From Fennellomyces sp. T-0311 (lineage: Eukaryota; Mucoromycota; Mucoromycetes; Mucorales; Lichtheimiaceae), in assembly GCA_025266875.1 (NCBI GenBank), contig JALLLT010000044.1, positions 62,001-126,000 on the forward strand: 64,000 nt of DNA, written 5' to 3'. Below are positions 1-64,000 of the stretch, one piece after another (position 1 is the stretch's first letter; each line of letters begins with the position of its first letter). The notes beneath the pieces were generated by a model that saw only the letters and a program-made list of their open reading frames with translations, searched no databases and was not told the DNA's origin. A program made the position numbers and the translations under genes.

Positions 1-2
1 TC

Positions 3-3000
3 TTCAGCGACCTGAATAACGCCGACTTGCTTGAGCTACAGGATATGATGCACGACGTCAATCCGTTTGCTCGCGAGTATCAAACTGCTGGAGAACGATT
101 GCGCAACCAACCTGAGGCCAACGTCACCATCCGCATCAACGGATCCACAGATCGTGCGCGCCGCCAGTATACCGCTCCTGCCACTGCTGAGGTCGCTGTC
201 ATCATTCCTGACCAGGGGGATGATGATGAGCCACGCCATCGTGACGTATTGGTTGTGCGTAGAGATGGGACAATGCAGCACATCAATGAGATCAGTACTC
301 TCTACGATCCATTGCACTACGTCCTCATGTTTCCTCGTGGTAACCTTGGGTGGGGTACCAACATCCCTCGCATTCCGGAGAACAACCGTGGCCAGATCAA
401 CGATGTCGAGGATACTGACGACTTTCGTGACGAGGCTCCGGATACCGATGGGCGTGAGGCCAACGAGCGCAACATTGTCACCATCCGCGAGTTCTATACG
501 TACATGATCCAAATGCGCGAGAACTCATACATCCACTACTACGGTCCACTGTTCCACCAGTTCCTCGTGGACATGTACGCCAAAATGGAGTCCAATCGCC
601 TGCGTTACTTGCGGGAGAACCAGGATACTCTTCGCGCAGACGTTTACCAGGGACTTGTGGATGCTGTCCACAATGCTGACGGGGCACCAGTGAACGGGGA
701 CAACGTTGGTAGGCAGAGAATAATTCTGCCATCAACATACACTGGAGGACCACGGTTCATGCACCAGAACTACCAAGACGCCATGGCCATCATTCGTGCA
801 GTCGGCCACCCTGATCTCTTCATCACGTTTACCTGCAATCCAAACTGGGAGGAGATCATTACTGCATTGGAAGATCCGCAGGAGCGTTCTGATCGTACCG
901 ACCTCATTTGCCGCATTTTCCACCAAAAGCTCAAATGCTTGGTCGAGGATATTAAAAAGAACAAGATCTTTGGCTGCGTCATTGGCTCTGTCTACGTCGT
1001 CGAGTTTCAGAAGAGAGGATTGCCCCATGCCCACTTGGTTGTAATTCTCGATCCGGACGTGAATCCGCGGCTTTACGACATTGTACGACGCTTCATGGTG
1101 CACAGGCGGTGCAGCGCCCTTTGTTATAATGAGCATAATGTCTGCAAGAGCCATTATCCAAAGCCAATCTGCACAGAAACGACGATCAACGAGAGTACTG
1201 GGTTCGTATGCTATCGTCGTCGTCCAGGCCGCGAGTATCCCGATACCAACCAGGGCAACGAGTGGATTGTCCCTTACAACCCTTATCTGTCCACCAAGTA
1301 CAATGCACATATTAACGTCGAGATCTGTGCTTCGGCACGCTCCGTTAAATATCTGTACAAGTACATCTATAAGGGTAGTGATCGGGCTGATTACCGGATC
1401 GTACACGATGATGAGGTCGTAGACGAGATTCGTGCTTGGCAGCAATCTTGCTATGTCTCCGCCATTGAGGCCACATGGCGTCTATTTTCGTACGAGCTAC
1501 ATCGCCAGTTTCCTTCCATCACTCGCCTAGCCATCCATCTCGAGGGTGAGCAGTATGTTACCTGGCGAAGTGGCGCATCGATCGAGACGGTCATTGCAAG
1601 GCAGCAGCAGAAAAAGACCACGTTGACAGCTTGGTTTCAGCTCAACATCGATGATCCGGAGGCGCGTGAGATCCTCTATCCTGACATCTCAACGTACTAT
1701 TGGTTCGATCGCGGAACGAACCATGGTACATGGATTAGGCGCACCAACTCCCGTCCTTCCATTGGTCGTCTTTACTTTGTCCAGCCTAGAGACACAGAGC
1801 GTTTCGCCTTGCGTCTCTTGCTGATGAACTTACCTGGTGCGACCTGCTATGATGATCTCCGTGCCAATGTCGATCGCCCTGTAATCGGTCCTGCGCTTCG
1901 ACCCTACCCGACTTTCCAAGCAGCGGCTAGAGCCAGAGGCTTATTGCAGAATGACGACGAATGGAACCTGTGTCTCGAAGAAGCCAGCTTATTCGAGACA
2001 TCCGGCGTGGCCATGTGCAAGCTCTTTGCCCAAATTCTGGTATTATGCCATCCTTCTGACCCCTTCGCCCTCTGGGACGCTCACAAGGACAATTTGGCGC
2101 AAGACTTCTTGCACCGTCAGCGGCAGAGGCATGAACGGCTAGAGTCTGAGGAGCCCCTGGACCCAACCGAGTCGTATACCCGTGCTCTTTGGCGTATAAA
2201 CGACTTGCTTCGGGAACACCAGTGTACTTTGGCCGAATTCCCAGAGATGCCTCCCCTACCACCACAGTTACCTGCTGAGCCTGACCTCCCTCAGCATAAC
2301 GCTCCCCCGCCCAACCCCTTCGATGAGCGACAGCTTCCAGAGTTGCTCAATCAGTTGAATCCTGGCCAGCGTGAGATCTTTGATGCTATTGTGGCGGCGA
2401 TCAATAGCAGTGAAGATCCACAGCACATTACCGAACCGAAGGCTTTCTTTGTCGACGGCCCTGGTGGTACAGGCAAGACATTTCTCTACAATGTCATTAT
2501 CGCCTACGTCAATTCCATTCGCAGGTTTGCAATCCCCGTAGCAACCTCTGGAATAGCCGCATTGCTTCTCCGCGGAGGAACGACTAGCCACTCGCGATTC
2601 GGTATCCCATTGAACCTTAACGCGCAGTCCACTTGCAATATCACTGTGCAGTCTCCTCGCGCTCACGACCTCCGGTACGCTGCCCTCATTATCTGGGATG
2701 AGGCACCCATGATGCACCGCCATGGTCTAGAGGCTGTCAACCAACTCTTGCAGGATATTATGCGCACTGTCGACCCACGTCTTGGCAACGTACTTTTTGA
2801 TGGCAAAGTCGTGCTGATGGGTGGCGATTTCCGCCAGACTTTGCCCATAATCATCCATGGTAGTATGGAGGAAACCGTGGGGGCTACCATCAAGAGTTCA
2901 CGCGCAATCTGGACACAAGTGCGTGTTATGCGTCTGACGACCAATATGCATGTTCAGCGAGCAGCAGATGATGGTGATGCTGCTGAGGTAGAAGAGTTCA

Positions 3001-4003
3001 CATCCTACCTCTTGCGCGTTGGCGATGGGCTGGAGCCTACTAATGCCAGCAACGAGATTCAGCTTCCTGATGACTGGTGTCATGCTGTCTCTGGGCCAAC
3101 TGCCGTTATTCGCAGCCTGTGGCCAAATCTGAACGAGCTCGCGACGACCACACCAATGGCGCTGATTACCTCTGCAATCTTGACGCCAACCAACGCAGTA
3201 GTAGGCTCGCTCAATGACCGTGCGATCGATATGCTGGACGGGGATGCACATATCTTTCGTTCGGTTGACGCGGTGATCAAGACTCCCGACCACATGGAGA
3301 ACCTCTATCCTCCAGAGTATATCAACTCGATCGACCTGCCTCAGCTCCTGCCGCATAGGCTTGCCCTCAAAGTTGGCATGCCTATAATGATGATCCGGAA
3401 TGTCCACCAAGCACAAGGATTATGTAACGGAACTCGATTGATTTGCCGACGCTTTTCGAGGAATCTGATCGAAGCTGAAATTGCAAACGGCGATCGTGCA
3501 GGTCAATATGTTTAAACCTATTTACTTTTTTGTTCTCTAATCACTTTTTGCTAGGCAACGTTACATATATCCACCGGATCACCATCAACACTGATGACAG
3601 CTCTGCCTTGCCCTTCACCATGAGCCGCCATCAGTTTCCTGTCCGCCCAGCTTTTGCAATGACCATCAACAAAAGCCAGGGCCAAAGTTTGGAGCGTGTC
3701 AGCGTGTACCTCCCAAGCCATGTCTTTGCACACGGCCAGTTGTATGTCGCTCTGTCGCGTGCAACCTCCCGCGCTGGCATTGCCATCCATTTTTTGGAGG
3801 ATTCCAACCCCAACCGCATCCTCCCACCTGCAACCGAACCAAACCCTCCGCCCACAGCAACACGCAACGTGGTGTATCATGAGGTGTTTGCGGAAAACCC
3901 GCTGGCAGCCTTAGAGGCGCGGCGGCCTCAACAGCAGCAGCAACAAGAGCAGCCTCAGCAGCAGCCACAAGAGTTGCAACAAGAGCTGCAACAAGAGCAA
4001 TAG
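3..4003 (+). CDS. Helitron Rep-PIF1 helicase, 5' partial, two exons
   Basis: This is the rolling-circle transposase of a Helitron, acting in the nucleus on single-stranded transposon ends. The frame is open upstream of base 27 to the window edge, so the N-terminus is missing. Domains in order: Helitron-like N region (from '[11 protein letters not shown]'), a Rep domain with the HUH motif in 'GLPHAHLVV', then paired Rep tyrosines in '[10 protein letters not shown]'. A PIF1-type helicase follows with Walker A 'GPGGTGKT', Walker B 'IIWDEAPM' and 'GGDFRQTLP'. A 53-nt intron (3502-3554, GT-AG) is needed: splicing at phase 1 continues the frame into helicase motif VI ('[11 protein letters not shown]', 'YVALSRA'). 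The protein ends in a glutamine-rich tail at 4003. No stop interrupts the visible part, so the gene may be functional. Confidence 0.93.
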
Positions 4004-4286
4004 CAGCAACAGCACTAAGTCTGCAATCCATTCCTTTCCTATGTTTTCTTCTTCTGCTCCATTATGATCCTTATATGCTTTCTTATGCTTCTGTACATGC
4101 CTCATCGATTCTTTTTCTTATGCCTTTCATGTTTTTTACGCAATGTCATTACTCGCTCCGCTTGCCTACCTATGCTGCACTTTACGTATATCACAATACA
4201 ATAATTCTCTCTATGCTGCATTCGGGTGTCACGCCCTTCTTAAATAATGTTCCACACGAAAGCTTATTTCCTACTTCTTTCCAAAA

Positions 4287-4627
4287 ATGCCCATTCCTAT
4301 TTGCGATTCCTGCCAGGGCCCCTTACATGAGTCTTTGGACGAATGTCCAATGACCCATGAGCTCATTGACGAAGACAGGGACATCTGTCGCTACTGCGGA
4401 GAGTTCGATCACGAAGAAGTAGATTGCCCTCTCAATCAGGATCCGTCGAACGATGAGGCTCCGGTCGAGAATGCTGTGTCGGCTGAGAGCGGTGATTCTG
4501 CAGTAAGAAAATACTACGTTGTTTCCCTGTGCACTTCGTTAACTTTTGCCATGAACTGAAGGAGGAAGACATGCACCCGTTCTATCAGTCTGCATTCGAT
4601 GACGCTGAAGAAGAGAATCATCAATAA
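4287..4627 (+). CDS. Small acidic double zinc-knuckle protein beside the Helitron
   Basis: Two exons, 4287-4502 and 4562-4627, are separated by a 59-nt GT-AG intron at phase 0 and give 93 residues. The N-terminal half holds two CCHC-type knuckles: CX2CX4HX5C ('CDSCQGPLHESLDEC') and CX2CX4HX4C ('CRYCGEFDHEEVDC'). The rest is strongly acidic. It starts 283 bp downstream of the helicase gene on the same strand and ends just before the palindromic region taken as the Helitron right end, so it is probably carried by the Helitron. Such knuckles bind RNA or single-stranded DNA in Gag and CNBP-like proteins; a role as an ssDNA-binding accessory of rolling-circle transposition is inference. No family is recognised beyond the knuckles. 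Confidence 0.6.
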
Positions 4628-4671
4628 AACAGTTTTTACTGCTTATAAAAGCTCGTGTCTAGGTATTTAAG

Positions 4672-4724
4672 ATGGCCGAGTCGTCACCTGTCTCGCTTTG
4701 CTCGACAGGTGACGACTCGGCCAT
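4672..4724. repeat. Perfect 21-bp inverted repeat (long hairpin)
   Basis: Arms 4672-4692 and 4704-4724 are exact reverse complements around an 11-nt loop. This is far stronger than the 6-10 bp hairpin usual at Helitron 3' ends. It starts 44 bp after the stop codon of the zinc-knuckle gene. It may serve as the termination hairpin of the Helitron, or as a bidirectional transcription terminator. Confidence 0.85.
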
Positions 4725-4813
4725 AAAGTTTAAATGATGAGCCGGCTCACCATTGAATGACCCGCAGCATAGCGAAGAGGATCATTCAGTTGAGCGTAGC
4801 GAGACAGGTGACG
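4682..4813. repeat. Second, overlapping 16-bp inverted repeat
   Basis: Bases 4682-4697 are the exact reverse complement of 4798-4813. The left arm shares bases with the 21-bp hairpin at 4672-4724, so the sequence can fold in two mutually exclusive ways. The CTAA at 4829-4832 follows the right arm by 15 bp. Confidence 0.75.
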
Positions 4814-4991
4814 TGCTCCTAACCACAGTAACATGCACAATAGCATTCCAATAAGGTTTAGGGTGTAGTTAGTGACAATACCGCGTTGCTAGCATGCATT
4901 ATACAGCGGCCTTTCAAACTGAATTATCAAACATTGGCTTCCAAACAAATTATCAAACATCGCCTCTCAAAACACACCGGAGCGGAGCGAA

Positions 4992-5077
4992 ATAAAGTGC
5001 AGCCCAAAGGGTGCAGTAACACGCAGCGCAGCGGAGGGGCTCACAAACCCTGCGGCGAAGCGAAGGCTGCACTTTAT
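4992..5077. repeat. 13-bp inverted repeat at the junction with Harbinger-A1
   Basis: Bases 4992-5004 and 5065-5077 are exact reverse complements (right arm ends GCTGCACTTTAT). The interval between is GC-rich with repeated GCAGCG/GCGAAG words. The right arm ends where similarity to Harbinger-A2 begins, so this structure marks the end of whatever truncated Harbinger-A1. Confidence 0.8.
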
Positions 5078-6903
5078 CGATATATAAACAACAATATGAT
5101 CGAATATGCCTTTTTTTTTAAAAGAAAAACAAAGACCTTTATTGCTTTTAATCTTCTTGTTATTGTTGCTACTCCTGTTGCTGCTCTTGTTCCTGTTCCT
5201 GTTGCTGTTGCTGTTGCTGTCGCTGCTGTTGTTGCTGCTGTTGTCTGCGGTTGCGCAGCAGTCCATCGACATACTTATATATGGTCGGTGGGGAAATGCC
5301 AAAGTGATGGCTGGTCTGGTTACTGCCATTCAAACAGACTTGCAAGTTTTTCAGAAAAGTAGCTACTACATAGTAGCTACCGACTGGGCTCAATAAAAGC
5401 TTCTGGTCAGGTCTGTACTTCAAATAAGCAAATTGAGTGGCGGTATGTCCAAACTCCCATTCGACGCAGATTCGTAGGCTATTCATGGCACGGTTCAGAT
5501 CTTGAATAGCATGGGTCTCAGCAGGATTATTGCCATTTGCTAATGCAGAAAACATATGATATGAGCATTAACCTATAAAGCGATAAAATAGACATATAAC
5601 CTGCAATCGAACGAGTTATATGGTATGTCTGTCTGTATGCTGGATCACCATACAAATAGTATCATCGACCGCCATGATCACGAAAGTCAAAGTGCTGTTG
5701 CATTATGCGATTCAAACCACTTGTATCATATAGGTTTTGGTCGTGCATTGCGCCAGCAAATGGTCCCATGATACTCGCTGTTATACCATCAGGAGCTACC
5801 ACCACCTGGTACTTAAGACCATGTTCATGCTACAAGGTTTACATTTATGTTTAAATTTGGTTTTCCAATTCATTGATATATATATATATACCGCATGGCC
5901 ATTGTACACTATCTCTTGAAAATCGATAGGTCGTGCTATGGCATTAAGTGTTCCATCGATAAAGCCAACAACATCTCGGTATCCAGAGCCTAATGATAAT
6001 ATAAAAGTTTAAAATACAATATATGTTTACCATGTGGTGTATAATTATACGTGTGTACACCTATATTGTATTCAATTATCTTACCTGCTTCACGAATAAC
6101 ACGGCTAAAGCGCCAAAGATTCTCAGGCCGAAAATGATATTCATCGAATTCAAGTGCTATACCAAAGGTATCGTAAATGCATGTTATCATGCCATTAAAT
6201 ATTCTGCTGATAGAATCTCAGTCGCGACCAAACAATGGAACGAGATCGACCAACTGCGCAGGATACGCAAGGCGGCGAAGCATTATGGCCATTGCCTCCA
6301 TGCTTGGAACTGCGAACTGCCAGCGAGTGTTTTCACAGAACCTCGTAAATTCTCCAAAACCAAGAACGTCCACTAATACAGCGATCTAATATATATATGT
6401 ATACACGTGTTATAATCAATTATCAGTAAAATTCATATATATATTGCTTTCCTGTGCTGAAGTGAAGCGAAACAGCGTTCTGCAATCCTGATCACTCAAG
6501 ACAGTGACATCTAAGTGCCCTCTGCCTCGCAAATTGATAAGTCGACGTGTCGCAACTTCCTGAAGATGATTTTCATGCTCTTGAACCGCGGCTTCTAGTG
6601 CGGCGAGACTCAAATACATGTCGATGATGCGTATAGCAGTGGGCATTGTAGAATAAAGAGAGTGTAATCGTGTAAAAGAAAGAAAACTTAATTTCTGTAT
6701 GCATCAACTTTTTTGCTACAAATTATTCCATTGTTAGATAATGCATGAATTTTAATCATCCTGGTTAGACTAGCAAAAGAGTGCTTCAACTTTCCAAAAG
6801 CTCTCAAAGAATGTCTCCCCCTGCATATTTAGTGAAAGCTATACAAGGCTACCTAATTTGGCTAGCTGAAAAATCAGTGCAAAAAGAATGTATGAAAGTC
6901 ACC
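5076..6903 (-). mobile_element. Harbinger-A copy 1 (A1), truncated
   Basis: This is a near-identical, reverse-oriented copy of the complete element at 38912-42491. It keeps the transposase half and lacks the accessory-gene half: similarity stops at about 5076 (common word TTATCGATATATAA). Its high-coordinate TIR stops at 6903, where the CACTG element has inserted. The missing last bases of that TIR are found at 28157-28170 in inverted orientation, flanked there by the far end of CACTG. It is therefore one element split by CACTG and then by the large inversion. Confidence 0.88.
5169..6646 (-). pseudogene. Harbinger-A1 transposase, nonsense mutation
   Basis: DDE transposase of PIF/Harbinger (DDE_Tnp_4, HARBI1-like) type, encoded on the minus strand from ATG 6646 in the same multi-exon layout as the A2 copy. 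The RNase H-like core and the polyglutamine C-terminus are present. In exon 2, codon 6220-6218 reads TGA where A2 has CGA (39606-39608), so R in 'FGRDRDS' becomes a stop; this is a CpG-to-TpG transition. The first intron has the same GA donor as A2. The accessory gene of this copy is absent, so the element is non-autonomous. Confidence 0.85.
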
Positions 6904-6924
6904 CACTGCACTTAAAATGATTTT

Positions 6925-7125
6925 TAGCCTGGCTAAAATTGGGCTCAAAGGCTGACTTTGAGCTGATTTGAGCTGGCTCAAATCCCACATTTGAGCGATT
7001 TTGAGCCAGATCAATGACCACCTTTAAACCAGCTCATTCTGCTCAAATGTGGACTTTGAGCCAGCAAATTTTCTCAAATGTGGCCTTTGAGCGATTTTGA
7101 ACCTGGCTCAAAACATACATTCTCT
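6925..7125. repeat. Subterminal GCTCAAA/TTTGAGC repeats of the CACTG element
   Basis: The words GCTCAAA, TTTGAGC and 'AAATGTGGACTTTGAGCC' recur about a dozen times in both orientations within 200 bp. The same words fill 28195-28315 at the opposite end of the element. Clustered subterminal repeats are the usual binding sites of CACTA DNA-binding proteins; that role here is inferred. Confidence 0.75.
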
Positions 7126-7676
7126 CTTTTTTTTTAACATCTTATTGGTTAAAACTAGCGTACTATTATTCTTTTCTTAAATAATAATTGGTTCACATTT
7201 GCAAAAAGAAAGTTTTTTTTCCTTTTATATAACGTTAAAGAAGTGTTTTTATTGATAAAATAATATTACTTCAAAAGCTTATAATAAAAAAACTATATAC
7301 AAAAAGTATTTCTATTTGTAAAACTATAAATGCTTACCTTTTTTCCAATAATAAAGTGTTACTTTGTAAAAAAAAAAGTGCTATTCTTACATATGCTTTG
7401 ATAGTGTGAGGTTTGTTTTTTGTTTTCCACTCTATTGAAAAGCTAGCTAATTAGTATCATATAAAAGAAAAAAAAAGCCAACATACCGTTTGAACGATCA
7501 AGTAACAAGAGGACGCCTAATATAAAATGTTTAAGTACTGTAGTTAAAGAAAAGTATACCGTAAGATTATATACAAAAAGTTCTCTGTAAAAAAAAATGA
7601 AGTGAAAAAGAATCTGTTTATCATGGTGGAAAAAATACATACCAATATTATAGGTGACAGAATTTGCGTAAAAGAG

Positions 7677-7870
7677 GTCTTTATAAAAAAAACGCGTCAG
7701 CCAGCTATACAACCTCACAGCCCAAAAAGCATACCGTAAAAGAAACCGTAGCAACAGGTTTTTGTGTAAAAGTTGTCTTTATAAGAAAAAACTGCATTAG
7801 TTATATATACAATCTCACAACTCAGAAGTATACCATGAAAACCATAGCAACAGCTTTAAAAATGCTTGGA
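7677..7870. repeat. Degenerate tandem repeat, period 97 bp
   Basis: Two diverged units start with GTCTTTATAA at 7677 and 7774. Both run through 'CATAGCAACA/CGTAGCAACA' words. A weaker earlier unit may lie at about 7550-7676. It lies inside the CACTG element; no function is suggested. Confidence 0.5.
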
Positions 7871-8571
7871 AACAATTTGAGAACAGCGGTACTGGCAGAA
7901 AAGAGAGTTGTGGCAGACAGAATACAAACGCGTTTACAGCAGTAGTAGTACACATACCTTACACATGTCTGAAACTGAATAAAAACGTTGGTTGCAGTAC
8001 ATGGCACTGTACAGAGTGAAAGGCTGATCGCGCGTGCTGGAAATCACGACTAGAGAAAGGTCAAAGGGACAATTGTCGGAAGAGATGGGGCTAGTAATGT
8101 CATTACTGAATTCAAAGTTTACCATGGAGATTATATAACGCCGTGATTCTTAGGGAGAAAAATGCTGGGAGAAAGAAAAGGAAGAGAATAGCGAGGGAAA
8201 AGTATATTTTTTAAACCCGGTCAATTGTCAAAATATGACTTGTCCAACAGGGGTGCGCCTGTCATCATTTGTGTCGCTGTATCGTATACACTGTCATATT
8301 TGGTGCAAGCGTGCTTTTACTTATAATAACAATACTAGCACTCTGTGCTTTATACCAATCATCGTTTGCAACCGTAACCTAAGGGTAGTAAGTATTATTA
8401 ATGGGACAACAATTCTGACAATATCATATTCAGTTTTTGTGTGCGTTGTATGTGTGACATACACAATTAAAATTTAACTGACGCTGATAACAGTGCTGTG
8501 ATTCGCAAGATGGAGTGAGGAAGTATAAAAAGTTTTCGTTCTCCATATTTTAAGATTCGCCTTTCTCTATT

Positions 8572-9789
8572 ATGTCTGGTTCTTTCGATTTTACACGCAG
8601 TTACGATATGTACTTGAGCCCACCCCAGCCTATGGATAGCCCAAGTGTCAATTTCTCGTCGCAAGACAATTCATCTTTGGAGGCAACCCTTCCTTTCAAT
8701 GGAAGTGCTGCTTTGACGCGCCCTTGCGACGCACCAAGCGCGCACGACACCTTGATGGTGCAGAGTCAGTCGCTCAAGCCACCATCATTGGTAATGACGA
8801 CGACGACGTGCACACAATGATGGTTAAGATGCAGCACGCGTTTAACTAGCGTTGTGGGCAACTGGAGGTGGATCTGCAGCTTCAGGCGCGGAAGCTCAAG
8901 AATGCAGAGAGCCTAGTTGGCGCCTTGCAGGAGAAGGTCACCAAGCTGGAGCAGGACAATGTAGACCTGCAAACCCAGGTCAACGAACTCAACCGCAAGG
9001 CCGAGCAAACGCGCTCCAAGAAAGTGTCCAATGGACGCGATCCTGTGCTCTCGGTAACATATTTACTGAATGCGTATATCTTTAGTTTAACTGTTGTTTC
9101 GTTTAGGGTGAGATTAGGAGCTACTTCACGGCCCTAAGACCTCATGTCCGCAGCCTTGACGCTCCCGACCCAGTCATTGCAGATTGCACCGTGTTGCATG
9201 CTGCTGTGCAGTATATGCGCACGGATGTAATGAAAGGCCTTGGAGTCGATTGGCCTGCGCCGTTCGTTGAGCAGAAGATACGAACATGGTTCAAGAACAG
9301 CGGCGCACGGTCCAAGCTCACCGGGGATGAACGAGCAGCGACCAACAAGGCTGCTCAGCTTGTTACTGCTCGCCGCGAGGTGAGACTTTGCAAAAACGTT
9401 TTTAGCTAATATAACTTAACCATATCTATTAGAAATTGAATTGGCGCAAGAAAGTAGTGGACGACGAACGCTACAAGGCAATTCTGGACAACGAATTCGA
9501 GGAAGGGTATGAAAAGCTCGTTCAGCATGAGTTTCTCATGTCCGATGAGGAAGACGTGCGTGATGAGAGCGGCATCATGAGAGCAAAGCGTCCGTTGCGC
9601 CCTCTTTGGAGAGCACCTGTGGTGCGTAGTGTGTTCTGGCTGGAGTTACGAGATTTTGTGTTCTGACTATATTTATATGCAGGTCGATGAGTTGTACGCT
9701 AGGCTCAAAGTGCTACGGGAGCTACAAACCAAAAAGCCCCTACACCATCTTCCTCGCCTAGCGTCCAAAGTGGACAGGGGAGAGTTGAC
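8572..9789 (+). pseudogene. CACTG-element accessory gene, 5' exons; 3' end displaced to 32765-32669
   Basis: Five exons are inferred: 8572-8790, 8850-9053, 9107-9379, 9433-9621 and 9683-9789, with GT-AG introns of 53-61 nt that keep frame. The last exon is cut by hAT copy 1 at codon 'ac|t'. Its continuation is the minus strand 32765-32669, which stays open to a TAA and gives 362 residues in total. Visible parts are a Ser/Pro-rich N-terminus, a coiled coil in exon 2 (leucine heptads from 'LQLQARKLKNAE'), a basic segment with 'IRTWFKNSGARSKL', and an acidic C-terminal third. No family is recognised. By position it is the partner of Tnp2 (a TnpA-like, subterminal-repeat-binding protein), which is inference. 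It is disrupted now, but was intact when the hAT inserted. Confidence 0.7.
9782..9789. repeat. 8-bp target-site duplication half 'gagttgac'
   Basis: This flanks the 5' end of hAT copy 1. Its partner is not at the 3' end of the same copy. It is found inverted (gtcaactc) at 32766-32773, beside hAT copy 2. Confidence 0.95.
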
Positions 9790-10235
9790 TAGGGTTCTGC
9801 ATAAAATCCGGATTGCTCGATCCGTTCCGTTTCGAATTGAAACGAAACGGATTCGGATTAGTACTTTCACGGATCGAAACGGATTCGGATTGAGCTTTTG
9901 ACGATCCGGATTGAAAACGGATCTGAAGGTGGCAATCCGGATCGATCCGTTTGATCCGTTTTATTTTACGTGGCTAATTTGTCATTGACTTGGTAACTAC
10001 AGCATTGTTAAAAGTGTTGAAGAATATATAAGGCGAATATAACATAAACGTATTCCGTTACTTTGAGTAGAGAGTAATATAAAAGAGAAGGGTTTATTAA
10101 AAAAAAAAAAGACGTGCGCCATCGCATAATCTGCTGTGATGCTGTAGCGAAATTAACTAGGGATGGAAGATTGAATTATAATGGGCGGTAATAAGGATCG
10201 TAAACTACAGTGAAAAAAGTAGAGGGCTTTCTGGC

Positions 10236-10475
10236 TTGCGAGCGGCGTTGTTAATTAATATCCATTCGTGTGTTCGGCGAGAGTTGTATCCATCCAAGCT
10301 CTCTGTCGATGATACAGAAGATAATGAGTGTGTAGCCTTATGTGCTCCTTGTGCAGCGATATTACGATTGTTAGCCGTTTCATTCCAGAGTCAGTGGTGT
10401 CGTTATCATGCCGATGGTAATCAAGCTAAAGTATTTTTGGAAGGAGATAGAAGTGCTTTCGGGGATATGATGTAG
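10236..10475 (+). other. Short open frame in the hAT 5' region, conserved in both copies
   Basis: An 80-codon frame starting at TTG is open in both hAT copies (here and 36373-36134) and differs by one residue (C versus R, a CpG transition). It contains 'CVALCAPCAAILRLL'. No ATG or family is apparent. It may be a remnant of captured sequence or a chance frame in a recent duplicate. Confidence 0.25.
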
Positions 10476-10996
10476 TATATACATGGCTGGAACAATATGC
10501 TAAAGGCAGGTTCGCGATCTATTACGATCTGTAAGTTGCTCGTTCATCATACGCGAATGCTGAGCTCTATCATGCAAACCGTTTTATCGTTGATAACATT
10601 GACCATTCGGAAGACTCCGATCGCGGTAGGCTGCTCAATTTAGTAAAAGGGTTGTATGTTTTAGGAAATACTCAACCCGATCTTCATGATAACCTTTGTG
10701 CGACTTCTTCCGAAGGATGATAGCTATCTTATGGCACACCGGAAGAACACTATCATCAGGTTATGTCTAGCTGATCCGTAATATCGGCAATGGCTCATAA
10801 AAACTAAGCTGAACAAAGCTATATAAAGTCTCAAGAGCAATTTGTTTGAAAGTAGAATACACTTCTTTTTATTACTGTTCCTCACTACGGTATGAGACTT
10901 TGCATTTACATCCAACAACTGCATCCTCTTTCGTGCACTCAATCACATACCTTCTTTACTGACATAATTCCTCCCAACAGGCATCCAACTTTTACG

Positions 10997-13353
10997 ATGA
11001 ATCCACCAGCTTTCTCTATCCTCGGTAAGCGCACTTCAACTACGCGTGATGATAACGTACTCGCCCAAGAAGTAAGTTGTCCTGTGCTGCCAATAAGTAC
11101 ATCCTGAATTACCTGCTCTAACATATTCTCATCACTTCCTTTAGGACTCTTCGATGAACGAGCGAGAGGGCAGCTCTATGTCCATCGACTGCCAGCTTTC
11201 CACCATGTCGACTGATTTCGAAAACGAAGACAATGACACCAGCAATGAGGCTGATTCTGTTGCGCCTACTTCGAGCCAAGACCAGGCCACCAGAAAAGGG
11301 GTAAAAGCATGCAAAAGCTGGGTGTACCAGTGGTTCGAGGCGAAGCAAGACGCTACGACAGCCATCACGTACTTCCACTGCCAATACCCGCTGGGCAAGG
11401 GACTCTGCGGTGTACGCTTCAAGGATCCGAAGGGAACAACTACTGGATTGACCAAACACTTGTCCAAACATGGCGTTAACAAGGACACGGCCCGCAATGC
11501 ACCACCACAGGGAAATATGCTCCATGGGTACCTGTCAAACGCCACGGCGAGCTTCCAGCCTTTCGATCCCGAGCTCTTCCGCAGACTGCTTTGCCTGTTC
11601 ATTGTGTCTGCGGCATTGCCATTCGCCATTGTCAAGAACGTGTACTTCCAAAGGTTGCTGAATCTCGTGCAATCCGCTCCGAGTATCACCCACATAAAGC
11701 TCCCCAGTGACACCACCATCTCCCGTGATTTGCTCGACGTGTACCAGCTTTACAGAAGCCGTATGGATGGTATCCTGAAAAGTCAGCCGTACCTTTCGTA
11801 CACTGTCGATGCTTGGACGAGCGAATGGAGAGTCCCGTTCCTTGGTATCACAGCCCATTGGATCGATGAAGAATGGAAGCAGCAATCTGTTGCCATCGGC
11901 CTTCAGCTTCTGAATGGACCACACACTGGTGCGAACATGGCAGGCGCTTTCATGAACGTCTTGAACGAGTGGGACCTGTTGTCGACGCCCTTTTTCCTGA
12001 CGGCAGACAATGCATCCAACATGGATACGATGGCTGTTGAATTGCAGTTTCTGGTCGGATCCGACATCTTTGATGCCAAGGAAAATCGTATCCCATGCAT
12101 CACACATATCATCAACTTGGCTGCACAGGCAATTCTGCACGAGGGACTGGGAGCAGAGGCGTACGATGATGAAGAGCAAGCGTTGCAGACTACAGAGGAG
12201 CCTATTACTATCAGCGCAGGTAAGAGAAAAACCGATCAGAGAAGTCCACCTCCATATTAATTATAATATGACTTACCTTAGGCGAGACGTTGCGTAAGCT
12301 GCGTAAAGGAATCGTAGCCATCAGGGCATCCCCACAAAGACTGGAGCAATACCGGAACTCATTCAAGGTGGTAGGCCATCAACCGCAAAGCATGGACAAT
12401 GAGGATGCCGATATCACCGAAGTCGAGACTAAAGACCGCCGTGAGCTGATCCTCGATGTCCGTACTTGTTGGAACTCGACCTATAGCATGATCCAGAGGG
12501 CGCTTACAGTCAAGCGCTCGTATGGCAGTACATGCCGAAATATCGCAGGGCTTGAGAAGTACGATCTGACCGACTATGAATGGCAATGTCTGGAGAAGAT
12601 GGCCGAACTGCTCCATGAATTTGCGAGAATGACCCCATTGCTGTCTGGTTCGTCCTATGCAACCATGAACTTGGTTATCCTTGCCTATAACCGGTTGCTG
12701 GGGAAACTCGAAGCATACCAAAGATAATGGAAGAAGGTGAGTCGATATACGTGCCAAGGACTGTCATCCCATGCCATATACTTACATCATACTTTTAGAC
12801 CTGGCCTGAATTGGTGCAAGCAGCTAAGTGCGGCTGGGAAAAGTTGCAGGGCTACTATTGCAAGGCTGACGGTCATGCGTACGCCGTTGCTACTGCCATG
12901 GACCCACGCCTCAAGTACGAATGGTGGGAGGACGAGAACTGGGGTGAATACCGGGCAGACGCAATAGAAATGGTGGAGCATACATGGCAATCGTACAAGC
13001 CGTCCAAGAGCCAAGAACGAAGCACGGTCAACCCAGACGCTTTGATCAAGAAGAAGAGGTCGAACGTTGACCAGCTGGAGAAATACGCTGCTGCTGACAC
13101 CGTCACTGACGAGAGTGATGGGGAGAACAACTCGATCGTTTTGGAGTATTGGCAACGGGAGGTGAACAATTGGCAGGAGCTAAGGCTGATGGCACGCAGG
13201 TACTTGGCGATTCCTGCATCGTCAACAGGATCCGAACGCCTTTTCTCTCGCGCAAAGCACTACATCCCAAGTGAGCGAAACCGACTAAGTAGCAAGAAAC
13301 TCGAAGCAAGTGTCCTCCTCGATTCGTGGAGCAAGTATTTTGGAGAAGAATAA
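10997..13353 (+). pseudogene. hAT copy 1 transposase, single nonsense codon
   Basis: Four exons: 10997-11071, 11145-12219, 12282-12736 and 12799-13353, with GT-AG introns of 62-73 nt; 719 residues if the stop is ignored. The protein has an N-terminal BED-like zinc finger ('FHCQYPLGKGLCGVRF' with 'LTKHLSKHG'), the hAT RNase H-like core, and a C-terminal hATC dimerisation domain ('YLAIPASSTGSERLFS'). In exon 3 the codon in 'QR-E-WKK' is TAA (12725-12727), where copy 2 has GAA. That is the only break I see in this copy. hAT transposases cut and paste with 8-bp target duplications, consistent with the flanks. Confidence 0.9.
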
Positions 13354-13836
13354 CAGCAAGATGGGGATTGTGCATGGTTGTAAAAAGCTTTTTTTATGTG
13401 CTCATTACAACGGTCACTTTTCCTTTTTACTTTTAACTCCCCTTCTTCCCTACAAACACTTTTCAATGCTTCTGCCATTCTGCTCTCCCGCCACCCTTAT
13501 CTGTTTTTATTTTCTTCCCCATCGTTACACTTAGTGTTATTTCGTTTTCTCCTTTCTTTTTCTTCTTCCTACTCTTTTCTTCCTTTTTTCTCGCTGCTTT
13601 CGACTGTTGTACTATATAACATCTGCTAATTCAATAAAAAACATCAGCGTATACACTTACTTTTAATTTGTCCTTCTACGAAGCGTTGATCTCTCTCAAA
13701 GCTTGTTCTTACTATTCGGATTTCGGATCGGATCCGGATTTTTATGAAACGGATCCGGATTCCATTTTATAATCCGGATCCTAATCCAGATTCCAAATGA
13801 GCGGATCCGTTTCGGATCCGTGAATGACGATCCCTA

Positions 13837-13844
13837 ATCTTTCT
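13837..13844. repeat. 8-bp target-site duplication half 'atctttct'
   Basis: This flanks the 3' end of hAT copy 1. Its partner is the inverted agaaagat at 36821-36828, beside hAT copy 2. It lies 14 bp upstream of the Crypton start codon at 13859. Confidence 0.95.
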
Positions 13845-16080
13845 TCTACTTCTCGAAAATGTCTTACCATCCTGCTACTTCTTCGTCAACCAATACTCCA
13901 GCCAGTTCTTCGGCTGGTGCTTCGAATAGTGATCTTTTTCCAGCACATGCTGCTGTACTTGCGGCCAACCTTGCTGCAGAGAATGAAGCTTCTCAGCGTA
14001 GCATTAATCTAAAGGAAAAAATCCAGGCGGAAAACATGAAAAAAATATATAGAATGCCTCGAAAGGCGTTTCTTGTGAGTCTATTATTAAAGTATACACC
14101 ATGCTTTATGCAGGAATAACTAAAACAGAGTTCACTTTTAAGGAATGGTGTGCCAAAGTGTACCGATATGAGACGAGCCCGGGTGTGTTTGAGGTTGATG
14201 AGAAAGTCTCAGAGGACAAACTTATACGTTTCTTGGATGAAGTTGTGGTACCGGTGGGCAAGAAGAGGCCCCATGAAGAAGGAGAGCCTCTTGGGTACGA
14301 AAGCTACCAGAACTACCTCAAGTCCATCATGGATTTGTATAAAGAGCAGTGCCTTGCAGAAGAGAACCACCACCCTAATCCCCGTGGTGAAAAACTCAAG
14401 AACTGGAGGAAAGAAAAGCTGGTGAACGATCGTGAAACGAAGCGCGCCAGGTTCGACGATCGAGGCGCCGGAACGCTGAGCGATGGCTACAACTTCGACG
14501 AGATGCTTGCGGTCTCTTGCTACTTCTTTGATCGTGGAACAGGAGCCGAATTGCGGAACCGTGCTACCTTTTTGATTCATCATATGATGCTTCTTCGTGG
14601 TGATAGTTCGCGCTATGCAGAACTTGCTGATCTTCTCTGCGTTCAATTCCCAGATGACGATGGATACACGCCTTGCCCAGTCCTTGTATACCATACGGAA
14701 TTTGGGAAGACAGCTACTCCTGGTGTGCAGGAATATTACGGTACGATTCGCCATAAGAATGTCGAAACTTGTGCTTTTGGCGCCTTGGCTTTCTACTTTT
14801 TCTACCACTTCCATTGTTCCGATGAAGACTTCCTGAACTTCACTCGGAACCAGGAGTGGTACGGTATCAAGATGTTAGTTGGACGAGATAAAATGGAGAA
14901 AATGGCATATCAAACCCAGCATACCGCTATCAAGCGCGCTTTCGAAGCATGCAATGTTATTTCGTTGCATACGACGCATTCTGGACGTGGATCAGGCGCA
15001 AGGGCTGCTGAAATGAACGGTGCAACGGAAGATCAACTGCGTCGCCATGGTGGCTGGAATATGCAGAGCATGAAACGTCATTATCTTTCGAAGCTACCCA
15101 AAGCATCGATCAGAGCAGTAAATGGCTTTCCTCCTGACCATGGACATTTCTAGTTGCGTCGTGCGGTTAAGGAACCAGAGGAGTCCTTGAAGCGGAAGGT
15201 CTTTCCTGATGTAGACGATTGGCTAAGACGTGTTGAGAGTGGTGATGATGCAGCACGCTCGATCTCTGCCCAAGGTTTCCTTAACTTGCTGAAAACCATG
15301 CGCACGATATTTCTTCAGGACGCAGTAATGATGCGCCGCTTGTATCCATCACACCCAATCTTTCGCGATCCTCTTTTTTCTGACCAAGAGTATCGCGACT
15401 TTGAAACGTCGCTCCTAAACGCAAGTGATACGATGCAGCAACCAGCCGATATAAGCATCAATAATGTACTTCCGCATGTTGGTCAACGTCTCGATGCGAT
15501 TGACGCAAGGATTGAAATGCATCATCGCTTGACCATCGAAACTCTTCGCTGTGAAAATCAGGAATTGAGAGAGCAGATGTCGGCAATGATGACTACAGTC
15601 AATCAATTCGCTTCTGGCCACTTTCGGTTCCACCCTGGTCCTGGTGTTAAACCACAAGGAAGTGTGTCGGGCGATAGCACGCAGCAGCAGCATCCGGCGA
15701 CCACATCTGCCAATGTCATTGATGGGCCTCCAAACTACGAGATAGATATGACTATCAAAAAGGTCATTGATGTCTGGAACGAGTACCATCATGGAATTGG
15801 GGATCAACCGGCAACCTCCCAACTGGAAGAAGAATGGGGTACGGTTTGGAGGCGTAAGGCACATGTGACCAAACGCTTCATCAGACGATTGAAAATTATA
15901 AAGGCCCTCGAAAATATCACCGAACAAAGGGCTGATATCCATGGCAACGTGGCAGCAGCTGAACTACTGCAGCGCGAAATGTCAAGAAGAAACTGGTCGC
16001 TTAACCAGCTCATAAACGACCTGTATAAAAGCGAGCCCTCTTCGCTGACAGAGCTTAGAGTGGCCAAAACATTCCAATAA
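13845..16080 (+). mobile_element. Crypton (tyrosine-recombinase transposon), ends not defined
   Basis: The element is recognised from its gene only. Cryptons lack TIRs and make very short direct repeats, so neither end can be set by eye. Its promoter side was split off: in the pre-inversion arrangement the bases upstream of 13837 are the reverse complement of 36829 onward. The 3' limit must lie after the stop at 16080. Confidence 0.75.
13859..16080 (+). pseudogene. Crypton tyrosine recombinase with GCR1_C-like tail, one in-frame TAG
   Basis: The frame opens at ATG 13859 (Ser/Ala-rich N-terminus). An intron (about 14075-14113, GTGAGT donor and GCAG acceptor) leads to the catalytic part, though the phase at this junction does not fit perfectly. 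The recombinase core shows 'MMLLRGDSSRYAELADL' (first catalytic Arg region), 'HSGRGSGARAAE', 'RRHGGW' and 'HYLSKLP' (C-terminal R/H/Y cluster). Codon 15151-15153 is TAG; after it the same frame stays open to 16080 and holds a GCR1_C-like DNA-binding domain ('IKKVIDVWNEYHHG' to 'RRLKIIKALE'). Intact Cryptons encode both parts as one protein, so a point nonsense mutation is the simple reading; readthrough is possible but unsupported. Confidence 0.85.
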
Positions 16081-18558
16081 ATCAAATCTTTGATTTGTTT
16101 ATCAAGGGATTATCCTTGAGGATGTTTGCGCTTGGTTTACCTATAGTACTGTGTTTGGGTTTATACATAGACAATTGAAGCTGTTAGAAAAGGTACCTGG
16201 ATTGACGGTATGTGCAATAAGTATTGATGGTGAGTATTAAGTGAGAATGGGTACGAAGCTCGAAGAATTCGATGTGGAGAAATGAGTGTACTCAGTGCTG
16301 CTATGTTCTGCCTGTAGTTTAGACGTGCGCATAAAGTAATTTTTTACACTAATGCAGATGGTATTTTGGTGGCAGCACTCGCAAAAGCATATGAATTGTA
16401 TGCCAATATCAAAATCCACTTCATATTCATAATAAACTGATATAAAGAAAAGAAAACCAGTGTGCTGCCATTCTAGACTAATGCACCTGTGTTTTAGCAT
16501 AAAGAACAGTGTTTCAGTGGTTGAATATGCTTATTCTGTACTGTACTTTAAAGCTGACGGTCTCATTGGGTGAAAAGCGCTCATTACAGGTTTAACATCT
16601 TGAAATGAGCGACATTGGCAAGTTGTCATGAGCATTGGTAAACAAGATCTTAAGAGTTTGTCCAAATCTATGTATTCCAGGTAGATTCGTGACCCGCACT
16701 TGATATTACATATGTAATTGAAGGTCCGTGCTGCTTGAAGACATGAATTACCTATGTATTTCGCTCGTGACCCCGATATGACCCAGCTAAAATTTGGCTG
16801 AGAAATTGTGACCTTCATGACCAGCGGGTAATATACATATTAATATCAGTACGTATTACACTTAATGCTATCAACTTCAACATACGTTCACCATCACTAT
16901 ATGAGACAGGGCCATCTTTTGAATGACCATTAGCAAGACGGCGCCCTTTGGTGTTCCAACACTCTCCAGTTTGCTCAGTTAGCTGATCCAAAGTTTGCTT
17001 GTAGGTTGCTTCAAGGTAGGTTTTTATAAGGCGCGGTTCATTCAGATTAGAAGTTGATGTTGACATGGTGATTTGAAATTGCAACTGATTTGACGATTTC
17101 GACGATTGTGAAGATCTTTAAAAATTTTAAAGAAGAGTTTACTGTACGCGCGGGTTGCTTGCATTATAATCTAGATTTGGTGTTGCAACCATTTTTGCTG
17201 TGCCAGTCTTAAGTTCCACATCCAATATATAGTAATAGATGTGGGCTACTGTGTTATCAATACAATATTTACTAGAGGCTAACAATATTTCATCCCTGTA
17301 TAGCAACGAATGCACTGAACACATGTAATAGATATGGATGGTGTAAACTGTATATACTCATGGCTATTTATTTCTTAAAGAACATACCACTTTTCGCGTT
17401 TAATCCTCGATATGTCGCTTCCCTAATATCAAACCATCCTATAGCTTCTAGGATTCATGCTGCTTCATAGTGTAAATCATTCTTTTGAATAAGCTGTGGC
17501 AGTAATTTGCTGTACTTTGCTGTATAAAGCTGAATCACGTTACCTTTGTTCTGTGGGTAAAGGTGTATACTCTCTAGTTGCGATCGTTCACGGGATCTAA
17601 AAGAAGCTGCTCAATGTGCTATGATGTTTTCTGATGTCGTCTTTACCAGAGGTAAGTATATTACAGTGTTTGCTTTTGCTAGTTGTAAGACTTTGGCTAC
17701 TTTGTTAAAGAAAGTGTAAGTACTTTAAATGCAAAAGCATTAAAAACTTTACAGAAATCGTTATTTTTCACCTTTCCTGCCGCTCTCCGTGAATTACACA
17801 TCTATGCTTTCCTATAAACGCTTTCAGATGTGATGATTCTGAGATTACATTACTAAATCAAAAGAATCATAATTAACTTTTTTTTTCAAATGCTCTAATG
17901 TTGCTATGATGAATCTTACCTTTTTCCTCGCGTTTCTTTCAGTGGCATTTATCTTTGTGCATTACCCTATTGCGTTCTGCATTCCCGCTTGTCTATCAAA
18001 ACTCTTCAGCTTGTATTACAAAGGAAAAAAAAAGACTTAAGCCTGGGGCTTCTCTTTGCTGAAGTTGCAGCAAAAATTGCCTACGTCAGTCACTCAGCTG
18101 GCCTTGAATAAAATTGGAGGCTCAAAAGTTAAGTGAGGGTCCCATAAGTAAGTGCGGCGACAGCAAGCTGGCTATGATTAGCCGCGAGTGCTTGAGATAC
18201 CCTGCGAAGGTGGCAGCCACATTGAGCGTGATTATGAGGTTCTAAAGGGGAATACATGGTCTTCCACATGATTTTTCTGGGCAATGCTTACTTCGATGAG
18301 TCCAACCAAATCATTTTTTCATGTTTGCATTCAAGGCATTTGAGTGATAAGTAGATCTCACAGTATTGATTTCAGCATTATGCTTCAGGTTCTCAGTAGC
18401 AGTGTTCTTAAGGAAGCTTTTGCTCATAGCATAGGCAGTTAAAGGATTCTTAGAAAGACTTTTAGCATAGAGACCCAGGATACAGTATAAAAAATAAAGG
18501 TGTCTGTATTCCAAATAAGGAAGGAGATTTATAATGAATTTTGGGAGTTGTCTATTAT
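16081..18558. other. AT-rich stretch without a recognised element
   Basis: About 2.5 kb between the Crypton and Harbinger-B. It holds short frames only, no repeat I could pair, and one weak small gene candidate on the minus strand. The Crypton 3' end must lie somewhere in its first part. Confidence 0.5.
16815..17066 (-). CDS. Hypothetical short protein, weak
   Basis: From ATG 17066 a frame of about 80 codons reads 'MSTSTSNLNEPRLIKTYLEA' and continues hydrophilic. A strong donor (GTATGT) after 'SYSDGE' and an AG near 16812 would replace the last 25 codons by a short tail ending in TAG. No domain is recognised, and the frame is not shared with the neighbouring elements. It could be a degraded gene fragment. 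Confidence 0.25.
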   Translation of the reverse strand: MSTSTSNLNEPRLIKTYLEATYKQTLDQLTEQTGECWNTKGRRLANGHSKDGPVSYSDGERMLKLIALSVIRTDINMYITRWS

Positions 18559-18712
18559 GGGTCCTCTCAAGCCTACAATTAACGCTGCAAAATGATGCCC
18601 AAATATGGTTATGATATCAGAATTACTAATTGCGGTAATAAAAAATGGTGGCTTAAAAAAAGAGGTTGGCACCTTTTATCTTTTCTTCATCATTTATCGA
18701 AATTAGTCTGCA

Positions 18713-19936
18713 ATGTCTGGAATCTCCAGTATAAATGTATTCAGTCTAGCCACAGGCATGTCTTGCGGAAGTCGTGGTGGACGTGGAAGTCATGGTGGAC
18801 GCGGTGGTCGCGGTGGTCGCCAGACAGCGTCCGTTACTCCTGGCCCGTCTGTTGCAAGCCGCGACAGTACCCCGGTTGTTGATGGTGCTTACGACGACTT
18901 CTCAGCTTCGGATGCCAACGGGAACATCCATTGGAATCCAGTCGCGATCTCTGCCCTCTTAAGCGCCATGGCAAGCAGATTCATGCAGCTTAAGAACGGC
19001 ACCCCTGCGCAGCAAGCTGGCATTTGGCGCGATCTTGTTGCCACCATGAAGACGGAGCTCGAGCTGGAGCCACAGACGAACGACATAGTGACCTTTCTTT
19101 CCCTTGTTGACACCAACAAGGTGAAAAACAAGTGGAACGCAATGACGCGCCACTACAACAACATCCATGCGTTGCGTATGCGATCCACTGGTGTCAATGG
19201 CCCCCCTCCCTCTCTTGACTGGGAGTTTTATGATGATATTCATAAAATTCTCTTGCCGGACCCCTCGATCAATCCTGAGTTCGTAATTCAGTTGATGGAT
19301 TATGGCGCTACTGGCGCTAGCTTGGTCACTGAGCGCGAAGATGTCAACAAGGCATCTGATGCATCAGCACCCGCTTCGCCATCTGCACCTGCACCTGCAT
19401 CGCTACCATCACCATCTCCAGCACCTGTTTCAACACAGGAAACTGTGTCAAGACGCACCACTGGGCAGGTTGGAATTGGGCGCGGATGACGCATGGTTTT
19501 GGATATCGCCGAAGTTCGTAATGCTTTGTGTGAGAACAACCTCCAGTTCAAACGCATTGCAGAAAACGTATCAAGGAACCTTGTGTCCGACTTGCGCACT
19601 GAGCATGATGAACAGCACTGCAAGAGAAAACGGGACTTGCTGGAGTTCGAGGATCGCCAGCAAATGCGTCGCCAGCTGGACCGCCAGCAGAGGCACTCCC
19701 ACCACGCGGCAAATGCTGCAAGGCTCGATCGCCTCATTGCAATTGGCGAAGAGATAGCTGCAATTGCCCGTCGACGAGCTGAGAACCGTCGCTCATACAG
19801 AGCAAACTCTGAGTACAGCTCGTACGATGAAGAGATCATCTCTGTTGGCGAGGAGGGCGTTGTTGACGAGGAAAGCATTGTTGATAATGAAGATGCTGCC
19901 GGTGCCAATGTCGCTTCTGATGGTACCCAAGAATAA
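18713..19936 (+). pseudogene. Harbinger-B Myb/SANT-like accessory protein, one in-frame TGA
   Basis: Harbinger elements need a second, Myb/SANT-type protein that binds the ends and takes the transposase to the nucleus. Here a Gly/Arg-rich N-terminus ('RGGRGSHGGRGGRGG') precedes a trihelix-like region (about residues 60-170, with 'NKVKNKWNAMTRHYNNI' and 'LDWEFYDDIHKIL'), then a Pro/Ala/Ser linker. TGA at 19487-19489 interrupts the frame ('IGRG-stop-RMVLDI'). The same frame continues to 19936 with a coiled coil rich in Arg/Gln and an acidic tail. The continuing open frame argues for a recent nonsense mutation rather than two genes. Confidence 0.72.
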
Positions 19937-20206
19937 ATTTTTGTTTTTGTTTTAAAAGTGCAAGTGGTAGGTATAACATATAATTATAGAGCAAAAAAGA
20001 TGATACTTCAAATAAAAGCTGATGACGCGAGATGAATGATACCTAATAATATGAATAAGGTATGTAAACTATCTTACACATAGTAGTTTATCATACGGTA
20101 TATAATTTAGTCCAGGTTATCCAATATAAAGTACTATAGATACGATACTCCTCTTATATTTATTATAAAGAGAATTTTCGTTACATACCATTTATTATAG
20201 ACTCAC

Positions 20207-21848
20207 CTATGTAGATCTTGCTCCTGGAACAACACTTTCAAGAATGCATTGGCGCACTCGCCGGCCTTGTTCCCGAAGGCTGTTCTGATGATTCATGATT
20301 TGAGCAGCTGACAAGCTCTCAAGTGAAGTGCTTCCAGACTCGTGAATAGAATCATATTCAATAAATGATTCAAATTCATCTTCATCATCTGACAACACTT
20401 CACCGCGCTGTCGAGCTGCGCTTCTTCTTTCCTCACGTTCTTCTGGCGTCTCTTCGATGTCATTCGCGTCTATACAGATGTTGTGTAATACACAACAAAC
20501 GTATATGGTTCTTGATAACCGTTGCAAGTCGAGCATGTATAGATGCTTCCAGCTCGTTCGGAAGCGAGACGTCAGGGCAGCAAACGAATGCTCGACTTTC
20601 ATGCAAGTGCTGGAATGGATCTTGTTGAACCGTCTGTGATACTGGTTCTGGGTGTTATTAGGAAAACCAGTAATCACAGTTGGCATTAAAGGAAAGGCGG
20701 CATCTATAGCAACACATCCTTAGACATGGCACACTATAACATTAACTGATAACGCAGTGTATTTACCTGCAACGATGTACGTGTCGCCCATACACATACG
20801 ATCCGGCATATCAACCAAGTTAGAGTACAGTGTACTCGACTTGAAGGAACGAGCATCATGTACACGGCCTATATTTCATATCGAAGTTAATTTTGTAAAT
20901 ATTTAGAATGGCTTTCTATGACGTACCACTTTCACCAGCCTTGACGAATGTGAATCGCGTTTTGGAATCGCAGACGGCAAGCAGACTCAAGGACGCGTTA
21001 CCTTTTCTGTCGATGTACATATTCCTGTGCTTGCTTGGCTTTTGGATGTTAACAAGCTTGCCGTCTATCGCACCAATGACGTTGGGCAGACGGGGGCTGT
21101 TGTGGCCACCAAGGCGTTCAAATCCGCGAGCGATAGATTTGGCGCGTTGCAGGTCATCAATTGGCCAGGTGATTTTGCGCTCACCAATGCGCTGCATTGC
21201 ACTTAGGAATCTGTTCGTAAAATTGTTGTACGAACCATCGGAAATGCCTAGCGTAGCTTGGATGATCCGAAAGCCGTACAAGGAATTTGCGAAGCGCCAT
21301 AGGATGGCAGCCGCTTGGATAGCCACAGGATATCCATCTTGTTCGATCGATCCAGCATACTCAAGACACGATGAAAGCTCGTTTACAAGCACCTCAAATG
21401 CCGCCAAGGTCATGCGATAGTGTGTCTTGAAACGCTTTCGCTCGCTGATATCTGTGTCGTTAAGACGTGGATGTTCGATCACCCACCAACGATTCACTTC
21501 GTACGCACGCGGTTGACGTTGTGTTCTCGTTGGCATTGCTGACACAAAAATAGGTGATGCCCAAAAAATCTCGTAAAAAATGTTTTGGTGGGCCATCCTG
21601 TTTCAAAGCACTGCCTCCATGGTGAGCTGTCCAATAAGCTCGAACGGAATTTCGTCAATCATGTGCGATTGCCAAACGAGATGAACGAATTCTTGATCTT
21701 CCATCTCTTCTTCATCTCGCAAATCATCTTCAAGTTGCTCTTCTTCAGAGATAATAGTCTCAGCAGCCGCAATAACGATCTGATGGTACAGAATGAGGCT
21801 TTCGGTATTGAATTTGCTAAGTTGTTGGTTGTTGATCATTGTAAACAC
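20207..21848 (-). pseudogene. Harbinger-B DDE transposase, one in-frame TGA
   Basis: HARBI1-like transposase (DDE_Tnp_4). Exons on the minus strand are 21848-20927, 20868-20767 and 20718-20207, with GT-AG introns at phase 1. Catalytic residues are visible: D in 'VIGAIDGKLV', D in 'AIDAAFPLMP' and E in 'KVEHSFAALTSRF'. The N-terminal helix-turn-helix-like region contains 'FKTHYRMTLAAFEVL'. The only lesion seen is TGA at 21605-21603 between 'TMEAVL' and 'NRMAHQ', in the same frame on both sides. Translation could restart at the methionine just after it, so some activity is not excluded. Confidence 0.85.
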
Positions 21849-22206
21849 GTAAAAAGCAGTAAAGACGCGTAGTTACACGTTCCAGGCAGTTTAAATCATG
21901 TTCACATCGTTATTCTCCGCTCTAATAAAATCATGTGATCATTCCTAAATGTAGTAATTTTCATCACTTCCTTAAAAGTCTATCGAGAAAAATTGGGGCG
22001 CTAATTGTAGACTTGAGAGGACCCTATATTATAGATAATGCATGTAATAACTATGGTATAAGTAATGTAGGCAACAAGGTGAATATGTGTGAGTCATGCT
22101 GAGGTCTAAAAGGGATGAACACGTTGTGAGTAATATTCGTGCAACAGCACGTTGCTGTGGAACAAAGAGATGTCACAAACGACTTGTCCAAAAAGAGAAA
22201 TGTAAA

Positions 22207-22824
22207 GAAGCCCACCAGTGTCGTGTCACTTGTTGGCAGATGAACCGTAGCTAATAACAGAAAAAGGTTTGAAAGAGAAGTCGTAAGATAACGTTTATTC
22301 TTTTAGTCTAAGGGGATATTTATATGTTTTCTAATGTTAATAAAATACTACTGCAGCTTACTGCGGATTGCTGCGCATGATATGAATAATGAATATGATG
22401 ATAAAGATAATACTAAAGAGAGTACAAGAGGTACTGCGGCATACCGCAGCAATCTGTGCAACAGCTAATACTGCGCGACAAGGAAGGATCATCCGAAAAG
22501 GAAACAAAAGGAAGTCCACCAGAAATGGTGTCGTGTCACTTTTGGTGGTAAGACCGTAGCCAATAACAGATAAAAGGTTTTGAGAGAGAAGTAGCTAGAT
22601 GACGTTTATTATTTTAGTCTATAGGGATATTTATATGTTTTCTAATGCTAATAAAATACTACTGCAGCTTACTGCAGATTGCTGCACATGAATTGGATAA
22701 TAAATATGATGACAGTGATAATGATACAAGAAAGTACAAAGGGTTACTGCCGCATACCGCAGCGATCTGTGCAACAGCGAATTACTGCGCAACAAGAAGA
22801 ACATCTAAAAAGGAAACAAAACAA
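22207..22824. repeat. Two tandem units of 304 bp
   Basis: Units start GAAGCCCACCAG (22207) and GAAGTCCACCAG (22511) and stay about 85-90% alike through GTCGTGTCAC, 'GACGTTTATT', 'CTGCAGCTTACTGC' and the final GGAAACAAAA. Gypsy element 1 is inserted at the end of unit 2. The start of a third unit (AAGTCCATCAGAATGG) resumes at 27996 but is lost after about 20 bp. It could be a tandem of unrelated LTRs; no TG..CA ends were found. Confidence 0.7.
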
Positions 22825-22827
22825 AGT

Positions 22828-23136
22828 TGTCATAGCCAGAAATGGCAGGCATTCCTTTTTTGGTCTGTACCACCGTGAACACGTAGTTGCTTCTTGTTAA
22901 GACACGATCTCTTCGAGACGTAGTCTCTGGTCAATACAACACGTAGCTCTTTTCCTGCTGAACACGTATATCTCTATCACATATTTAGTATAACCAACTA
23001 GTTAGAAAACATATATATATCCCCCATCGTTGTAGACAATAAAGGCATCTATCAAGTCATCTTTATTCTTTTGTTTTCCTTCGCCTAATTCGCTGATCCA
23101 TTGGCTTCGGTATTATCCGCCAAAAAGATTACGACA
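22828..23136 (+). repeat. 5' LTR of Gypsy element 1
   Basis: 309 bp, TGTCAT...ACGACA. It contains an AATAAA-like signal (ACAATAAAGGC, near 23037) and a T-rich 3' part. Transcription of the element should begin in it. Confidence 0.95.
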
Positions 23137-23138
23137 AT

Positions 23139-23150
23139 TGGTAGCGAAAG
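23139..23150 (+). promoter_or_regulatory. Primer-binding site (initiator-Met tRNA type)
   Basis: TGGTAGCGAAAG begins 2 bp after the LTR. TGGTAGCG matches the complement of the 3' end of eukaryotic initiator tRNA-Met, as used by Ty1/Ty3. The same 12 bases follow the LTR of the chromovirus at 49876-50048. Confidence 0.75.
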
Positions 23151-23156
23151 TTATTT

Positions 23157-24212
23157 ATGAGCGATCCCCGATATCCGAGACAATTCCAATCACGAGCACA
23201 GTATCCCGGATTCCGACCGACAGAAACACCTCTTCTGGATCTAGACGAAACGTCAGCAACAACGAAACAGGAACTCACCTTTGATCCGCCAACAACAAGA
23301 ATGGAACAAGAAGACACCACGACAGTCATTCTCAAGGCATTGACCAGACTGTTGGAAAAGCAAGACTCGAGTCCAGTTTTTCGCGCCCGCGTACATGAAC
23401 CTGACACGTACAATGGCGACCGTAGCTTGGATGCTGCAACTGGCTGGATACGCATGATGGAGCGATATCTCGAGATGGCACAACTATCGAAACATCAGTG
23501 GGTTAACTATGCGGCAACATTCCTGCGTGGCGAAGCAGAGACATGGTGGCGTCAGCAAGAGATGCTAGCCGATGTGGACGAATGGATCGAATTCAAGAAG
23601 CGGTTGTTGGCCAATTTCAGTCCGCCAAATCGTTTGCAGCTGGCACGCGATCGCTTGGCCGACTTGGCACAGAGGGATTCTGTGGCAGCGTATGTTTCCC
23701 AGTTCCAGGCAGCTTGGTCGGCAGTACCTTCCATGACGGACGAAGAAGCATTGGATCGTTTCAAGAGAGGGTTACAACCAGTAGTCCGCGTACAAGTTAT
23801 GCTGCAATTTCCAAAGTCCACAGATGAGGCTATGCAGTTGGCTTTGGCTGTTGAAGCGGCACATCAACAAAGTCAGCTTCTATAGCAACAAGCACATCCA
23901 TCCAACCATGCCTTTCAGCAGCCGATACAGCAATCATTCCAGCAGCAGGCTATCCCTGAGTACTTACGCTCAACTGGTGTCGCACCAATGGATCTGGATG
24001 CAATTGGCTCTCGACACAATCAGTCATGGCATGCATCGAGACAAGGCTCATCGAATGGACAACGTCGCGATGGTCGTCGTGATCGGACTTGCTTCAATTG
24101 TGGTGGCATTGGTCACATCCAGCGAGACTGCCCATCCCCACGACGACCAAGACAAGGCAAACAGAGTTTCGGGAACCACCAGTCGGGAAAAGGTTTAGCG
24201 CGACGGGATTAA
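23157..24212 (+). pseudogene. Gypsy element 1 gag, one in-frame TAG
   Basis: Structural capsid protein of the retrotransposon, forming the cytoplasmic particle that packages RNA. From ATG 23157 the frame gives a retrotrans_gag-type domain (residues about 80-190, with 'WVNYAATFLRGEAETWW' and 'LARDRLADLAQRDSVAAYV'). TAG at 23883-23885 interrupts a Gln-rich linker ('QSQLL-stop-QQAHP'), most simply CAG to TAG. The same frame continues through a CCHC knuckle 'CFNCGGIGHIQRDC' to TAA at 24210-24212. Without readthrough the particle protein lacks its nucleic-acid-binding end, and pol cannot be reached. Confidence 0.88.
24185..24191 (+). promoter_or_regulatory. Candidate -1 ribosomal frameshift heptamer G GGA AAA
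   Basis: The heptamer is in the X XXY YYZ register of the gag frame (tcG GGA AAA), 19 nt before the gag stop. A -1 slip enters the pol frame directly ('GKRFSATGLKG'). gag and pol overlap in the -1 relation from 24089 to 24212. Confidence 0.8.
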
Positions 24213-27200
24213 AGGGAGTTCCGCCGCGCCGTTCACAACCATCCCTTAATATGGTTCAGCACGCACCAACCACCGTTCCAGAAGGAGATCTGGTTGACCT
24301 GTCGGATGACTGCGAGCCTGAGGCGAAGGCCCTACAAGACACATTGGAGCAAGACAGTTCATACTTTGATTCATTGTTATCAATAAAAACTACCGATTTG
24401 CCACTGTACTCGATGTTGTGTGATGGTCGTCCTATTGACGTGTTGATCGACTCTGGTGCCACTGGTTCGTACGTTAACCCTCGCCTCGCCGATTCTCTGC
24501 TATGTTGCACCGTGCCTAGACGTCAAGTGGAAACTGCTGGAGGCCATGTCATGTCCATTGATCGAAAGGCGACCCTGACACTGGATGCTCAAGGATATCA
24601 CCATCAAGCCAATGCATATGTCCTTGATACCAAGTTTGATTTAATCCTTGGACGTGATTGGCTCAAGCAGATTCAGCCCGTACCAAATTGGGAGCTCGAC
24701 ACATGGAAGATCAGTAAGGGTGCTCACAGTTATGTACTTCGGCCTCGCCACATGCGCCAAGGCTCTGAGCTCTCTTATCTGATATCGCACCGTCAAGTCC
24801 AGCGCTTGGAGCGCAGCAAGAGGATTGATGATGTATTTGTGTGTTTTATCAAGGCCGAGGACGTCAAGCCTACACCATCACCGGATAGCAAGTTTCAAGA
24901 ACTGGTGTCCGAGTTCAGCGATGTATTCCAGGATACGTTGCCAGGGTTGCCACCTGATAGAGGGGTCCAGCATGTCGTTGACACCGGTGATGCCGATCCT
25001 GTGTCTCGTCCACCGTACAAGATGAGCCCACTCGAGTTGGATGAATTACGACGACAGTTGAAAGAGTTACTCGACTTAGGACTCATTCGGCCTAGTTCTT
25101 CACCTTGGGGGGCACCGGTGCTCTTTGTACGAAAAAAGGATGGCTCTCTGCGCATGTGCGTCGACTACCGCGCTACAAATCGTTTAACGCGTCGCAACAG
25201 CACGGCGTTGCCTCGCATTGATGAGTGCCTAGAGAGGCTATCCAAGGCGACACGATTCACCTCATTGGATTTACGAAGTGGCTACCATCAAGTTCGGCTT
25301 CGACCTGAAGATGAGGACAAGACGGCGTTCAACACGCGGTATGGCCAATACTGCTGGCGAGTTCTTCCTTTTGGTTTACGCAACTCGCCTCCAGTGTTTC
25401 AAGCTATGATGAACGAGGCATTGGGTGACTGCATCGATACTTGCTGTCTACTTTACCTCGACGATCTGTTGGTCTTCAGCAAAGACGCGGAGTCATACTA
25501 TCAAGATTGCCGTCGCGTGCTGGAGCGGTTGCGTGCTGCAAAACTAGTGGCGAATATCAAGAAATGCGAGTTCAACAAGGCGTCGTTAGAGTTCTGCGGC
25601 TTTGAGGTGTCGGCGCGTGGTATTCTCCCTTCCAAAAAAAAGGTGCAAGCAATTCAAGACTGGCCGGAGCCAACCAATGTTCAGGAAGTGCGCCAATTCG
25701 TGGGTTTGGCAAGCCATTTCCGACGATTCATTCGAGGGTTCAGCGCCATGGCCGCGCCACTGACCGATTTGACCAGAGGGACAGGTGTGAAGAAAAGGGC
25801 AATTACGTGGACTCCGGCGTGTCAGGATGCTTTTGAGCAAATCAAGTCCGCTATGTGCAACGCTCCTGTCCTCCAGCCACCAGATCCTGCCCTGCCCTAT
25901 GTGATCGAATGCGACAGCAGTGACTACGCTGTGGGAGGTGTGCTGCTTCAAGAAGGCCCGGATGGCCAGCTGCACCCTCTTGCGTTTGAATCGAAGAAGC
26001 TCTCGGAGACCGAGAAACGATATCCAGCGCAGGAACGGGAACTTCTGGCGATTCTTACAATGCTCCGTACTTGGCGGTGTTTCATTGAAGGCAGGCCCTA
26101 TGTGGTTCGCACTGACCATCACCCGCTCAAGTATTTTCGAACTCAAAAGAAGCCAACCCCACGTTTGACCCGTTGGATTGCCGAAATCGAACTCTATGAC
26201 CCGGACATCCAATACAAGCCTGGTAAAGACAATCACGTACCTGATCTGCTTTCAAGACGAGATGGCGCTGCTTGTGTTACCACGGAGCCCAGTTTGGAAC
26301 CTGATTACCTTTACGCAGTCAAGAGCGTACAGGAATCAGACTGGCCAAAATTCTATGCTGTCCCCGAGGAACAATGGCCGTCCATGTACAAAGATCTTCT
26401 GCTCAAGCACCAAGACAAGTTCGTGGTGCACGATAGTATGGTCTTTCGCAAGGTCAAAGTCGGTGATGCCATCCAAGAGATCCGCTACGTCATGTTTGCT
26501 CGCCGTGCGGATTTGGTTGAGCAGTTTCATAACGCATTTGGCCATGCTGGGAAGACAACTGTATATGACTTGATGCGCAAGCGTTGGTGGTGGCCCGATA
26601 TGCGATCTGATATTCAAGAATGGCTCGCCCTTTGTCCACAGTGCCAATTAGCCGCGAATGCAGATCGCACCATACATCATGCGCCTATGAAACCCTTGGA
26701 AGTTCCGCCTGTTTTTTCTCGCTGGCATTTGGATTTTGTGGGGGAGCTCCCAACCACTGTCAATCATAATCGTTGGCTGTTGGTTGCCGTCGACTATGCT
26801 ACCAACTGGACCATTGCCCGTGCCATTCCCGACGCCACTGGTGAAGCTATCGCCAACTTTCTATATGAAGAAATTGTCTTGCCGTTTGGTTGCCCTGAGG
26901 AAATCTGCACGGATCATGGTGCAAATTTCATGTCCAAGGTGCTAGCAAATTATTTGGGACGCATCAAGGTCAATCACATTTTTACATCTGCTTTTCATCC
27001 GCGCACCAACTCCAAGGTCGAACGCACAAACGGCATTCTCAAACAAATGCTGCGTAAGTATACTCAAGGCCAGATTCATCGCTGGGATCAGTTCGTCGCT
27101 CCTGCCGTTTTTGCCTGTCGTGTACGCAAGCACCGCACTACCGGGTTTAGCCCATACTTTCTGGTGTATGGTGTCGAACCTCGTCTTCCTGGTGATCACC

Positions 27201-27694
27201 TTCGGCCATTTGTAGTGCCACCTGACACTGATCAAGAAGAAGCACCCGCTATTACAGGGCGTGTCCCGGAGGTTCGTCGACTACGTAAGGCACGTCTAAT
27301 TGCAGAAAACCGACTTCGAGACAATGCCGCCAAGGATAAAGCCCGCTGGGATGCTACTTTGAAGCCACAGAAGTTTGTTGTTGGAGATCATGTCTTGTTG
27401 CGACATGAAAACAAGCTGAGCCTCGAATTCAACTGGAAAGGCCCTTACAAGGTTATTGCCACAAAACCCGACACGGACATTTACAAGCTTCAAGATCTCC
27501 AAGGCCAAGTTTATTCCTCTTGGGTGCATACTGACCGTTTACGCCCCATCTACATCGGGTCTGGTACTCTCAAGGATCCTTGGTATGACCCCACCGTTAC
27601 ACGTGCTGCCGAACGACGTCACTTACAAGCTGCTGGTCTACTTGCTATGTTGTTCGAGGTCGACCAACAGTTTGGAGGGGAGGTATTGTCGTAG
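24185..27694 (+). CDS. Gypsy element 1 Pol (PR-RT-RNase H-INT)
   Basis: Polyprotein expressed by -1 frameshift from gag; the frame itself is open from 24089. Protease 'VLIDSGATGSYV'; reverse transcriptase from 'RPPYKMSPLELDEL', with 'FTSLDLRSGYHQ' and active site 'YLDD'; RNase H 'IECDSSDYAVGG'. Integrase has a zinc motif (H...H in 'HNAFGHAG', C..C in 'LCPQCQ'), DDE residues in 'WHLDFVGELP', 'CTDHGANF' and 'KVERTNGIL', and a GPY/F-like module ('FNWKGPYKVIA'). The frame is uninterrupted over about 1170 codons and ends 7 bp into the right LTR region (stop overlaps TGTCG). With 99.7% identical LTRs this is a recent copy. Confidence 0.95.
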   Translation, partial: GKRFSATGLKGVPPRRSQPSLNMVQHAPTTVPEGDLVDLSDDCEPEAKALQDTLEQDSSYFDSLLSIKTTDLPLYSMLCDGRPIDVLIDSGATGSYVNPRLADSLLCCTVPRRQVETAGGHVMSIDRKATLTLDAQGYHHQANAYVLDTKFDLILGRDWLKQIQPVPNWELDTWKISKGAHSYVLRPRHMRQGSELSYLISHRQVQRLERSKRIDDVFVCFIKAEDVKPTPSPDSKFQELVSEFSDVFQDTLPGLPPDRGVQHVVDTGDADPVSRPPYKMSPLELDELRRQLKELLDLGLIRPSSSPWGAPVLFVRKKDGSLRMCVDYRATNRLTRRNSTALPRIDECLERLSKATRFTSLDLRSGYHQVRLRPEDEDKTAFNTRYGQYCWRVLPFGLRNSPPVFQAMMNEALGDCIDTCCLLYLDDLLVFSKDAESYYQDCRRVLERLRAAKLVANIKKCEFNKASLEFCGFEVSARGILPSKKKVQAIQDWPEPTNVQEVRQFVGLASHFRRFIRGFSAMAAPLTDLTRGTGVKKRAITWTPACQDAFEQIKSAMCNAPVLQPPDPALPYVIECDSSDYAVGGVLLQEGPDGQLHPLAFESKKLSETEKRYPAQERELLAILTMLRTWRCFIEGRPYVVRTDHHPLKYFRTQKKPTPRLTRWIAEIELYDPDIQYKPGKDNHVPDLLSRRDGAACVTTEPSLEPDYLYAVKSVQESDWPKFYAVPEEQWPSMYKDLLLKHQDKFVVHDSMVFRKVKVGDAIQEIRYVMFARRADLVEQFHNAFGHAGKTTVYDLMRKRWWWPDMRSDIQEWLALCPQCQLAANADRTIHHAPMKPLEVPPVFSRWHLDFVGELPTTVNHNRWLLVAVDYATNWTIARAIPDATGEAIANFLYEEIVLPFGCPEEICTDHGANFMSKVLANYLGRIKVNHIFTSAFHPRTNSKVERTNGILKQMLRKYTQGQIHRWDQFVAPAVFACRVRKHRTTGFSPYFLVYGVEPRLPGDHLRPFVVPPDTDQEEAPAITGRVPEVRRLRKARLIAENRLRDNAAKDKARWDATLKPQKFVVGDHVLLRHENKLSLEFNWKGPYKVIATKPDTDIYKLQDLQGQVYSSWVHTDRLRPIYIGSGTLKDPWYDPTVTRAAERRHLQAAGLLAMLFEVDQQFGGEVLS

Positions 27695-27995
27695 CCAGAA
27701 ATGGCAGGCATTCCTTTTTTGGTCTGTACCACCGTGAACACGTAGTTGCTTCTTGTTAAGACACGATCTCTTCGAGACGTAGTCTCTGGTCAATACAACA
27801 CGTAGCTCTTTTCCTGCTGAACACGTATATCTCTATCACATATTTAGTATAACCAACTAGTTAGAAAACATATATATATCCCCCATCGTTGTAGACAATA
27901 AAGGCATCTATCAAGTCATCTTTATTCTTTTGTTTTCCTTCGCCTAATTCGCTGATCCATTGGCTTCGGTATTATCCGCCAAAAAGATTACGACA
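27687..27995 (+). repeat. 3' LTR of Gypsy element 1
   Basis: 309 bp, identical to the 5' LTR except G at 27691. It is preceded by a purine tract that primes plus-strand synthesis, and ends 46 bp from the tRNA-Gln gene. Confidence 0.95.
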
Positions 27996-28041
27996 AAGTC
28001 CATCAGAATGGCTACAATTTAAAAGATAAAGTATGCTGCTT

Positions 28042-28113
28042 AGGTCTCGCCGAGATTCGAACTCGGATAATGAGATTCAGAGTCTCATATGCTAACCATT
28101 ACATCACGAAACC
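28042..28113 (-). tRNA. tRNA-Gln (anticodon CUG)
   Basis: The minus strand folds as a 72-nt tRNA. The 7-bp acceptor stem GGTTTCG/CGAGACC has one G-U pair; a D arm contains TAATGGTTAGC; the anticodon stem TGAGA/TCTCA has loop CTCTGAA, giving CTG; the T arm is CCGAG-TTCGAAT-CTCGG. The A and B box promoter sequences (TGTAATGGTTAGC-like and GTTCGAATC) are present, no intron is seen, and CCA is not encoded. Retrotransposon 1 ends 46 bp beyond its 3' end, and Harbinger-A1 had inserted 43 bp upstream of its 5' end. Confidence 0.93.
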
Positions 28114-28156
28114 GATACATTGTTAGTAACTTGCAGGGTGAGTGTTGTGGCATTGT

Positions 28157-28170
28157 AGAGAGGTTGGGGT
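28157..28170. repeat. Detached tip of the Harbinger-A1 TIR
   Basis: AGAGAGGTTGGGGT is identical to the first 14 bp of the Harbinger-A2 TIR (38912 onward). It is followed directly by the CACTG terminus. Its last three bases (GGT) are the inverted partner of ACC at 6901-6903, the CACTG target duplication. Confidence 0.88.
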
Positions 28171-28324
28171 CACTGCACTTAAAATGATTTTTAGCTTTTG
28201 AGCGGACTGCTCAAATGTGGACTTTGAGCCAATTTGAGCCAGCTCAAAATTGCTGGGTTTTTTGAGCTAGCTCAAATGCTAAAAGTCCACATTTGAGCAT
28301 TTGAGCTAGCTAAAAAAAATGTTT

Positions 28325-28555
28325 TTTTTTTCCTAAGTTAATTTTAGACCAATTTTTTTTTTCTTAGTCAATTTCAGACCAACTTTTTTTTTCCTAGTCA
28401 ATTTCAGACCAACTTTTTTTTCCTAGTCAATTTCAGACCAGCTTTCTTTTTTCTAGTCAATTTCAGACCAACTTTTTTTTTGCTAGTCTCCTAGTCAATT
28501 CCAGACCAACTTTTCCTTGGTCAATTTTTTTCGCTAGTCAATTTCAGACTAAAGG
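28325..28555. repeat. Minisatellite of about 30 bp, about eight copies
   Basis: Units read TTTTTTTTCCTAGTCAATTT with CAGACCAAC, repeated with slight length changes in the T run. It lies just inside the subterminal repeats of the CACTG element and upstream of Tnp2. Confidence 0.85.
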
Positions 28556-28633
28556 GATAATTTAATCACAAAAAAAACTCGAAGTCCTATCACTGCTACT
28601 TTTTGTACCTTATCCTTTTTTTTTTACCAAAAA

Positions 28634-31600
28634 TGTCATTTCATTATATGCACCAGAAGAAACTCATACCTTGCTATTGTGATAATTGCTTTAAAGCAAG
28701 CAAGGGGACATATTTACCCCAGAAGCCTCGAACACGTCTTCGCCATTACGAATACATCGGCACCAATCGTTATGACGAAATGGTTGCCAGACGTAATAGC
28801 AACATGGATGTTGATTTCCAAGAAGGTACTAAAAAAAACGGTACTTTGTAAAGTTAATCAACATAACGAATTAGACGTTGAATACGATTACGGCTGTGGT
28901 AGTGAAGGCGCTGTTAAATCACTGCTGCGAACAATGAACTTCCAGTGCAGCCTGTTGTAGTGAAAGAGAGTTTTTCGCGTCTTCCAGATGCGTATTGGAA
29001 TGACGATGTCAATTTCGACAGCGAAAACGAGGGCGAAAACGTCGAAGATGGTAGCAATGAGGGCAGCAATGAGAATGGCGAGGACGAGATCCCTTTTGCT
29101 ACAACCGAGAATGGTCAGTGTCATTACTGCCAAAAATTATACTCTTTTAACCATGTTTTTTATTGCCTGTACACCCAGAGCCAACCACTGGTTCTGAGAG
29201 GCTGTACTTGTTCCTTGGCATGTTCCTAGTTCTCTTCCAGCGGCAGTTCCTGTCTGAGGCTGCTGGAGAATTGCTAATGGCGTTTGTCAATGTTCTTCTT
29301 TCCGAGGTCAATGCTCCGTTCAAGTTGCCAAAGAAAGTGTCCACGCTTCGCGGCCATATGGGGGTTGCTTTTTATGAAGACGGTTTGACTTCTTATGTTA
29401 CTTGTCAAAAGTGTCATAAGATTTATAAGCTCAATGATTTGGTTCGTCAGGAACAACAGTTCTGCGACCATATCGAGTTTCCAAACCACCCTTGGGCAAG
29501 CATGGTTAGGAAGACATGCGGGGGGCCACTAGTGAAAAGGAGCTCAACAGGGCCAGTGGCCTTGAAGGAGTTTCCTTATCACTCTGTCATTTTGGGGCTG
29601 AGGATGTTGTTCAAGTGGCCAAACGTTTTTGGAACGGATCAATGCATGGAGACATCGCACCCGTTTTGGAAATAGGCTGTTTGATGTTTATGATGGCAGA
29701 ATGTGGCGAGCGACTTTGGATTCTGAGGGGAAACCATTTGTAGATGATGATCATTCTCTACTGTTGACGCTTAATTGCGATTGGTTTAATCCAAACGCTA
29801 AAGGCGCAGCATATTCATGTGGTGCAATTTATTTGTCGCTCAATAACTTGCCGCGATCTGAACGTTACAAACCAGAGAATATTCTCTTGGTAGGTGTACT
29901 GCCAGGTCCACATGAGCCAAGCAACCACCAGATTAACAATTACCTTCGTCCGCTTGTCGATGAGCTACAGCAGCTTTATACTGGTGTACTCCTTGACAGA
30001 GCGATTGTAATGGGCCAAGAATCCGTGCGGCACTTTTGATGGTAGCTTGTGACATCCCTGCTGCACGCAAGATTTCAGGCTTTACCGGTATCCGATCTTT
30101 CCGCGCCTTTACAAATGCGACCGACGGTTCGAAGCGATCCCAGGCACCAAGATCGGAATTGGGCAGTTTTCGACATCAACACCCAAACGATGGACGAAAA
30201 CAAAGCCTTGGATGCGTCGCACCAGTGGACAACCGCAACAACAGCCAAAGAACGGCAGACAGTTGAGCATGATGCTGGTTGCCGTTGGTTAGAGTTGTGT
30301 CGCCTGATATACTTTCAAAGGGTTCGCGCAACGATTGTTGATCCAATGCACAATCTGTTTCTTGGAACCGCCAGGCGAATGGTGGAACTTTGGCAGAGAG
30401 TGATAGATCCAGAGACCAACCAGCCGTATCTTACGCCAGCCCACTTTGCAAGCATGGAAGAGCAGCTGCACACATTCGACCTTCCTCCCGGCTACGAGAT
30501 ATCAAAGCGTAAGGTTGGTCAGTGCTGTGCACATATGCAGCACTGAATGGCGCGTGTGGACCTTGGCCTTGTCACCACTGCTCCTGAAAACAAGACTCCC
30601 AAGATCCCACCTGGACATTTGGCTTCTTTTCGTGGATGCCTGTCGCCTGCTCGCAAAGCCCTCCTTGACCACCCATGACATTTCTAGAATGCATGAATAC
30701 TTCCGCCAATTCTGCATAAATGTGGATGAAGTGTACGGTCATCACGAAGTCACCCTGAATATGCATATGCATTTGCATCTTGCTGAAACGGTTCTTGACT
30801 ATGGCCCAGCACCAGCTTTCTGGATTTTCTCGTTCGAACGGTACAACGGCCTCATAAAAAGCTTTGATACCAACAACAAGGATCGCTTTGAAGGTACCTT
30901 CATGCGAAGCTTCTTGGAAATGTCCTTCGCGGATAGCTTCATGGCCAGCAAGGGCTTCCAAGTAACAAGAGATCCAAACCTTCTTGGGCTTTTCGAAGCG
31001 CTTGTTCCAAGCATCAAGGCCACCACCATCGACACCACAAACCACCATGCTCACTTTGACTTGCCCCGTTTCCTCGGCTATGCAGAGGAACTGGGCGACG
31101 AAGAGGTCACTGGTCAGGAGCCACTGCCGCCATCTGTAATCCAGACCACCAAGATCCAGTCACAGTTCGTTGCAATGAGTGACGAGCACTATAAGTGTTT
31201 GTTCGCCCATTACAGCGAATTTATATTGGAAGCCAATACAGGGCGACAGGTAATTACACATGTACACATATGGACATTGATTAATATGTTTAAATTACAG
31301 GCGAGATTAAGGATGGAGCACTGGTGGTGAGTAACAGGATCAGAAAGTTCACAACAATCGACATCCTAGGCCAACTGTACCGAAGCACCGACGCTAGAAG
31401 TACCAGGGGATGTTATATTCAAGCCTACTTCGACAAGACCGACAACGACAATCAGCCAATCCTAGATTGTGATGAGATGGAGTTTCGGTATGGTAGGATT
31501 GAATATTTCTTTGTGCACTTGGCCGAGGCTATTTGCGAGGAGACAAACGAACCACGTACGGGGCAACACGTATATGCATTTGTTCGATGGTTCGCGAAGT

Positions 31601-31785
31601 CTCATCCAGCCTTTGCGTCTTTTGCTCCGTTTGGTTTGGCGGTATGCAAGGACGAGTCCCAGCTGTTACCACTGAGTAGGGATTGTATTCTTCCTGTTCA
31701 TAGGATTTTCTCTCCGGTTGCTGTCTGCCCGTGGATTGACAACAATCTCATAGTCATTCCGTTACCACGTAAGACCATCGGCTAA
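28634..31785 (+). pseudogene. Tnp2-type (Transposase_21) CACTA transposase, several frameshifts
   Basis: Catalytic transposase of CACTA/EnSpm elements. An N-terminal Cys-rich segment ('CYCDNCFKASKG') is followed by acidic sequence. After a clear intron at 29114-29178 comes 'EPTTGSERLYLFLG', zinc-binding 'CQKCHKIY', then the core 'RLFDVYDGRMW', 'LNCDWFNP', 'ENILLVGVLPGPHEP', 'ATIVDPMHNLFLG' and the C-terminal 'IEYFFVHLAEAI'. The parts lie in different frames with breaks near 28920, 29626 (a T5 run), 30030, 30110, 30520 and 31250-31300, so at least five indels have accumulated. It is the most decayed gene of the window, older than the hAT insertions, and clearly non-functional. Confidence 0.85.
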
Positions 31786-31917
31786 TCGCCTCCATTCCGT
31801 TCATTACACTTTTACCTTCATTGCTTCCTACATTCCCGACTTCCACCATTCGTTTTCCTTTAATTCCGATTTCTACAACCACGAAAATACGCCTATATGC
31901 CCTATGCCAATTCCTTC

Positions 31918-31958
31918 TTATGCCTTATGCCTTATGCCTTATGCCTTATGCCTTATGC
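31918..31958. repeat. Heptanucleotide tandem repeat TTATGCC
   Basis: Five full copies and one partial copy of TTATGCC lie in the AT/pyrimidine-rich stretch between the two CACTG genes. The rest of 31786-32668 holds no gene that I can support. Confidence 0.9.
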
Positions 31959-32668
31959 TCTCTATTATTTATTTCCATTCTCTTTCCCTGTATCTTATGT
32001 TTATGTACCTTTTTCTACTTATGTCTTCGTTGCCCACACTTCACTCCTTCCACTATTCGATATACTTATACTTCTATGCCTTTATGAATCTACGCCTTGT
32101 GTAGCTATTCAGTAGAATGTCCTTAGATGCGTGCTTTGCACTACTTCGGAAGCATTCGATGCTTATCATTCGATCACACGAGAGAGAACGTCTGCTATAA
32201 CTTGATTCGTCTTCTTTAACTGACTATGACATTATGCGGCTCTGTTTTTTGTATACGAAGCGATAATGATCCATTTAAGTATAAACATAGGTAAGTTGGC
32301 TCGGGAATTGTCTGATATGATCCAGAGGCGGACCATTCAAGCAACGGAAATATGAAAGGCACCGCCTCAGGGCACCGTGGTATTTTAGAAGCGTCCTTAC
32401 TTTTCTAGTAAGCCTGTATCCCAGAAATAAAATTTTTGACACTCTTTCTTTTCAGTCCATGTTTTCTTGAATAGGAGTTATGCGCAAATACCATGATCCC
32501 TACGAGATTGTAAAAACATTGTGCACTCATGAGTTTACAATTACCGTTCTCCTTGACTGTTGCTAACGATTGTTAACCCATGAGCTTTATGCCCAACTTT
32601 TGCGCCCAAAGACAGCTCAATCTTTTTTGTCCCAAGCCCAACCCTACCACCCTACCACGTTGGTGCTT

Positions 32669-32765
32669 TTATTCCTGTACATTTTCATCAAATTCCTCAG
32701 GACGCTGCGTAGCTTCGTGGGGAGAATTGACAGCCCAGTCGGGCAACAGCTTTCGCTGCTCATCA
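32669..32765 (-). pseudogene. Displaced last exon of the CACTG accessory gene
   Basis: Read on the minus strand, 32765 onward completes the codon split at 9788-9789. It adds 'DEQRKLLPDWAVNSPHEATQ' and further residues to TAA at 32671-32669. In the present order this exon is 23 kb from its gene and points the other way. The restored frame is strong evidence for the inversion. Confidence 0.85.
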
Positions 32766-32773
32766 GTCAACTC
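32766..32773. repeat. 8-bp target-site duplication half 'gtcaactc'
   Basis: Reverse complement of 9782-9789. It flanks the low-coordinate end of hAT copy 2. Confidence 0.95.
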
Positions 32774-35700
32774 TAGGGATCGTCATTCACGGATCCGAAA
32801 CGGATCCGCTCATTTGGAATCCGGATTAGGATCCGGATTATAAAATGGAATCCGGATCCGTTTCGTAAAAATCCAGATCCGATCCGAAATCCGAATAGTA
32901 AGAACAAGCTTCGAGAGAGATCAACGCTTCGTAGAAGGACAAATTAAAAGTAAGTGTATACGCTGATGTTTTTTATTGAATTAGCAGATGTTATATAGTA
33001 CAACAGTCGAAAGCAGCGAGAAAAAAGGAAGAAAAGAGTAGGAAGAAGAAAAAGAAAGGAGAAAACGAAATAACACTAAGTGTAACGATGGGGAAGAAAA
33101 TAAAAACAGATAAGGGTGGCGGGAGAGCAGAATGGCAGAAGCATTGAAAAGTGTTTGTAGGGAAGAAGGGGAGTTAAAAGTAAAAAGGAAAAGTGACCGT
33201 TGTAATGAGCACATAAAAAAAGCTTTTTACAACCATGCACAATCCCCATCTTGCTGTTATTCTTCTCCAAAATACTTGCTCCACGGATCGAGGAGGACAC
33301 TTGCTTCGAGTTTCTTGCTACTGAGTCGGTTTCGCTCACTTGGGATGTAGTGCTTTGCGCGAGAGAAAAGGCGTTCGGATCCCGTTGACGATACAGGAAT
33401 CGCCAAGTACCTGCGTGCCATCAGCCTTAGCTCCTGCCAATTGTTCACCTCCCGTTGCCAATACTCCAAAACGATCGAGTTGTTCTCCCCATCACTCTCG
33501 TCAGTGACGGTGTCAGCAGCAGCGTATTTCTCCAGCTGGTCAACGTTCGACCTCTTCTTCTTGATCAAAGCGTCTGGGTTGACCGTGCTTCGTTCTTGGC
33601 TCTTGGACGGCTTGTACGATTGCCATGTATGCTCCACCATTTCTATTGCGTCTGCCCGGTATTCACCCCAGTTCTCGTCCTCCCACCATTCGTACTTGAG
33701 GCGTGGGTCCATGGCAGTAGCAACGGCGTACGCATGACCGTCAGCCTTGCAATAGTAGCCCTGCAACTTTTCCCAGCCGCACTTAGCTGCTTGCACCAAT
33801 TCAGGCCAGGTCTAAAAGTATGATGTAAGTATATGGCATGGGATGACAGTCCTTGGCACGTATATCGACTCACCTTCTTCCATTCTCTTTGGTATGCTTC
33901 GAGTTTCCCCAGCAACCGGTTATAGGCAAGGATAACCAAGTTCATGGTTGCATAGGACGAACCAGACAGCAATGGGGTCATTCTCGCAAATTCATGGAGC
34001 AGTTCGGCCATCTTCTCCAGACATTGCCATTCATAGTCGGTCAGATCGTACTTCTCAAGCCCTGCGATATTTCGGCATGTACTGCCATACGAGCGCTTGA
34101 CTGTAAGCGCCCTCTGGATCATGCTATAGGTCGAGTTCCAACAAGTACGGACATCGAGGATCAGCTCACGGCGGTCTTTAGTCTCGACTTCGGTGATATC
34201 GGCATCCTCATTGTCCATGCTTTGCGGTTGATGGCCTACCACCTTGAATGAGTTCCGGTATTGCTCCAGTCTTTGTGGGGATGCCCTGATGGCTACGATT
34301 CCTTTACGCAGCTTACGCAACGTCTCGCCTAAGGTAAGTCATATTATAATTAATATGGAGGTGGACTTCTCTGATCGGTTTTTCTCTTACCTGCACTGAT
34401 AGTAATAGGCTCCTCTGTAGTCTGCAACGCTTGCTCTTCATCATCGTACGCCTCTGCTCCCAGTCCCTCGTGCAGAATTGCCTGTGCAGCCAAGTTGATG
34501 ATATGTGTGATGCATGGGATACGATTTTCCTTGGCATCAAAGATGTCGGATCCGACCAGAAACTGCAATTCAACAGCCATCGTATCCATGTTGGATGCAT
34601 TGTCTGCCGTCAGGAAAAAGGGCGTCGACAACAGGTCCCACTCGTTCAAGACGTTCATAAAGCGCCTGCCATGTTCGCACCGGTGTGTGGTCCATTCAGA
34701 AGCTGAAGGCCGATGGCAACAGATTGCTGCTTCCATTCTTCATCGATCCAATGGGCTGTGATACCAAGGAACGGGACTCTCCATTCGCTCGTCCAAGCAT
34801 CGACAGTGTACAAAAGGTACGGCTGACTTTTCAGGATACCATCCATACGGCTTCTGTAAAGCTGGTACACGTCGAGCAAATCACGGGAGATGGTGGTGTC
34901 ACTGGGGAGCTTTATGTGGGTGATACTCGGAGCGGATTGCACGAGATTCAGCAACCTTTGGAAGTACACGTTCTTGACAATGGCGAATGGCAATGCCGCA
35001 GACACAATGAACAGGCAAAGCAGTCTGCGGAAGAGCTCGGGATCGAAAGGCTGGAAGCTCGCCGTGGCGTTTGACAGGTACCCATGGAGCGTATTTCCCT
35101 GTGGTGGTGCATTGCGGGCCGTGTCCTTGTTAACGCCATGTTTGGACAAGTGTTTGGTCAATCCAGTAGTTGTTCCCTTCGGATCCTTGAAGCGTACACC
35201 GCAGAGTCCCTTGCCCAGCGGGTATTGGCAGTGGAAGTACGTGATGGCTGTCGTAGCGTCTTGCTTCGCCTCGAACCACTGGTACACCCAGCTTTTGCGA
35301 GCTTTTACCCCTTTTCTGGTGGCCTGGTCTTGGCTCGAAGTAGGCGCAACAGAATCAGCCTCATTGCTGGTGTCATTGTCTTCGTTTTCGAAATCAGTCG
35401 ACATGGTGGAAAGCTGGCGGTCGATGGACATAGAGCTGCCCTCTCGCTCGTTCATCGAAGAGTCCTAAAGGAAGTGATGAGAATATGTTAGAGCAGGTAA
35501 TTCAGGATGTACTTATTGGCAGCACAGGACAACTTACTTCTTGGGCGAGTACGTTATCATCACGCGTAGTTGAAGTGCGCTTACCGAGGATAGAGAAAGC
35601 TGGTGGATTCATCGTAAAAGTTGGATGCCTGTTGGGAGGAATTATGTCAGTAAAGAAGGTATGTGATTGAGTGCACGAAAGAGGATGCAGTTGTTGGATG

Positions 35701-36820
35701 TAAATGCAAAGTCTCATACCGTAGTGAGGAACAGTAATAAAAAGAAGTGTATTCTACTTTCAAACAAATTGCTCTTGAGACTTTATATAGCTTTGTTCAG
35801 CTTAGTTTTTATGAGCCATTGCCGATATTACGGATCAGCTAGACATAACCTGATGATAGTGTTCTTCCGGTGTGCCATAAGATAGCTATCATCCTTCGGA
35901 AGAAGTCGCACAAAGGTTATCATGAAGATCGGGTTGAGTATTTCCTAAAACATACAACCCTTTTACTAAATTGAGCAGCCTACCGCGATCGGAGTCTTCC
36001 GAATGGTCAATGTTATCAATGATAAAACGGTTTGCATGATAGAGCTCAGCATTCGCATATGATGAACGAGCAACTTACGGATCGTAATAGATCGCGAACC
36101 TGCCTTTAGCATATTGTTCCGGCCATGTATATACTACATCATATCCCCGAAAGCACTTCTATCTCCTTCCAAAAATACTTTAGCTTGATTACCATCGGCA
36201 TGATAACGACACCACTGACTCTGGAATGAAACGGCTAACAATCGTAATATCGCTGCACAAGGAGCACATAAGGCTACACACTCATTATCTTCTGTATCAT
36301 CGACAGAGAGCTTGGATGGATACAACTCTCGCCGAACACGCGAATGGATATTAATTAACAACGCCGCTCGCAAGCCAGAAAGCCCTCTACTTTTTTCACT
36401 GTAGTTTACGATCCTTATTACCGCCCATTATAATTCAATCTTCCATCCCTAGTTAATTTCGCTACAGCATCACAGCAGATTATGCGATGGCGCACGTCTT
36501 TTTTTTTTTTTAATAAACCCTTCTCTTTTATATTACTCTCTACTCAAAGTAACGGAATACGTTTATGTTATATTCGCCTTATATATTCTTCAACACTTTT
36601 AACAATGCTGTAATTACCAAGTCAATGACAAATTAGCCACGTAAAATAAAACGGATCAAACGGATCGATCCGGATTGCCACCTTCAGATCCGTTTTCAAT
36701 CCGGATCGTCAAAAGCTCAATCCGAATCCGTTTCGATCCATGAAAGTACTAATCCGAATCCGTTTCGTTTCAATTCGAAACGGAACGGATCGAGCAATCC
36801 GGATTTTATGCAGAACCCTA
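32774..36820 (-). mobile_element. hAT transposon copy 2 (inverted)
   Basis: 4047 bp, the reverse complement of copy 1 with few differences, including the subterminal CCGGAT arrays and the 80-codon frame at 36373-36134. Many sampled differences between copies are CpG/TpG or CpG/CpA pairs. Its flanks (gtcaactc and agaaagat) are not a pair with each other but match the flanks of copy 1. Confidence 0.95.
33257..35612 (-). pseudogene. hAT copy 2 transposase, single-base deletion
   Basis: Same four-exon layout as copy 1 on the minus strand (about 35612-35538, 35464-34391, 34328-33874, 33811-33257). The codon that is a stop in copy 1 is GAA here ('QREWKK'). In exon 2, however, one base is missing near 34660: 'gcgcttt-atgaacg' here, 'gcgctttcatgaacg' in copy 1. 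This shifts the frame after 'TGANMAG'. Each copy thus carries one different disabling change. BED-like finger and hATC domain are as in copy 1. Confidence 0.9.
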
Positions 36821-36828
36821 AGAAAGAT
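36821..36828. repeat. 8-bp target-site duplication half 'agaaagat'
   Basis: Reverse complement of 13837-13844. It flanks the high-coordinate end of hAT copy 2. Confidence 0.95.
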
Positions 36829-37871
36829 AAGGCACATTCACACTCGCAAAGCTTAATTGATAGTCGGATAAAAATTCAAACTCATTCAGGCACACGGCAA
36901 AATATAACATCCAAAAAGATGTATTCTGGTTGGTCACAGATTTTGCTGGTGACCTGAGTCATGACTCCGCCATACTGGACCCCAAATACGCACTATGTAT
37001 TTTAGCTATTGCAAAGAGACGTAGAGTTGATGGTGGCCGGTACCTTATATGGTCTGAGCGCTACGAATGCCACTGTAGCAATGATAAAAAGCAACATCCT
37101 GAACGGCAATCTGGGGGTATTACTGGAAAAGTCAGAGCGCTACAGAAGAAGACGAAAAAGGTCAATTGCCCTGCAACCTTAGTCATCAAATACTATGAGG
37201 ATAGTCCTATGAACGTTTCGTTTTATTACTATCGAGAGCATGAAAACCACGATCTGAACGAAGTTGAGCACCTGCCAAAGCCTGAGCGAATCATACAAGA
37301 CATTGAGAAAAAGCTAAATGAAGGGCTTGGAGTTCGTCAAGTAGCTGATGTCATTAATGCCAGTGAGCGAGCAAAGGATGCACAAATCAACCAACGTTCT
37401 AGATACATTACAATCGAGGATGTATATAACATCCACTACAAGATCGTATTGCAAAAAACTCGCAAGGCTGACGATGATTTTGAATCAATGGGGATGTGGC
37501 TACTTGAACTTCGCGAATTAGCCTACTACACCTTTATTACTGGCGAAGGTACAAGACTTGACCAGGAAACTACAGCGTATCGCTTTGCTTGTGGCTTTAT
37601 GTCTCCATGGCAGTATGGTTTGCTTCTTAGTGCACAATCATTTTGCCTTGATGCCACTCATGATATTACTGCCTATGCAAACACAATCATATACACGATT
37701 GTTATATGCCATGAAGAAATGGACCGCGGTATTCCTGTTGCTTTTATGATCACCAATGACCAATCAGTTGCACCAATTATGGAATGACTTGGCGAGCTCA
37801 GAGATATTGGTGTATCTCCAAGGAAGATTACAATCGATTGTAGTCATGCCGAGATGAATGCAATTACTGCT

Positions 37872-38272
37872 TGTGGTGAGAGAGTTATAAGAAATAGAAT
37901 TAGTAACAAGAAATAGAATTCGTTGAGAATCTGAATAATTGTCTGTCCTTTATTATGGATGAACTCTCTCTCTTTTATATCTTTTACTAGAGATTCTAAT
38001 ATCCGTTCCTGGATAAATGATACTTGGTCGAGGACGTATCAGGTTGCGTGTTCGTCTTATGTTTTACCGACGACGGTAGATATCGACTCCGTGTACTCTG
38101 TGATAGGTGCATGTCCTGTAGAACATCATTCAGCTTCCTTGAAACCGGTGTAAGGTAATACCGTTCATATCTTAGTCATCAGTACTCTTCCAGAGTGTTC
38201 GTCTGATGGAATGTGCTAGAATGGATGTTTGACCGATCTCCATTGTGTGCATACATGTAGTGGTTCACCACA
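37872..38272. mobile_element. Solo LTR (401 bp) in MULE-1
   Basis: It begins TGTGGTGA and ends TCACCACA, a perfect 8-bp terminal inversion of TG...CA type, flanked by CTGCT at 37867-37871 and 38273-38277. Excising it with one CTGCT joins MULE-1 in frame ('NAITA' to 'VWGG'). It is unrelated to the two LTR families present in full. Confidence 0.93.
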
Positions 38273-39179
38273 CTGCTGTCTGGGGTGGATCTGTTTCTAT
38301 CCAACTGTGTGCATGGCATGTACTTCGTACCTGGCAGAACAATATTCGTCGCAAGATTATTGTTGCTGATCCAGAGCAGAAGGAGGCAGTAGTTTGGCAG
38401 ATGGTCAATGATCTGCGCAGCTTGATGTATGCAGCAGACGAGCAACAGTACGATGCCAACCTTATGAAGTTTCGAGCGGATTGGTCTATTCAGCAGCAAT
38501 TTCTTCAATACTTTGATCGATATTGGACTGGTGAACAGATGCAATGGCGCTGGGCTATGTGCTTTCAGCCAGAGATGTATACAAACATGGCAATAAACAA
38601 TTATGTTGAAAGTTGGCATGGTGCATTAAAACCACGTTTTCTGGAACGTAGACGCAACAAACGATTGGATGCACTAGCCCGACGTTTAACAAAAAAGGTG
38701 GAAGAATCTGTTGTAGAGCGGGTTGTACAACTTGCATCAAAAGTCGGTCGTATGGGTCTAGTAATGCGTGAACGACGTGAGCGTGAAGATGAAGCAAGCA
38801 AAATTGAATCAGTTGAAATCCATCAGATGGTAGAAGCTGTGAATAGTGGATTTACAGTACGCTCTTTTGAGTCTAATGACGTATTTTATAATGTAACATG
38901 CTTTTGATATTAGAGAGGTTGGGGTGACTTTCATACATTCTTTTTGCACTGATTTTTCGGCTAGCCAGATTAAGTAGCCTTGTGTAGCTTTCACTAAATA
39001 TGCAGGGGGTGACATTCTTTGAGAGTTTTTGGAAAGTTGAAGCACTCTTTTGCTAGTCTGACCAGGATGATTAAAATTCATGCATTATCTAACAATGGAA
39101 TAATTCACAGCAAAAAAGTTGATCTATACAGAAATTAAATTTTCTTTCTTTCACACGATTACACTCTCTTTATTCTACA

Positions 39180-40663
39180 ATGCCCACTGCTATACGCATC
39201 ATCGACATGTATTTGAGTCTCGCCGCATTAGAAGCCGCGGTTCAAGAGCATGAAAATCATCTTCAGGAAGTTGCGACACGTCGACTTATCAATTTGCGAG
39301 GCAGAGGGCACTTAGATGTCACTGTCTTGAGTGATCAGGATTGCAGAACGCTGTTTCGCTTCACTTCAGCACAGGAAAGCAATATATATATGAATTTTAC
39401 TGATAATTGATTATAACACGTGTATACATATATATATTAGATCGCTATATTAGTGGACGTTCTTGGTTTTGGAGAATTTACGAGGTTCTGTGAAAACACT
39501 CGCTGGCAGTTCGCAGTTCCAAGCATGGAGGCAATGGCCATAATGCTTCGCCGCCTTGCGTATCCTGCGCGGTTGGTCGATCTCGTTCCGTTGTTTGGTC
39601 GCGACCGAGATTCTATCAGCAGAATATTTAATGGCATGATAACATGCATTTACGATACCTTTGGTACAGCACTTGAATTCGATGAATATCATTTTCGGCC
39701 TGAGAATCTTTGGCGCTTTAGCCGTGTTATTCATGAAGCAGGTAAGATAATTGAATACAATATAGGTGTACACACGTATAATTATACACCACATGGTAAA
39801 CATATATTGTATTTTAAACTTTTATATTATCATTAGGCTCTGGATACCGAGATGTTGTTGGCTTTATTGATGGAACACTTACTGCCATAGCATGGCCTAT
39901 CGATTTTCAAGAGATAGTGTACAATGGCCATGTGGTATATATATAAACATATATATCAATGAATTAGAAAACTAAATTTAAATATGAATGTAAACCTTGT
40001 AGCGTGAACATGGTCTTAAGTACCAGGCGGTGGTAGCTCCTGATGGTATAACAGCAAGTATCATGGGACCATTTGCTGGTGCAATGCACGACCAAAACCT
40101 ATATGATACAAGTGGCTTGGATCGCATAATGCAACAGCACTTTGACTTTCGTGATCGTGGCGGTCAATGCTACTATTTGTATGGTGATTCAGCATACAGA
40201 CAGACATACCATATAACTCGTTCGATTGCAGGTTATATGTATATTTTATCGCTTTATAGGTTAATGCTCATATCATACGTTTTCTCCATTAGCAAACGGC
40301 AATAATCCTGCTGAGACTCGTGCTATTCAGGATCTGAACCGTGCCATGAATAGCCTACGAATCTGCGTCGAATGGGAGTTTGGGCATACCGCCACTCAAT
40401 TTGCTTATTTGAAGTACAGACCTGGCCAGAAGCTTCTATTGAGCCCAGTCGGTAGCTACTATATAGTAACTACTTTTCTGAAAAACTTGCAAGTCTGTTT
40501 GAATGGCAGTAACCAGACCAGCCATCACTTTGGCATTTCCCCACCGACCATATATGAGTATGTCGATGGACTGCTGCGCAATCGCAGACAACAGCAGCGA
40601 CAACAGCAGCGACAGCGACAGCAACAGCAACAGGAACAGGAACAAGAGCAGCAACAGGAGTAG
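39180..40663 (+). CDS. Harbinger-A2 DDE transposase (HARBI1-like)
   Basis: Five exons: 39180-39374, 39441-39741, 39837-39934 (or -39931), 40003-40231 and 40293-40663. Introns 2-4 have GT-AG ends; intron 1 (39375-39440) would start GAAAGC instead of GTAAGC, yet joining there gives the expected 'FRFTSAQ-IAILVDVLGF'. Catalytic residues: D in 'VGFIDGTLT', D in 'LYGDSAYRQ' and E in 'ICVEWEFGH'. A helix-turn-helix-like region lies at 'LFGRDRDSISRIFNG'. The C-terminus is a Gln/Glu tract. The only blemish is the first donor, which the A1 copy shares, so it either splices as GA-AG or was fixed before both copies spread. Confidence 0.85.
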
Positions 40664-40967
40664 CAACAACAACAAGAAGATTAAAAGTAATAAAGGTCTT
40701 TGTTTTTCTTTTAAAAAAAAAGGCATATTCGATCATATTGTTGCTTATATATCGATAATCATAATAACTTCTAAATTTATTAACTTGACATAGAAGTGAG
40801 TGAGCAGTAGTGTCACACATAAGAATATAAGGAATGTATATAAAAAAGGGCATAGAACATTGTAAGTAAGGAAGCGCATAGAAATGTTTAAGAAAAGGAT
40901 TTGCATAGAAAATATATAAAAGAGACAAGTTTAAAAGGAATACATAAGAAAAGAGGGAAAAAAGGGC

Positions 40968-42157
40968 TTATTGCTGAGGTGGTGGAGGTGGAGAGGTAAA
41001 AGGGTCATAGTGAACGAACGGTTCAGTTAAACGAGCGGATGGATTTCTATTAGGCGGTACTGACGATGTTGATTGTGTAGATGGCGTAGGTGTTTCATAT
41101 CGTGCTAGTAGCTGCGAAAAAGGAGGGTGTGGAACTGGGCGAATTGAACGAGTGGTAGGGGGACGCTGCTGCTGCTGGTATTGTGGTAGATTTACTTGTG
41201 AAGCAGAGCGCCTGTGCATCTGTTCATCAATACCACGTAGACTCTGGGCAACCGCTTCTAAGGCATGGTCGATTGTCCGGAAAGATTCCATCTGTGCAGC
41301 ACGATGCTGACGCGCCAGCTCTAGTGACTCCCGATGGTGGTGCCCAATTGACTCCACCATTTCCTCGTGCAACTCGCGTTCAATTGCACCATTGGCGGCA
41401 CGAGAGATTTCACGCCGTAACTGGTCGATCATAAGGAAACTACCGCCCCTGTTCTCATTTTCTACTGTTCGATGTCGACGGCGTTGCAGATGGTGATCAG
41501 GACGAACCTCTTGATCATCTACTGACTCATCACTTCCAGTAGCCGATCCATCATCTTCACCATCGCTGTTATGGCGTCGTCGCCTAGTACCGGCAGCACC
41601 TGTCGCTCTTCTGTGCAGGCCATCTCGTGCACGCTCAGAGACAACCTGCTGCATCTGCTGCCGCTGTTGTAAGCGTGTGGCGTTCTGCCGCGTAGCTTCA
41701 TCAACCCGAGCTTGGTTTTCGGACATCTAAAGAGTATGGCAATTTACTATATAAGCATTATAATAAGCTACTGAAACAATCATCTTACTAAATGGGAAAC
41801 CTCATCCACGAGCTGTTGAAACGTCATGTATGCTTCATTTGTTCCAGTGCCACGACGTTCGCCTCCATCCTGTTGCCATCGACTGGCTCGTACAGCTTGC
41901 TCTTTTCTTCTAACACCTCTTACACTAAGAGGTGGCAAATCGCGACGAACGTTGTTGGTCCTCGCCGTAACCTCCACCCAGAATTGCGATATATTACGCG
42001 TTACTTCATTCTCATCCCGACGTTCAAATGGGCGAAGGTCGCGAATTGCTTCGAACATTGCAGTCAGGCGTTGGTAGTCGTTACCGAAAGAGCCATGCTG
42101 CTCTGACTCTTCGCGCAACTGTTCATGGTTGCTGTTGTTGCTGTTACTATCGCTCAT
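40968..42157 (-). CDS. Harbinger-A2 accessory protein
   Basis: Two exons, 42157-41789 and 41726-40968, with a 62-nt GT-AG intron at phase 0 and 375 residues. Harbinger elements use such partners for DNA binding and nuclear import of the transposase. Visible features: Asn/Ser-rich start, a helical N-terminal region ('YQRLTAMFEAIRDLRPFERR' to 'FWVEVTARTNNV') that may be a SANT-like fold, basic patches ('RRRRHNSD', 'HHLQRRRHR') fit for nuclear import, a long helix with His/Glu repeats, and a Pro-rich tail. The frame is intact. No family is assigned with certainty; the role is inferred from position. Confidence 0.75.
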
Positions 42158-42966
42158 GTTTGGTGCAATGGGTTGTGCTATTATTACTGAAGTTTAAAGA
42201 AGCAAAGAAAAAAAGGAAGTACATGTTCCATTATGCTTTTATTAATTGATGCATCTGTCAAAAATATGTAATCTAGTGGATTCGCAGTAGATCAAAACTG
42301 GGTAGTTTAGTCTTAATTGTCATTGGATAAAAGATTAATGTAAATCTCTTTTTTTTTCTTCACAATCAGTGTAAAATAAAATGTGAGTTTGTACTGTTCG
42401 GAATTCACATTTTCCTTTTTCGTAACGACTAACCTTTTTTGTACATTTTATTAGTGCAAAAAGAATGTATGAAAGTCACCCCAACCTCTCTATTGTAGCT
42501 GTATATCACTATACTAACTGAAACAATATAGGTATTGGCGGATCAAACCCGTGTTATTTCATGCTCCTGCTACTATTTTGAGTTCAAGAAACGCCCATGC
42601 AAGCATATGTTTTTTGTTACTCGCTATGATACATCTATGAAGGTTCCAATAGTTACAGTTGCACCATTGGTTAATATTGATTATCGCGAGCATCAGCATC
42701 ACAACAGCAACACCTCTGCCTCGAGTAGCAGCTACAAGAACGCCTTCAGCTCTACTGTGAATGAATCTGCCAGCACTTGTAACACGGAAAGAGCAAACAA
42801 GCTGAAACTTATGCTTCAGCAAATGACACATCATATAAATGACCGCTTATTTGATGATGCTGATGAAGAAGCATTGGATGATATTATCTCCCAGCTTGGC
42901 AATGTGCAGGAGCAGCTGAATAACCTTGGCAGAGCATCAAACCGCCGTTTACAAACACAAAGACCA

Positions 42967-43139
42967 TGTTATAGACCCAGTCTATAAAGTGTCCACCTTT
43001 AGGTCAGGTCAATAAATGATACAGTGAAAGAAAGGTGTCTTTATTCTTTTGTACAACTCAGCCTTTTATACCCAGGCTTGGTTACACTAGCTTGAGCTAG
43101 AGCTAGTACTGTAATGGGCTTGAGCTTGAGTCCATTACA
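42967..43139 (-). repeat. 3' LTR of element 2
   Basis: 173 bp, TGTTATAG...ATTACA on the plus strand. It contains GCTTGAGCTAGAGCTAG words and an AATAAATGA signal on the plus strand. Confidence 0.95.
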
Positions 43140-43390
43140 CTCTCCCTCTCTATAGCTAGACTTATACAAAATATTTTTTAGAATATAGCTACTAAGTAGC
43201 AGGGTAGATGGCAAGGGGTGGTGCAATTTGATGAGGCAATATAGAATAAGCTACCATGGTCTTGGTTTTGGATGCGTTCTTGTCACTTGACTGCGATTGA
43301 GTTTAAAATTGAAAACTTTTTCAGGTAGCTGGTTTAGTCAATTGTTAGTTGATCCTTTTCCTTGTCTTGATCACTTTTCCGTTTCTGCAA

Positions 43391-44561
43391 ATGGTTCAAC
43401 AACTCGCGCCTATTACGTCCACCATAACCCATGGTCCTGGTCTTCCAGCAGTTGAGTTTCGTCGTGAGTGTGTCGGTCGTACGTGTGTGACGGTTCCTGT
43501 TGCCAATATGGCTATAGAGGTCGAGGATGGCATCAATCGTCCTAGTAATGTGTGTCAACGCTGCTATTGCTTGGGTCGAGTTTGCTTTAATTTCAGCCCC
43601 CGGAATGACAATGGTGAGCCTTCGCATCCTTGTGATCAATGCCGTTTAAACAAGTCTCCTGGGTGCGCGACTTTGCGTTACCACGAAGCTATTCAGGGTG
43701 CAATTTCCAATGCCAACCGGGTTCGAGCGCAACGTGTCCTTGCTGGGGTAGCACCAATCCAGTATCCTCAGTGGTGTCTCGATTTGGTCCTTGAGTCGCG
43801 TGCCAGTGGCCTTCCTCCTGCTCAGGTCATTTCCATTGCTGAACTTCTAAATGGTATGACTATTGTTGTAGCGTAGTAAGAGTTCTGATATGCTGAATAC
43901 TTCAATAGATCAATCTGGACAGACTAATTTTGAAGTGGTTTCCATAGCAATGGATGAGGGCTTCCATTCTCAAGACGTCTCAGATGATCATATTTCTTCT
44001 GGTTCTCGCCCTGCTCCTGTAGCATCAAGACGTTCGGCTAGGCTCCTTTCTAGGGTACCCCAGGCTCCCTTAGTTGACCATGAGTCGGATGGTAAGGACG
44101 AGTTGGGTGGTTCTTCTGAATCGTCAGCGTCACGAGTATACTCATTGCACTCTTCTGATGATGCTGGGTCCATTGCCAGCAGGTATAGGCGTCCAAATCC
44201 TGCCCTTCATGCTCGTGAGCCAGAGATTCCTGCTCCATTGGTATCACCTCCACTTCGGCCTGTAGGTCAAGAATCCGTTTCATCCAGGTCATTACATAGC
44301 AATACTTCTGAGCCAGTCGGTGCACAGGGTCAAGGTCTTCCAAATGTAGCTTTTCAAGGTCATAGTCATTTGCCCAATTTCCATCATTTCTCCCCCCCTC
44401 GACAAACAAGGGAAAATGATCACAGTGAAGGCATGTTGCCTTCGTCAGGTGCACCTGTTGCACAGGTGAACTTCACCTTGGTTTTGCCAGGTCCACGAGA
44501 TAACGGATATCGTATGGTGCCAGATCGTGCAACTGGTGGTTTCTTCTTGTTGCCCATGTAA
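43391..44561 (+). CDS. Antisense spliced gene inside the chromovirus (Zn-cluster protein)
   Basis: Two exons on the strand opposite to gag-pol, 43391-43853 and 43909-44561. They are joined by a 55-nt intron (GTATGA...CAATAG) whose removal fuses two frames in phase, giving 371 residues. The N-terminal half has a paired cysteine cluster, CX2CX6C ('CQRCYCLGRVC') and CX2CX7C ('CDQCRLNKSPGC'), resembling a fungal Zn2Cys6 binuclear cluster. The C-terminal half is Ser/Pro-rich and probably disordered. The last 142 bp overlap the pol 3' end antisense. The frame is intact although pol is broken. It could be a captured host regulator or an element-encoded factor; no name is assigned. Confidence 0.72.
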
Positions 44562-47500
44562 CTTGCATCGTGTACTTGAGCTTGTTTTGAGCTTTGAGCA
44601 TGTGCTTGCTCATATTCATCAATAAACCTCATGCTGTTTATCATATTCTGCTTCTTTTCCCAGGTGGCTTCATGTACAGGGTAACCTTTCCATAGCACCA
44701 GATATTCGATGTGGCCATGATGTTTACGCTTGTCCAGAATTGTGGCGACCTCATATTCCTCTTGTTCATTGATGAGTACAGGTGGTGGTCGCTCTGGCCG
44801 ACGTCTATCCGTCGGTGCATGATATATCTTGAGGGTGCTAACATGGAAAACAGGGTGTGCTTTGATATTGTGCGGCAGATCGAGTTTGTAAGCAACAGGT
44901 CCAACTCGAGCAAGAATCTTGTAAGGTCCAGCAAATTTGGCAGCAAGTTTTTTCTTAGCTGTCTGAGGATAGTTCAGCGGGTTCAGGAATCTTTGATTGA
45001 CTAAGACTTCCTGTCCAACCTCAAACTCAACTTTGCGTTGCTTGTCATTTGCATATAGCTCTTGTCTTGATGCAGCAGCCTTGATATTCTCCAGTACCTT
45101 GACACCAATATCCTTGAGCCGTATAGCTAATTGGTCTGCAGCTTCATTACTTGAACTCTGGCTTTGGTAAGTTGGGGTCAAAACATGTCTACCAAGATCA
45201 CAGTAATATGGCGTCATCCGGATAGATGCTTGACGAGTATTATTGTATGTATACTCCACCACCGGTAGCCATAAGTCCCAATCACACTGATCAAAAGCAA
45301 CATAATGACGTAGCAAGTCCTCTAAGGTTCGATTTGTCCGCTCAGTCTGACCGTCAGTCTGAGGATGCATACTTGTAGACATTCATTGAGTGATTTGCAT
45401 ATGAGAACAGAGAGCCGTTCAAAATCTTGAAGTAAACTTGGGATCTCGATCAGAGACGATAGATTTGCACCAACCATGTTGACGAACGATGGCACGTAGA
45501 AACAGATGTGCAAATTCCTCAGCCGTGTCAGTTGTATGGCATGGTTCAAAGTGTGCTCGTTTGGAGAAGCGTTCACAAATACAGCGATAGCATCATACCC
45601 ATTACTTGACTCAGGTAACTGGGTAATGAAATCCATTGATATCGACTCCCAACGTTCTGAGCTGGTTCTAATGGCTGAATCAGGCCAGCTGGTCTCTTGT
45701 TTGTGCCCTTGTTTCTTGACAACTATCACAGGTTGTGATGTAATGACGCACAGACCTAGCAATGTTTGGCCAATAGAATTGCCGTTCAACCGCTCAATAG
45801 TGGCATTAATTCCTCTATGGCCAGCAGATGGGGCATCATGCAAATCATGCAATATGCTCAAGAGAATTGTTGGCATTCTAGGAATACACAACTGACGACG
45901 ATTCTCTCCATCTGCGTGACGGTACAATAGCTGATCTTCCATTGTAAAGTTTGGAACCTCGAGTCCTGTTCGGATCTTAGCAATGATATCTTTGGTAAAC
46001 TCGTCATTGTTATAATGTTCCTTGACTTGGTCCTCAATCTGAGATTGCTTGTGCAACAAGTACACTTCTTGAAGCTCTCTTTGAGTTTCTGGATTTGAGG
46101 GTTTTGATGGTGGACGCTTGCTCAAGGCATCTGCACCATTGTTCCTTCCCGGGGTATGTGGTGTATATCCCAAGAATATGTCATAAACAGTTCCAACCAG
46201 CGTGCTTGTCGTTTGTTCAGGTTGTATTGGTTCGGAGTGATGACAGAGCTCTGTTATCGTGAAGATAGTAAAGCGCTTGACGTCAAGGTGGTGTCTCCAT
46301 TTGTTTAAACAATGCTTGAGAGCGAGCATTTCTTGTTCGTATACCGTGAACTTTTCTTCTGCAGGTGTCAAAGTTCGTGATGTGTAGGCAATAGGATGAA
46401 GTTTCCCATCGTCTTGTTCTTGAGAGAGAATCCCCCCAATGGCAACTGTGGATGATGCGTCTGTGTGGACATAGAATTGCTTGTTTGGGTCAGGCAGTGC
46501 CAGCACTGGCGCTGATGATAAGCGTTTCTTAAGTTCGTCAAATGCATTTTGTTCCACTTGTGTCCACTTCCATGGAGTATCCTTGCGCAGCAGTCTGGTT
46601 AATGGGGCTACAATACCAGAGTATCCATTGATAAACCGATGATAATAGTTGGCTAGTCCCAAAAAACTCTGAATTTCCTTGGTGTTGCAGGGTGGTGGCC
46701 AATCCACAACTGCTTTCACCTTGCTGGGGTCCATATGTAAACCATGCTCGTCTACAAAATGTCCCAGAAACTCCAGACGCTTGACTCCAAATTCACACTT
46801 CTTGAGGTTCCCATAGAGCTTGTGCTTGCGTAAACGCTCGAGAACGGTGCGTAGATGGACTTGATGTGATGCTTCATCTTTGCTGTACACCAGAATATCA
46901 TCCAGGAAAATAATGCAACAGACATCCAAGAGGTCGAAAAAGTATGTTTGCATCATTCGCTGAAATGTAGCAGGTGCTGAAGTCATGCCAAATGGTAATA
47001 CGAGATATTCATAGTTGCCAAACCGAGTAGTGAAAGCACTCTTGTGTACGTCTTCTGGTGCAATCCGAATTTGCATGTAACCTGATCGAAGGTCGATTTT
47101 GGAAAACACCTTGGCTCCATGCAATTGCTCCATAAGTTCTTCTTGATTTGGCAGCATGTAATGGTCCTTGATTGTTACAGAATTTAGACTTCGGTAGTCT
47201 GTAACCATGCGTAGAGATCCATCCTTTTTAGCAACAAATAAAACTGGGGCTCCAAAGGGAGATTTGCTTGGTCTAATCCATCCTTTGGCCAGCATGTCTT
47301 GTATTTGCCGCTTGAGTTCCCCTAGCTCATAACTGGACAGTCTGTATAGTTTCTGTGCTGGGATTCGTGCATTTGGTTCAAGAGGAATTTGGTGGTCGAC
47401 ATGTCTTTTAGGTGGTAAGCCTGGTGGTAACTCCTCAGGAAACACATCTGCAAAGGAATCCACAAGCACGGCTAGAGCTTCAGAACCACTGTTCTCCTTA

Positions 47501-48254
47501 ACTTTCTTCCCTAATCTATAGGCGGTATCCTTGCTTGAGTTCGCAGACGTGGGCTACAACTCTTCATCTTCAATACTTCCAGATAGTACAATAGCATAGG
47601 CTTCAAACTCTTTTTGTCGAGCCATCTTGTTGAATTGCCTTCGTGAAATAAACTGTACTTCAGGTCGTATTTTGTTAGAGGGAATTTTCTGTGGTGGCCA
47701 GATCTCCTCCCCACCAACAACCACTCTATGGTACGCCAATCAATAAGTAGTGTTTCGTCATAGTGCCATGGTTTGCCCAAGATAAGGTCATGCTTGGAGC
47801 TTTGTATGCCAGTGTATGCTCGGATCACTGTGGTGTAGCTAATACCAAGTGAAATCTGGAGGTCTGCATAGTGGCTGGATGCTTCAGTGGATGCATTTCC
47901 AAAGGTAATAGAACCAGAGTCCGGCTTAAGCAGAGAATGTAGTCCATGCTTGTCAATGAAACCCATAGAAACAAAGTTGTGTGTGGCACCTGAGTCCAGC
48001 AAGAAACATGAGGGGTATTGCTCGCAATGTTCTGAAATTCTTATTGTTTGATGACGATTGCTACTATTCTGCTCGCTATTTGATCCTTGGGCTGAGTTAT
48101 CCTCAAGTCTTGCAGTCTCCATCTGGCTAGAGTCTTGATCCAGATTCTTGTCTGGGTCCTTACCAGGATTTATTGTGGATTGGTCAGCACGACCTGGTGA
48201 CGTGTTACGTGCTGACACATTCAGTTTTTTGCCTTTACTTGAAGGCGAGGACAC
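44420..48254 (-). pseudogene. Chromovirus Pol with C-terminal chromodomain, several frameshifts
   Basis: Order on the minus strand: protease 'LLDSGATHNFV' (48254-47511), RT from 'AQKLYRLSSYELGEL' with 'FSKIDLRSGYMQ' and 'FLDD', RNase H 'YVHTDASSTVAIGG', integrase zinc region near 'APSAGHRG', 'SMDFITQLPESSNG', 'HPQTDGQTERTNRTL', then a chromodomain ('YEVATILDKRKHHGHIEYLV' to 'WEKKQNM'). Frame changes occur near 47510 (before RT), twice inside RNase H near 46150-46250 (compensating), and in integrase near 45750 and 45370-45560. Chromodomains direct integration to marked chromatin. The enzyme is not functional as it stands. Confidence 0.9.
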
Positions 48255-49795
48255 TTCTTCTTGATGTGTCCCTTCTCGCCACAGGCGACACAGAGTCTGA
48301 ACTTCTTGGCCTCCTCCCAGGAGATCCTTCGTGGATTCTTCTCGGCCTGGTCAATGTCCATAGGGTCATCTCGATATTGACGCGAGTTGTTCTTGGAATG
48401 TCTTGTCTTATGCTTGAACGTGGAATGACGTGGTGCTTGACTACGATATGGCTGTCGACGATCATGACTTGAGCCAAAGCTGGTACAGTCAAAGTTTTCT
48501 GCAATCTTCATTGCATCACGCAAGGTCTTAGGCACCTCAAGTTCCACATAGCACTTGGTCTGGGCCTTCAGTCCAGATGTATAGCGACTTAAGGCTTCCG
48601 CTTCACTGACGTCATTGCACTCGACATAGGCAGCTTGGAATGTAGAATTGTACTTTGTGACACTTCCAACTTGCCTACACTCCTCAAGTCGAGCTCTGTT
48701 TGCACGATGAGCATTCAGAGGTAGAAATCGGTCACGAAGCATAGACTTGAACTTGGACCAATGGTGTGGGTGCTTGCCTGACTTGCGAAGCATACGCCAC
48801 CATAAGGTTGCATCATCTACCATTCGACTCGTTGCAATATCAATCCAAATGGACTTCTTGATGTGGGCCTTGTAAAAATATTCCTCAAGGTTGAAAAGCC
48901 AAGGTTCAACCTTACTCGAGTTGCCAGTAAATTTCTCATCAGGTACCTTGAACCGGTACTTCTTGTTAAGCTTAAGCTCATGTTCATCGCACATATGGGA
49001 GTGAGGTTCTTGCAAGCTGTCACCATCGCCGGCATCCTCCTCAGAGGGGTTTGCATCATGGTCCGATCCTGACTCATGGGAAGACTCATCTGATGAAGAT
49101 GACGAATCTCCTGAATCAGATGGATCACCATAACGACTTCCAAGTATAGACTGTGTACCTTGATTATGTGGCCTGTGCACCGAAGATGCTGGGGCCTTGT
49201 TTCTAGCCTTGTGCAACACTGGCTGTGGAACTTCATGTAATTGGACTTGCATACCCTGCAGATAACCAAGAATTTCTTGCATCGAAGTAGCTAGCTGATT
49301 GACTTGCTCCTGAGTCCTCTCATGAGCTGTTTGGACTGCAGTTTGGATGGCATCTGGTAACTTGGCATCAAGTTCGTGGCGAAGTCGTTGTACTTCCTCA
49401 AGGGCTAATACGCTTGTGCCACCCACATGAGTTTGTGGCAATAGGTCTTGGCCTGGGACTCCTGATGATACACCACCTTGTGTATGGGAAGATGGTACAT
49501 CCATATTAGAGATAACTTTGTGGAAACCTTGCAATATCTCCTGCTGGTCTGGAAAAGATTCCGGTTTACTCAATGATGATGACTGTACAGCGTCTTGATA
49601 AACTGTATGTTCTGATGATGAAGGGGTAGGTCTGGGTCGAGATAGATGGTCTGACCAATGTTGTACTCTGGGTCTTGTGGACTTGTCCAAAAGGTTGGCA
49701 ACAACGTCTGAGGTAGGGTCGACCAAAAACTTGGACCAGAAACGTTCTGACTGTTCCTTCCGTCGTTTGAACTCTTCTTTTTCTTCTTGACTCAA
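48221..49795 (-). CDS. Chromovirus Gag
   Basis: 524 codons from 49795 (a TTG), open further upstream to a stop inside the primer-binding site with no in-frame ATG. The true start may be lost or non-AUG. A charged N-terminus precedes a linker, an acidic Ser-rich stretch, the gag core ('FTGNSSKVEPWLFNLEEYF', 'WWRMLRKSGKHPHHW', 'YVECNDVSEAEALSRY') and a CCHC knuckle 'CVACGEKGHIKKKC' near the end. The stop TGA (48223-48221) directly follows a frameshift heptamer. Confidence 0.82.
   Translation of the reverse strand: MSQEEKEEFKRRKEQSERFWSKFLVDPTSDVVANLLDKSTRPRVQHWSDHLSRPRPTPSSSEHTVYQDAVQSSSLSKPESFPDQQEILQGFHKVISNMDVPSSHTQGGVSSGVPGQDLLPQTHVGGTSVLALEEVQRLRHELDAKLPDAIQTAVQTAHERTQEQVNQLATSMQEILGYLQGMQVQLHEVPQPVLHKARNKAPASSVHRPHNQGTQSILGSRYGDPSDSGDSSSSSDESSHESGSDHDANPSEEDAGDGDSLQEPHSHMCDEHELKLNKKYRFKVPDEKFTGNSSKVEPWLFNLEEYFYKAHIKKSIWIDIATSRMVDDATLWWRMLRKSGKHPHHWSKFKSMLRDRFLPLNAHRANRARLEECRQVGSVTKYNSTFQAAYVECNDVSEAEALSRYTSGLKAQTKCYVELEVPKTLRDAMKIAENFDCTSFGSSHDRRQPYRSQAPRHSTFKHKTRHSKNNSRQYRDDPMDIDQAEKNPRRISWEEAKKFRLCVACGEKGHIKKKCPRLQVKAKN
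48224..48230 (-). promoter_or_regulatory. Candidate -1 frameshift heptamer A AAA AAC
   Basis: On the minus strand the gag frame reads gcA AAA AAC TGA: a classical slippery heptamer ending right at the gag stop. A -1 slip gives 'GKKLNVSARN', the protease frame. The neighbouring Gypsy element 1 has an analogous site with a different heptamer. Confidence 0.85.
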
Positions 49796-49875
49796 CTTGC
49801 TGTCTGTCTTGCGATCGCCTTTGCTGTCGTTGAGTATGTCTTGGTATCGATGAAAGAACTGCTTTCGCTACCACG

Positions 49876-50048
49876 TGTTATAGACCCAGTCTATAAAGTG
49901 TCCACCTTTAGGTCAGGTCAATAAATGATACAGTAAAAGAAAGGTGTCTTTATTCTTTTGTACAACTCAGCCTTTTATACCCAGGCTGGGTTACACTAGC
50001 TTGAGCTAGAGCTAGTACTGTAATGGGCTTGAGCTTGAGTTCATTACA
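49876..50048 (-). repeat. 5' LTR of element 2
   Basis: 173 bp; it differs from the other LTR at about three positions (for example CAGTAAAAG versus CAGTGAAAG). GACCA follows at 50049-50053. Confidence 0.95.
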
Positions 50049-50062
50049 GACCACCTCAATAG

Positions 50063-50717
50063 AAAACATATTTTGCCTATCCTATTATCCGTTTTTATCT
50101 ACTTTACAAATATAAATACACTGCATTTCGATTTATATAAGAAAAATCATCTGTGTATTTACAGTCAAACCTTGGTTTGTGCAGCTTCCGTTTCATGCAA
50201 AACATCGCCATATACATCAACGTGTTTGGAATTCCCAAAGCAGTACAAAGCAGGTATGACTGCATGAACTATTTCCTAGTTGGTGCAAAACCTCACTGTA
50301 TGCAACAAAATGTTTGGATTTCCCTGCTCTGCATCGGCGAAAGTGACTTTCCTTAGCCAAGCTTATCTAGAGAAAGCAATAGTCTAGATAGTATTTCTTG
50401 GTTCTACACAGGCTAAATATTCTAGATAGGTCTAGATAGCCCTCGATGAAAAGACCAGGTGTCTCGGAAGAAGTTCACAGCCCGGCATAGCACTAATGCA
50501 AGCTGCGTAAGCATGCAGAGGTGTTGATAAGGCCTTCTGTGCATTTCCTTTCATGGCGCTTGAAATCAATTAAACAATTATTCAATGTCATTTATCTTGG
50601 CTTTTAATAGAAGAATATGTAGTAAGGCGGCTAAATTACTACTATTTACCAAATACAAATATCTTATGTCATTTTTATATACATTTGTTAATCATTTCCG
50701 AAATTCCTGCTATCCGA
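50063..50717. other. Stretch between MULE-1 stop and Plavaka 3' end
   Basis: No gene is supported. It must contain the MULE-1 right end and the Plavaka left end. Short CTAGATAG words recur at about 50364-50440, which may be terminal repeats of one of them; I could not pair them with the other ends. Confidence 0.4.
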
Positions 50718-50950
50718 TTACATTTGCACGTCGTCCCAGGTTGTCAGCTTCCCGGCGAATTTTGAGAGTCTACCCTTGTTTTCCGACCAGCTATACATAT
50801 CAATATTGTGATTTACCAAGTACTTTTCATAGTATCCATCATTGCCCTGCTTAGTTGAATGATCTGGAACGATGTGGACAGGACGCACGATATCATCGAT
50901 ACAAACCACTGACACGACGTGTGGTGGATTTGCCGGCCTCATCCACCGTC

Positions 50951-51709
50951 ACGTGAGCAGGGAAGGCAGGGTTGCTCATCGTTGGTGTAACCGCTCTTCC
51001 TCGCCTTGCCTTTTGTCACTCTGTTCCCACAGTCTCTTTTTCTTTTTGCCGTCCCTTTTATCCCTTTCCCGCGCTTTAACCTTATGTTATCATTTTCTTC
51101 TACGCACGTTCCCTCATTAATTATGCTGACCTTTCGATCCACGTACTGTCCTTTCCACGTTACTTCCTTTTTGGGTACTTCTTTATGCTTATGTCTTTGT
51201 TTCTCACGTATTCACGCTCCTCCGGTCATTCTTTTATCTTCCTTCATTATGTCATGATTCCTATATATGTACTTCTTGCCCTATGTCCTACTTAACTATA
51301 ACCTCTCAACCTCTCAACACTGTCCGTAATTCCTTCCCCGTCATTCTCTCACGTTCACTCTCGTTTGTCATTCAGTTAGCCATAGCGTAGATGGTTGTGT
51401 TGCCTATTTGAGAATAGGTATAAAAAGGCCAGTTGGCCAATAATAAATCAGGGTCGTTTTTCGTCTCTTACTCTGATTTTTTTTTGTGGAATACGGTCGT
51501 TTAGTGTGGATAGACTTTGGTGATAGTCTTACTAACTCGACGTATTATTTTTCTCATTAACTGTTGACACTGCATTCGACCTGTAACTTCTCGAACCCGT
51601 TATTGTCGATATTTGTTCGGTACTTACCAGTAACCTTACCTCTATCGTTCTTCTTCTACCCTCTTCTTTTTACCTATTTCTTATTTCGGGTTTTGTTCCC
51701 ATCCATTTT
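50951..51709. mobile_element. Unclassified 759-bp insertion flanked by CCGTC
   Basis: Flanked by CCGTC at 50946-50950 and 51710-51714. Deleting it with one CCGTC joins the Plavaka exon in frame ('LRDGR' to 'WMRPAN'). It starts ACGTGAGCAGG and ends CCATTTT, with no TIR and no TG...CA. Inside are pyrimidine-rich sequence, GTATAAAAAGG and AATAAATCAG (51417-51455), which look like a TATA box and a poly(A) signal about 25 bp apart, as in compact LTRs. It has no coding capacity. The type is not known. Confidence 0.65.
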
Positions 51710-54039
51710 CCGTCCATCTCTAAGCACCACACGTGACACCACTTTCGTCTTTTGAGCTGGATTGCCCTTCCATACTTCAAGAACTTCCATTCCTGTACGA
51801 TGACCTTGATTTGTGATAGGTATATACCGTTCAACTAAGCACAAATCATGCGACTTATTCTCGTATGTACCACGTACAAATAGCAGAAGACAGCCATAAT
51901 ACCCTCCTTTAAGTTCAACGTAATCGCGTCGGTCAGCATCACGGAAGTTCTTGTTTGCTCTTAATATTTCATTGTATGATTCGCCATCGTCATCAGATTT
52001 TTCATGGATGTCTAGGCGAGAATATGCCAAAACCTTGGAAATCATAAAATACAACAGTTAGGTAATATTTTCAAAATATTCACTTACAAGATTTGACGAA
52101 AGTTTTGGCATCAGAGCTAAAGCACACCTTTCCGGGTGACCCTCCACTTCGGTATGAAGATAGATTCTGATTAGCCTGGTCAGCAAGCCGTAAGCTGTAT
52201 CCTCATTTTGCAACTCGCGTAGAGATACTGGTTTTCCATCAAATAGGGCTGACGTAAGCTTATATGAGCGCGATTCTGGCGACACAGCATTTGAAATTGA
52301 ATTGACAAGTTGTGCTAGCTGCTGGATGTTCATCGTACAGTACATCACGGCGTGTTATGAAATTTCCCATCTATATACGTGTCTGTGAGATGAGTTGAGA
52401 AAATGAAATGGTTACATACTTGATTCGTAAATACACGATTAAAATTTGAACGTTTTGCTGGCTGCTTCGCATCATGCTTGTGTTGATTCTCCGATTGGCA
52501 TGTACTATATCCTGAGACAACCCCTCTTGAGCAGATATCATGAGCATACTTCCATAGAGCATGGTTTTTAGGAAAAGCCATATCTGACTATGTGATATAT
52601 GCATTCTTAGACTATGACAATCCAGAATTTATAAAGTCAATTAAAGAAGCCATACCTTTGAATGCAATGCGATCTCCGGGCTATAGGTGTTGTATAGCGT
52701 GAGGGAGTGCTCCATCATTTCAAGAGTCTTTTCGGAATGCTCCTTAGCGGTTGCCTGATGTACAAAGTCTATGAAATGCCTCATGCATAACAACGCTTGG
52801 GGGTGAATCTTGTCATAGGTATACGAAATGAATATCTGTGCCAATATGTAAATAAGCCTCTTCAATTTGTCTTCATAGCAATGCAGATGATTTAAATTTC
52901 ACTTACAGCCATATGATCTTTTAACTCGTCATAAGTTGGATTTGTAATAGATGAAAGGATAAATCCATTGCTGAAACGATGCTGGTTGTGATAATATGGA
53001 ATAGGCTTAGCTCTGAGTTTAACATTAGAGCCTCATGAAATACTCACTGTGTCTACGCCCAAATCATACCTTTCATTGATTTCTTTGATATCCCGAGGGG
53101 TCAGTGTATTCTCTATGCATTCAACCAGATAAACATAGGCCCCGCCAAGCTGGTGAAGCTCATCTACGAGAAGAGCACTGTAAGTATCGAAGTGTGGAAC
53201 CGTCCAGAACGCATTCTAAGTTAAATTTATTAGATCAGAGCATAGTACTTGTGCCATTAATGTGTTATTCTTTACCTTGACGATATGAAGCGAATAGTTT
53301 TTAGAAAACTCGTTTGCATCTTTCTTTTTTCCCTTCTGCACAATCTCCTGACCGGTTTTAACAATACCCTGCATGGTACGAGGTTTGCGTAACTTGGTAT
53401 CTTCAGTAACAGGTAAGTGGAATTTCTTCGTCGGTATCCAGCAACGCGGGCATCCATACAGAGTAGCACCACCTTTGACGGCACTAAGCAACCGTCTATA
53501 AATAATATATGAAAAATCAATATTAATGAATACTTTTGTTCATTGCCAGTTGAGATTCTTACTGCTCTGGTAGATCAGCAACATATGCTGCAAGCGCGGG
53601 AACACATTTGTACCATTTATCACCAGGACCTCGCATATCTGTCGGCCTATAATATTGAAAATAGTTATAGAGCGCGTTCAGATACAGAAGTGATTTTCAG
53701 AATCAATTTTCGCAAAATCACTTTTTTCTCCACAAATCGATTTTGTGAGAAAATAAATTTTGTACCCGAACACTCCCACGAATAATCAATTCTTAGCATT
53801 TTTGTCGTCAGTGCAACCTAACTACATAGTAAACATCATTCTACGTATAATAAAAGATAATGTTTATGCAACTCGATAAATGTATACATCTATACATTAT
53901 ATTTACTATGTCTGTCTACGATATCACCGTTCGGCTACGCGTTTCCAAATTTTCACGGATGAAGCCACCGTTAAGTTTCATTTTCCGACAGGTCAAATTA
54001 AGTTTTTTTGTTGTAAGCCACATATCTTCGCTCTTTACC

Positions 54040-57000
54040 ATGGATTCTCTTCAATATTGCTCCCACTGCAAGGTGTATCGTCCTACCCGGGATTTTACGG
54101 CTAGAAATGGACAGTACAGGACGTGTATTACCTGTCGTCGTAGGCAGTCCAATGTGACACGCCCAGCTTCGGAATTCGCGACGACAATGGAAGAAATGAT
54201 TGAGTTTATCCCAGCACGCACTGATGGTTTGTATCAAATAATCAGAATAAACCGAAACTATACTTAACAAGCTTTTTTTAGCCGGTGTATCCTATGTATA
54301 CGAGGCCGATGTGTTAATCGAAGGGTTCATGCTGCAACTGACTGACGATCGCGCTCTTCTTATGCACATCGTTAGTCAAATCGAGGCATGCGATGGTTAT
54401 ATGTATTACCTGAAGAACCTTGCTGATCCACGGCTACGACGCTCGATTTCCTTTAAGTATGTCTGTTGTCAGGATACCAGAGTTCAATCTCAAGTGCCGG
54501 ATGAAGTTCGTGCTCGTCTTCATTCTCGCATGCGAACTCATCCCTGCAATGGGAAAATCTCGGGGTATATTGACCGGGAGAGTGAGTATGTATACCTCAA
54601 AATTCAACACTCTTCTGGTCACCCTCCTCCTCGACTGCGAGAGAATATCCGCACAGAGATGCCAAGAGAAGTTCGTGAGTATATCGTCGAACATGCGGAA
54701 GAGCTTTCAGCTCAACCGCTATATCGTCGCATTGTTGCTCAGTTTCCGACTGCTGCTGGTACTGTTACGCAACCACAGGTATGTAACAAGTGGTGGTATG
54801 ATGTTGGTACGATGATGATGTTGTAGGTCTATGCTTCATGGGCGCGTCAAGTTGAAAACCGTTATAAACTCCACGACAATCAACTTACTTCGGCCATAAT
54901 GCACGTTGATAGAGGCACCAATGGTGTCTGCAAGGTATGTGTAAGATAACCATATGTGCATGACCATAGCTTTCTTTGCGATGATTACTATGCAACAAAA
55001 ATGGTAGTCAACAATAAAGAGTTCATACATATTTATGATGAATAAAAAACAGATTCTTTATCGGAATTATGGTGGTGTTGTTGGTTTCGGTTTTGTCACC
55101 GAGTTTTTTGTTTCGGCGTGTGCATCCCCTCTGGTACGCGAATTCCATGTCGATTCGACATATAAGACGAATAGAATGGGATACGAGCTCTTCGGCGTTG
55201 TTGCCAACTTTAATGGATGTGGATTCCCCATCGCCTATATGTTCCTTGGTGTTAATGATGGCGTCGTTCCAGAACACCAAAGAGCACCTTCACGCCAGGA
55301 GATGATACGACGCTTTTTCCGTAGTCTACAGACTCATGGATTTGCCCCGGACTTCATCTTTTCGGACAAGGATCGCGGCCAAATCAATGCAATTGAAACT
55401 GTGTTTGGTCGTCATCCACTACGCCTATGTCTCTGGCATATTCAACGAGCAGTAAAGCTACGGTTGGGTGAAGACAAAAGAGTTGATCCGCGCTACAATG
55501 CAGCAGATGCTCGCGAGCAATTCCCATTCGTTTCTTTACGCTTTGTTCCACCATCAGACCGCAGTGGAAAAATTTGCCCGAATGCGGACCATCGCGACCA
55601 AATTGTAGCCATGGTGCGAAAGCACTATCATATGCACCCGCATATTCCACTTCAACGTGGTATGTTGTAACCGTTGAATCGAGTAGGTATAAGATACATT
55701 GTTAATATTGGACTTAGTTGGCCGTGAAAATGCAGATCAACTTCGCCAGCGTGCTGGTCGCGAGTTATATCGCTTTTGCGTTCAGCACAATCTTCCTGAT
55801 GTGTGGGCGTATATGTACAACTGCTGGTACGCTCGTGTGTGGTGGGATCGATGGGCTCGCAGCAGTCGCCCTGACAACATCCCGATGGCGAAAACCACGA
55901 TGATGATAGAAGCACAATGGCGAGTGCTAAAGAGGGACTTTCTTTTGAACTTCCCTCGTCCACGACTCGACCTGCTGATGTATATAATCATCAACCAACA
56001 ACTTCCACTGATGAGAGCAAACTTTCAGCTCAAGATTCAGAATCGCCGTCAGGCATTGGAGTGGGAGAAAGAGTTTGCTAGGTCATGGAAAACTTTGACG
56101 CAAACTCTTCGACGACGCAATGGAGGAGAGGAACCCAATGCAGATGCACGGTATATGCCCTCGATAGAGGATTTTACTTGTGGTTGTCCTGCATTCATTA
56201 ATAGCAGATTCATGCTCTGCAAGCACCTTGTCAAACGGTACAATGATGCAGTTAGACAATCATGGAGTCTCTTTAGTGCACTGGATGTTTATATCCAGCG
56301 CAAAGACACTGCGCCTTATGTGCACGTTGAAGAAGACGTATGTGCGCCTATAGCTACATGAAAAAAATCTGCTTTCTAACGTGTTTAACACGTAGATCCA
56401 AGTATATCCCTTTAGGCTAATGCGACTTTCCCCTCTTTCTTGGCCTCGGGGCGATGAAGACGATATTCTGACAGCAGTAGACGATGTACCTACAAATGCT
56501 GCTCGCCTTCTCGAAGATGGTGCGTGGCTTTTGTAGTATAGGTTAACATTAGTGATATTCAAAGTACTGAGTGCATTATTTATAGACGCACTAACGGATT
56601 TCAATGCTACTCAAGAAGCTGATATCCTATCGGTTAGTGGCGTTCAAATGGAAGGGGATAATTTGCCTCCTTTGCCTGGTCACGTTACTGTGGACGAAGA
56701 GGATGAGATCATAGTGATCGATGACGACGACGACGATGACGACGACGACGGACTGGTTGAAGATGCTTTAGACGTAGATGCCGACATTGACGATGAAGAG
56801 ACTGATTTGTGGACCCGTTTGGGTACATCGGAAGATAGTTTGCTGCAAACATATCAACGGCATCAACAATTAATGCAGCAATTAAATGAGACACGCCTTC
56901 AGCTACAAGAAGAAGTAACAAGCTATCGGATGATGCTGCCACCGAACCAGCGACGAACATTCGACGATGCCTTTCTACGTGGCGACACTGAAGAATATGT

Positions 57001-57088
57001 CAGAAGAGTTCGTCAACACCGCAACGAGAATATCCGCTCAAGGAACTCGCGTGGTGTCCATCCGTACATTCAGTATTATCCTTTATAG
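54040..57088 (+). CDS. MULE-2 transposase, seven exons, intact
   Basis: Exons 54040-54226, 54282-54778, 54827-54934, 55053-55659, 55718-56337, 56396-56519 and 56586-57088 join in phase with GT-AG introns (48-118 nt) to give 881 residues without a lesion. Features in order: N-terminal CX2C...CX2C zinc motif ('YCSHCKVYRPTRDF', 'CITC'), a DNA-binding region, MULE DDE core with D in 'HVDSTYKTN', D in 'FIFSDKDRGQ', 'LCLWHIQRAVK' and E in 'MMIEAQWRVLKRD'; SWIM finger 'FTCGCPAF...LCKH'; then an acidic Asp tract and a coiled coil. It is unrelated in detail to MULE-1. Neither TIRs nor a 9-bp duplication could be set by eye. An intact gene suggests a recently active element. Confidence 0.85.
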
Positions 57089-57875
57089 ACTTATTTTTCT
57101 TTATCATCTTTATTTTTTTTTTACTTTTTGTGCTTCCATTTTTTTGTTTCGTTATAGACTTTCTTGATTCTTTTCACTATATACTTTTCTTATCTCTTTT
57201 CATTATACACTTTAACAAATCATTGTTTATTTATTATATTACACGAGCTATACACGTATTCATACGCCGCGACTTCTCAGAACTCGAATACTAAGCGGTC
57301 TATTGTGCAAGTCCCTCAATTGAACAATGTAAGTGTTGTTACATGCTAAGTGTTATATAGGAATGTCAACTGCCTGTTTTAATGTCAGCTGTCTAATTTA
57401 AGGCAAGTGTACATGGTATTTATGTGACAAGATAAATAAATATGCAGCTTTTGCCATGATTTTCTGCTTTTTTTTGTGCTTTTTACTCGTGTATTAAGTT
57501 GTGATGGATGGTTGAAGGGTTACCATCTGTGTGTCCCGCCATCCAAGGGACCGCTCCTGGCATAAGCCACCTGCTGTTAAGCCACAGCCTTTCTTTTGAC
57601 CTATCTGGGCAGAAATTCCCAGTGCTCATCCGTGAAAATTTGGAAACGCGTAGGCGGAGTCGATATCACTGAACAAAACGCGATTTTATGCGTTTCTTTG
57701 CTATAAGTATTGGTCATTCCCACAGTATAAGCACAATTTATGATTCAGGGAGCTGTCAGATTTTTGCAATGACATAAGCTATATTATGTTATCATAATTA
57801 GATTCTGTATATAAAGCACCACTGTCAGTAATAACTATCAACCGCACTATATACATCTACATACATTCTACTACG
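57089..57875. other. AT-rich gap between MULE-2 and the Harbinger-C accessory gene
   Basis: Pyrimidine-rich to about 57240, then AT-rich. It should contain the right end of MULE-2 and the promoter of the accessory gene (TATATAAAGC near 57811). No further coding signal is seen. Confidence 0.5.
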
Positions 57876-59030
57876 ATGCCCAAAAAATTAAAAGTCTCCA
57901 CCACCACCACCGCCACTACCAACGAAAAAATCAAGAAGAAAGTCACCGCTTCATGGAATGATGAACGCGATGTTTTTTTCGTGGAACAGTTGCTTGAGCA
58001 AGCTGCGGTAGGAGAGAGGCTTGACTCTAGGTTCACAAAGGTTGCTTGGGAGAAGACAATTGCAGCATTTAATGCAAGATTTGGCGTGAAGTATGACAAA
58101 CTGCAGTTTACCAACCGCCTTACTCCAGTAAGAAACATTTATGTATATATCTTGTTATGTTTGAGAAACTTACAGTCATGTAACCATCAGCTTAGAACGA
58201 CATGGCAAGTTATGTACAAGCTAGAGAACAGCGTTGGCACCAGTGGCTGGGGTTATGATGTAGACACAAACATGATTACACAAGAAGATCATGTCTGGGA
58301 CGCTTATTTGAAAGTAAGTATTGAAATTGAGCAATATCCTGCCAGTATTATTCTGGCATCTGTTTCATATGCAAAGCTATAGCTAATCAACTTTCAACTA
58401 TTAAAGATACCTGTGAACAAGAAAGCTGAGAAATACCGAACCTCCCCCCTTAACAACTTCGAGCTTTTGGATGCACTTTTCCATAAAAGTAGTGCCACCG
58501 GTTCCCGGGCAAAGTCGTCCAGCAAGAAGACGACAACGGGAGAAGACCAAGATCCAGGCAACGACGAGGCAGATGTCGGCGAGGGTAATAACAAGTCATG
58601 TGAAAGCGATGTCATTCAAGATTCCGAAAACTCTGGTGATTCAGATTCGTCATCTGATAGTGATGATGACGGTGTTGTGAATATCTTGGCCAGAAGACGT
58701 ACGGAATCACCTTCCGCCCCACCTGATCCAAAGCGACGACGAGTCACCCAAGGTGTAATGGTCAGCGATGCTCTGATGGCGATTGCAGAAGAGAGCAAAC
58801 GCACAAGAGAGGCAAAGGAGCAAGAATCTCTGGGAAGCATTGCCAAGGCGCTGAAAACGGTGCAGGACAGACGTTGGTTGGGTATAGACGATTTTTTTGC
58901 TTTGGAGGATGTGTTCTATGCTGAAGAGAGAAAAGCTGCATCGTTCAATATTTTTACGAAGGAGAACCAGATTGCATGGCTGAAGAAAGAGCTCCCTGGT
59001 GTTGAAATAAATGTTGATGAAGACCAATAG
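57876..59030 (+). CDS. Harbinger-C Myb/SANT-like accessory protein, intact
   Basis: Exons 57876-58127, 58191-58313 and 58407-59030, 332 residues. The introns are 63 and 93 nt, both multiples of three, and the first lacks stops, so the unspliced frame also reads through it. The N-terminal basic segment is followed by a Myb_DNA-bind_3-type trihelix domain ('ASWNDERDVFFVEQL' to 'LRTTWQVMYKLENSVGTSGW' and 'DHVWDAYLK'), then Ser/Asp-rich linker and a nuclear-localisation-like 'DPKRRRV'. A C-terminal helical region ends it. It is the end-binding partner of the convergent transposase. Confidence 0.82.
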
Positions 59031-59654
59031 GTCGTTTTAGAATACTGTAAAACCTGGTTTACTTTAATAGTAGCTGTCAGAAATACGAGTGGAGAGTAGG
59101 AGCACGAACCAATAGAAGATAGCTAGGAACAAGACGGAGATAAGAATACTACTCTACTAAAGGATAATACAACTACTAACCAATCAACAAGAATGCAAGA
59201 ACCCACGAGAATGGATCAAGCGGCAAGACAGAACAAGACAAGAACAAGACTAGACTAGAAGGTGGGTGTTAGGTGCTTTCCACTACGCATTGACCACATA
59301 GATGGTTACCAATGGCAAGACCGGACAAGGACAAGAACTAGGATAGAGGTGGATCCTAGAGGTTGGTCAAGACAAGGATAAGGTAGATAGAATAATGTGA
59401 CGAGATAAACTGATGCCTTTATTGCTCTTATTCTTATCCGATATATATACCCAATGCTCGCAAGAAATAATAAATACAACGATGGAATTAATGACAATGA
59501 AATACAATATCAGTAAGATGAGCAATAATGCGGGGTAATATTAATGAAGTAAGGGGAAGGGGGTGACAACGATGCATACTGTTACTATGTCCTAATCGGT
59601 CATGACAGTAGCACTGAGAGAGCGAGAACAACAATAAACGATTTGGATGGGATT
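59031..59654. other. Spacer between the two Harbinger-C genes
   Basis: A purine-rich stretch with AAGACAAGAACAAGAC-like words (59120-59350) lies between the convergent stops. No gene is supported. Confidence 0.5.
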
Positions 59655-60943
59655 TTATGTCCTTTTCCTTTGTGAATACTTGTTCCACATAGCAGTGGCG
59701 ATTCTGTTACACATCTCCTTGGCATCTTTACAGAGATCGGATCTCTCTTCTTTGGATATAGGCCCATCAGACATTCGTTGGTTATTTTTGCGCTTGGCAA
59801 GCTCCTTTCTTATGTATCTCCTTTCAATCTTATTCTGCCTGTCTGTTAGGCGAATAAAATTTTGTAATCCACAGAGAGCCGTAACAAGATCAACCTGAAG
59901 TAAAATATTAATATGAGATATCTATATCTGGGGTGGAGTTTAGTCTCTTACTTGACTGTCGAATGGATATTCATTCATTTTTGTAAGGATTGGGAATCGC
60001 TTTTTTAAGATACCAAAGATGCGCTCAACAGCATTGCGTAACGATGCATGACGCAAATTGAAAAGCTCTTCTTTATTCCGTGGACTATGAAAGTTAATTG
60101 AGGATCCTTATTCAGTACATTAACAACTCAACCACAGGTATATACATTTACATACCGTCGCTTTCCTTGCTCCCATTTGCGAAGATGATAACGGACTCCT
60201 CTGTACGGTGTCATCATCTCAGTTGTCAACGCGAATCCTGCATCACCAAGGTAGTATTTGCCAGGAGGCACAGCAAGTTCATCCTTCTGTTGTGCTGCTG
60301 CTAGAAGTTGGCTATCATGAGCTGATCCCTCCCAGCCAGCAAGTACGTAAACAAATTGCAAGTCAAAGCTGCATGCAATTAAGCAGTTCTGCGACGTAAA
60401 GCCTTTACGGTTTACAAAAGGCAGCATTGGCATACCTTTCACCATAGCAGGGATATGTGTACCGTCGATGGCGCCAACACAATCGTTAAAGAATGGTGAG
60501 AACCTTGTTTCACTGGCAATCTCCTTGGGGACATCATTTCCATTGGGCTGAATCAGGAGAGTACAGGCAAAGGAGTGCATTGCTTTTAGAGACTTATGAA
60601 AGTAATCTGAGATAGTCGAACCAGAATGTCCAAATCTATGCTGAGCAGCGCGGTTGCCTACTGCATTATTGACAATGTACAGGAAAACAAAAAATTGCTC
60701 CTCAACCGTGCTACGTCTGGTGTCCTTTATTCCGTGCCTTTTGAGGTTCTTGATTAACCTACAGAACGCGACTTTGCTCGTACGGGACTGCTCAAAAAAG
60801 ACACTGTTGCTTCCAGCCAAGAGCTTTGTAACATAGGCTTTGCCTTCGTTGGGATCTGGATGTCTCACGTCCTTGTCTAGGAATTGGTTGGTATACCAAA
60901 CTCCAGCTAGTCTTGCGGCTTCGAGGAGAGTTTCTTGTTCCAT
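59655..60943 (-). CDS. Harbinger-C DDE transposase (HARBI1-like), intact
   Basis: Exons 60943-60156, 60084-59952 and 59894-59655 join in phase with GT-AG introns of 71 and 57 nt. Catalytic residues: D in 'CVGAIDGTHIPA', D in 'YYLGDAGFAL' and E in 'NAVERIFGILKKRF'. A helix-turn-helix-like region precedes the core ('QHRFGHSGSTISDYFHKSL'). The C-terminus is rich in Lys/Arg/Glu and ends 'SQRKRT'. Length (about 386 residues) is normal for HARBI1-like enzymes. No lesion is seen, and the partner gene is also intact, so this element may be autonomous. Confidence 0.9.
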
Positions 60944-62920
60944 AATAAAAAATAAAATGTAAGAAAAAGTATGAGAAAGAAGAAGCTTTACACAGATTTA
61001 CTGTGCATATTAATGATTCTGGCTTATTCCTGCTTACGTACTCAATATGAAAACCTTTCAAATGAAAAGGTCCATTTCTTTGTTTTTATAATTCTTGATA
61101 GAACATATATATAAAGCGATATGTGTTTACCACTTTTGCACATGCTTTCATGGTAGTGGTAACATATAAGCTTTTTGTTTAAAGATATATCGTAAATTTT
61201 AGAGTGGACGTGCATAATTTTTTATAGGTTGCTGAATGTGGGAAAATGTGCATAGAATTGATTTTCACAAAAAAAGCAGGTCTGAGCTGATTCTCAAAAA
61301 ATCAAATTTTGGCTCTCATAATCACTTTTGAAATGGCGTCCCGAATGCAACAAAAAAATTGATTTCGCCCAGAATTAATTTTCGCCATTTAAAATGGTAA
61401 AAAATCGATTTTTTTGGTTATCCGAACGTGCTCATAAAGGAGCTCTCAATGTCAAGATCAACCCTACTTATACGCTGGACAATTTGCAAACGGTGAAAGT
61501 ATAATTGATAAACAATGTTGTATAATGGCACATTTAGCCTTAGGCCACCAGCCTGCTCGATTTTTTCCATCCTTGGGACAGTCAAGCACTGGTAGGTATG
61601 CCAAAAGGCGACTTGCTCGGGTCTTCGATTTGTTGCGAATTTTCAAAGGCGTATTTCCTGTGCATAATATCAGCTAAAGCTAATATACTTGTTTGCATGG
61701 CAAAACTTACCAAGTTTAAGGTAAAGTGGCCAAGCCTTATGGCGGTGGCTACCTGAAATAGACGTCTGGTCCGATGATAAAATGATCGCAAGTATGATCG
61801 CGCCAACCGGTACTTGGTCCTTGAAACGGGGAATAAGAATGTACATTTATACCGACACCATGGGATACCATACCTGGAGCTCTTCCCACCATTTGCCCGT
61901 GTATATGTCTTGGTAGATCCGCTCATTATTCCGCTTCAGAACTTCAGGACGAAGTATGGTTTGATCCCAGAATGGCTTGTATGAGAAAATGTATTGAGAC
62001 AGATCAAAGATATCTCGGTGTACCAACTTCATGGGGCCGAAACAATCCCGAAAGTCTTGCACATGTTCCTTTGGGAAATCTGGTACGGATGCCACGTCGA
62101 AAAAGACCTCCTTAAAAGGCTACACTAACTTTAGTTATTACGACACGTATTATCTTGGGTGAAGTGCTAACCAATCGGTTACCAACGGATTTCTTATCCA
62201 ATCTATAAAATAATCCAGCAAGGGTCCGTGTCGTGATATTGATGGGCTTGCGCCTCAGATGAACCAAGTTCATACCATATTGAAGTAGCTGTGCAACGCT
62301 ATTATTCCTAATGAGTCATATACGCTCATCATATCATTAAAGATGGATACCTTTGGTACTGTGTTTTTGAAAATTCTCCATCAAACGCAATTTTCGCTAA
62401 TTTGAGTTCAATATCATTCAGATTCAAGGAAAGCCCTTGATTTGGTATGGCGTCTCGTACGTCGACGTTTGAGTTAACAGTAACTATTACAGTGAGTGCC
62501 TTGATTCATATGAATTTTGAGCACCTACTTCTTTCTAGCTTCTTCGCGATGTGTTCTTCAACACAACCCGTATCGATATCGATTTGCTCAATATTTCTGT
62601 TTGTATGTCCTGTCGTAATTTCCTACAGAAACTTTAATGAGCTTGACCATTGTTTTAATAAAAAAACGCGTACATGACGCGGATGACGATAGGAGCTTGG
62701 TCCCATAAGCGCAAAGGAAATGGGTGGTAAAGGCTGATCAATGTACTTTATCGTAACATGAACGTTTACGGCTTGTGGAGATTTGAAATGGCGCCTACAG
62801 CAGCTTGGGAAGGGACACTTATGTTCATGCTTTGGCATTGCTAAAGAATGTACTGTGGCAGGTGCTGCGGATAGAAGGACTTGGAAAAATTTCAACTCTT
62901 CTTTCATAGTCTTTCAAGTA

Positions 62921-64000
62921 ATGGGTCCAAAACGTAAATCATCAGAGCAAGGCCAGCAACCACGTAAAGCTCACCCATCAAGTCAAGATGGCGCTGTAGG
63001 ACAAAGCGGTCGATCACATCAGGCAAAGGTCAAGATGGCAGCAATAAAAGCAAAAAATCCAAGTTCGAAAGGAACAACAGGTAAGGAGACGGCCTGTACG
63101 CAAGATCAAACAGCAGACAAAGCCATGCGGCCAAAAAAAAAGTGCAGTAGGTATAAAATTGGCAATGTGTCATAATAGACATCTAACAATCCGTTTGTTA
63201 AAAGGAGCAATATCAAACGACGATTCTGATGATCAGGAAGAACTTGAAGATTCGTATGCCAAATTGCTTAAAATGTTTACCAAAAAAGGTCAGCATACAT
63301 TCATACGCCTAGCTTGTTATTTAATGATCTGTTGGAATTTCCGTAGGCCGATCGCAAACAGATATCGATGAATACCAAGGCAAGAATCGTTTTGCTACGT
63401 TAATAGACTTCATATTGACACTTTTACAATATAGATGATGATGAGGCTGGATCTGGAACTGGTATGTACAGTGGTCGCTTTATATAACGATATTTTATAT
63501 AACGATAATTCGCTATAACGATACAATTCTCGATGCACCAATACGGTAATCACTGCCAAATCCCATTTTATATAACGATATTTTGATATAACGATAAAGT
63601 TTGGGCTGCACCATCGTATCATTATATAAAGCGGCCACTGTACTATACTTTCTCGTTGCAGTATCATTCACTGCCTTACTTACTGTGCATAAAAGATGAA
63701 GGAGATAGCTTGGAGGTGGAGGAACCAGAAGGACAAGGTGTGCAGTTAAAGAAATGCTTGGATTAATATTTACTCTGATTTTTTAGGGATGTACAGGACG
63801 CCAGAAGAACTTGATGAAATATACGAGCTGGACGACAGTGATCAGACAAACGGACAACACAGAGGTAAGTGTGTGCCATAACGTACCAGAAATCGCGGAC
63901 ATTTTTTTGAATTTGGTGGACTTACACACCGGCCAAATAATGATCGCCATCCTGTGCGCCCAGCAACCGAGAACGAGAGTCAGATCGGAAACAGTACCAA
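62921..64000 (+). CDS. Unrecognised multi-exon gene, 3' partial
   Basis: From ATG 62921 ('MGPKRKSSEQGQQPRKAH') a Lys/Gln/Ser-rich, basic N-terminus is followed by several short acidic exons: 'NDDSDDQEELEDSYAKLLKM' near 63210-63287, 'DDDEASGSGTG' near 63435-63461, 'DEGDSLEVEEPEGQG' near 63690-63740, and 'TPEELDEIYELDDSDQTNGQ' near 63793-63863. Each is bordered by plausible GT and AG sites, and the gene runs off the right edge. Exon joints are uncertain. The alternation of basic and acidic low-complexity parts suggests a nuclear protein, but no domain is recognised. It is divergent from the Plavaka gene (start 62838, 83 bp away), so the two could share a promoter and be one two-gene element. 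Confidence 0.35.
63469..63640. mobile_element. Tc1/mariner-type MITE (172 bp) with TA duplication
   Basis: TIRs CAGTGGTCGCTTTATATAAC and the inverted CAGTGGCCGCTTTATATAAT, flanked by TA on both sides (63467-63468 and 63641-63642). It has internal TATAACGATA repeats and no coding capacity. CAGTGG..CGC ends with a TA target fit pogo/Tigger-like elements. Confidence 0.9.

Follow-up and report, generated by a model that had tools for sequence, protein, structure and literature searches.

An approximately 19-kb inversion between two oppositely oriented hAT copies in a Mucorales-like fungus

In a transposon-crowded stretch of a Mucorales-like fungus, approximately 19,000 bases are flipped between two near-identical, oppositely oriented hAT copies, hAT1 and hAT2 (Table 1). 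In this assembly, segment 13837-32773 of the window (the whole 64,000-bp stretch of DNA analysed) is inverted relative to the time of hAT insertion, and the flipped order is the derived state. The first-pass annotation had proposed this inversion from the flanks of the two hATs; paralogues that show each insertion point empty, together with two deeper levels of nesting, bear it out. The flip probably arose by an ectopic crossover between the inverted hATs, after two separate insertions.

Table 1. Features of the window and their coordinates
Feature	Positions	Strand	Remarks
Repeat X, first copy	5074..6903	+	interrupted near 3' end by CACTA-like element
CACTA-like element, 5' part, interrupted by hAT1	6904..9789	+	terminus CACTGCACTTAAAATGATTTTTAGC
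GAGTTGAC, 8-bp target duplication, left of hAT1	9782..9789	+	partner 32766-32773
hAT1, 4047 bp	9790..13836	+	termini TAGGGTTCTGCAT and, reverse-complemented, TAGGGATCGTCAT
ATCTTTCT, 8-bp target duplication, right of hAT1	13837..13844	+	partner 36821-36828
Segment inverted relative to arrangement at hAT insertion, minimum extent	13837..32773	.	paralogous empty sites and deeper nesting
Crypton-like element, main part	13837..16837	+	NDC10_II and GCR1_C domains; 3' end approximate
Mutator-like repeat, part inside inverted segment	16833..18155	-	aligned with L070 188-1507
3' tip of repeat X, ending CCAACCTCTCTA	28158..28170	-	now within inverted segment
Remainder of same CACTA-like element, displaced and flipped	28171..32773	-	ACC, a 3-bp duplication, at each outer end
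GTCAACTC, reverse complement of GAGTTGAC, left of hAT2	32766..32773	-	exact match
hAT2, 4047 bp	32774..36820	-	near-identical to hAT1
AGAAAGAT, reverse complement of ATCTTTCT, right of hAT2	36821..36828	-	exact match
5' tip of same Crypton-like element	36821..36994	-	severed by hAT2, outside inverted segment
Mutator-like repeat, continuation outside inverted segment	36994..37871	+	split by Crypton-like element

Crosswise duplications of the hAT pair

The four 8-mers that the first-pass annotation had placed beside the two hATs are all present where it put them. Exact 8-mer comparison also confirms that the flanks of hAT1 and hAT2 pair crosswise, neither copy having a matching pair of its own, and that the two oppositely oriented copies, each 4047 bp, are almost identical as claimed (99.4% identity). 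They differ by 23 substitutions and two compensating 1-bp indels (25 alignment columns), and identical runs between the arms reach 600 bp. Most of the substitutions are transitions (20 of 23) and 17 of the 23 fall at CpG, a bias that would fit methylation of the hAT repeats. Both transposases are defective, through different lesions: a premature stop near element position 2936 in hAT1 and a 1-bp deletion in the frame of hAT2 near element position 2162. The hAT C-terminal dimerisation domain (PF05699) is found in hAT1 at 12811-13353 (E 1.1e-13), while the Pfam search of the hAT1 ORF at 11154-12260 gave no match. The terminal inverted repeats are short and imperfect, with TAGGGTTCTGCAT and TAGGGATCGTCAT agreeing at 10 of 13 positions. 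The best named matches to the hAT come from Circinella minor, with 48-61% identity over 48-93% of the query, and those from Lichtheimia corymbifera are lower. For an RPB2 fragment, identity is highest to Rhizopus arrhizus (92%), although the best-scoring entry carries the label Marasmius sp. (80%); the host is accordingly described as Mucorales-like.

As a control, the assembly to which the window belongs (45.6 Mb, 182 contigs) was searched for further ends of this hAT family. We collected 14 3' ends (at most 1 mismatch) and 16 5' ends (at most 2 mismatches) and compared the adjacent 8-mers all against all. Full 8/8 matches are six within-copy pairs and exactly two cross-copy pairs, both of them between hAT1 and hAT2, and crosswise matching is confined to this one pair among the ends compared. 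A perfect duplication of their own is carried by six of the eight other two-ended hATs (C80, C12, C142, C5, C108, and C96, the two ends of the last being drawn from separate matches about 6 kb apart), indicating that the 8-bp duplication is the rule for this family. The chance of two prespecified 8-mer matches is, by arithmetic, about (1/65536)^2, and this figure and the all-against-all matrix of hAT ends lead us to reject agreement by chance.

The other two two-ended hATs, on C98 and C154, have unmatched 8-bp flanks (CCCCAGAT/GTCCTAAA at C98:25120-29118 and GAGGCAAC/ATATATTT at C154:106844-110911) and no partner among the ends found; they are possible further rearrangements. When the C98 hAT was considered as a second recombinant, its flanks were found to lie in scattered repeats and no clear empty site emerged. 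The C34 hAT lacks a 3' terminus, and the other leftover ends belong to partial copies.

The original estimate of about 19 kb holds as a minimum, 13837-32773 spanning 18,937 bp. Because the breakpoints would lie somewhere inside the hATs, the physical inversion may measure anywhere from 18.9 to 27.0 kb. The window contains several other elements. A Ty3/gypsy-type element at 22827-27991 has two 300-bp direct repeats that are 100% identical and a likely duplication of AAGT or AAAGT, and a tRNA-Gln (28042-28113) lies about 50 bp from its end. At the left edge of the window there is a Helitron helicase ORF (within 27-4003), whose Helitron_like_N and PIF1 domains fall in 27-3515; another ORF lies beside it at 3530-4003.

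Empty sites and nested host elements

Two queries were run against the assembly, the 2-kb left flank of hAT1 and, reverse-complemented, the left flank of hAT2 over the same length; each matches a repeat family. In all 11 other listed copies that reach the site (C33, C98, C175 twice, C154, C37, C168 twice, C122 at 154504, C66, and C160), the two left flanks, the second reverse-complemented, are contiguous with an 8-bp overlap, and in 11 of 11 this overlap is one single GAGTTGAC. Near the join (within 200 bp) the copies are 94-100% identical, apart from C160 at 87-92%. Viewed from the hAT2 side, the same 11 join up out of 12 other listed places starting at the insertion point; the twelfth, C128, has the 8-mer together with upstream DNA unlike the left flank of hAT1. 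Of nine full-length matches, six keep a 69-aa frame open across the join and three have stops in it. The interrupted element is called CACTA-like because CACTGCACTTAAAATGATTTTTAGC termini are found at 6904 and, inverted, at 28171; the Pfam search of its ORFs at 30049-30546 and 30446-31330 gave no match.

The second empty site gives a similar picture. The 2 kb right of hAT1 have matches at eight other places, seven of which begin at the first or second base. In all seven, the preceding DNA corresponds, over its alignable length, to the reverse-complemented beginning of the hAT2 right flank; the Crypton-like flanks are thus uninterrupted, each copy having one 8-mer, which is a single, exact ATCTTTCT in five of the seven and is altered in C49 and C113. 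Identity over the 166-bp tip is 99-100% in five copies and 92% in C49; the alignable portion in C113 is limited to 55 bp, at 91%. Paralogue matches to the main part of the element stop at 16837 (L067) and 16840 (L068). A Pfam search detected NDC10_II and GCR1_C in ORFs at 14101-16080; we take these to be domains associated with fungal Crypton tyrosine-recombinase elements. Elsewhere, two Crypton-like copies stand in direct tandem at C161:59506-64673, 3167 bp apart. This spacing equals, within a few bases, the length of the pieced-together element of the window, and the tandem suggests site-specific tandem integration.

The first-pass annotation had predicted that 9789 and 32765, and likewise 13845 and 36829, should be contiguous in the uninverted arrangement. 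Both contiguities are seen in paralogues of the same assembly, as distinct from an orthologous chromosome. As for the uninverted locus itself, neither 8-mer recurs at any further hAT end among those collected, and the assembly yielded no allelic contig.

The elements that received the hATs are themselves nested in older repeats, and these are also split. On C167, the counterparts of 36994-37095 and of the reverse complement of 18155-16833 are contiguous with a 7-bp overlap, in the only copy of the Mutator-like repeat that reaches the junction among the matches listed. The contiguous C167 copy indicates that the Crypton-like element had sat in the Mutator-like repeat, the halves of which are now apart. 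The label Mutator-like was assigned by eye, and the Pfam search of this repeat gave no match. The Mutator-like repeat also harbours a 400-bp insertion (37872-38272), itself a repeat with over 30 further copies among the matches listed (89-99% identity).

On the other side, repeat X (45 matches listed, query included) is cut at 6903 and resumes with CCAACCTCTCTA at the reverse complement of 28158-28170, and ACC adjoins both outer ends of the CACTA-like element. Repeat X is uninterrupted through its 3' end in six of six other copies inspected (one in the window and five elsewhere), two of which have small changes just before the tip. One flip of 13837-32773 rejoins four junctions, namely the two empty sites and the two deeper nesting levels. 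On one side, the order of events would be repeat X, insertion of the CACTA-like element into X, and then the hAT; on the other, the Mutator-like repeat, insertion of the Crypton-like element into it, and then the hAT. The inversion would have followed both hAT insertions.

Two copies of repeat X (5074-6903 and 38922-40758, about 96-97% identity) form an outer inverted pair enclosing the whole arrangement and are a potential second substrate for flipping. We set aside recombination at this outer pair, which is not required to account for the junctions. The ends examined here were the 3' ends, and the first copy begins later at its 5' end.

Ectopic crossover and alternative routes

In the most probable course of events, two members of one hAT family would have inserted in opposite orientation at sites some 19 kb from each other, the first site lying in the CACTA-like element, where GAGTTGAC was duplicated, and the second in the Crypton-like element, where ATCTTTCT was duplicated. 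The intervening DNA would have been flipped later, when the two hATs paired and underwent a non-allelic homologous crossover. Such an event would leave two reciprocal chimeric hATs, each with one side of each duplication, and would split the host elements of both insertions across the inverted segment. That the breaks fell within the hATs, and that homologous recombination joined them, is our inference. Ectopic recombination is the accepted reading of exchanged duplications in the sections consulted of two Drosophila studies (PMC2775673; PMC3355041). The first-pass annotation went further, calling the inversion "proven" and the arrangement the "exact product of one crossover"; the crossover stands as the most likely route, but other routes yield the same sequence. 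Swapped duplications alone fall short of proof for a crossover, because sister-chromatid transposition or a misjoin inside the hATs looks identical. The excerpted text of one of these studies likewise leaves hybrid-element insertion possible on exchanged duplications alone and turns to chimerism of the copies for additional evidence (PMC2775673).

CpG columns were masked, and hAT1 and hAT2 were compared with 12 further members of the family. The two show 6 non-CpG differences and no switch point, the relatives being too alike and the informative sites few. A stretch of 36 bp near position 4014 is missing from hAT1, hAT2, C40, C142, and C5 and is present in C80, C12, and C51. This common absence, one derived non-CpG state and a weak tree grouping, both described below, hint that hAT1 and hAT2 may be sister copies. 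Sister copies are expected both from local transposition before a crossover and from hybrid-element transposition, so that this relationship does not decide between them.

Hybrid-element transposition from sister chromatids, by which the inversion and the second hAT would be made in one step, is a rather unlikely origin. After replication of a single hAT, its 5' end on one chromatid and its 3' end on the other would be excised as a unit and reinserted at a nearby site. For this route, the legend of Figure S1, case A, describes an inversion with a copy at either side (PMC2775673). In the part of the literature consulted, maize provides documented alternative transposition of a hAT element, Ac/Ds, and impala of the fungus Fusarium is cited as a case of non-standard transposition (PMC8225341). 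This route would accommodate the derived non-CpG state at position 2642, which is common to hAT1 and hAT2 and absent from the 12 other copies, and the tree that groups the two weakly (support 0.741). However, local transposition followed by recombination accounts equally well for the common state, and the two hATs are no closer mutually (the 6 non-CpG differences) than to C80, which lies at a non-CpG distance of 4 from hAT1 and 4 from hAT2. We also judge a hybrid-element event to be rarer than recombination between 4-kb near-identical arms. The two-element form of reversed-ends or hybrid transposition predicts unmatched outer duplications and a segment lost or duplicated, and it is rejected because each flank pair matches and neither empty site is disrupted.

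A misjoin inside the hATs, with a true order that is uninverted and an assembler that crossed between the hATs at both sites, is unlikely. Contig ends truncate four of the roughly 20 hAT copies (at the starts of C24, C172, and C40 and at the end of C51), indicating that the assembler struggled with this family. Nevertheless, an assembly of 182 contigs, some longer than 1 Mb, with many separate 4-kb hATs at about 98-99% identity that carry private differences, appears to be a long-read product, and such reads span 4 kb. The misjoin would also be required reciprocally in both hATs, which can be told apart at their 25 differing alignment columns.

Long inverted arms 19 kb apart are standard substrates for flipping, and both orientations could coexist among nuclei through repeated hAT recombination. 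This is compatible with the crossover reading but strikes us as quite improbable, as none of the copies among the hAT ends in the assembly is flanked by a pair of GAGTTGAC or a pair of ATCTTTCT.

Relation to known inversions

Transposon-mediated inversion is a known phenomenon, as with Galileo and BuT5 in Drosophila, and the inversion described here is a well-documented new case in a Mucorales-like fungus. For the Galileo inversion 2z3 of Drosophila buzzatii, the portion of the report consulted describes both the uninverted chromosome and chimerism of both copies (PMC2775673), whereas here the uninverted state is read from paralogues and the comparison of the hAT copies gave no switch point. 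Galileo belongs to the P superfamily and makes 7-bp duplications, whereas the element in the window is a hAT with 8 bp (PMC2775673, same portion). The BuT5 inversion 2s of Drosophila mojavensis likewise has exchanged duplications that were read as ectopic recombination; by the passages available, one copy is reduced to a footprint and the inversion is fixed in the fly species, whereas both hATs here are full length (PMC3355041). Maize Ac/Ds inversions resemble the present one in involving a hAT, 8-bp duplications, and an element at the inversion ends. As set out in the excerpt consulted, they use the facing ends of two elements and create a new target duplication, whereas here the flank pairs match and the empty sites are intact (PMC8225341). 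A narrow search of the open-licence literature, at the level of titles and abstracts, returned no fungal hAT inversion with exchanged duplications.

The inversion is a clean illustration, in a Mucorales-like fungus, of how two copies of a cut-and-paste transposon reshape a chromosome. Since the host elements are repeats too, a single assembly suffices, with no outgroup, to establish the order of nesting on both sides and which orientation is derived. The combination of swapped duplications and paralogous empty sites could be applied genome-wide to count such inversions.
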